NCBI GenBank assembly: GCA_001799995.1
Contig: MGUK01000036.1
Span: 1 to 33,317 of the forward strand
Source of the DNA: Elusimicrobia bacterium GWF2_62_30
GTDB lineage: Bacteria > Elusimicrobiota > Elusimicrobia > Elusimicrobiales > UBA9959
Direction of reading: 5' to 3'
DNA: 33,317 nt
Part shown: piece by piece, positions 1-33,317 of the stretch
Layout: every line of letters starts with the position of its first letter
Numbering within the stretch: position 1 is the stretch's first letter
Notes under the pieces: model-generated
The model's input: only the letters and a program-made list of their open reading frames with translations
The model's database searches: none
Told to the model about the DNA's origin: nothing
Position numbers and translations under genes: made by a program

Positions 1-243
1 GGCGGCGAAGGTTTCCAGCGTGAAGAGGATGAACAGCGCCGTGAGGGCGCCGTAGGAGACGTACTGGGCGTTGAGGGCGAAGCCGGCGGGCAGGATGTCG
101 GCGAGGGCGGCGGCGATGAGCACGCCCGCGGCGTAGGCCAGGGCGCGCGCCAGGAAGGTCTTACTGAACCCGCCGAAGCGCAGCACCGCCCCCGCTCCGG
201 CTAGCGTGAAGACCACTGCAAGTATGCTGAAAAGGATCACCAT
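1..243 (-). CDS. ZIP-family metal transporter, N-terminal part (cut by window edge)
   Basis: Reading the minus strand from the ATG at 243 gives 81 codons without a stop up to the window edge, so only the N-terminus is visible. It contains a first hydrophobic helix (MVILFSILAVVFTLAGAGAV), then FGGFSKTF, then a second helix with AYAAGVLIAAALADILPAGF and a third starting near residue 63. A small-residue helix ending in an acidic 'D-hydrophobic-LP' step is typical of the first helices of ZIP (ZupT/GufA-like) divalent-metal transporters, which move Zn or Fe into the cytoplasm. The metal-binding helices IV and V lie outside the window, so the family call rests on the N-terminus alone. It lies downstream of msbA on the same strand but is separated by an inverted-repeat element. 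No clear Shine-Dalgarno sequence precedes the ATG. Confidence 0.6.
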   Translation of the reverse strand, partial: MVILFSILAVVFTLAGAGAVLRFGGFSKTFLARALAYAAGVLIAAALADILPAGFALNAQYVSYGALTALFILFTLETFAA

Positions 244-267
244 AGAAATTTAACTCAAGTGTGGTCT

Positions 268-394
268 CGGTTTCAGAGGGGACCGGGTTAGCAAACCCTT
301 CCGTAGGCCGAGGCTTGCATAGCGCCGAGGCCGGAGGATGAGCGAGGCACGGTGTTGCCGAGCGCGGTTTGCGTTCCGGTCCCCTCTGAAACCG
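268..394. repeat. 127-bp element bounded by 19-bp perfect inverted repeats
   Basis: The arms 268-286 (CGGTTTCAGAGGGGACCGG) and 376-394 are exact reverse complements. A second, inner pair (GCAAACC at 291-297 and GGTTTGC at 366-372) is also inverted. The core contains two direct copies of GCCGAGGC. The element fills the gap between the msbA stop and the start of the ZIP gene, so an msbA read-through transcript could fold into a long hairpin. There is no T-tract typical of an intrinsic terminator and no obvious target-site duplication. It may be a small palindromic repeat (MITE- or REP-like) or an mRNA-processing structure. No other copy was seen in this window. Confidence 0.75.
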
Positions 395-408
395 CGGGTT
401 ACGCGAAA

Positions 409-2175
409 CTAAGACTGCGCCGCGTAAAGGCCCTTGTAGACGCCGCCGAGTTCGAGAAGTTCTTTGTGCGTGCCGGTCTCCACCAGCTCGCCGCGCTTCA
501 GCACGAAGATGCGGTCCGCGTTCTTCACCGTGGAAAGCCTGTGGGCCACCATTACCACGGTGCGCCCGCCCAGGATGCGCTCTATCGAAGCCTGCACCGC
601 CTGCTCGCTGGCCGTGTCCAGGTTGGAGGTAGCCTCGTCGAGCAGCAGGATCTTGGGCTTCTTGATGATCGCGCGGGCTATGGCCAGGCGCTGGCGCTGG
701 CCGCCGGAAAGCTTCACGCCGCGCTCGCCCAGCACGGTCTCGTAGCCCTGCGGCATGGCCGCTATGAACGCGTGTACGTCCGCGGCCTTGGCCGCGTCTA
801 TCACTTCTTCCATCGAAGCCCCGGGGCGGCCTATCGTGATGTTCTTGTACACCGTGTCGTCGAAAAGGATCGTGTCCTGCGTGACCAGGCCCATGTGCGC
901 CCGCAGGTCCGTGGTGCCCAGGTCCAGCAGGTCGTGGCCGTCCACCTCCACGCGCCCGGAGATGGGGTCGAAGAAGCGCAGCAGCAGGTGCACGATAGTG
1001 GTCTTGCCCGAGCCCGACGGGCCCACGAAGGCCGCCACCTGGCCCGGCTCTATGGTGAACGACAGGTCCTTGAGCACCTGCGTGTCGCGCGACGGGTATT
1101 TGTAGTTGACGCCCTTGAACTCTATCTTGCCGTTGAGGAAGTCGATGTTCCTGGTCTTGGCCTTCACCACCACGGTGGGCTTCTCGTCGAGGATCTGGTG
1201 GATGCGCTCCCAGCTGGCCATGCCCAGCTGCAGGCGGGAGTTCATGTTGGCGATGTTCTTTAGCGGCATATAGGCCGTGAAGAAGCCGCCGACGAAGGAG
1301 AAGAAATGCTCGATGGTCATGGAGCCGGTGAAGATGGCCTGGCCGCCCAGGTAGATGATGCCGATCAGCACCATGCTGCCGAGGAACTCCATGATGGGGC
1401 CGCTGATGGCCGTGGCGCGCAGGTAGCGCATCATCTTCGAGAAATAGGCGTCGTTGGAGACCTGGAACTTGGCGATGGCCTGCTCTTCGTAGTTGAAGGC
1501 CTTCACCACGGTGATGCCCTGCAGGCTCTCCTGGAACTTGTGCGAGATGTCGCCCACGATGGCGTTGCTCTCGGAGCCGGACTTGCGCATCTTCTTGCCG
1601 AGGATCTGCAGGATGACGCCGGTGACCGGCAGGATGACCAGCGAGGCCAGGGCCAGCTTCCAGTGCAGGTAGAACAGCACCGCAATGCACGAGATCACGG
1701 TGAGCACGTCGCGGATGCCGTAGAGGGGGATGAACTGCACCGTGCTCTGCACGTTGGCCAGGTCGTTGATCACGCGGCTCATCACTTCGGAGGAGCGCTT
1801 GCGCCAGTAGAACTCTATCGAGAGGTTGTGAATATGCGTGAACAGGTCTTCGCGGATCTTCTGCACCGCCTTCTGCCCCACCCAGCTCATCAGGTAGGAG
1901 TTGGCGTATTCCGCCGCCATGCGCACCACGAACAGGACCGGCAGCCAGATCACGACCAGGCGCAGGATGTGCAGGTCCTTGTCGATGAACACGCCTTTCA
2001 TCACGGGGCCCAGGATATAGACGATGCCGCCGCGGATGGCGGCCAGGAGGGCCATCATGAAGGCGGCCTGCACCATGCGGGCCCTGTGCGGCTTTACGTA
2101 TTGGAGCAGCGCCAGGGCGAGTTTCTTGAACTGGCCCTTTTCGGGCTGCGAGGAAATGCTGGAGTCTGTGATCAT
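409..2175 (-). CDS. msbA: MsbA-like lipid A exporter, ABC transporter permease/ATPase
   Basis: This is a 588-residue half-transporter with a membrane domain fused to one ATPase domain, the usual length for MsbA. Residues about 20-330 hold six predicted helices with the ABC exporter fold. The nucleotide-binding domain shows Walker A GPSGSGKTT (385-393, Lys391), the Q-loop VTQDT, the signature LSGGQRQR near 488, Walker B ILLLDEATSNLD near 510 and the switch histidine His545 in VAHRLST. As a homodimer it would flip lipid A-core from the inner to the outer leaflet of the cytoplasmic membrane. The lipid A assignment comes from context: its ATG lies one base after the lpxB stop, so the two are translationally linked. 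On sequence alone it could be another multidrug or lipid exporter of the same family. Confidence 0.88.
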   Translation of the reverse strand: MITDSSISSQPEKGQFKKLALALLQYVKPHRARMVQAAFMMALLAAIRGGIVYILGPVMKGVFIDKDLHILRLVVIWLPVLFVVRMAAEYANSYLMSWVGQKAVQKIREDLFTHIHNLSIEFYWRKRSSEVMSRVINDLANVQSTVQFIPLYGIRDVLTVISCIAVLFYLHWKLALASLVILPVTGVILQILGKKMRKSGSESNAIVGDISHKFQESLQGITVVKAFNYEEQAIAKFQVSNDAYFSKMMRYLRATAISGPIMEFLGSMVLIGIIYLGGQAIFTGSMTIEHFFSFVGGFFTAYMPLKNIANMNSRLQLGMASWERIHQILDEKPTVVVKAKTRNIDFLNGKIEFKGVNYKYPSRDTQVLKDLSFTIEPGQVAAFVGPSGSGKTTIVHLLLRFFDPISGRVEVDGHDLLDLGTTDLRAHMGLVTQDTILFDDTVYKNITIGRPGASMEEVIDAAKAADVHAFIAAMPQGYETVLGERGVKLSGGQRQRLAIARAIIKKPKILLLDEATSNLDTASEQAVQASIERILGGRTVVMVAHRLSTVKNADRIFVLKRGELVETGTHKELLELGGVYKGLYAAQS

Positions 2176-2176
2176 G

Positions 2177-3325
2177 TCAGTTCAGGTGCGAGAGGATCTT
2201 GGCGGCGGCGCGCTCCGCGGCGCCGCTGCTGCCCAGCATCGCCCTGAGGCCGGTAAGCTCCTTGCGCGCGGCGCGGATGCGCGGCGGGTTGTTGAGGAAA
2301 GAAAAAGCTTCCTGGGCCAGCAGGTCCACGGTGGCCTTCTCCTGCAGCAGTTCCTTGACGGCCGGCTTCTTCAGGATGATGTTCACCAGCGAGACGTACT
2401 GCACGTTGGCCACGCGCTTGGCTATTTCCCAGGAGAAGCGCGGCATCTTGTAGGCCACGGCCATGGGCACGCCGAGCAGCGCGTTCTCGAGCGTAGCGGT
2501 GCCCGAGCAGGTGAAAGCGAAATCGAGCTGCGAGCGCTGCTTGTAGTCCTTCTCGCGGACTATCTCCACGTCCTTGGACCAGTACTTGTTGACGCTTTCC
2601 AGCTCCGGCACCAAATGCTCGTCGGAAAATTCCGGCACGGCGAAAACGAAGGCCTTCGCCTTGGGGTGGGATTCCTTTATGCGGTAAAAAGCGTTCAGGA
2701 AAATGGGGAGGTGCCGCGCTATCTCCGCTCTGCGCGAGCCCGGCAGGATGCCGATGTTCCAGGCGCCGTCCGGCGGGGGAATGGGACGCTCCGCCGGCTC
2801 CGGCATCATATCCAGCAGCGGGTGCCCGACGAAGGTGACATTGCCGTTCACCTTCTTGTAGAGGGCCTCTTCGAACGGGAAAATGCAGAAGATCTCTTTG
2901 GTGAGCTTGGCGATCTTGGCCGCGCGCCCGGGGCGGGAAGCCCACACCTGCGGGCTGATGTAGTAGAAAGCCGGGATCTTGCGGTGTGCGGCCAGGCCCA
3001 GCACCTGGTGGTTGAAGCCGTAAAAATCCACGGCGATCACACAGGCCGGGCGCTTCTCGTCCATATAGCGGCGCACCAGCTTTATCAGTTTGAGCCAGAG
3101 GAAGAAATTCTTGAAGGGCTCGGCGAAACCGACCGCGCCCACGGAGACCAGGTTGTAGATGAAGTGCGAGGAGACTTCCTGCATGCGCACGCCGCCCATG
3201 GAAGTAATGGAGATCTCGGGGTCTTTGGCCTTCAGCGCGCGGATCAGCGCGGCGGCGTGGACGTCCCCGGACGGGTCGCCGGCCACTATCAGGATGTTCT
3301 TGGTGGTAGGTGCGGTTTTTGCCAT
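2177..3325 (-). CDS. lpxB: Lipid-A-disaccharide synthase LpxB
   Basis: The 382-residue product matches the usual LpxB length. LpxB is the GT19 glycosyltransferase that joins UDP-2,3-diacylglucosamine to lipid X, forming the lipid A disaccharide at the inner face of the cytoplasmic membrane. Visible family motifs are AGDPSGD (15-21), MGGVRM near 43-48, FYGFNHQVLG followed by YYISPQVWAS (121-130), GHPLLD (167-172), LPGSRRAEI and the C-terminal CSGTATLENALLGVPM. The start lies 6 bases after the stop of the upstream oxidoreductase gene and the stop abuts msbA, giving a three-gene lipid A operon. Its Shine-Dalgarno is weak, which fits translational coupling to the upstream gene. Confidence 0.95.
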   Translation of the reverse strand: MAKTAPTTKNILIVAGDPSGDVHAAALIRALKAKDPEISITSMGGVRMQEVSSHFIYNLVSVGAVGFAEPFKNFFLWLKLIKLVRRYMDEKRPACVIAVDFYGFNHQVLGLAAHRKIPAFYYISPQVWASRPGRAAKIAKLTKEIFCIFPFEEALYKKVNGNVTFVGHPLLDMMPEPAERPIPPPDGAWNIGILPGSRRAEIARHLPIFLNAFYRIKESHPKAKAFVFAVPEFSDEHLVPELESVNKYWSKDVEIVREKDYKQRSQLDFAFTCSGTATLENALLGVPMAVAYKMPRFSWEIAKRVANVQYVSLVNIILKKPAVKELLQEKATVDLLAQEAFSFLNNPPRIRAARKELTGLRAMLGSSGAAERAAAKILSHLN

Positions 3326-3331
3326 TGTGCT

Positions 3332-4402
3332 TTAGTGCTTGTCGATGCCGGCGTTCTTCAGGCCTTCTTCCAGCATGACCTTGGTGACCTTGCCGATGTC
3401 GGCCAGGGAGCGCGACAGCGATTCCTGGGATTCCTTGGCTTTGGAGGCGGAGACCTCGAAGCGGCGCATCTTGTCGGTGATCTCGAGCGCCAGGCGCACG
3501 GCCTTCAGGCCTTTCTCCCCGCTGGGGGTGGGCGTCTTGGCGGTCTTGATGCAGTCGATGAAGTGGAGCAGCTCCTCTTTGATCGGCTGTTTGCGCTCCA
3601 GCTTGGGATAGGCGACGGAGATGTCTTTGAGGCTGGTGATCACCGGGGTTTTCTTGGTGTAGATCTTGAGCCTGGCGCTGACATAGTCCACCGAGAGGTA
3701 CGAGTCCTGCTGGTAGATGCGCATGCGGCGGGAGGCTTCCATAGTGGCGCGGCTGGCCGTAACGTCCACCACGCAGCCGTTCTTGAACTTGAGGCGGACG
3801 TTGCAGATGTCCTCGTGGCTGGAGAGAAGGCTGGCGCCGATGGCCTCGAAGGATTCCACGTCGCTGTCTATCATGGTCAGGACGATGTCGAGGTCGTGGA
3901 TCATCAGGTCCAGCGTAACGCCGGTGGCGGCCACGCGGGGGTCGAACGGGCCCAGGCGCTCGATGGTGACGTAGCGCGGGTTCTTCACGTGCTTGAGGGT
4001 TTCGACCACGGCCGGGTTGAAGCGCTCCGAGTGGCCCACCTGCAGGACCACGCCCTTCTGCTCCGCTATATCGAGCATGCGGCGCGCGCCTTCTTCGGAA
4101 TGGGCTATGGGTTTTTCCATCAGCACCGGGATGCCGGCGCCCAGCGCTTTAACGCCTATGTCGGCGTGGTATTCGGTGGGGGCGGCCACTACCAGCGCGT
4201 CCACCTGGGGGAAGAGCTCTTCGTGGCTCTTGTAGGCCACGCAGTTGTACTGCCAGGCCAGCATCTGGGCCCTGAGCAGGTTGGGGTCGGAGATGCCGAC
4301 CAGCTCCACCTCGGGCATGGTCGAAAGGGTACGGGAATGGAAACCGCCGAGTTTGCCGGCGCCTACTACTCCAAAACGCATTTTCTTGTCTTTTGCGGCC
4401 AT
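3332..4402 (-). CDS. Gfo/Idh/MocA-family NAD(P)-dependent oxidoreductase of the lipid A operon
   Basis: The 356-residue protein opens with a Rossmann nucleotide-binding motif (GVVGAGKLGG, 11-20). It has the family hallmark EKP (96-98) and the C-terminal-domain signature DLMIHDLDIV (165-174) carrying the catalytic-region histidine. Such enzymes oxidise or reduce hydroxyl groups on sugars, often nucleotide sugars. It is the first gene of the lpxB-msbA operon, preceded by AGAGGA 5 bases before the ATG. An oxidoreductase of this family beside lpxB recalls GnnA, which oxidises the 3-position of UDP-GlcNAc so that an aminotransferase (GnnB) can make the 2,3-diamino sugar used in some lipid A. No aminotransferase lies in the window, so that role is inference. 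The about 50-residue C-terminal tail rich in Lys, Glu and Ser may be an extra helix. Confidence 0.85.
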   Translation of the reverse strand: MAAKDKKMRFGVVGAGKLGGFHSRTLSTMPEVELVGISDPNLLRAQMLAWQYNCVAYKSHEELFPQVDALVVAAPTEYHADIGVKALGAGIPVLMEKPIAHSEEGARRMLDIAEQKGVVLQVGHSERFNPAVVETLKHVKNPRYVTIERLGPFDPRVAATGVTLDLMIHDLDIVLTMIDSDVESFEAIGASLLSSHEDICNVRLKFKNGCVVDVTASRATMEASRRMRIYQQDSYLSVDYVSARLKIYTKKTPVITSLKDISVAYPKLERKQPIKEELLHFIDCIKTAKTPTPSGEKGLKAVRLALEITDKMRRFEVSASKAKESQESLSRSLADIGKVTKVMLEEGLKNAGIDKH

Positions 4403-4441
4403 ATTGTCCTCTGGTGACGTCCTGCAGTTGGTAAAAACGGT

Positions 4442-4449
4442 ACTATAAT
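4442..4449. promoter_or_regulatory. Candidate -10 region of the lipid A operon
   Basis: The AT-rich patch upstream of the oxidoreductase gene contains overlapping hexamers: TATAGT on the minus strand (4442-4447), about 40 bases before that ATG, and TATAAT on the plus strand (4444-4449). No good -35 box is seen at 16-18 bp for either direction, so this is a weak call. The 4403-4570 gap holds nothing else except the ribosome-binding site of the plus-strand gene. Confidence 0.3.
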
Positions 4450-4570
4450 CAATTATTCTACAAAATATAACGGGGGTATTCTTTTAAAGGCGGGTAACTT
4501 TGCGAAATTATCCGCATAAAGTTTGATATTATTCCATTAAACGCGGACAGTGCCCGCACGGGAGGAAGCT

Positions 4571-5431
4571 ATGGGGACGGGAAAGAAACGAAATCTCGGC
4601 GCTTTTGCCGCCAGCCTGGTAAAGGCGCGGTCGACAGCGGGCTTCGACAGCGCCTACAAGTTCTATCATAAGAACGGCGGCCGCAGGCATTTCCCTTTCA
4701 CCTTCTTTCACTACACCAGGGTGGAAAAGGGGCTGGCCCTGCCGGACCCCGCGGCGCTCGGGCGCATCTTCACGGGCCTGAGGCTTTTGCCCACGCAGGG
4801 CGAGGCCCGGGAGCTGATACTGAGCTATCTCAAGGACATGCTGGGCGGCGCGCAGGCGGCGGACGAGCTCCTGGCCCCGCTGTTCGGCAGCACCGCCGAG
4901 GCGGGCCCGCTGCCGGATTCCATGAAATGGATGCGCCAGCACGCCTTCGTGCATCTTTCGCCCGAGGAATTCTTCGCGGTCAGCGGCAGCGAAGATTCCT
5001 ACTGGTGCGCCGAGGCCCTGTGCAGCGACCAGGGCGCCTGGACGGCGGAGGACCTGGCGGCCAGGCTTTCCATCAAGCCGGCGGCGGCGCTCAAGGCGCT
5101 GGCCGCGCTGCTCAAATGCGGGCTGGTGGTCAAGGACCGGGGCGGCAAGTACAAGTGCCGGCACGACGGCAAGTTCTTCATCTACCCCGGCCGGCTTGAA
5201 GGGATGGGCAAGGGGCTGGACGCGATCAAGAGCTACTGGGAAAAGGCCGGCGGCAAACAGTTCTTCGAGCGGCAGATGCTGGTGCGCTCGGACCCGCGCT
5301 CCATGGCCAATTACCGGCTGGCGCTGTCTTACGCGGTGGACGGTTCCCACGCCTACGCCACCCACGCCGCCGCCGAAGGCAGCGCCTTCTACCTGGTCCG
5401 GACCGAGATAAAGGAAGTGAAGAAGTTCTAA
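4571..5431 (+). CDS. TIGR02147-like winged-helix regulatory protein (putative)
   Basis: The start chosen is the ATG at 4571, because GGAGG ends 5 bases before it. A GTG 21 bases upstream is in frame but has no ribosome-binding site. The 286-residue product has no signal peptide. Residues about 8-75 look like a helix-turn-helix or XRE-like region (FTFFHYTRVEKGLALPDPAAL). Residues about 135-185 look like a winged helix (SYWCAEALC, then WTAEDLAARLSIKPAAALKAL, then LLKCGLVVKDRGGKYKC). This order resembles the TIGR02147/DUF4423 proteins found in Fibrobacter, Bdellovibrio and Elusimicrobia, which are presumed transcriptional regulators. The match is by remembered domain pattern, not a search. It is monocistronic and ends at a shared bidirectional terminator. 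Confidence 0.55.
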   Translation: MGTGKKRNLGAFAASLVKARSTAGFDSAYKFYHKNGGRRHFPFTFFHYTRVEKGLALPDPAALGRIFTGLRLLPTQGEARELILSYLKDMLGGAQAADELLAPLFGSTAEAGPLPDSMKWMRQHAFVHLSPEEFFAVSGSEDSYWCAEALCSDQGAWTAEDLAARLSIKPAAALKALAALLKCGLVVKDRGGKYKCRHDGKFFIYPGRLEGMGKGLDAIKSYWEKAGGKQFFERQMLVRSDPRSMANYRLALSYAVDGSHAYATHAAAEGSAFYLVRTEIKEVKKF

Positions 5432-5437
5432 AAAGAC

Positions 5438-5463
5438 GGTGTCAGGCACTAGTGCCTGACACC
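5438..5463. repeat. REP-like perfect palindrome, GTGTCAGGCAC type
   Basis: A 26-bp perfect palindrome without a loop: GGTGTCAGGCACT followed by its reverse complement. It sits between the stop of the TIGR02147-like gene and the terminator. A single arm of the same motif (GTGCCTGACACC) recurs at 7855-7866. Palindromes of this type are commonly seen near RAYT (REP-associated tyrosine transposase) genes in other genomes, but no such gene is in this window. Confidence 0.75.
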
Positions 5464-5467
5464 AGGC

Positions 5468-5503
5468 CAATAAAAAACCCCGGGGGGCCGGGTTTTTTTA
5501 TTT
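5468..5503. terminator. Bidirectional intrinsic terminator
   Basis: A GC stem (CCC at 5478-5480 pairing with GGG at 5490-5492, or the alternative CCCGG/CCGGG) is flanked by six A on the left and seven T on the right. It can therefore terminate both the plus-strand regulator gene and the convergent minus-strand S1 gene, which ends 14 bases further on. Confidence 0.85.
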
Positions 5504-5516
5504 GAGGCGTACAGCT

Positions 5517-6710
5517 TTATTTCTTGCCGTTCTTTTCCAGGGCTTTCTTGAGCATCTCGCCCATGGTGCCGAGGGCCGGCGCGTCCGTCTGGTTTTGATA
5601 TTTTTCCAGCGTGGCGGCGTTCTCTTCTTCTTCGCGGCTGATCTCGGCCGGGACGAGGGAAATGCGCCGGTTCTTCATGTCCACCGCTTCCACGCGCACC
5701 TCGATGGTCTCGCCCAGCTTGAGCACTTCGTCGGGGTGGTTTACCCGGCGCTCGCCCGACAGGCGCGAGACGTGGATGAGGCCGTCCACGCCCTCGCCGA
5801 GGGTTACGAAAGCGCCGAAAGGCGCCAGGCGGGAAATGGTGCCGGTATGGTACGAGCCGGGCAGCCAGTTGCGGGCGGCCGAGTCCCAGGGGTCCGGCAG
5901 CGCGTCCTTGAGGCTGAAAGAGATCTTTTCGTTCTGCCAGTCCAGCTTCTTTATCACCAGGTCCAGCTCCTGGCCGGTTTTAAGGACGTCTTCCACTTTC
6001 TCCGTCCTGCCCCAGGCTATTTCGGAGACCGGCAGCAGGCCTTCCAGGCCGCCGATGTCTACGAAGGCGCCGAATTTCTGGATGGAGGTGACGGTGCCGT
6101 GCACCCTGTCGCCCTCCTTGAGGGTCTCCTGCAGGGAGGCGGACTTGGCGCGGCGCTCCACGTCGAGGATGCCTTTGCGGGACAGCACCACGTTGCGCTC
6201 GGACATCTCGATGATGTCGAAGGTCAGGGACTTGCCGATATAGGCGGCCTTGTCCTCGTCGCGGCGGATACCCATCTGCGAGAAAGGACAGAAGGCGCGG
6301 GCGCCGCCTATCGTTATTTCGAAGCCGCCCTTCATCTCTTTCGAGACGGTGCCCTGCACGGGGATGTGGCCGCGGAAAGCGTCGCCGAGCTGGGCGCGGG
6401 CCGCGGGGCCGGTGCCGATCTTAACGGTAAAGCGCATCTCGCCTTCTTCGGAGCGCAGGAACCAGGCGCGGATCTTGTCGCCTTCGTGCGCCGTCAGCTT
6501 GCCGTCGGCGTCTTTGAATTCGTTGATGGAAATATAACCCTCGCCCTTGCCGCCTACTTCTATCAGCGCCCACTCGGGGGTCAACTTCACTATCCTGGTC
6601 TCCACTTTCTGGCCCGGCTCCATCCTGGAGGGCTCTTTGTAGCTCTGCGCCAGCAAGGTCTCGAAATTTTCTTCGTTGTCGGTGCCATCATGGCTGTTAT
6701 TGGTGTTCAT
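5517..6710 (-). CDS. S1 RNA-binding domain protein, ribosomal protein S1-like
   Basis: The 397-residue protein is built from four S1 (OB-fold) domains at about residues 32-98, 112-185, 197-265 and 280-350. Domain 3 (GTVTSIQKFGAFVDIGGLEGLLPVSEI) and domain 4 (GTISRLAPFGAFVTLGEGVDGLIHVSRL) carry the classic GAFV and GL(L/I)(P/H)VS signatures, while domains 1 and 2 are divergent. S1 proteins bind mRNA at the 30S subunit and help load poorly structured leaders. E. coli S1 has six domains, so this is a shorter form, as in several non-proteobacterial phyla. It could also be an S1-like RNA-decay or translation factor. AGAGGA lies 6 bases before the ATG. The C-terminal tail is Lys/Glu rich. Confidence 0.85.
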   Translation of the reverse strand: MNTNNSHDGTDNEENFETLLAQSYKEPSRMEPGQKVETRIVKLTPEWALIEVGGKGEGYISINEFKDADGKLTAHEGDKIRAWFLRSEEGEMRFTVKIGTGPAARAQLGDAFRGHIPVQGTVSKEMKGGFEITIGGARAFCPFSQMGIRRDEDKAAYIGKSLTFDIIEMSERNVVLSRKGILDVERRAKSASLQETLKEGDRVHGTVTSIQKFGAFVDIGGLEGLLPVSEIAWGRTEKVEDVLKTGQELDLVIKKLDWQNEKISFSLKDALPDPWDSAARNWLPGSYHTGTISRLAPFGAFVTLGEGVDGLIHVSRLSGERRVNHPDEVLKLGETIEVRVEAVDMKNRRISLVPAEISREEEENAATLEKYQNQTDAPALGTMGEMLKKALEKNGKK

Positions 6711-6760
6711 GTATTCCTCTTGTAAGCGGTTTGGCGGGGCCAGTTAGGTGCTGCCTTTAC

Positions 6761-6766
6761 ATTATA
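6761..6766 (-). promoter_or_regulatory. -10 element of the S1-like gene
   Basis: A perfect TATAAT on the minus strand about 50 bases upstream of the S1-like start codon. No convincing -35 hexamer is found 16-18 bp upstream of it. The rest of the 6711-6966 divergent gap shows short inverted A/T tracts (CCAAA and TTTTGG near 6823-6839) and a possible plus-strand -10, TAAACT at 6916-6921, for the next gene. Confidence 0.45.
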
Positions 6767-6966
6767 GCTTTTACAGGGGGCAGGATTGGAGGGTTTCTGT
6801 CCGCGTAACGGGCCTGGAATGACCAAATACGCGCTTTTGGCTGCGGGGCCGGAGTAGACCAAAAAGTTCCGGTTTTGCGGGGCCTTCGCTTCTTATAACC
6901 GGGCGCGCATGGTGTTAAACTAGTAATACGGGGTGGTAGTGCGAGGGAGTCAAAGGAGAAACCAAT

Positions 6967-7776
6967 ATGGGCAAAATACTAAAAGCGGCGGCGGTCATGG
7001 CGGCGTTCGCGTCTTTCGCTGGCGCGCAGGGGTTCGAGCCCGCCATAAATATAAAGGGAGAAGAATTCAATAAGGCGCTGAACGCCGTGGCCGTCTCTCC
7101 GGCCTCTCCTGTTTTTCCGGAGAAGGGGCTGTCGGGCGCTTACGCGGCCCGGGTCCAGGCGATAGAAGGGGTTTTGGCCGCGCTGCAAAAGGACGCCGGG
7201 CGGGCCGCTTCCGACATAGATACGGAAGACTCGCGGATCTACGCTGCGCTCGATACCATAAGCGATTTCGCCCGGGAATACAGGGGAGCGGTCATCGGGA
7301 GCGGGCTCGGTGAGATCAAAGCCGGTCAGGCCGGGGTGACGGGTTCTTTCCGGTACTTGCAGAGCCGGCCCGAATCCGCCGGCAAGGTGGCGCGCCTGGC
7401 GCAGGACTTCAGCATGCTGCGCGACCTGGTCGCGGGGCTTGAAGGCACCCAGGTTTCGCTTAAAGCGCAGCTGCGGTTAATCTCGGCCGAGGCCGCCAAA
7501 CAGGCCCTGCGCATAGGCGCCATGGGAGACCCCGGCGCCAACCCGGCCGCCAGGCGGGAACTGACCGGCGTCCTTAATAAGATCGCCGAACTGCCCGGGC
7601 TTAACGACGAGGCCATCCTCGACGCGCCGAAGCTGTTCAAGGAACTCAACGCGCAGAGCAAGCGCATCATCTCCCTGCTCGACGCGGACAATTACGGCAT
7701 CGGTATCCTCGCCAGCATAGACCTGGACATCCGCAACAACATAGTGCGCAGGATAGAACTGCTTCAGGGCGTATAA
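6967..7776 (+). CDS. Secreted helical protein of unknown function
   Basis: I do not recognise this 269-residue protein. It begins with a clear signal peptide (MGKILKAAAVMAAFASFAGA, cleavage near residue 20) and should be exported. The mature part is rich in Ala, Leu, Arg, Asp and Glu and reads as mostly alpha-helical, with no cysteines and no membrane segment after the signal. AAAGGAG lies about 8 bases before the ATG, supporting the start. It is divergent from the S1-like gene and followed by the REP-like palindromes, so it is probably transcribed alone. A lineage-specific periplasmic or surface protein is the most that can be said. Confidence 0.75.
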   Translation: MGKILKAAAVMAAFASFAGAQGFEPAINIKGEEFNKALNAVAVSPASPVFPEKGLSGAYAARVQAIEGVLAALQKDAGRAASDIDTEDSRIYAALDTISDFAREYRGAVIGSGLGEIKAGQAGVTGSFRYLQSRPESAGKVARLAQDFSMLRDLVAGLEGTQVSLKAQLRLISAEAAKQALRIGAMGDPGANPAARRELTGVLNKIAELPGLNDEAILDAPKLFKELNAQSKRIISLLDADNYGIGILASIDLDIRNNIVRRIELLQGV

Positions 7777-7797
7777 CCCGCAGTTTGATCCCGGCTG

Positions 7798-7840
7798 CTG
7801 GGGTCAGACCCTAGGGTCAGACCCTAGGGTCTGACCCCAG
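7798..7840. repeat. REP-like palindrome, GGGGTCAGACCC type
   Basis: The 19-bp arms 7798-7816 and 7822-7840 are exact reverse complements around the 5-base loop TCAGA. The left half also contains a 13-bp direct repeat of AGGGTCAGACCCT type. It could fold into a strong hairpin downstream of the secreted-protein gene but has no T-tract. It lies 15 bp upstream of a half-copy of the other REP-like palindrome. Confidence 0.8.
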
Positions 7841-7858
7841 AATTATGTTAACCAGTGC

Positions 7859-7887
7859 CTGACACCAGCAGCTAATATTGATATACT
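7859..7887 (+). promoter_or_regulatory. Sigma-70-type promoter of the amylase gene
   Basis: CTGACA (7859-7864, 5 of 6 matches to TTGACA) and TATACT (7882-7887, 5 of 6 to TATAAT) are separated by exactly 17 bp. They predict a transcript start near 7894 and a short leader to the ATG at 7909. The -35 hexamer lies inside the half-palindrome GTGCCTGACACC (7855-7866), so a repeat arm seems to supply it. Confidence 0.65.
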
Positions 7888-7908
7888 TGCAGTCCTAGGG
7901 GAATAATA

Positions 7909-9567
7909 ATGATGAAGAATAAGCTTATTGCATTATCACTGCTGGCCGCGCTCTGCGCGCCGGCTTTCGCGGCGACCAAAGCCGATAAATGGGATTTCCG
8001 CAACGAGAGCATTTACTTCGTCATGACCGACAGGTTCGTGGACGGCGACACCGGCAACAATAACATCTACGGCGACGAGTACCAGCCCGGCAACCTCAAA
8101 TATTACCAGGGCGGGGATTTCAAAGGGCTGATGCAGAACCTTGACCATATCAAGGATATGGGATTTACCGCCATCTGGATAACCCCGCCGGTGATGCAGC
8201 CGCCCGGCCGCTACCAGAACCAGGACGCCTCCTACGACGCCTCCGGCTACCACGGCTACTGGGCCTGGGATTTTTCCAAAATAGACCCGCACCTGGAATC
8301 GAAAGGCGCCGCCTACGGGGACCTGATAAACGCGGCCCATGCTAAAGGGCTGAAAATAGTGCAGGACATCGTGACCAACCACGGCCACGGCGGCTACGTG
8401 CACCCGTCGGTAAAGTGGTACGACCGCAAGGGCCAGGTGTCGGGCCTCGGCAAAACGTTCGACTATAATAACGACACGCAGAAATGGTTCAACCACAGCG
8501 GCCCGGCCATAGCCGACCTGCTGGATTTCAACGAGGACAACCCCGAAGTGGTCAAATGGTTCGTGGACATCTACAAGGGCTACCAGAACCTGGGCGTGGA
8601 CGCCTTCCGCATAGACACCGTGGCCTGGATGAAGCCGGAATTCTGGAAGACCTTTACTACGGAGCTGCACAAGAACAAGAAAGATTTCTTCATGTTCGGC
8701 GAGGTGTGGACCAACGGCGATTTCAACTGGCTGGCCAGCTATACCAACCTGGCCTCCGGCGACGCTATGAACTCGGCCATGAGCGTGCTGGACATGCCCG
8801 GCTCGGCGATGGGCACCTGGGGGCAGTTCGAGCAGGTTTTTAAGGGCGGGGACTATGCGCGCGTGGACAGCGTGCTGTCGCAGGACGCCAAGTACAAGGA
8901 CGCCACCTACCTGGTGACCTACCTCGACAACCACGACAAGCCGCGGTTCAACGGCCCCGGCTGGGACGGCAGCGCCGCTTCCACCGAGCAGTATATCGAC
9001 GCGCTGAATTTATATTTCACCGCCCGCGGCATCCCCTGTGTTTATTACGGGACGGAAGTGCAGATGGTGGGCGGCAACGACCCGGACAACCGGAAGATGC
9101 TGGGGCCGGCCGGCATTAAGGCTTCCAAGAGCAATCCTATCTACCAGCGGCTGAAAAAGCTCAACGCCGTGCGGCGCGCCAGCGCGGCCCTGATGAAGGG
9201 AACGCAGACCCGCCTGTACGGGGCGAAGGACCAGTACGCGTTCAAGCGCGAATTCGGGAACGAAAAGGTTTTCGTGTTCCTTAATAAGGACCAAAACGGG
9301 GCCGCCGTCTCGGTGAACATCCCCCCGGGCAGCTATACGGACATTTACAGCGGCGAGACCTTCGCCGTGAAGAAGGGCAAGTTCTCCATAAACATCCCGG
9401 CGCACGGCGTCAGGGTGCTGGCCGGCGGCGCGGTGAAGGGCGAGCCCTGGAAGCTGCCTGAAGGGAGCGGGATCCTCGACCTGCAGCCCTCGACGACCTC
9501 CGTTACCGACATACAGGCGTCCATAGAAAGGGAAGTCTTCCAGCGCGGCTGGGTCGGCGGGATGTAA
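7909..9567 (+). CDS. Secreted alpha-amylase-family glycoside hydrolase (GH13)
   Basis: The 552-residue protein has a signal peptide (MMKNKLIALSLLAALCAPAFA) and all four GH13 conserved regions: region I DIVTNH (153-158), region II GVDAFRIDTV with nucleophile Asp236, region III MFGEVW with acid/base Glu265, and region IV LDNHDK with Asp343. The opening 'IYFVMTDRFVDGD' and an N-terminal calcium-type loop resemble secreted bacterial alpha-amylases and cyclodextrinase relatives. A beta-sandwich domain C fills about 430-510, and a tail of about 40 residues follows with no motif I know. It would cleave alpha-1,4-glucans outside the cytoplasmic membrane. AGGGGA precedes the start. The polysaccharide deacetylase gene begins 20 bases after the stop and is probably cotranscribed. 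Exact specificity (amylase, maltogenic or glucanotransferase) is not determined. Confidence 0.92.
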   Translation: MMKNKLIALSLLAALCAPAFAATKADKWDFRNESIYFVMTDRFVDGDTGNNNIYGDEYQPGNLKYYQGGDFKGLMQNLDHIKDMGFTAIWITPPVMQPPGRYQNQDASYDASGYHGYWAWDFSKIDPHLESKGAAYGDLINAAHAKGLKIVQDIVTNHGHGGYVHPSVKWYDRKGQVSGLGKTFDYNNDTQKWFNHSGPAIADLLDFNEDNPEVVKWFVDIYKGYQNLGVDAFRIDTVAWMKPEFWKTFTTELHKNKKDFFMFGEVWTNGDFNWLASYTNLASGDAMNSAMSVLDMPGSAMGTWGQFEQVFKGGDYARVDSVLSQDAKYKDATYLVTYLDNHDKPRFNGPGWDGSAASTEQYIDALNLYFTARGIPCVYYGTEVQMVGGNDPDNRKMLGPAGIKASKSNPIYQRLKKLNAVRRASAALMKGTQTRLYGAKDQYAFKREFGNEKVFVFLNKDQNGAAVSVNIPPGSYTDIYSGETFAVKKGKFSINIPAHGVRVLAGGAVKGEPWKLPEGSGILDLQPSTTSVTDIQASIEREVFQRGWVGGM

Positions 9568-9587
9568 AACTTTTCTAAAATGTAGTT

Positions 9588-10424
9588 ATGTTCCCGAAGC
9601 GCCTCGTTCTTCTTTTTACGCTGCTGCCGGTCGCCCTGCAGGGCAGTTTGCTCCATGCCGGGAGCGCCAGGGACAAGGCGCTGAAAGCTTCCTATACCGA
9701 CGATTACCTGCGCCTGAAAAAAAGGATAACGGACGATTTTGCGGCGCGCAATCCCGCCCCCATGACTCCGGTGGACGAGCCGCTGGCCCGCCGTTACTCC
9801 GGGCAGAAGCTGATAGCGCTCACCTTCGACGCCTGCAGCGGGCGCAACAACAGCTATAACGAGAAACTGATAGATTACCTCCGCGCCGAGAAAATATCCG
9901 CCACGCTTTTCATCACCGGCATCTGGATAGAAAAATACCCGGAGCGTTTCCGCGAGCTGGCTGCGGACCCGCTGTTCGAGATAGAGAACCATGGCCTGCT
10001 GCACCGCGCCTGCTCTTTCGCCGGGGAAAAGCGCTACGGCGTGGAGACGGTCAGCAAAATAGGCGACATGGTGGACGAGATCGAGCTGGGGGCCCGCAAG
10101 ATAACGGAAGTGACCGGCCGGCGCCCCGTGTTCTACCGCCCGGCCGCGGCCTATACCGACAGTATCTGCATGGGGGTGGCGCAGGCGCTGGGTATGGAGG
10201 TCATCACCTACAGCCTGCTTTCCGGCGACGCCACGCCCAAGGTGCCTGCCAGGGTCATCCGGGACAACATCATAAAAAGGGCCAGGCCCGGCGCCGTGGT
10301 GATCATGCATTTCAACCGGCCCGAATGGCACGAGCTCGAGGCCCTTAAAGAGGCGGTCCCGCTCCTGCGGGCCAAAGGTTATTCCTTTGTGCGGCTGGAA
10401 GATTTTACCCTGAAAGGGGAGTGA
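9588..10424 (+). CDS. Polysaccharide deacetylase (NodB/CE4 fold), exported
   Basis: The 278-residue protein has an N-terminal signal (MFPKRLVLLFTLLPVALQGSLLHAG) and a NodB-homology domain from about 73 to 278. Motif 1 reads TFDACSG (79-85) instead of the usual TFDDG: the catalytic-base Asp81 is kept and the second, metal-binding Asp is Ala82. Motif 2 is present as NHGLLH (His135 and His139, the metal pair). Later motifs are RPAAAYTD and VVIMHFNRP. Enzymes of this fold remove N- or O-acetyl groups from peptidoglycan, chitin-like or exopolysaccharide chains. There is no Shine-Dalgarno. TAAAAT at 9576-9581 lies about 6 bases before the ATG, so a leaderless start is possible besides read-through from the amylase gene. 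Confidence 0.85.
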   Translation: MFPKRLVLLFTLLPVALQGSLLHAGSARDKALKASYTDDYLRLKKRITDDFAARNPAPMTPVDEPLARRYSGQKLIALTFDACSGRNNSYNEKLIDYLRAEKISATLFITGIWIEKYPERFRELAADPLFEIENHGLLHRACSFAGEKRYGVETVSKIGDMVDEIELGARKITEVTGRRPVFYRPAAAYTDSICMGVAQALGMEVITYSLLSGDATPKVPARVIRDNIIKRARPGAVVIMHFNRPEWHELEALKEAVPLLRAKGYSFVRLEDFTLKGE

Positions 10425-10435
10425 GCGTAAGACCC

Positions 10436-10482
10436 GGCGCCAATTAAAAACCCCGGAGAGCCCGGGGTTTTTAATTGGCGCC
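10436..10482. terminator. Bidirectional intrinsic terminator
   Basis: Perfect 21-bp arms at 10436-10456 and 10462-10482 surround a 5-base loop. Each arm carries an A5 or T5 run adjoining a CCCCGG stem, so the hairpin works in both directions between the convergent deacetylase and DUF4105 genes. Confidence 0.92.
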
Positions 10483-10490
10483 GGCCGGGT

Positions 10491-11597
10491 CTACCGCGCC
10501 GCAGGCAGCGGTATGTGCTCCCTGTAGTTTTCCGGGTCTATCGTGAAGGCCTTGGGGCCCAGCACGCCTTTGCGTCCAAGGAAGCCCGGCACCATCGGCG
10601 GGGTGGTGGCGTAGAAGTTATAGATGAAGTGCGGGATGGTCCACAGTTTCACTTTTTTGCCTTCGGGCAGGCCGTGGTTTATCATCATTACCAGGTTGTT
10701 GGTGCAGTTGTTGCGCGTGGAGTGGTACCACTCGCCTTCGCGGTTCACCGCGGCCAGCTCCACCGTGTCGCGCGCCATCCTGACCTTGCCCGCCCTGTCC
10801 GTCAGCACGGGGTAAAAGTTCATCCAGTCCTTGCCGAAAGCCGCCGTACCCAGGGCATAGTCTTCGAAGTTGGTCAGCAGCCAGATTATGCCGTAAGTTT
10901 TCTTGAAGCCGGCTACCAGGGAGTAGGCTTGCCCTTCCCTGGCGTAGGCCTCCACCGAAAGGAAGAAGCCGCGCGACCGGCGCCCTTCCGAGTCCGCCAG
11001 GCCGCCGTCCTCGAATTCGAAGAAGAGCAGGGAGTGGCCGGCTATGCCGGGCGGCTGCACCTTGGTGACAAAATAAATTTCCTTGACCAGTTCCGGCCTT
11101 ATAACGACGTTTGCCCAGGTAAAATCATGGGCCGCCGCGTCGGCGTTGAGCCAGCGCATATTGGCCACGGACAGCGCGCCGTCCGCCTCGCCCAGCAGCT
11201 GCGCCGGCTTAAACTTGCTCTTGTAGGGCGGAGGGGCCACGGCGGCCGGGTCCGGCGTATATTCCTTTATGCTGGAGACCCTCAGGGAGTCCAGGTCGTC
11301 AGAGGCTTCCACTTTGCCCCAGATCTCCACGGCGCGGTTGTCGTAGGCGGCCGCGTCCTCTTTCGAGAGCTCAAGGATGAACACCCGGCCGTCCACGGTG
11401 TTGAGCACCGTTCTGTCAGGGTGGACGGTCACCAGGCCGCGCAGGAAATAGGTAGCGGCGTGTTTGTCCGCCGGCGCAGGCGCTGTGGTTTCCGGGAGCG
11501 TGAACGGCGCCCTGTACAGTTCTTCGAAGTCCGCGGCCCCGGCCGCGGCCGAGACGGCCAGGGAAATTAAAAGCGCAAGAGAAAGGCGTTTGTCCAT
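10491..11597 (-). CDS. Exported DUF4105 (Lnb N-terminal-like) protein
   Basis: The 368-residue product has a signal peptide (MDKRLSLALLISLAVSAAAGA). Residues about 48-115 look like a small OB-fold (FLRGLVTVHPDRTVLNTVDGR, AVEIWGKVEA). From about 120 to 345 it follows the DUF4105 pattern: LLFFEFEDGG, RGFFLSVEAYAREGQAY, then a long helix-rich stretch and RNNCTNNLVMMIN with the invariant Cys298 that is thought to be catalytic. DUF4105 forms the periplasmic domain of the Bacteroides lipoprotein N-acyltransferase Lnb, so lipoprotein or lipid acyl transfer is possible, but this protein lacks the membrane helices of Lnb and the role is uncertain. No ribosome-binding site is evident; CATAAT lies just upstream of the ATG. 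Confidence 0.7.
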   Translation of the reverse strand: MDKRLSLALLISLAVSAAAGAADFEELYRAPFTLPETTAPAPADKHAATYFLRGLVTVHPDRTVLNTVDGRVFILELSKEDAAAYDNRAVEIWGKVEASDDLDSLRVSSIKEYTPDPAAVAPPPYKSKFKPAQLLGEADGALSVANMRWLNADAAAHDFTWANVVIRPELVKEIYFVTKVQPPGIAGHSLLFFEFEDGGLADSEGRRSRGFFLSVEAYAREGQAYSLVAGFKKTYGIIWLLTNFEDYALGTAAFGKDWMNFYPVLTDRAGKVRMARDTVELAAVNREGEWYHSTRNNCTNNLVMMINHGLPEGKKVKLWTIPHFIYNFYATTPPMVPGFLGRKGVLGPKAFTIDPENYREHIPLPAAR

Positions 11598-11800
11598 GTA
11601 TATTATGGTAGCTTTTGCGCGGCGGGCCCTATAGAGGCTAAAGGCCCAAACCGGGGCGGTATTATTGCCCAGGCCGGCCTGGGTATACCGAGGCCGCTTG
11701 CGCGCGCCATGCCGATGCGCGGCGGGCCTGTTACGGCGCCTTCGCGCGAATTGCTATTATAGCGGGAGAGCGGCAAAAAAGACCCGACAGGAGACGCGCC

Positions 11801-12172
11801 ATGAAGTTCACCTTTTCGCATAATAACCTGAACGTGCTGGACCTGGAGAAGAGCCTGGCCTTTTATAAAAAAGCCCTGGGGCTGGCCGAAACGCGCCGCA
11901 AAGAGGCCGCGGACGGCAGCTTCACGCTGGTCTTCCTGGGCGACGGCGCGACGCCGCATAAACTGGAGCTCACCTGGCTGAAGGACCGCAAGAAAAAATA
12001 CAACCTGGGCGACAACGAGATCCACCTGGCCTTCACGGCCGAGGATTATGTCGCCGCCCACGAGCTGCATAAAGCCATGGGCTGCATCTGCTACGAGAAC
12101 GCGGCCATGGGCATCTATTTCATAGAAGACCCCGACGGCTACTGGCTGGAGATACTTCCCGGCAAACGCTGA
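11801..12172 (+). CDS. gloA: Glyoxalase I / VOC-family lactoylglutathione lyase
   Basis: A 123-residue single-domain VOC protein. The four expected metal ligands are present and well spaced: His7 (FSHNNLNV), Glu56 (HKLELTW), His75 (NEIHLAFT) and Glu117 (DPDGYWLEILP), aligning with His5, Glu56, His74 and Glu122 of E. coli GloA. It would isomerise the methylglyoxal-thiol hemithioacetal in the cytoplasm. The thiol in this lineage is unknown, and other VOC enzymes share the fold. AGGAG lies 7 bases before the ATG, and a TATTAT at about 11754 may be its -10. It is monocistronic and followed by its own terminator. Confidence 0.85.
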   Translation: MKFTFSHNNLNVLDLEKSLAFYKKALGLAETRRKEAADGSFTLVFLGDGATPHKLELTWLKDRKKKYNLGDNEIHLAFTAEDYVAAHELHKAMGCICYENAAMGIYFIEDPDGYWLEILPGKR

Positions 12173-12183
12173 GCGGTCCTCTA

Positions 12184-12219
12184 AATAAAAAAGCGTCCCC
12201 GGCGGGGCGCTTTTTCATT
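12184..12219 (+). terminator. Intrinsic terminator after the glyoxalase gene
   Basis: The stem GCG-T-CCCC (12193-12200) pairs with GGGGCGC (12204-12210) with one bulged T. It is preceded by an A-run and followed by TTTTTCATTT. It starts 11 bases after the stop codon and insulates the downstream kinase promoter. Confidence 0.85.
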
Positions 12220-12367
12220 TGGCGGCGGGCCTGAGGCGGGTTCCCGGCAGTTCCGCTTTTGTGCGGGTTTTTGCGGGGGAAATTATGGTAGTATGGTGTA
12301 AGGGTAGGGGAAGAAATTTCCCGGCGGAGCGCAAAAGTTATCTCGACAAAGCGGCGCGGCGGTATTC

Positions 12368-12431
12368 GTAATACTACGTACGGACGCGCGTAGAAACACG
12401 TATTTGTGCGCGCATTCCATTGGGGTATAAT
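12368..12431 (+). promoter_or_regulatory. Two-site regulon promoter E (CheB-CheR kinase operon)
   Basis: Site 1 GTAATACTAC (12368-12377), site 2 GTAGAAACAC (12390-12399) exactly 22 bp downstream, and -10 TATAAT (12426-12431) starting 58 bp after the start of site 1. No TTGACA-like -35 is present. The predicted transcript start near 12438 lies downstream of an in-frame ATG at 12406, which argues for the later start codon at 12535. The leader is about 97 bases. Confidence 0.7.
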
Positions 12432-12534
12432 TGACAGGTACCATATAAATGGCAAATATGACCCTGGCGGAGATGTCCTTGCGGCACACCGCGGGCCGCA
12501 GCGTTTCACGGAGAACGGGGAAGTTGGGAAGAAT

Positions 12535-15500
12535 ATGAAGTCCAAAGCATTTCCGGTGGTCGCTATAGGCGCTTCGGCGGGCGGGTTGAAGGCGTTCGAA
12601 GAACTCCTGACCGCCCTGCCGCCTAAGCCGGGCCTGGCGGTAGTGCTGGTGCCCCACCTGGCCCCCCAATATAAAAGCCAGCTGGCCGAGATCCTGTCGC
12701 GCAATATCAGGATCCCGGTAGGCGAAGTGAAAAGCGGGGACAAGGTAGCCCCCGGCCGGATCTATATTCTCCCGCCCAACCGCGCGATGCTCATAAAGAG
12801 GGGCGTCCTTCACCTTTCTTCATTGGGCCACAAGTCCGACTGGCGCAATCCCATAGACAGCTTCTTCCGCTCCCTGGCCGGCGACCAGGGGAAGAACGCG
12901 ATCGGCGTCCTCCTGTCGGGCGAAGGCGACGACGGGGCAGAAGGCCTGAAGGCTATCAAGGAAAATGGCGGAACGACCTTCGCGCAGGACGGGAAAACCG
13001 CGGCCCATGCCAGCATGCCGAATTCGGCCGCGTTGGCCGGTTGCGCCGATTTCGTAATGTCCCCGGCCGAGATCGGCAAGAAGCTCGGTTCCGCAACCGC
13101 GTACTCCCGCTCCCGGAACGGGAAAGAAACAAAGAGCAGGCCCAGCGAAGAAGCAATGAACGGTATCCTGGCGCTCCTGCACGGCAGCAAGGGAGTGGAG
13201 TTCGAGTTCTATAAACAGGCCACGCTGCGCAGGCGCATTCAAAGGCGCATGATGCTGCGGCGGGTCCGCGAGCCGGAGAAGTACCTCCGTATGCTGAAAG
13301 CGGATTCCGGGGAGATGGAGCAGCTTTACAGCGATATCCTGATCTCCGTGACGGCCTTCTTCAGGGAACCGGATTCTTTCAGGGCCCTGAAGAGCGCCAT
13401 TTATCCGCGTCTCCTGAAGGACAGGCCTTCCACGGTCCCGATCCGCATCTGGGTGCCCGGCTGCTCCACTGGCGAAGAGGCCTATTCGCATGCCATAAAC
13501 CTGGCGGAGTTCCTCGGCCCGCGCGCCGCCCAGGTGCCGTTCCAGGTCTTCGCTACCGATGTGAACCCCGCCGTTATTGAAAAAGCCCGCGCCGGGTTCT
13601 ACTCCAAAAAGATCAAGGCCGATGTCTCCCAGGAGCGGCTGCGGCGTTTCTTTACGCAGACCAAGGACGGCTACCGTATTTCCCCCATGATCCGCGACAG
13701 GTGCGTCTTTACCGCCAAGAACCTGGTGAAGGACCCGCCTTTCATCAATCTAGACCTGGTCAGCTGCCGCAACCTCCTGATCTACCTCGGGCCCGGGCTG
13801 CAGGAAAAAGCCCTGCAGATCTTTCAGTACGCCCTGAAGCCGCGCGGCATCCTCATGCTGGGCCATTCCGAAACCATAGAGCAGTTCCCCGGCGGCTTTT
13901 CCGTTCTTAACGTTAACAAGAAGTCGTTCTATGAACGGGCGGCGGCTTCGAACGCGAATCTGGATTTTGTGCAGTTCGGCCGCTTCCTGGAACCGGAGCC
14001 CGGCGTAAAAGGCCTAGGTGAAAGCAAAACTGAAAAAAGCAACCCCGCCCAGGACGCGCTCGACCTGCAGGGCGAACTGGACAGCGTCCTGCCAGCCCGC
14101 TATCTGCCCAACGGCGTCATCGTCAGCGGCGACCTGGAGATCCTGCGGTTCCTGGGCAATACCTCGGCGTACCTGCGCCCGGCGCCGGGCAAACCGAGCA
14201 TGAACCTGCGCCGCATGGCTTCGGGAGAATTCCTGCTTGAACTGCGCGCGGCCATCCACATCGCCAAAAGATCCGCCTGCGCCGTGCGCAAGGAAATAGC
14301 CGCGCCTCACGCGGGCGTGGCGCCCAAGCGCGTCCGGATAGAGGTGCTGCCGCTCAAGGCCTCGAACCTGCACCAGGAATGCTTTCTTGTCCTGTTCGAA
14401 GAGAGCGGCGCCGCGGAGGCGGGGCCGCGGCGGGCGGGCGGGGCCAGGGACAGCCGCCGCGTTATAGATCTCAAAGAAGACCTGTCGGTTTCCGGCGAGC
14501 AGTTGAAGGCCATCATCGAAGAGCAGGAATCCACCAATGCGAGGCTTAAGGTCTCCAACGAGGAACTGCTTTCCAGCAACGAAGAGCTGCAGAGCGTAAA
14601 TGAGGAGTTCGAAACGGCCAAAGAGGAACTTCAGTCCACCAACGAGGAACTGCTCACTTCCACCGAGGAACTGGGGGACGCCAACCAGGTGCTGAACCGC
14701 GCCAATAACGATTTCTCCAACCTCCTGGCCAATATCGACATCCCCATCGTGCTGCTGAACCCGGACCTGACCATCCGCCGCTACACGCCGCCGGCGGTCG
14801 GCGCGCTCGGCCTGTCCCCGGAAAAGGTCGGACGGTCCGTAGCGGACGTCAGCCTCCCGCTGCTGCTGCCGAACCTGAAACAGCTGCTCCTGGGCGTTAT
14901 CAAGGCGGGCCATGTCCAGAAGCTGGAGGTGGCGGATACGCAGGGCCGCTGGTACTACCTCTTTATCCGGCCCTACAGGACGGATAAAAGCAAGACCGAA
15001 AAAAGCAGGACCGAAGGCGCCGTAATGGCGCTTATCGATATCCAGGACCGGAAGCTGGCGGAGAAGAACGTGCAGCGGCTGGCCACGGTGGTGCTCGACT
15101 CCAACGACGCCGTCATTATCGCCAATCTCAAAGACCGGGTAACCGCCTGGAACAAGGGCGCGCAGAAGATGTACGGCTACACCGAAGAGGAAGCCCTGGG
15201 TATGGACATCAAGCGGCTCATGCCGGAAACAACGCGCATGAAAACGCGCGACCTGGTGAAAGTATCGGCGGCGCCGCTGGAGACCCAGCGCCGCGCCAAG
15301 AACGGGAAGATCCTGGATGTGCTGCTGACCGTCACGGTGCTGCGCGACGACAAGGGCGCCCCCGTGGAAGTGGCCCAGACCGAACGGGACATAACGGAGC
15401 AGAAGCGGGCCGAGCGGGAGCGGAAGCTCTCCGAAAAGAACGTGCTGAGGCTGGCCACTTCCGTTCTCGACTCCAACGACGCCGTCATCATCTGCGATCT

Positions 15501-16830
15501 CAAGGACCGGATAATCGCCTGGAACAAGGGCGCCCAGAAGATGTACGGCTACAGCGAGAAGGAAGCCCTGGCGATGAGCATCAGGCGGCTGATGCCGGAT
15601 AATAAACTTATCAAGGTGCGCGACCTGGTGCGGGTCTCGGCGGCGCCGATAGAGACCCAGCGCCGGACGCGGGGCGGGCGGATCCTGGACGTGCTGGTGA
15701 CGGTAACGGTGCTGCGCGACGACAAAGGCCAGGCGGTGGAGGTAGCGACCACCGAACGGGATATTACGGAACAGAAGCGGGCCGAGCGGGAGCGGAAAGT
15801 TTCGGAAACGAACACGCTGCGGCTGGCCAATTCCGTACTGGACTCCAACGACGCCGTCATCATCTGCGACCTTAAAGACCAGATCCTGGCCTGGAACAAA
15901 GGCGCGCAAAAGATGTACGGCTACAGCGAGAAGGAAGCCCTGGCGATGAGCATCAGGCGGCTCATGCCGAAAAACAAGATCATAAAGATGCGGGAGCTGG
16001 TGCAGGTCTCGGCGGCGCCTGTCGAAGCCCAGCGCTGCACAAAAGGCGGCAGGATCCTGGACGTGCTGCTGACGGTCACCGTGCTGCGCGATGGGAATGG
16101 ACAGCCGGTGGAGGTGGCCACCACGGAGCGGGATATCACCGAGCGCAAGGGGGCGGACAGGGAGCTGCGCCGCCTGCACGCGCGCGTGATCTCCGCCCAG
16201 GAAACGGAGCGTAAGCGCCTTTCCCGCGAACTGCACGACGGCGTCGGGCAGATACTTTCCGGAGTAAAATTCAGGCTGGAATCCCTGCCGGGGGAAATAG
16301 CCCTGGGCGGAAAGGACGCGGAGAAGATAGTCAAGGTCGGCGGGTTCCTGAGCCATGCCATTTCCGAAATCCGCCGCGTTTCGCAGAACCTGATGCCTTC
16401 GGAGCTGATGGACCTGGGCCTGGAGCCTGCCCTGCGCACGCTTTGCCGCGAATTCAAGGAGCGCGCCGGCGTACCGGTTACGCTGAAGGCCGTGAATGTC
16501 CCCCGGGAGATATCTCCGGAGCTTGCGCTGGCGCTGTTCCGCATAGCCCAGGAAGCGCTCAACAACGTGGGGAAACATTCCAAAGCCAGCGTGGCCGCGG
16601 TAGCCCTCTCCCGTAAAGGGAAGGAGATCTTGTTGAGCGTCAGCGACAACGGGATCGGTTTTACTCAGGGAGCCAGCCGGCAGGCGGCCGGGCGCGGGAT
16701 CGGGCTCGGGAGCATGCGCGAGCGGGCTGAACTTGCCGGGGGCACTATCGAACTTCATTCCACCCCGGGGGCCGGCACTACGCTCACGGTCAGCGTTCCC
16801 ATATCCGGCCCTGAAGGAGATGCCTTATGA
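12535..16830 (+). CDS. CheB-CheR-PAS-histidine kinase hybrid sensor
   Basis: A 1431-residue multidomain protein. The ATG at 12535 is chosen because the CheB fold starts there and promoter E lies after the longer start. Order: CheB methylesterase-like domain (about 5-180; Ser14 in GASAGG, His41, Asp133); CheR methyltransferase-like domain (about 205-470; SAM motif VPGCSTGEEAYS); a PAS-like segment; a coiled coil of repeated NEELxS units (about 645-710); a PAS (about 720-830); three near-identical PAS repeats (843-966, 967-1090, 1091-1214); then HisKA_3 with ELHDGVGQ (phospho-acceptor His1234) and HATPase_c (SDNGIGF, GLGSMRERA). No membrane segment is seen, so it is a cytoplasmic sensor. Its stop overlaps the next start in ATGA, and HisKA_3 kinases pair with NarL-type regulators such as that neighbour. 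The catalytic residues of CheB are intact. Confidence 0.92.
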   Translation: MKSKAFPVVAIGASAGGLKAFEELLTALPPKPGLAVVLVPHLAPQYKSQLAEILSRNIRIPVGEVKSGDKVAPGRIYILPPNRAMLIKRGVLHLSSLGHKSDWRNPIDSFFRSLAGDQGKNAIGVLLSGEGDDGAEGLKAIKENGGTTFAQDGKTAAHASMPNSAALAGCADFVMSPAEIGKKLGSATAYSRSRNGKETKSRPSEEAMNGILALLHGSKGVEFEFYKQATLRRRIQRRMMLRRVREPEKYLRMLKADSGEMEQLYSDILISVTAFFREPDSFRALKSAIYPRLLKDRPSTVPIRIWVPGCSTGEEAYSHAINLAEFLGPRAAQVPFQVFATDVNPAVIEKARAGFYSKKIKADVSQERLRRFFTQTKDGYRISPMIRDRCVFTAKNLVKDPPFINLDLVSCRNLLIYLGPGLQEKALQIFQYALKPRGILMLGHSETIEQFPGGFSVLNVNKKSFYERAAASNANLDFVQFGRFLEPEPGVKGLGESKTEKSNPAQDALDLQGELDSVLPARYLPNGVIVSGDLEILRFLGNTSAYLRPAPGKPSMNLRRMASGEFLLELRAAIHIAKRSACAVRKEIAAPHAGVAPKRVRIEVLPLKASNLHQECFLVLFEESGAAEAGPRRAGGARDSRRVIDLKEDLSVSGEQLKAIIEEQESTNARLKVSNEELLSSNEELQSVNEEFETAKEELQSTNEELLTSTEELGDANQVLNRANNDFSNLLANIDIPIVLLNPDLTIRRYTPPAVGALGLSPEKVGRSVADVSLPLLLPNLKQLLLGVIKAGHVQKLEVADTQGRWYYLFIRPYRTDKSKTEKSRTEGAVMALIDIQDRKLAEKNVQRLATVVLDSNDAVIIANLKDRVTAWNKGAQKMYGYTEEEALGMDIKRLMPETTRMKTRDLVKVSAAPLETQRRAKNGKILDVLLTVTVLRDDKGAPVEVAQTERDITEQKRAERERKLSEKNVLRLATSVLDSNDAVIICDLKDRIIAWNKGAQKMYGYSEKEALAMSIRRLMPDNKLIKVRDLVRVSAAPIETQRRTRGGRILDVLVTVTVLRDDKGQAVEVATTERDITEQKRAERERKVSETNTLRLANSVLDSNDAVIICDLKDQILAWNKGAQKMYGYSEKEALAMSIRRLMPKNKIIKMRELVQVSAAPVEAQRCTKGGRILDVLLTVTVLRDGNGQPVEVATTERDITERKGADRELRRLHARVISAQETERKRLSRELHDGVGQILSGVKFRLESLPGEIALGGKDAEKIVKVGGFLSHAISEIRRVSQNLMPSELMDLGLEPALRTLCREFKERAGVPVTLKAVNVPREISPELALALFRIAQEALNNVGKHSKASVAAVALSRKGKEILLSVSDNGIGFTQGASRQAAGRGIGLGSMRERAELAGGTIELHSTPGAGTTLTVSVPISGPEGDAL
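15061..16176 (+). repeat. Three tandem 372-bp PAS-coding repeats
   Basis: Units start at 15061, 15433 and 15805, each exactly 372 bp (124 codons). Each encodes 'NxxRLAxxVLDSNDAVII', 'AWNKGAQKMYGY', a 'RLMP' segment, 'LDVLxTVTVLRD' and a closing 'TERDITE'. Units 2 and 3 share long stretches of identical DNA, including the segment coding SEKEALAMSIRRLMP, which indicates recent duplication or gene conversion inside the kinase gene. Confidence 0.9.
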
Positions 16831-17510
16831 AAAAGAAAAGCCAGCCCAAGATAAAAGTATTCCTGGTGGACGACCACCCCGCCGTACGCGAGGGGGTGCG
16901 CTCCTACCTGACCACCCAGGGCTCGGTCCTGGTGGTGGGGGAAGCTTCCGACGCCCAGGAGGCCCTGCGCAAGGTAAAAAAACTGGCGCCCGAGGTCATA
17001 ATCCTGGACGTGAACCTGCCTTCCCTGGACGGCGGCGAGCTTGCCCGCAAGCTCCGGCAGACGGTGCCGGCGGCGAAGATCATCGGCTTCAGCGTGCACG
17101 CCAGCCAGGAGTACGTGGTCCGGATGGCGCGCTGCGGCGCGCACGGCTACGTCACTAAGGACGCGCCCACGGCCAAACTGGTGGAGGCCATCTGCCACGT
17201 GCACCGGGGCGGGCTCTATTTCCCTCCCGAGATGTCGGACGCTATACTGTCCCCGGAGGCCAAACCGGTTTCCGACGAGGAAAAAACGGCGGTGCTGACC
17301 GTGCGGGAGCGGGAAGTGCTGGCCCTGCTGGCCGAAGGCCTGGCCAATAAAGAGGTGGCGCGCAAACTGGGCATAAGCGTGCGGACCGCGGAAACGCACC
17401 GCGAGCACGTCTCGCACAAGCTTAAGATCATGACCATCGCCGGCCTTACCAAGTACGCCATCCAGCACGGGCTTACTTCGCTGGGCCTGCCCGACAAGCC
17501 GGCCAGCTGA
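16827..17510 (+). CDS. NarL/FixJ-type response regulator (RR1)
   Basis: The 227-residue regulator has a receiver domain (about 9-125) with the acidic pair Asp15-Asp16, the phospho-acceptor Asp61 (VIILDVNLPS) and Lys at KDAP. A LuxR-type helix-turn-helix follows at about 155-220 (LTVREREVLALLAEGLANKEVA, ISVRTAETHREHVSHKL). The start overlaps the kinase stop by four bases, so the kinase and this regulator form a coupled two-component pair. A dimeric LuxR-type domain fits the palindromic GTA-n4-TAC sites found at six promoters in this region, including those flanking its own operon, so autoregulation is likely but inferred. Confidence 0.93.
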   Translation: MKKKSQPKIKVFLVDDHPAVREGVRSYLTTQGSVLVVGEASDAQEALRKVKKLAPEVIILDVNLPSLDGGELARKLRQTVPAAKIIGFSVHASQEYVVRMARCGAHGYVTKDAPTAKLVEAICHVHRGGLYFPPEMSDAILSPEAKPVSDEEKTAVLTVREREVLALLAEGLANKEVARKLGISVRTAETHREHVSHKLKIMTIAGLTKYAIQHGLTSLGLPDKPAS

Positions 17511-17527
17511 CCTGGCGGATCCTGTCC

Positions 17528-17591
17528 GTAGTATTACTGACTTCCCCGCGTAGTAATACGCGTTCCCGTTCCGCGCGGCGCGCGGTATACT
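17528..17591 (+). promoter_or_regulatory. Two-site regulon promoter D (barrel/RR2 genes)
   Basis: Site 1 GTAGTATTAC (17528-17537), site 2 GTAGTAATAC (17550-17559) 22 bp downstream, -10 TATACT (17586-17591) starting 58 bp after the start of site 1. This copy has the two best-matching sites of the set and again lacks a -35 box. The predicted start is near 17598. Confidence 0.72.
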
Positions 17592-17628
17592 CTCTGTGTC
17601 GAGGCTGTAAATAGCGGGCCGCCGGGTT

Positions 17629-18237
17629 ATGCCAGGCGAACCATCCCTGCGATACTTCTTTATGACCGCATCTAAACGTTCCATCTTTTTCCTGTTCCTG
17701 GCGGCCTGCTTTCTGCCGGCCGGCCGCGCCGGCGCGCAATTTTACGCCGAGGAAAGTAGCGGGCCCCGCCCCGGACTGACGGTGGGGGGCCGCGCCGCGT
17801 ATTACCGCCCCAAGGGCGCCGACAGCGGCGACTTTATGCAGGGAGCGCAGGTGCGCTATCATCTTACGCGCCGGTGGGCCCTGGAAGGTTCGGTGGACCT
17901 GCGCAAGAACGAGTTCGGCGGGACGCGGGTGGACGTAGTCCCCATACAATTTTCCGTCCTGATCTACCTGATGCCTCACAACTACAGGCTCGCCCCGTAT
18001 ATCCTGGGCGGGGGCGGCTGGTATTATACCCATGCCTATGCTCCGGCCGACAGCTCCGAATTCCGCTCCGGCACTCATGCGGGAGGCGGCGTGGAGTACC
18101 TGCTTAACAAGTACTGGTCCGTGGACGGGTCCTACCGGTATCTCTGGACCGAGGATATACGTTCCGATGAGCCCGGCGCGCGGAATTTCCGCGACAAAGG
18201 GTTTGCGCTTACCGCGGCTGTGAATTATTGCTTTTGA
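17629..18237 (+). CDS. Outer-membrane beta-barrel protein, OmpW/OmpA-barrel-like
   Basis: The product is 202 residues from the first ATG. A second in-frame ATG at 17662 gives a more typical signal peptide (MTASKRSIFFLFLAACFLPAGRAGA) and may be the real start; neither has a clear Shine-Dalgarno. The mature protein shows alternating amphipathic strands (GGRAAYYRP, GAQVRYHLTRRWALEGSVDLR, APYILGGGGWYYTHAYA, AGGGVEYLLNKYWSVDGSYRYLW) and ends FALTAAVNYCF with a terminal Phe, as expected for a BAM-inserted barrel of about eight strands. Function is unknown (small-molecule pore or structural). The RR2 gene starts 11 bases after its stop, and both follow promoter D. Confidence 0.78.
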   Translation: MPGEPSLRYFFMTASKRSIFFLFLAACFLPAGRAGAQFYAEESSGPRPGLTVGGRAAYYRPKGADSGDFMQGAQVRYHLTRRWALEGSVDLRKNEFGGTRVDVVPIQFSVLIYLMPHNYRLAPYILGGGGWYYTHAYAPADSSEFRSGTHAGGGVEYLLNKYWSVDGSYRYLWTEDIRSDEPGARNFRDKGFALTAAVNYCF

Positions 18238-18248
18238 TAACACCGGTA

Positions 18249-18725
18249 ATGAAAAAAGAAAAACAGAAAAAGATAAGCGTATTCCTTATCGATGACCACC
18301 CGATCGTGCGCGATGGCGTGCGTTCCTATCTGACCAGCCGCTCTACCGAAGTGGTTGGGGAAGCCTCCGATGCTCCCGAGGCGTTACTGAAACTAAAGAA
18401 ACTGAGGCCGGATGTTATCGTGCTGGACGTCAACCTGCCTTCCATGGCCGGCTGGGAAGTGGCCAGCCGCCTGCGCCGGCTCGTCCCCGGGTCCAAGATA
18501 ATCGCTTTCAGCATCCATTCCGGTGAAGAATACGTGGTAAGGATGGCCCGGAGCGGCGCGCGGGGCTATGTGATGAAAAGCCAGCCGACGGCCGAACTGC
18601 TCGAGGCCATCACACAGGTGGCACGCGGCGGCCGGTATTTCCCGTCAGGTATGCCGGACGCCCTGCCGGCAGCCGCGCCGAAGTCCTCCGCGCGCAAGGC
18701 GCCTCGCCGCGCTCCGCGGCGATAA
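18249..18725 (+). CDS. Receiver-only response regulator with basic tail (RR2)
   Basis: The ATG at 18249 gives 158 residues. The receiver domain (about 8-125) has Asp15-Asp16, phospho-acceptor Asp60 (VIVLDVNLPS) and the conserved Lys (MKSQP), and closely resembles the receivers of the neighbouring NarL-type regulators. Where those have a LuxR helix-turn-helix, this protein has only a 25-residue Ala/Pro/Lys/Arg tail (PKSSARKAPRRAPRR). The downstream bases do not encode a helix-turn-helix in any frame that I can read. It could act as a phosphate sink, a competitor for the kinases, or a protein that touches nucleic acid or membrane through its basic tail. It probably arose by duplication of a neighbour. 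Confidence 0.85.
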   Translation: MKKEKQKKISVFLIDDHPIVRDGVRSYLTSRSTEVVGEASDAPEALLKLKKLRPDVIVLDVNLPSMAGWEVASRLRRLVPGSKIIAFSIHSGEEYVVRMARSGARGYVMKSQPTAELLEAITQVARGGRYFPSGMPDALPAAAPKSSARKAPRRAPRR

Positions 18726-18793
18726 AGCGTGTTCCTGCCGGATTCCTCCGGGGCTTCCGCCCCCGCTCTCCGTCGTTAAAAAACACATCTTCC

Positions 18794-18857
18794 GTAATAG
18801 TACCTAGCATACGGGGCAGAATTCCTAATAGCTGCTAAACCGGCGGCGCGCTATACT
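18794..18857 (+). promoter_or_regulatory. Two-site regulon promoter A (RR3 six-gene operon)
   Basis: Site 1 GTAATAGTAC (18794-18803), site 2 GCAGAATTCC (18816-18825) 22 bp downstream followed by TAATAG, -10 TATACT (18852-18857) starting 58 bp after the start of site 1. Over the first 38 bases it matches promoter B (28266 onward) at 35 positions. The predicted start near 18864 gives a 76-base leader. The remainder of the 18726-18939 gap shows only a weak GGGG/CCCC hairpin near 18750. Confidence 0.75.
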
Positions 18858-18939
18858 TAACTCACGCCGCCTTTGGCCGTCTGCAGGGTATAGCCCCCGG
18901 GTGGAACAAAGCGGCACAATTTAAAACCCAGGAGTCCCG

Positions 18940-19599
18940 GTGAAAGACGCGAAACAAAACAAAATAAGGGTTTTCCTGGTGGACGACCACCCGATCGTGC
19001 GCGAAGGCGTGCGCTCCTACCTGACCAGTTGCGGCGTTGTTGTGGTGGGCGAGGCGTCGGACGCCCCGGAGGCGCTCCGCAAGGCGAAAAAGCTGGCGCC
19101 GGATATCGTAATACTGGACGTGAACCTGCCCTCGCTCGACGGCGGGGAGCTTGCCCGCCGGCTGCACCTGGTCGTTCCCAAGGCCAGGCTGATCGCGTTC
19201 AGCATCCATTCCAGCGAAGAATACGTGGGGAGGATGGCCCGCTGCGGCGTACAGGGCTATGTAATAAAAGATCAGCCTATGGCCGAACTGCTCGACGCTA
19301 TCAGGCAGGTCTCCCGCGGCGGCACGCATTTTCCCGCGGGGATGACCGACGTCCTGCTCGATCCCATGCAGGACCTTCCCGAAGGCAGACCGGACAGCGC
19401 CGCGCTGACGGTCCGGGAGCGGGAGGTGCTGTCTTTGCTCGCCGAAGGGCTCTCCAATAAAGGCGTCGCGGCAAAGCTTGGGATCAGCGCCCGTACCGCG
19501 GAGACGCACAGGGAACACCTGTCCCATAAGCTCAATATTCTTACCGTCGCCGGCCTTACCAAGTACGCTATCCAGCACGGGCTGACTTCGCTTAAGTGA
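18940..19599 (+). CDS. NarL/FixJ-type response regulator (RR3)
   Basis: The start is GTG at 18940, supported by AGGAG 6 bases upstream. The 219-residue protein has a receiver (about 7-123) with Asp15-Asp16, phospho-acceptor Asp60 (IVILDVNLPS) and Lys (IKDQP). A LuxR helix-turn-helix follows at about 152-215 (LTVREREVLSLLAEGLSNKGVA, ISARTAETHREHLSHKL). It closely resembles RR1 along its whole length, including the C-terminal AGLTKYAIQHGLTSL, so the two may bind the same or overlapping sites. It is the first gene of an operon that continues with sensor proteins and envelope proteins, and sits behind one of the shared promoters, which fits autoregulation. Confidence 0.93.
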   Translation: MKDAKQNKIRVFLVDDHPIVREGVRSYLTSCGVVVVGEASDAPEALRKAKKLAPDIVILDVNLPSLDGGELARRLHLVVPKARLIAFSIHSSEEYVGRMARCGVQGYVIKDQPMAELLDAIRQVSRGGTHFPAGMTDVLLDPMQDLPEGRPDSAALTVREREVLSLLAEGLSNKGVAAKLGISARTAETHREHLSHKLNILTVAGLTKYAIQHGLTSLK

Positions 19600-19611
19600 C
19601 CCGGGGGAGCT

Positions 19612-21153
19612 ATGAAGAAAAATATCAAAAGCAACAGGCGCGCCGCGGGTCCGGACCTGGAGCGGGATGCCGCCTCCGTCACAACTCTTGAGGAACTTTT
19701 CCTGACGACGCCCGGAATTACAGCGGATGCGGTCTCCAGGGCGGCGATAGACGAGGCATGCCGCCTTACCGGGAGCCGGAACGGCTTCGCGGGTTATACC
19801 GACCCGGCCAGCGGCCGGCTTATGGCAGCCACCCCTACCGGTGGAAAAAACAAAAAGCGGCAGCTAAGGGCCGGGCTTTTCGCGTCTCCTGAATTTAAAG
19901 AGCTTTGCGCCCGGGTGCTGAAAGAAAAGAAGCCGCTGCTGTTAAATTCCATCCCCGCCGGCGTAAAACCTGCCGGGCGGGCGGGCGCGGGGATGAAAAT
20001 AGACAGATTTCTCGGAATGCCGGTGTTATCCGGCAGCAAACAGCTCGGCGTGATAGCGCTGGTCAACCCCTCCAGGAACTATACGGCCGCCGACCTGGAG
20101 GCCGCCAGGCAGCTGGCCGGCGCCTACGCGATAATACTGCGGCATAAACTGGCCGAAGATGCGCGGAGCCGGGAGCACAACGGGCTCCTGGCGATGATCG
20201 CCTCCTCGCAGGATATTATCTATTCAGCTGACATGCAGGGGAAGATAGTCTATGCCAGTCCCAGGATAGCGGCTTACGGCTACAGGCCGCACGACCTGCT
20301 GGGCAGCAGCATCTTTGACCTGGTGCATCCGCAGGACAGGGAATTAGCCGTAAAGGCGTTGGCCGCGGCGAAAAAAACCGGCAAGACGCTTCCTATGATC
20401 TCCTACAGGCTCCGCAAAAAAGACGACGGCTACTTCTTGATGGAACAGAAAAGCGGGATAGTGATGTCAGGGGGGAAACCGGCGCTTATAACCGGCGTCG
20501 TGAGGGATGTCACCAAACGGCTGGCCGCGGCGGAGCTGCTGAAGGAGAACGAAGCGACGCTGCGCAATATTTTCGACACCGCGAAAGACGCCATCTATAT
20601 AAAAGATCTGTCCGGCAGGTATACGAAGCTCAATAAGGCCTGCGCCGATATTTTTCTTTTAAAGCCCGAAGCCGTCCTGGGCAGGACCGACGCCGAAGTT
20701 TTCCCGCCCGAAGTGGCCGCGGAGGCGGCGAAGGACGACCGGGAAGTGGTCCGCAGCGGGAAAACGCTAACGCGGACCTATGACAGGGCGCTTCCTTCCG
20801 GCAAGTATTATTTCAACACCGTCAAAACGCCGCTGCGCGACGCCGCCGGAAGGATAACGGGGGTGTTGGGCGTAACCCGCGATGTCACGCTGCTCCGGAA
20901 AGCGGAGTCGGAGCAGGCGGGCTTTCGGGCCGCCGCCTCCATGAGCGAAGTGGCCCGCCCGCTGGCGCATGACTTCAATAACGCGCTGGCCGTCATTAAC
21001 GGGCACGCTACGCTCATCGATGAGGACCTGAAAACCTCCAGCTCCACAAAAACCGGGATCCTGCAGATAATCAACGCCGTTAAGTGGGCGGCGGAACTGA
21101 CCTCGCGGTTCCAGTATTTCGCAAGGAGCCCGGTGAAAGAGGGGCAGGCTTAA
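19612..21153 (+). CDS. GAF-PAS-PAS sensor with dimerisation/phospho-acceptor helix but no ATPase domain
   Basis: The 513-residue cytoplasmic protein has a GAF domain (about 30-175), PAS 1 (about 195-305) and PAS 2 (about 318-435). It ends with a histidine-kinase-type helix (MSEVARPLAHDFNNALAVI, His453) and stops at 513. The ATP-binding domain that should follow (N, G1 and G2 boxes) is absent, and the next frame encodes an unrelated lipoprotein. It may need another kinase to phosphorylate its histidine, such as the HK three genes downstream whose H-box (SHEFNNVLTVLDA) is similar, or it may act as a scaffold or phosphatase. GGGGGAG precedes the ATG, 12 bases after the RR3 stop. Confidence 0.85.
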   Translation: MKKNIKSNRRAAGPDLERDAASVTTLEELFLTTPGITADAVSRAAIDEACRLTGSRNGFAGYTDPASGRLMAATPTGGKNKKRQLRAGLFASPEFKELCARVLKEKKPLLLNSIPAGVKPAGRAGAGMKIDRFLGMPVLSGSKQLGVIALVNPSRNYTAADLEAARQLAGAYAIILRHKLAEDARSREHNGLLAMIASSQDIIYSADMQGKIVYASPRIAAYGYRPHDLLGSSIFDLVHPQDRELAVKALAAAKKTGKTLPMISYRLRKKDDGYFLMEQKSGIVMSGGKPALITGVVRDVTKRLAAAELLKENEATLRNIFDTAKDAIYIKDLSGRYTKLNKACADIFLLKPEAVLGRTDAEVFPPEVAAEAAKDDREVVRSGKTLTRTYDRALPSGKYYFNTVKTPLRDAAGRITGVLGVTRDVTLLRKAESEQAGFRAAASMSEVARPLAHDFNNALAVINGHATLIDEDLKTSSSTKTGILQIINAVKWAAELTSRFQYFARSPVKEGQA

Positions 21154-21168
21154 GGGGAGACCAGCAGC

Positions 21169-21531
21169 TTGATCTCTAATTATATGCGCTCCAATCACTA
21201 TGCGTTCATTATCGCCGCGGCGCTTTTATGCGCCTGCGCCCAGCCCGGGCGTAAAGGGGCCCGGCCGGCCGCCGTGCCGGAAAAGGAAACGGCCGCGCCC
21301 GCCGCGGCCGGGGTGAAGGCCCCGGAGCTTTCTGCCGAGGACTCCCAAAAGGTGGAGGGGCTCTACTACCGGGCGGTAGGCGCCTACAGCAACAACGATA
21401 TGGCCGCCGCGCTGAACTATCTTAACGAGATCTCCACCCTGTCGCCCTCTTATCCGCCCGCCGTGGAGCTGCGCGGTAAATTAAAAAGCGTTTCCGGCGC
21501 TAAACCCGCGCCGCCGCCCCAAAAACCATGA
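21169..21531 (+). CDS. Small lipoprotein with TPR-like segment
   Basis: The start is TTG at 21169, favoured by GGGGA about 9 bases upstream. An ATG at 21184 is the alternative but lacks a ribosome-binding site. The 120-residue product has a lipoprotein signal (AFIIAAALLCAC, lipobox LCAC), then an Ala/Pro/Lys-rich linker and one TPR-like helical pair (VEGLYYRAVGAYSNNDMAAA, LNYLNEISTLSPSYPPA), and a proline-rich end. It would be anchored in a membrane facing the periplasm and bind a partner protein. The stop overlaps the start of the histidine kinase in ATGA, so it may be the sensory partner of that kinase (inference). Confidence 0.75.
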   Translation: MISNYMRSNHYAFIIAAALLCACAQPGRKGARPAAVPEKETAAPAAAGVKAPELSAEDSQKVEGLYYRAVGAYSNNDMAAALNYLNEISTLSPSYPPAVELRGKLKSVSGAKPAPPPQKP

Positions 21532-22850
21532 CACGCCAAAGGCTCAGGGCGATAGCCATAAATAGTTCCATCGGGTTTTCCGCGCTGGTGTTATTGCTTA
21601 TCCTCGGCGCCGCCAGGCTGGTCCTGAAGGACGCCAGGGATTCCGTCTTCGAGGATATGCGCCTGCGCGCCGAGATCTCCTCCCGGCGGGCCGGCACGGC
21701 CCTGTTCCCTAAAGAAGACCTTTTCTCGCTGCATTTCCTGGTGAACACGCTGGTGCTGGACAAGGTGATAAAATACGCCGTGGTGACCGACCAGTCGGGC
21801 CGGATCCGCTCGCATTCCGATCCGGACAAGATAGGGGGACAGGACGCAAGCCGGGAGGGAACCGCGGCCAGGGGCGCCGGCGGCTCCCTGACGCAGAGCT
21901 TTACGGGCCCCGACGGCCTGGCTTATCACTATTTCTCGGAACCTGTGACCGTGGGCAGCAGGCGGCTGGGGACCATGGCCATGGCGATCAACAGCGAGAC
22001 CATGAAATCCCGTCTGGCCGCCACCACGCATAAACTGGTGCTGATCTTCTTGGCGGCCCTGGGCGCCCTGGCTCTGCTGCTGCAGATAAGGGCGCTGATG
22101 CGCAGGGAGCAGCTGGCCGCCGAACTGAAATCGGTCATGGTCCATACCGTAAGCCATGAATTCAATAACGTGCTGACAGTGCTCGACGCCGTTATCTTCC
22201 TCCTGGAGGAGTCGGAGCCCGACCTGGTTACGCCGGCGAGGGCGGAACTGTACAAGACCCTGGACTATGAGCGGAAGTTCCTGAAGCGCTTCGTGAAGAA
22301 CATTCTGAACGAGGCCAGGATGGAAGCCGGCAAGTTCAGGATAGAAAAGAAGCCGCTGGACCTGCAGGACCTGGCAGCCGGCGCGATAGCAGCCATGGGC
22401 GAACTACTGCGCAGGAAGAAGATCTCGTTCACTCTCGACATGGCGAAAGACCCTTTTATCGTGAGCGCCGATCCCGAGGCGCTGGCGCTGGCGATCTCCA
22501 ACCTTATGGGGAACGCCGTGAAATACACACCCGAAGGCGGCTGGATAACTATCAGGGTGGCCGCGGAAAAGGCCGGTTACGCGACTTTCCGCATCGAAAA
22601 TTCAGGCCGGGGCATCGCTCCCGCCGACCTGGTGAAGATCAAAACGGAATTTTTCAGGACTGGCGAGGGCCAGGCCGCCGCGGAGGGGTTCGGGCTCGGG
22701 CTCAAGATCTGCAGCGACATGCTGGCGCTGCACGGCAGCGCGCTGGAAATAGAGAGCGAGCAGGGCAAAGACGTCCGTTTTTCTTTCTCGCTGCCGTTAA
22801 CTGCGGATAAGCTCCCGGAAGCGGCCGGCGCCGCCGCGGAGAAACAGTAA
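21528..22850 (+). CDS. Membrane-bound sensor histidine kinase
   Basis: A 440-residue kinase with transmembrane helix 1 (about 12-33), a periplasmic sensor segment (about 35-168, single-Cache-like by shape), helix 2 (about 170-188), a HisKA-type dimerisation domain with VSHEFNNVLTVL (phospho-acceptor His210), and an HATPase_c domain with N-box SNLMGNAVKYTPEGG (about 323-337), G1 ENSGRGIAP and G2 FGLGLKI. It is complete. Its HisKA type normally pairs with OmpR-like regulators, while the operon's regulator is NarL-like, so cross-pairing or a relay through the GAF-PAS protein is possible. It overlaps the lipoprotein gene by 4 bases. Confidence 0.92.
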   Translation: MTRQRLRAIAINSSIGFSALVLLLILGAARLVLKDARDSVFEDMRLRAEISSRRAGTALFPKEDLFSLHFLVNTLVLDKVIKYAVVTDQSGRIRSHSDPDKIGGQDASREGTAARGAGGSLTQSFTGPDGLAYHYFSEPVTVGSRRLGTMAMAINSETMKSRLAATTHKLVLIFLAALGALALLLQIRALMRREQLAAELKSVMVHTVSHEFNNVLTVLDAVIFLLEESEPDLVTPARAELYKTLDYERKFLKRFVKNILNEARMEAGKFRIEKKPLDLQDLAAGAIAAMGELLRRKKISFTLDMAKDPFIVSADPEALALAISNLMGNAVKYTPEGGWITIRVAAEKAGYATFRIENSGRGIAPADLVKIKTEFFRTGEGQAAAEGFGLGLKICSDMLALHGSALEIESEQGKDVRFSFSLPLTADKLPEAAGAAAEKQ

Positions 22851-22865
22851 TAAGGAGAACATAAC

Positions 22866-23627
22866 ATGAAAGCGACATATTCTATAGCTCTGATAGCGGC
22901 GGCTGGCCTGCTGGCGCTGAGCGCGCCCGCGCAAGCGTCTAAAATGGACGTCTTTATCGTTTCGTCCGCCAGGGATTCGTACGTGTTCATCAACTACCTG
23001 CAGAACGACGATATCCGGATAGAATCGAAGGACGGCGCCGTTACCCTGACCGGGATCATCTCCGAGGAATTCCACCGGTCGCTGGCCGAGGTGACCATGA
23101 CGGACATCCCGGGCGTCAGGAGCGTGGATAACAGGCTGGAAGTAAAAGACGCGCCGCCCACGGCCAACTCGGACGCCTGGTTCCGCAATAAAGTCAAAGC
23201 CACGCTGCTGTTCCACCGCAGCGTGAACGGCAAGACCACCGAGGTCGACGTCAAAGACGGCATCGTGACGCTGCGGGGCAACGCCGCGACGCAGTCCCAG
23301 AAAGAACTGACTACGGAATACGCGAAGGACGTGGACGGCATCCTCGAGGTAAAAAATGAAATGACCGTCTCCGTCGCCCCGGAAAAGCCCGCCAGGAGCG
23401 TCAAGGAAAAGATCGACGATGTTTCAGTCGCCGCCCTGGTCCGGATGGCGCTGGTGCTGCATCATTCTACCAACAGCCTCTATACCACGGTGGCGGTCAG
23501 GCGCGGCGTGGTAACCGTGGGCGGGCGGGCAAGGACCGCCGCCGAAAAAGAGACGGTCACAAGACTTGTCAAAGACGTGAACGGCGTCAGGAAAGTGAAG
23601 AACCTGATGACCATAGAGCCGTCCTGA
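22866..23627 (+). CDS. Periplasmic triple-BON-domain protein, OsmY-like
   Basis: The 253-residue protein has a signal peptide (MKATYSIALIAAAGLLALSAPAQA) and three BON domains at about 37-93, 103-168 and 187-253. Each has the pattern 'V-x-DGxVTLxG ... GVxxVxNxLxV' (for example VDVKDGIVTLRG and DVNGVRKVKNLMTI). BON proteins such as OsmY bind phospholipid or envelope surfaces and are often induced by osmotic or envelope stress. AAGGAG lies 7 bases before the ATG. It lies in the RR3 operon, consistent with an envelope-stress output. Confidence 0.9.
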   Translation: MKATYSIALIAAAGLLALSAPAQASKMDVFIVSSARDSYVFINYLQNDDIRIESKDGAVTLTGIISEEFHRSLAEVTMTDIPGVRSVDNRLEVKDAPPTANSDAWFRNKVKATLLFHRSVNGKTTEVDVKDGIVTLRGNAATQSQKELTTEYAKDVDGILEVKNEMTVSVAPEKPARSVKEKIDDVSVAALVRMALVLHHSTNSLYTTVAVRRGVVTVGGRARTAAEKETVTRLVKDVNGVRKVKNLMTIEPS

Positions 23628-23663
23628 GCCGGCGGGCGGCCTGAAAAAAAGGGAGGCGTGTCT

Positions 23664-24737
23664 ATGCATGAACAAAACGATAGTCACGGCGGGATACGCT
23701 TCCTTTTCATCGCGGCCGCGCTGGTGGTGCTGATCTGGGGTATAAACCAGGCGCAGTCGGCCCTGGCTTCCTCCCTGGTCGCGGTCTTCCTGGCGGCCCT
23801 GGGTACGCCCGCGGTAGCCTGGCTGGAGCGCAAGCGCCTGCCTTCGACCGCCGCGGTGCTGCTAGTGCTGGCCGGGATGATAGCCATCCTGCTCGGGATC
23901 GGCGGGCTGGTCGGCGCGTCGCTAAGCGGTTTCAGCGATTCCCTGCCTTCCTACCAGCAGCGGATGAAGGAAGAAGCCGGGGCGCTGGCGGCCTTGCTGG
24001 CGGCTAAAGGCTTCCGGGTAACGGAGAAGGTCCTGCTGGAATATCTCAATCCCGCGGCGGTCATGAAACTGTTCGTGGATATGCTGGGCGGGCTGGGCGG
24101 CGTGGTCTCTAATATCGTACTTATCCTGCTGACCGTAATGTTCATCCTGCTCGAAGCCTCCAGTTTCCCGGTCAAGCTGCGCGCCGTCCTGGGCGAGCCC
24201 CGCAAGGTGTTTCCCGGGTTCACGAAGTTCATCGACGATATCCAGCGCTACATGCTGGTCGCGACCGGGCTGAACCTGAGCGCCGGGATACTGATCGGGC
24301 TCTGGCTGGCGCTCCTGGGGGTGAATTCCCCTGTTCTCTGGGGATTCCTGGCCTTTATGTTCCTCTATATCCCGCATGTCGGCTCCATTATAGCGGCGGT
24401 GCCCGCGGTCAGCCTCGCCCTTGTGCAGTTCGGGCCCGGCCGCGCCGTGCTTGTCGTGGCCGGCTATGTGGCAATAGCGTTCACCATCGGCAATGTGCTG
24501 CAGCCTAAGATCATGGGGAAGAAGCTATACCTGTCGACCCTGGTAGTATTTCTCTCGCTGATTTTCTGGGGGAGGATGCTGGGACTGCTGGGCGCGGTCC
24601 TGTGCATACCGTTCACTATGGCCCTTAAGTTCGCCTTCGAGAGCCATGAAAGCACGCGCTGGCTGGCCGTTCTGCTCGGGCCTGCGGTGCCCGTTGCCGG
24701 CCTGGCGCCTGCGCCGGGAAATAAAATTAAAAATTGA
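23664..24737 (+). CDS. AI-2E-family transporter (PerM/TqsA/YdiK-like membrane protein)
   Basis: The start is the ATG at 23664, 7 bases after GGGAGG; a GTG at 23658 is too close to that site. The 357-residue protein has about eight hydrophobic segments in the family layout: two or three N-terminal helices (FLFIAAALVVLIWGI, SLVAVFLAALGTPAVAWLE), a soluble amphipathic region (about 90-150) and a C-terminal block with YIPHVGSIIAAVPAV and FWGRMLGLLGAVLCIPFTMALK. Members export autoinducer-2 in a few cases, but others move Na/H or are of unknown function, so the substrate is open. It is the last gene of the RR3 operon and is followed by a terminator. Confidence 0.88.
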   Translation: MHEQNDSHGGIRFLFIAAALVVLIWGINQAQSALASSLVAVFLAALGTPAVAWLERKRLPSTAAVLLVLAGMIAILLGIGGLVGASLSGFSDSLPSYQQRMKEEAGALAALLAAKGFRVTEKVLLEYLNPAAVMKLFVDMLGGLGGVVSNIVLILLTVMFILLEASSFPVKLRAVLGEPRKVFPGFTKFIDDIQRYMLVATGLNLSAGILIGLWLALLGVNSPVLWGFLAFMFLYIPHVGSIIAAVPAVSLALVQFGPGRAVLVVAGYVAIAFTIGNVLQPKIMGKKLYLSTLVVFLSLIFWGRMLGLLGAVLCIPFTMALKFAFESHESTRWLAVLLGPAVPVAGLAPAPGNKIKN

Positions 24738-24739
24738 CC

Positions 24740-24769
24740 GCCCGGAAGAATTAGCCGGGCTTTCTCTTT
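24740..24769 (+). terminator. Intrinsic terminator of the RR3 operon
   Basis: GCCCGG (24740-24745) pairs with CCGGGC (24755-24760) around a 9-base loop, followed by TTTCTCTTT. It starts 2 bases after the permease stop codon. Confidence 0.8.
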
Positions 24770-24781
24770 GGGAAATAAATC

Positions 24782-24811
24782 CCGGGGGCCGCCTTGCGGC
24801 CCCCGGTTTTT
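24782..24811. terminator. Second strong hairpin terminator between convergent genes
   Basis: The 11-bp arms 24782-24792 and 24796-24806 around CTT are followed by TTTTT on the plus strand. On the minus strand an imperfect T-rich run follows. It backs up the permease terminator and lies 22 bases beyond the stop of the convergent barrel gene, so it probably serves both. Confidence 0.85.
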
Positions 24812-24833
24812 AAGTGCGTGTTAATGCCGCTGT

Positions 24834-25283
24834 TCACCACTCGAAGTAGTATCTTCCTCCGATGGTCGCGCTTACATTGGCGCCCTTGTCGTCGTTAAAG
24901 TGCAGGACGGGGACGATCTCCGCGAATACCTCCAGCGGATTGCGCGGGAACCAGTAGGCGACGCCCGCGACGGCGCGGAGGCCGAAGTCGTTGCGGTCCG
25001 AGTTGCCGCTTTCCAGGCCGATACCCAGGTAGACGGGGAGCTTTCCCTGCGAGGGCTGGGGCAGCACTCTCCAGCTATGCCAGAGGATGTCGCCGTACAG
25101 GGACAGGTTGTTCTCGATCCCGATGCCGGCATCCAGGGCCCGGCCTTCGGTCATCCAGTATTTAGCGGTGACGCCCGTATGCCTGCCCAGCATCACGCCC
25201 GCTCCGAAATCGCCGGCCACCTGGGCGCGCAGCGGGCTTGCCCCGGCCGCGAGCATGCAAACCAATGCTAAGAGTACCTTCAT
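24834..25283 (-). CDS. Small outer-membrane beta-barrel protein
   Basis: The 149-residue product has a signal peptide (MKVLLALVCMLAAGASPLRA) and a glycine- and aromatic-rich mature part with alternating strands (FGAGVMLGRHTGVTAKYWM, LSLYGDILWHSWRVL, LPVYLGIGLESG, FGLRAVAGVAYWF, LEVFAEIVPVLHF), ending NVSATIGGRYYFEW with a terminal aromatic residue, as in BAM substrates. It is too short for more than about eight strands. The function is unknown. AAGGAG precedes the start. It is transcribed divergently from the P-type ATPase gene, and its upstream DNA holds the minus-strand copy of the shared promoter. Confidence 0.78.
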   Translation of the reverse strand: MKVLLALVCMLAAGASPLRAQVAGDFGAGVMLGRHTGVTAKYWMTEGRALDAGIGIENNLSLYGDILWHSWRVLPQPSQGKLPVYLGIGLESGNSDRNDFGLRAVAGVAYWFPRNPLEVFAEIVPVLHFNDDKGANVSATIGGRYYFEW

Positions 25284-25327
25284 ATAGTTTTCTCCTTATG
25301 TCGAACAGCGCTGTGCTGGTCCCTGAT

Positions 25328-25392
25328 ACGATACCTTTCCCCGACCTGCGGCCGCTATCCGGAACTCTACGCTCGACGCTAGGTAAATGTCC
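25328..25392 (-). promoter_or_regulatory. Two-site regulon promoter F (small barrel gene)
   Basis: On the minus strand: site 1 GGACATTTAC (25392-25383, the weakest site, followed by CTAGC as in copies A and B), site 2 GTAGAGTTCC (25370-25361) exactly 22 bp downstream followed by GGATAG, and -10 TATCGT (25333-25328) starting 59 bp after the start of site 1. It was recognised by alignment with copy C rather than by its own strength. Confidence 0.55.
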
Positions 25393-25434
25393 CGGCGCCG
25401 TAGAACTTTGGCGGCAGAACCGGCTTCGCTCCCC

Positions 25435-25499
25435 GTAATATTACCGACAAGGCCGGGCAGAATTCCGAATAGGAAGCGGAGACGGGGAAGGCCTACACT
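25435..25499 (+). promoter_or_regulatory. Two-site regulon promoter C (P-type ATPase gene)
   Basis: Site 1 GTAATATTAC (25435-25444, a perfect palindrome), site 2 GCAGAATTCC (25457-25466) 22 bp downstream followed by GAATAG, and -10 TACACT (25494-25499) starting 59 bp after the start of site 1. It lies back-to-back with copy F: the two site-1 centres are 52 bp apart in the 25284-25566 gap. Confidence 0.7.
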
Positions 25500-25566
25500 A
25501 ATATAAAGATAAATAGAAACCGGGTCCTTCGGCGCCTTGTAATTATTTCCTGCCGGTACCGAGCTT

Positions 25567-28230
25567 ATGACAACACTTCCCGCCACCGCCGCAGCGATAG
25601 AGTGGCATAAAAAAACCGTTGAAGAAGCGCTGAAGGAACTGGGCTCCGGTCCGGGCGGCCTCAGCTCCGGCGAGGCCGCGCGGCGCCTTGAAAAATACGG
25701 CCCCAACTCCATTAAAGAAAAGAGCAAACGCGGCGCGCTGGCCATGTTCCTGGACCAGTTCAAAGACTTCATGATAGTCGTTCTTATAGCGGCGGCCGTC
25801 ATTTCCGGAGTGCTGGGGGAAATGCTGGACGCCGTAGTGATAGCGGCCATCGTCACGCTTAACGCCATAATGGGCTTCGCGCAGGAATACCGCGCGCAGA
25901 AGGCCATGGAAGCGCTTAAGAAAATGGCGGCGCCGGTCGCTTCGGTCATGCGGGACGGACAAGTGGCCGCTATCCCGGCGGCCTCGCTGGTGCCCGGCGA
26001 TATCGTGCTGCTGGAGGCCGGCAGCGTCGTGCCCGCGGACCTGCGCCTGATAGAGGCCGTTTCGCTCAAGACAGAGGAGGCGGCGCTCACGGGTGAATCC
26101 CAATCCGTTGAAAAACACGCCGACGCTATCCCCGGAGAGGGCCTGGCCCTGGGCGACAGGCGCAACATGGCTTACAGCGGGACCGCGGCGTCTTATGGCA
26201 GGGGCAAGGGCGCGGTAGCGGCAACAGGCATGGAGACCGAGCTGGGGAAAATAGCCGGCCTGCTGCAGGACGAAGAAGAAGTGGAGACGCCGCTTCAGCG
26301 GAGACTAACGATCTTCGGTAAGAAGCTGGCGTGGGCCATACTGGCGATCTGCGCGATAGTTTTCGTTTCCGGGCTGCTGCGGGGGGAGCCGGCCGCGCTG
26401 ATGTTCCTGACGGCGGTGTCGCTGGCGGTGGCGGCCATACCCGAGGCGCTGCCCGCGGTAATGAGCATAGCTTTGGCGCTGGGCGCGGCCAAGATGGTCA
26501 AACAGAACGCGCTGATACGCAAACTGCTGGCGGTGGAAACGCTGGGCTCGGTGACTTACATCTGTACCGACAAGACGGGCACGCTGACGCAGAACAGGAT
26601 GACGGTGGAGGAAGTGTACTGGGACGGGACGCTGCTGACCGCCGCGCAGGTGATCTCCGGCCCCGCCGCCTGCGCGCGCCTGCTTACCGGCTTCGCCCTT
26701 AACAACGATGCCCGTCCCAAGGACGGCGGCTGGGCGGGAGACCCCACGGAAACAGCCCTCTGCGCCCTGGCGGCGGCCGGAGGTTTCGACAAGAAGAAGT
26801 TAGACGCGGAGCGCCCGCGCGCGGCGGAGCTGCCGTTCGATTCTGAAAGAAAATGCATGACCACCTTCCATGCCGGGCAGCTGGCCGACTGGGAGGGCGG
26901 GGCATATTTTTCCGTAACCAAGGGCGCGGCGGAGAGCCTGCTGGAAAGGTCCGTGAACATAATGTATTCCTCCGGCATAGGCCCGGACGGCGGGGAAAAG
27001 ATCAAGACGGCGGCGGAGGCGATGGCGGCGCGGGGCCTGCGCGTGCTGGGCCTGGCCGCGCGCCAGTGGGACGCCCTCCCCGGGGCGCCGACCCCGGCCG
27101 AGGCGGAGAAAGACCTGGTGTTCATCGGGCTGGCGGGCATCGCCGACCCGCCCAGGGAAGAGGCGAAGGCCGCCGTCGGGCAATGCCGCGAGGCCGGCAT
27201 TGTGACGGTGATGATCACGGGCGACCATCCCGTTACCGCGCGCAACATAGCGGAGCGCCTGGGTATTATAAAGCCGGGGGAAGCGGAGGTTATGCTGACC
27301 GGGGCGGAGCTGGGAAAGCTCTCCCCGGAAGAGCTGGCGCAGAAGGTGGAGCGCATCAGGGTTTATGCCCGGGTAGCGCCGGAGCAGAAGCTGCACATCG
27401 TGAAGGCGCTGCAGGCGCGCGGCCACTTTGCCGCCATGACCGGCGACGGCGTCAACGACGCCCCCGCGCTTAAGCGGGCCGACATAGGCATCGCCATGGG
27501 AATAACCGGCACCGATGTTTCTAAAGAAGCGGCCCACATGATATTACTCGACGACAATTTCGCCACCATAGTCAAGGCGGTGGGCGAGGGCCGGCGGATC
27601 TTCGACAATATCAGGAGGTTCGTGCGCTATGTGCTTACCTGCAATTCCGGGGAGATCTGGATAATTTTCCTGGCGCCCTTCCTTGGGCTGCCCATGCCGC
27701 TGCTCCCCATACAGATCTTGTGGATAAACCTGCTTACCGACGGGCTGCCGGGCCTGGCGCTGGCTACGGAAGCCGCCGAGCCGGACATAATGAAGCTGCC
27801 GCCCCGCAGCCCCGGCGAAAGCCTGCTGGCGGGCGGCCTGGGCGTGCACGTTATCTGGGTGGGCCTGCTGCTGGGTCTGCTGTGCCTGGGCACGCAGGCC
27901 TGGGCTATCCGGACCGGCATGCATTGGCAGACCATGGTGTTTACCGTGCTGTGTCTCAGCCAGCTGGGCCACGCGCTGGCCATACGCTCGGAAAAGCGGT
28001 CCCTGTTCCGGATGGGGCTCCTCACTAATAAGCCGCTGCTTTATTCGGTCGCGGCTACGGTCCTGCTGCAGTTGGCCGCTATTTATGTTCCCTGGTGCAA
28101 CAAGATCTTCCGCACCGCGCCCTTGTCGGCCGGCGACCTGGCCCTGGCGCTGGGATTATCCTGCGTCGTTTTCTTCGCGGTGGAGGCGGAGAAACTGGTG
28201 AAAAGGCGCCGGACGCCGAAGACCGCCTGA
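25567..28230 (+). CDS. Cation-transporting P-type ATPase, Ca2+-type (P2A, PacL-like)
   Basis: The 887-residue protein has the full P2-type layout: an N-terminal cation-ATPase domain (WHKKTVEEALKELG), M1-M2, the actuator loop with TGES (175-178), M4 with IPEALP (291-296), the phosphorylation motif DKTGTLT (Asp335), the nucleotide-binding domain, TGDGVNDAP (625-633) and six C-terminal helices with WINLLTDGLPGLALATE (from 719). The M4 PE(A)LP and M6 N-x-x-TDG residues are those that bind Ca2+ in SERCA-like pumps, so Ca2+ export is the best guess. PEGLP has become PEALP, so Mn2+, Na+ or another ion is possible. It is transcribed from promoter C, divergent from a barrel gene. Confidence 0.92.
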   Translation: MTTLPATAAAIEWHKKTVEEALKELGSGPGGLSSGEAARRLEKYGPNSIKEKSKRGALAMFLDQFKDFMIVVLIAAAVISGVLGEMLDAVVIAAIVTLNAIMGFAQEYRAQKAMEALKKMAAPVASVMRDGQVAAIPAASLVPGDIVLLEAGSVVPADLRLIEAVSLKTEEAALTGESQSVEKHADAIPGEGLALGDRRNMAYSGTAASYGRGKGAVAATGMETELGKIAGLLQDEEEVETPLQRRLTIFGKKLAWAILAICAIVFVSGLLRGEPAALMFLTAVSLAVAAIPEALPAVMSIALALGAAKMVKQNALIRKLLAVETLGSVTYICTDKTGTLTQNRMTVEEVYWDGTLLTAAQVISGPAACARLLTGFALNNDARPKDGGWAGDPTETALCALAAAGGFDKKKLDAERPRAAELPFDSERKCMTTFHAGQLADWEGGAYFSVTKGAAESLLERSVNIMYSSGIGPDGGEKIKTAAEAMAARGLRVLGLAARQWDALPGAPTPAEAEKDLVFIGLAGIADPPREEAKAAVGQCREAGIVTVMITGDHPVTARNIAERLGIIKPGEAEVMLTGAELGKLSPEELAQKVERIRVYARVAPEQKLHIVKALQARGHFAAMTGDGVNDAPALKRADIGIAMGITGTDVSKEAAHMILLDDNFATIVKAVGEGRRIFDNIRRFVRYVLTCNSGEIWIIFLAPFLGLPMPLLPIQILWINLLTDGLPGLALATEAAEPDIMKLPPRSPGESLLAGGLGVHVIWVGLLLGLLCLGTQAWAIRTGMHWQTMVFTVLCLSQLGHALAIRSEKRSLFRMGLLTNKPLLYSVAATVLLQLAAIYVPWCNKIFRTAPLSAGDLALALGLSCVVFFAVEAEKLVKRRRTPKTA

Positions 28231-28265
28231 GACGTTCCCGCCGCGAGCCGCCGTCAGGCGCCCGC

Positions 28266-28330
28266 GTAATAGTACCTAGCAGGCCGGGCAGAATTCCTAA
28301 TAGAAGCAAAACCGCGCCGGGGGGTATACT
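28266..28330 (+). promoter_or_regulatory. Two-site regulon promoter B (surface-protein operon)
   Basis: Site 1 GTAATAGTAC (28266-28275), site 2 GCAGAATTCC (28288-28297) 22 bp downstream followed by TAATAG, and -10 TATACT (28325-28330) starting 59 bp after the start of site 1. The -10 ends only 6 bases before the ATG at 28337, so the mRNA would be leaderless if that start is right. Confidence 0.75.
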
Positions 28331-28336
28331 TACAAG

Positions 28337-28912
28337 ATGGCGGTTTTATCTGAACAGAAAATACGGGCGGTCCTGCGCGGCTGTCGTTTGCCCGCGGGGC
28401 TGCTGCTGGCCTGCTCGCTGGCCTACGCCGGCGCGCTGACAAGCGCGCAGTATGCGGTTTCCGACATGGTGCTGGTTAACGGCAGCGCGAACACGGTTTC
28501 AGCGAACTACAAGATCCGGACCGGGACGCTCGGGCAAACCGTTTCCGGAACCGCGCAAAGCTCTAATTACATTAATTCCGGCGGCTTTGTCACCCCTGTC
28601 ACCGTCGTCCCGCTCCCCGCCAACCTGGACGACGCTTATGTGTATCCCAATCCATTTAAGCCCAACAGCCCGGGCAGGTTCCAGGCCGCTAAAATAACTT
28701 TCAAACACCTGCCGGCGGAGGCGACCATCAAAATATTCGGGATAACCGGCGTGCTGGTGGCGGAGCTTCATAAGACGGACAGGGCGGTGGACTACTTAGA
28801 ATGGGACGTCCGGAACTCCGGCGGGCAGAAATTGGCGAGCGGCGTCTACATTTACTATATGACGGCGCCCGGCAGCGGGAAAGCAAGGGGCAAATTCGCG
28901 GTGATAAGATGA
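28337..28912 (+). CDS. Secreted protein with FlgD/T9SS-like C-terminal domain
   Basis: The 191-residue product has a long n-region and signal (about 1-40, LPAGLLLACSLAYAGALTSA). A segment of the 'SANYKIRTGTLGQTVSG ... SSNYINSGGF' type follows (about 53-85), a pattern I know from surface proteins of Elusimicrobia and related phyla. From about 97 comes a C-terminal domain with YPNPFKP, ATIKIFGITGVLVAEL, LEWDVRNSGGQKLASGVYIYYM and a final GKFAVIR. This last domain resembles FlgD-Ig or type IX secretion sorting domains. There is no Shine-Dalgarno; the start sits 6 bases after the promoter B -10. The stop overlaps the next start (ATGA). It may be a surface anchor or scaffold protein. Confidence 0.75.
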   Translation: MAVLSEQKIRAVLRGCRLPAGLLLACSLAYAGALTSAQYAVSDMVLVNGSANTVSANYKIRTGTLGQTVSGTAQSSNYINSGGFVTPVTVVPLPANLDDAYVYPNPFKPNSPGRFQAAKITFKHLPAEATIKIFGITGVLVAELHKTDRAVDYLEWDVRNSGGQKLASGVYIYYMTAPGSGKARGKFAVIR

Positions 28913-30393
28913 TGGCATTAAAGAAGATAATAGCCGGGACGACAGCGGCCGCCTGGGCGCTGCTGTGCTGCGGTAATTCCGCTTTTGCCGGCGGCGGGGC
29001 GGGGACGAGCGCGTTCCAGTTCCTGCAGCTGGGCGCGGGCGCCCGGCCGGCGGCGATGGGGGATGTCTTTGCCGGCGTGTCCGGCGATGTGAACTCGATC
29101 TATTGGAATCCCGCGGGGCTGGCGGCCATAGAGCGCCGTGAATTGGCCATGACGCACGCTTTGTGGCTGGAGGATATCACCTATACTAACATCGCTTGCG
29201 GCCTGCCTTTGCGCAACGGCGCCGTGGGGGTGGCGTTCAATGTCCTTAATTCGGGCAACATCCCGGAAGCGGACAACACAGGGCAGCGGCTTGGGGAAAA
29301 CTACGACATGTCCGACGTAATGGCGGTAGCCAGCTATGCCCGCACGCTGGGGAACCTTGCGCTGGGCGCTAACCTGAAATACATAACCTCGCGGATAGAA
29401 GAAGAAACCGCGCATGCCTATGCCGCCGACATCGGGGCACTCTATAGCGGCTTTCGCCTGGCGGGCCGGAAACTGGACGTGGGCCTGTCCGTGCAGAACG
29501 CAGGGACCAAAGCCAGGTACGTCGAGGAAGAGTATCCATTGCCGGTGACGGCCCGCGCTGGCTGGGCGCTGGAATTGGCCAAAGGCCTGCTGGTGGCTTC
29601 GGATCTCAATTACACCGAAAAAGACCTTGATCTCCGCGCCGGGGCGGAATATACGCACGCCTTGGGCACCGTTATCCTCGCGGCGCGTGCCGGGTATAGG
29701 GGCGACACCGTTAAGGAACTGGGCGCGCTTTCCGGGCTGACCGCCGGCATGGGCGTCAAATGGAGCGCTTACCAGTTGGACTATGCGTGGAATTCGTTCA
29801 CCGATCTGGGAATCACTCACCGGATATCGCTGGGGATAAAATTTGGAGACAGGGATACTGATGCCGACGGCGTAGCGGAGACTTTAGACAAGTGCCCCGG
29901 CACTTCCAGCGGAATGGCGGTTAACGCGGCAGGCTGCCCCCAGGACACCGATAACGACGGGGTAGCGGACTATTTAGACAAATGCCGCGGCACTTCCGCG
30001 GGAACGGCGGTTGATGTGGAAGGCTGCCCCCGGGATGCCGATGCCGACGGGGTAAATGATGTTTCCGACAAGTGTCTCAACACTTCCGCGGGAACGGCGG
30101 TTGACGCGGTAGGCTGCCCCCTGGATGCCGACGCTGACGGGGTAAATGATGTTTCCGATAAGTGTCTCAACACTTCCGCGGGAACGGCGGTTGACGCGGC
30201 AGGCTGCCCCCAGGATGCCGATGCTGACGGGGTGAATGACGCTTCCGACAAGTGCCTCAACACTTCCGCGGGAACGGCGGTTGACGCGGCAGGCTGCCCC
30301 CAGGATGCCGACGCTGACGGGGTGAATGACGCTTCCGACAAGTGTCTCAACAGTTCCGCGGGAACGGCGGTTGACGCGGCTGGCTGCCCCTGA
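28909..30393 (+). CDS. PorV/PorQ-like outer-membrane barrel with C-terminal TSP3 repeats
   Basis: The start is the ATG at 28909, overlapping the previous stop by 4 bases; the longer open frame from 28801 lacks a signal peptide. The 494-residue protein has a signal (MMALKKIIAGTTAAAWALLCCGNSAFA), then the PorV/UPF0164 signature (FLQLGAGARPAAMGDVFAGV, NSIYWNPAGLA) and a barrel to about 315. Six 30-residue thrombospondin type-3 repeats (DxDADGVxDxxDKC, 316-494) follow. TSP3 repeats bind Ca2+ and usually link a barrel to an OmpA-like peptidoglycan-binding domain, which is missing here. The protein stops after repeat 6 at a run of four C where earlier repeats have five or CAG; restoring one base extends it 24 codons to a stop at 30462-30464 overlapping the next ATG. 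PorV proteins shuttle type IX substrates. Confidence 0.85.
   Translation: MMALKKIIAGTTAAAWALLCCGNSAFAGGGAGTSAFQFLQLGAGARPAAMGDVFAGVSGDVNSIYWNPAGLAAIERRELAMTHALWLEDITYTNIACGLPLRNGAVGVAFNVLNSGNIPEADNTGQRLGENYDMSDVMAVASYARTLGNLALGANLKYITSRIEEETAHAYAADIGALYSGFRLAGRKLDVGLSVQNAGTKARYVEEEYPLPVTARAGWALELAKGLLVASDLNYTEKDLDLRAGAEYTHALGTVILAARAGYRGDTVKELGALSGLTAGMGVKWSAYQLDYAWNSFTDLGITHRISLGIKFGDRDTDADGVAETLDKCPGTSSGMAVNAAGCPQDTDNDGVADYLDKCRGTSAGTAVDVEGCPRDADADGVNDVSDKCLNTSAGTAVDAVGCPLDADADGVNDVSDKCLNTSAGTAVDAAGCPQDADADGVNDASDKCLNTSAGTAVDAAGCPQDADADGVNDASDKCLNSSAGTAVDAAGCP
29854..30390 (+). repeat. Six 90-bp tandem repeats encoding TSP3 calcium-binding units
   Basis: Repeats start at 29854, 29944, 30034, 30124, 30214 and 30304, the last being 87 bp. 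GGAACGGCGG recurs every 90 bp at 30001, 30091, 30181, 30271 and 30361. Units 3-6 are nearly identical in DNA, units 1-2 are more diverged, so the array has expanded at its 3' side. Confidence 0.92.
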
Positions 30394-30460
30394 ATACCGA
30401 TGGCGACGGGGTTGCGTGCCGGAAGTTTTACCGATCTAAGGAAACTGGCGGAGGTAGTCT

Positions 30461-33317
30461 ATGAAAAATATTAAAAACCTCAAAACTCTCAACAATGGAT
30501 TGTTAGTACTGTTCATAACTTTGGCAACTGCGGCAAACCCGGTGTTCGGGGCCGTTCCGGAATTGATCAATTTCCAGGGAAAGCTTGCTAACTCGGCCGG
30601 TACTCCGGTCACCGCACCGGTTTCCATGGTGTTTAGATTTTATACAACCCCGACCTCGCCCACGCCGGTCTGGACCGAAAGCCAGGAGGTGACACCGGAC
30701 GCTTATGGTATTTACAGCGTACTATTGGGCTCGGCTACGCCTTTCAGCACTTTCAACATAAGTTTCTCCACCGCTTACTGGCTGGGGGTGGCGGTAGGGA
30801 CCGACGGTGAAATGCTGCCCCGCTACCAGCTGGTTTCCTCGGCTTACTCTTTATATTCCTTAAACAGCGCCACTGCCGCCTGGGCGGGAGGCGCGGATTG
30901 GGCCACGATAACCAACAAATCAGCGGTAACTGCACAGGGGAACGTTTTTAACGGCGCGAGCCAGCTTGTGCTGATGGACACCGACGGCTTTCTGCCGGCA
31001 TTGAACGGCTCGAAGCTGACGAACATGGCGACGGCCGCCCTTGCCGACGGCTCTGTGACTACGGTGAAACTGGCCAATAACGCCGTCACCGACGCTAAGG
31101 TGTCTTTGTCGATCGCGGCTATCAGCTCGGGTAAATTCGGGGACAACCGCGTGGCGATAAGCACCCAGGCCATTTCGGGCGGCATTTATAATACGGCGGG
31201 CAGGCTTGTGCAGCTTGGCGCGGACGGCTTTTTGCCGGTATTGAACGGTTCAAACCTGACAAGTCTTACAAAGGCGCAGGTGGGGCTGGACAGCGCGGAC
31301 AACACCTCCGACGCCGCCAAGCCGGTGTCTACGCTGCAGCAGACGGCGCTTAACCTGAAGGCCAACCTGGCCGGCGCGACATTCACCGGCGCGATCTCAG
31401 CCACGAACCTGTCGGGCAGCAATACCGGCGACGAGACCGCCGTTACGATAAAGAGCGCGCTGGGCGCCGCCACCTCGCTGGCTGACGGTTACCTGACTTC
31501 CGCCGACTGGGCCGCCTTTAACGACAAGCTGGCCCCTAGCGGGAACGGTTCGTTGCTGACGGGCATGAGCGCAGGGCAGGTGGGGCTGGGCAGCGTGGAT
31601 AATACTTCCGACGCCGCCAAGCCCGTGTCTACGCTGCAGCAGACGGCGCTTAACCTGAAGGCCAACCTGGCCGGCGCGACATTCACCGGCGCGATCTCAG
31701 CCACGAACCTGTCGGGCAGCAATGCCGGCGACGAGACCGCTGCTACGATAAAGACTAAACTTGGCGCGGCCACCGCATCCACGGACGGCTACCTGACTTC
31801 CGTTAACTGGGGCACGTTCAACAGCAAGCTGTCGTCCACCGGGAATGGTTCAGGCCTTACCGGTCTTACAAAGGCGCAGGTAGGGCTGGACAGCGCGGAC
31901 AATACCTCCGACGCCGCCAAGCCTGTGTCCACGCTGCAGCAGGCGGCGCTTAACCTGAAGGCCAACCTGGCCGGCGCGACATTCACCGGCGCGATCTCGG
32001 CCACGAACCTTTCCGGCAGCAATACCGGCGACGAGACCGCCGTTACGATAAAGAGCGCGCTGGGCGCGGCCACCGCATCTGCGGACGGTTACCTGACTTC
32101 CGCCGACTGGGCCGCCTTTAACGACAAGCTGGCCCCTGGCGGGAACGGTTCGTTGCTGACGGGCATGACCGCGGGGCAGGTGGGGTTGGGCAGCGTGGAT
32201 GACACCTCCGACGCCGCCAAGCCTGTGTCTACGCTGCAGCAGACGGCGCTTAACCTGAAGGCCAACCTGGCCGGCGCGACATTCACCGGCGCAATTTCCG
32301 CCACAAACCTGTCGGGCAGCAATGCCGGCGACGAGACCGTCGCTACGATAAAGACCAAGCTTGGCGCGGCCACCGCACTGGCGGACGGCTATCTGACTTC
32401 CGTTAACTGGGCCACGTTCAACAGCAAGCTGTCGCCCACCGGGAGTGGTTCAAGCCTTACCGGTCTTACAAAGGCACAGGTGGGGCTGGACAACGCGGAC
32501 AATACCTCCGACGCCGCGAAGCCTGTGTCCACGCTGCAGCAGACAGCGCTTAACCTGAAGGCCAACCTGGCGTCGCCCGCGTTCACCGGCACGGTTACGG
32601 GCATCACAAGCGCGATGGTGGGCCTGGGCAGCGCAAACAATACGGCTGATGCGGAAAAACCCGTGTCGTCTTTTCAGCAGGCGGCGCTGGACCTGAAGGC
32701 CGACCTTACCGGCGCGACATTTACCGGCGCGATCACGGCTCCCAACTTATCGGGAACCAACACCGGCGACCAGACCACTATAACCGGCAACGCGGGTACC
32801 GTGACCAACGGCGTTTATACTACAGGGTCTTACGCAGACCCGTCGTGGATAACCAGCCTGGCTATCAGCAAGATAGACCTGTCCACCGTGACCGCGGCAA
32901 TAACCACGCTGCAGCTCACCCTTTCCACCGCGGTCTATACCACCGGGAACCAGACCATAGGCGGGATAAAAACATTCACAAGCGCCATTGCCGGGGATAT
33001 TACCGGCAACGCGGCCACGGTGACAACGAACGCTAACCTTACCGGCGTAGTGACGAGCGTGGGCAACGTTACCTCGATCGGGGCCGGAGTTATTGCCGAC
33101 GGTATGCTGGCAAACACGGCGGTCGCTACCCTATCCAATACCAACACGGGGGACGATGCCGTCAACGCCCTGTACAGCGGGCTGGTGACGAACGCCACCC
33201 ATACGGGCGACGCTACGGGCGCCACGGCCCTTACCGTGGTAAAAATAAACGGCACCTCGCTTGCCGGTCTCGCTACCGGTATTTTGAAGAACACCACGGG
33301 CACGGGCGTGCCGAGTA
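30461..33317 (+). CDS. Very long repetitive surface protein, tail-fibre-like, 3' end beyond the window
   Basis: The ATG at 30461 follows GGAGG by 6 bases. The frame stays open for 952 codons to the window end. Residues 1-30 form a signal peptide (GLLVLFITLATAANPVFGA). Residues about 32-140 match a recurrent exported domain ('LINFQGKLANSAGTPV ... SMVFRFYTTP ... VWTESQEV ... YGIYSVLLGS ... YWLGVAVGTDGEMLPRYQLVSSAYS'). Then come degenerate 'DGFLPxLNGSxLT' units and, from residue 270, 100-residue repeats (NTSDAAKPVSTLQQTALNLKAN, ATFTGAISATNLSGSN, DGYLTSxxWxxFNxKL) like phage tail-fibre shafts. The visible end (LTGVVTSVGNVTSIG, LATGILKNTTGTG) is also tail-fibre-like. It is the third gene of the promoter B operon, so it is likely displayed on the cell surface with the PorV-like barrel. 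No phage genes are nearby. Confidence 0.85.
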   Translation, partial: MKNIKNLKTLNNGLLVLFITLATAANPVFGAVPELINFQGKLANSAGTPVTAPVSMVFRFYTTPTSPTPVWTESQEVTPDAYGIYSVLLGSATPFSTFNISFSTAYWLGVAVGTDGEMLPRYQLVSSAYSLYSLNSATAAWAGGADWATITNKSAVTAQGNVFNGASQLVLMDTDGFLPALNGSKLTNMATAALADGSVTTVKLANNAVTDAKVSLSIAAISSGKFGDNRVAISTQAISGGIYNTAGRLVQLGADGFLPVLNGSNLTSLTKAQVGLDSADNTSDAAKPVSTLQQTALNLKANLAGATFTGAISATNLSGSNTGDETAVTIKSALGAATSLADGYLTSADWAAFNDKLAPSGNGSLLTGMSAGQVGLGSVDNTSDAAKPVSTLQQTALNLKANLAGATFTGAISATNLSGSNAGDETAATIKTKLGAATASTDGYLTSVNWGTFNSKLSSTGNGSGLTGLTKAQVGLDSADNTSDAAKPVSTLQQAALNLKANLAGATFTGAISATNLSGSNTGDETAVTIKSALGAATASADGYLTSADWAAFNDKLAPGGNGSLLTGMTAGQVGLGSVDDTSDAAKPVSTLQQTALNLKANLAGATFTGAISATNLSGSNAGDETVATIKTKLGAATALADGYLTSVNWATFNSKLSPTGSGSSLTGLTKAQVGLDNADNTSDAAKPVSTLQQTALNLKANLASPAFTGTVTGITSAMVGLGSANNTADAEKPVSSFQQAALDLKADLTGATFTGAITAPNLSGTNTGDQTTITGNAGTVTNGVYTTGSYADPSWITSLAISKIDLSTVTAAITTLQLTLSTAVYTTGNQTIGGIKTFTSAIAGDITGNAATVTTNANLTGVVTSVGNVTSIGAGVIADGMLANTAVATLSNTNTGDDAVNALYSGLVTNATHTGDATGATALTVVKINGTSLAGLATGILKNTTGTGVPS
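31268..32567 (+). repeat. 300-bp tandem repeats in A-B-A-B-A order
   Basis: Units begin at 31268, 31568, 31868, 32168 and 32468 (the last is partial), exactly 300 bp apart. Units 1, 3 and 5 begin with codons for TKAQVGLD; units 2 and 4 begin with (S/T)AGQVGLG. The linkers between them alternate accordingly, giving a 600-bp higher-order unit. Central segments (coding TLQQTALNLKANLAGATFTGAIS) are almost identical at DNA level. Confidence 0.92.

Follow-up and report, generated by a model that had tools for sequence, protein, structure and literature searches.

The window, that is, the whole stretch of 33,317 nucleotides analyzed here, makes up an entire contig of the home genome, an assembly of 2.91 Mb with an estimated completeness of 84%. 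The following genes were considered:

12535-16830 (+): HK1, sensor kinase with CheB-CheR-multi-PAS-HisKA_3-HATPase architecture (Pfam)
16827-17510 (+): RR1, REC-GerE (NarL/LuxR-type) response regulator (Pfam), candidate binder
17662-18237 (+): outer-membrane beta-barrel protein (Pfam OMP_b-brl; scanned as 17629-18234)
18249-18725 (+): RR2, receiver only, without DNA-binding domain; close paralogue of RR1 and RR3
18940-19599 (+): RR3, REC-GerE response regulator (Pfam), 69-70% identical to RR1, second candidate binder
19612-21153 (+): HK2, GAF-PAS-PAS-HisKA-like (below cut-off), no HATPase found
21528-22850 (+): HK3, weak sCache-like region (below cut-off) and HATPase_c (Pfam)
22866-23627 (+): BON-domain protein (Pfam)
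23664-24737 (+): AI-2E family transporter (Pfam)
24834-25283 (-): small barrel-like gene downstream of promoter F, without Pfam match
25567-28230 (+): Ca-type P-type ATPase, promoter C
28337-28912, 28909-30393 and 30461 to the end (+): surface operon of promoter B

Both RR1 and RR3 score above the Pfam cut-offs for Response_reg and GerE, RR2 for Response_reg alone, and the receiver aspartate motif LDVNLP can be read in all three sequences. The best PDB chain for RR1 is NarL (1a04, 119.6 bits), with VraR at 114 bits and FixJ at 57.5 bits; DevR is also one of its PDB matches. Receiver-length matches of RR2 occur in the genomes G002, G003, G008, G018, G019, G022, and G027. The HK2 members scanned (n = 3: window 19612-21153, L114:9846-11561, and L175:16366-17898) end after the HisKA-like domain, no HATPase being found. 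The called start of HK1, GTG at 12406, sits between site 2 and the -10 element of promoter E (see below); since this codon overlaps the promoter, the true start must lie downstream, and ATG 12535 is our choice of putative start. HK2 itself is a conserved, predicted kinase-like protein without catalytic domain. The long open reading frame at 30461-33316, which is cut by the contig end, contains ~300-bp repeats at roughly 31186-32640 (judged by eye) and likely encodes a repetitive surface or fibre-like protein.

Promoters of one type stand ahead of these genes at six places:

12368-12431 (+): promoter E; site 1 12368-12377, site 2 12390-12399, -10 12426-12431 (TATAAT); ahead of HK1 and RR1
17528-17591 (+): promoter D; site 1 17528-17537, site 2 17550-17559, -10 17586-17591; ahead of the barrel gene and RR2
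18794-18857 (+): promoter A; site 1 18794-18803, site 2 18816-18825, -10 18852-18857; ahead of RR3-HK2-HK3-BON-AI-2E
25328-25392 (-): promoter F, sub-class II; site 1 25392-25383, site 2 25370-25361, -10 25333-25328; ahead of 24834-25283
25435-25499 (+): promoter C; site 1 25435-25444, site 2 25457-25466, -10 25494-25499; ahead of the Ca-type P-type ATPase
28266-28330 (+): promoter B; site 1 28266-28275, site 2 28288-28297, -10 28325-28330; ahead of the surface operon

A first-pass annotation had described these six copies as a two-site promoter with a fixed spacing, and direct reading agrees with its positions and distances: site 2 starts exactly 22 bp after the start of site 1 in 6/6 copies, and the TATACT-like -10 element starts 58 bp (E, D, and A) or 59 bp (C, B, and F) after it. 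Promoters C and F are arranged back-to-back. The motif itself had to be revised. The two-site layout is present in all six copies, but the motif is longer than described, site 2 is divergent in copies D and E, and copy F falls into a separable sub-class. As derived from the 127 sites described below, the full motif consists of GTAATAcTACctA at positions 0-12 and GyAnAATTCCgnATAG at positions 22-37, with less information between them. Site 1 has the best dyad (centre 4.5), and site 2 retains only the outer GnA....TnC; the matrix is most similar to itself when shifted by 22 positions, and its dyad symmetry is strongest at the site-1 centre. An 11-bp half-site periodicity was sought in the site matrix, and none was found. 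The site 2 block ends ~20 bp ahead of the -10 element and thus abuts the -35 region. Assuming a typical transcription start 7 bp past the -10, the site centres are predicted near -66 and -44.

The absence of a -35 box, also claimed in the first-pass annotation, holds for the six window copies, in which the best match to TTGACA at spacers of 15-19 bp is only 2-3/6. Over the wider set the claim is less secure: at least four matches to TTGACA were found in 41/127 sites versus 369/2540 shuffled versions, i.e., above shuffled sequence, so that a degenerate -35 may be present across the 127 sites. In promoter B, the -10 lies ~6-7 bp ahead of the ATG (28337 in the window) in all nine orthologues, the window's included. 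Since this distance is so short, the surface operon transcript is probably leaderless, in an arrangement that appears conserved.

To locate further copies, a first matrix was built from 12 sites of the home genome (the six window copies and six others). In the window, it recovered the six and one weak match, namely copy C read as its reverse complement; 267 kb of reversed sequence gave zero matches. With the later matrix of 127 sites, the six copies again rank top in the window, followed by the reverse strands of E and D (scores 20.3 and 19.2); an isolated weak score of 12.9 was obtained at 4535 on the minus strand, and the reversed window yielded 2 matches scoring above 4. A pattern search of the home genome with up to 3 mismatches returned 11 forward and 8 reverse matches versus 1 and 1 in the backwards control, counts in which the near-palindromic site appears twice because it is scored on both strands. 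Furthermore, a 70-position sequence model trained on the 12 home-genome sites matched the home genome 21 times at E <= 0.1, a count that necessarily includes the 12 training sites. Eight relatives have 14-21 model matches each (G002, G003, G008, G018, G019, G022, G026, and G027) and five have fewer (G005, 7; G032, 6; G004, 3; G010, 3; G031, 1), while the other 23/37 genomes gave 0-2 weak matches with a best E of 0.06 or above. We put the size of the predicted regulon at about 15-21 home-genome promoters, compared with 1-21 in the relatives having it.

Scanning 971 kb of partly overlapping sequence, mostly from relatives and comprising stretches around many, not all, model matches and around RR1 loci, gave 127 distinct sites. 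The first-pass annotation had named frequent occurrence inside genes, or no relation to promoters, as evidence against its reading. This was not observed, as 0/127 sites lie wholly within a called gene (codon-bias caller), and the site pair recurs outside genes with strict spacing. At five sites, E included, the called start codon precedes the predicted transcript start by at least 11 bp; we read these cases as start-calling errors. The best -10 within offsets 54-63 starts at 58 in 95 sites, at 59 in 25, and elsewhere in 7. When the two sites were scored separately at distances of 5 to 59 bp, a strong site 2 followed at 22 bp for 112/292 strong site-1 matches and was missing there for 180/292, whereas any other distance gave at most 2 pairs; this pairing is strong yet not fully independent, because the matrices were themselves built on sites with the 22-bp spacing. 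Conversely, the best site 1 stood 22 bp away for 124/173 strong site-2 matches, and 35/173 had no site 1. Some D-type promoters are spaced 21 or 23 bp.

To define sub-classes, we wrote three consensus strings ourselves and assigned each site to the most similar one, giving 84 in class I, 26 in class II, and 17 in class III. All divergent pairs within 150 bp (10/10, C/F included) pair a class I site with a class II site, although fewer than 10 of them are independent because some are orthologous. Since back-to-back pairs always combine both, the pattern suggests that classes I and II differ in role. One regulator per sub-class was sought in the per-genome class counts and not found.

Conservation at orthologous promoters, which the first-pass annotation had suggested as a check, proved frequent. 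Orthologues were required to have at least 45% identity and at least 250 bp upstream, with a site score of at least 15, and all counts include the window's own gene; by chance, scores per 350 bp have a 99.9th percentile of 7.2 and a maximum of 13.8 (4000 reversed segments). The surface gene of promoter B has the site in 9/9 orthologues, 70-72 bp from the start codon, and the F barrel in 8/8, followed by HK2 (5/6), the Ca-ATPase (4/5), the outer-membrane protein of promoter D (8/12), and BON (9/15). HK1 has it in 4/10, the window's included (3/9 others with enough upstream sequence). The RR1, RR2, and RR3 queries had a site at 8/51, 8/51, and 8/52 matches; these counts are no orthologue test, because each query matches the paralogues of the others and paralogues were not separated. 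No site was found upstream of the operon-internal genes for PorV (0/9), AI-2E (0/10), and HK3 (0/5). Likewise, five control genes upstream in the window had no site scoring at least 15 (one reached 12.9), which is a weak control because each has one or two members, the window's included. Whereas BON and HK2 are distal genes of the A operon in the window, in relatives they have sites directly ahead of them.

The first genes downstream were counted for 125 sites, with Pfam run on 20 target genes and the window genes and the remaining labels taken from cluster membership. Kinases and regulators form one linked cluster of 24 targets. Long beta-propeller/DUF7948 surface proteins account for 18 (the one scanned has a sub-threshold secretion tail), outer-membrane barrels for 11, BON proteins for 11 entries (one gene counted twice), a CHU_C-like surface gene for 9 (match just below cut-off), the F-type small barrel for 6, and Ca-ATPases for 4. 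Two superoxide dismutases and two catalases are also present, and singletons include OmpA, an Hpt protein, and pyruvate:ferredoxin oxidoreductase. Assignments of a separate AI-2E gene, a PRC-barrel gene, and a receiver-cyclase gene are weak because the site is ~290-350 bp upstream. This target gene set suggests that the predicted regulon is an envelope/oxidative-stress response.

We then compared the distribution of sites with that of the regulators. In the close genomes (n = 37), sites occur together with an RR1/RR3-type gene (at least 63% identity, full length) in 9, sites alone in 5, the gene alone in 0, and neither in 23 (Fisher 1.6e-5). Across 294 genomes of the phylum, under cut-offs stricter than the close-genome filters (sites E <= 1e-5, protein E <= 1e-65), 15 have both, 4 sites alone, 10 an RR1-type regulator alone, and 265 neither (Fisher p 2e-15, uncorrected for kinship). 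With a 73% RR1-identity cut, picked after seeing the data, sites occur in 14/15 genomes with the gene versus 5/279 without. The ten regulator-only genomes are more distant and have no site at the cut-off of a model trained on one genome. Since L180 and L183, with RR1 relatives 76-77% identical, have diverged sites that were half missed by the matrix, these ten probably reflect model sensitivity in part. RR1 relatives of at least 69% identity were found at 17 loci of the titled genome collection, 14 titled Elusimicrobia, Elusimicrobiales, or Elusimicrobiota and 3 titled 'bacterium', from which the home genome most likely belongs to the Elusimicrobiota as well.

Orthologous promoters, 22-bp spacing, recurrence outside genes, co-occurrence, and the BvgA precedent discussed below all support the proposal of the first-pass annotation that this is a putative autoregulated regulon with a NarL-type candidate binder. 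Each copy is probably a promoter at which a response regulator of the NarL/FixJ type acts as activator. At the sequence level, two sites stand two helical turns apart on the same DNA face, the second ending in the -35 zone, and a sigma-70-type -10 without a good -35 follows at a fixed distance past site 2. The phosphorylated regulator (RR1, or RR1 and RR3) would bind as two dimers near -66 and -44, and the bound dimers would recruit RNA polymerase in place of a -35 element. As one promoter type precedes HK1-RR1, barrel-RR2, and RR3-HK2-HK3, the circuit would feed back on its own kinases and regulators. The same circuit would also switch on envelope proteins (barrels, BON, OmpA, and beta-propeller surface proteins), kinases, and a Ca-type ATPase; some genomes would add superoxide dismutase or catalase to this set.

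Another co-inherited transcription factor could bind instead, with RR1 and RR3 as mere targets, which we consider unlikely. It would explain why sites occur without an RR1/RR3-type protein in G004, G010, G027, G031, and G032 (5/14 close site-bearing genomes; G010 is 99% and G027 96% complete) and likewise in G244 of the phylum set. A search with the DNA-binding domain found relatives of 59% identity in G010, 58% in G031, 42% in G027, and 40% in G004 and none in G032; G027 also has a receiver-only relative. One candidate, a ~43%-identical LuxR-type paralogue (G000:C77), is present in G010 and G031 but also in genomes without a site match, e.g., G009, G012, G016, and G017. In addition, a site (score of at least 15, spacing 21-23; a lone strong site 2 can suffice) was found within 400 bp of 30/40 full-length RR1/RR3-type genes versus 0/39 other LuxR-type regulators (best score 12.3); the 10/40 without a site nearby include that of G005. 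The paralogue was rejected as binder because it occurs in genomes without site matches and no such gene has a nearby site. Motif style and geometry are also those of the NarL/FixJ type. The top score among the 39 others belongs to a weak site-2-like stretch upstream of a 36%-identical LuxR-type regulator in L105 (G034).

Repression by the regulator, or activation and repression depending on the promoter, appears rather improbable. The proximal site ends in the -35 zone, as would suit a repressor, and FixLJ is reported to inhibit nifHDK expression, whether directly or indirectly (PMC13327599). However, promoters without a good -35 should be weak alone, which makes an activator the simpler reading, and the precedent of BvgA is one of activation (PMC7250471).

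Strong conservation, the fixed distance to the -10, and the missing standard -35 might also indicate an alternative-sigma (ECF-type) promoter rather than activator sites. This is very improbable and was set aside, as the conserved blocks near -66/-44 are too far upstream for a -35/-10 pair and the -10 itself is ordinary, with 5 or 6/6 matches to TATAAT in 85/127 sites. An ECF-type -35 block ~16-17 bp from the -10 was not seen when the six window copies were scanned for TTGACA, and the main blocks lie further upstream. Sigma promoters are not known to carry a 22-bp repeat, which we also count against this explanation. A dispersed repeat or mobile promoter element of recent spread, which the many copies per genome and the clustering of several in one region might suggest, is scarcely credible and was dismissed, since most of the conservation falls in the two sites and the -10, with little information in the majority of the spacer columns between the sites, and orthologous promoters across genomes keep their copies with differing spacers.

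Activation by a NarL/FixJ-type regulator at such a site pair has a precedent in BvgA of Bordetella, a member of the same family. BvgA is reported to bind as head-to-head dimers with centres 22 bp apart on one DNA face, the most downstream dimer abutting the -35 region, and it is the phosphorylated response regulator that activates (PMC7250471). The promoters described here likewise have binding units 22 bp apart and a proximal site abutting the -35 region. Unlike the BvgA promoters, which have three to six sites, they have two, both conserved in sequence, and their resemblance to the inverted heptad of BvgA, TAAGAAATTTCCTA, is loose. The two systems also differ in phylum, kinases, and target genes. 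At fixK of Sinorhizobium, FixJ is reported to bind at (-69, -44) and (-57, -31), and its SELEX consensus is GTAGTTTCCC and GTAMGTAG (PMC4999443). Site 2 in its GTAGAATTCC form, which GTAGTTTCCC resembles, and class III site 1 (GTAATATCCCC) both come close to this consensus. FixJ is also reported to control few genes (PMC4999443), whereas about 15-21 promoters were found in the home genome. Orthology of RR1 to FixJ was rejected, because FixJ (57.5 bits) ranks well below NarL (119.6 bits) and VraR (114 bits); unlike the haem-PAS FixL, HK1 is a CheB-CheR-PAS-HisKA_3 protein. The DevR/DosR dormancy regulon resembles the present one in its NarL-type regulator, multiple sites, autoregulation, and stress genes and differs in site sequence and phylum. 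Among the literature matches listed, from a search that covered papers outside subscription, none described an Elusimicrobiota response-regulator regulon or this motif. We conclude that the predicted regulon is new and its kind known, and that it would govern its own kinases and regulators together with envelope and some oxidative-stress genes.

For a phylum without cultured members here, sequence alone thus yields a defined regulon for which regulator, binding site, promoter geometry, and targets are all predicted. A further suggestion is that the 22-bp, -66/-44 geometry known for BvgA is used again, for other targets, in a phylum far removed from Bordetella. Within one genus, the regulon is present in some genomes and absent from others, a natural experiment on its joint gain or loss with the regulator.

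It is possible, though doubtful, that the regulon is a general stress circuit of the Elusimicrobiota in which NarL-type paralogues amplify themselves, RR2 acts as a phosphate sink, and classes I, II, and III are read differently by RR1 and RR3. If so, the back-to-back class I/class II pairs would be two-way switches. A gene for a receiver-guanylate cyclase fusion in G005 (L142:3853-5329) is preceded by a site at ~310 bp, which represents a possible link to cyclic nucleotides.
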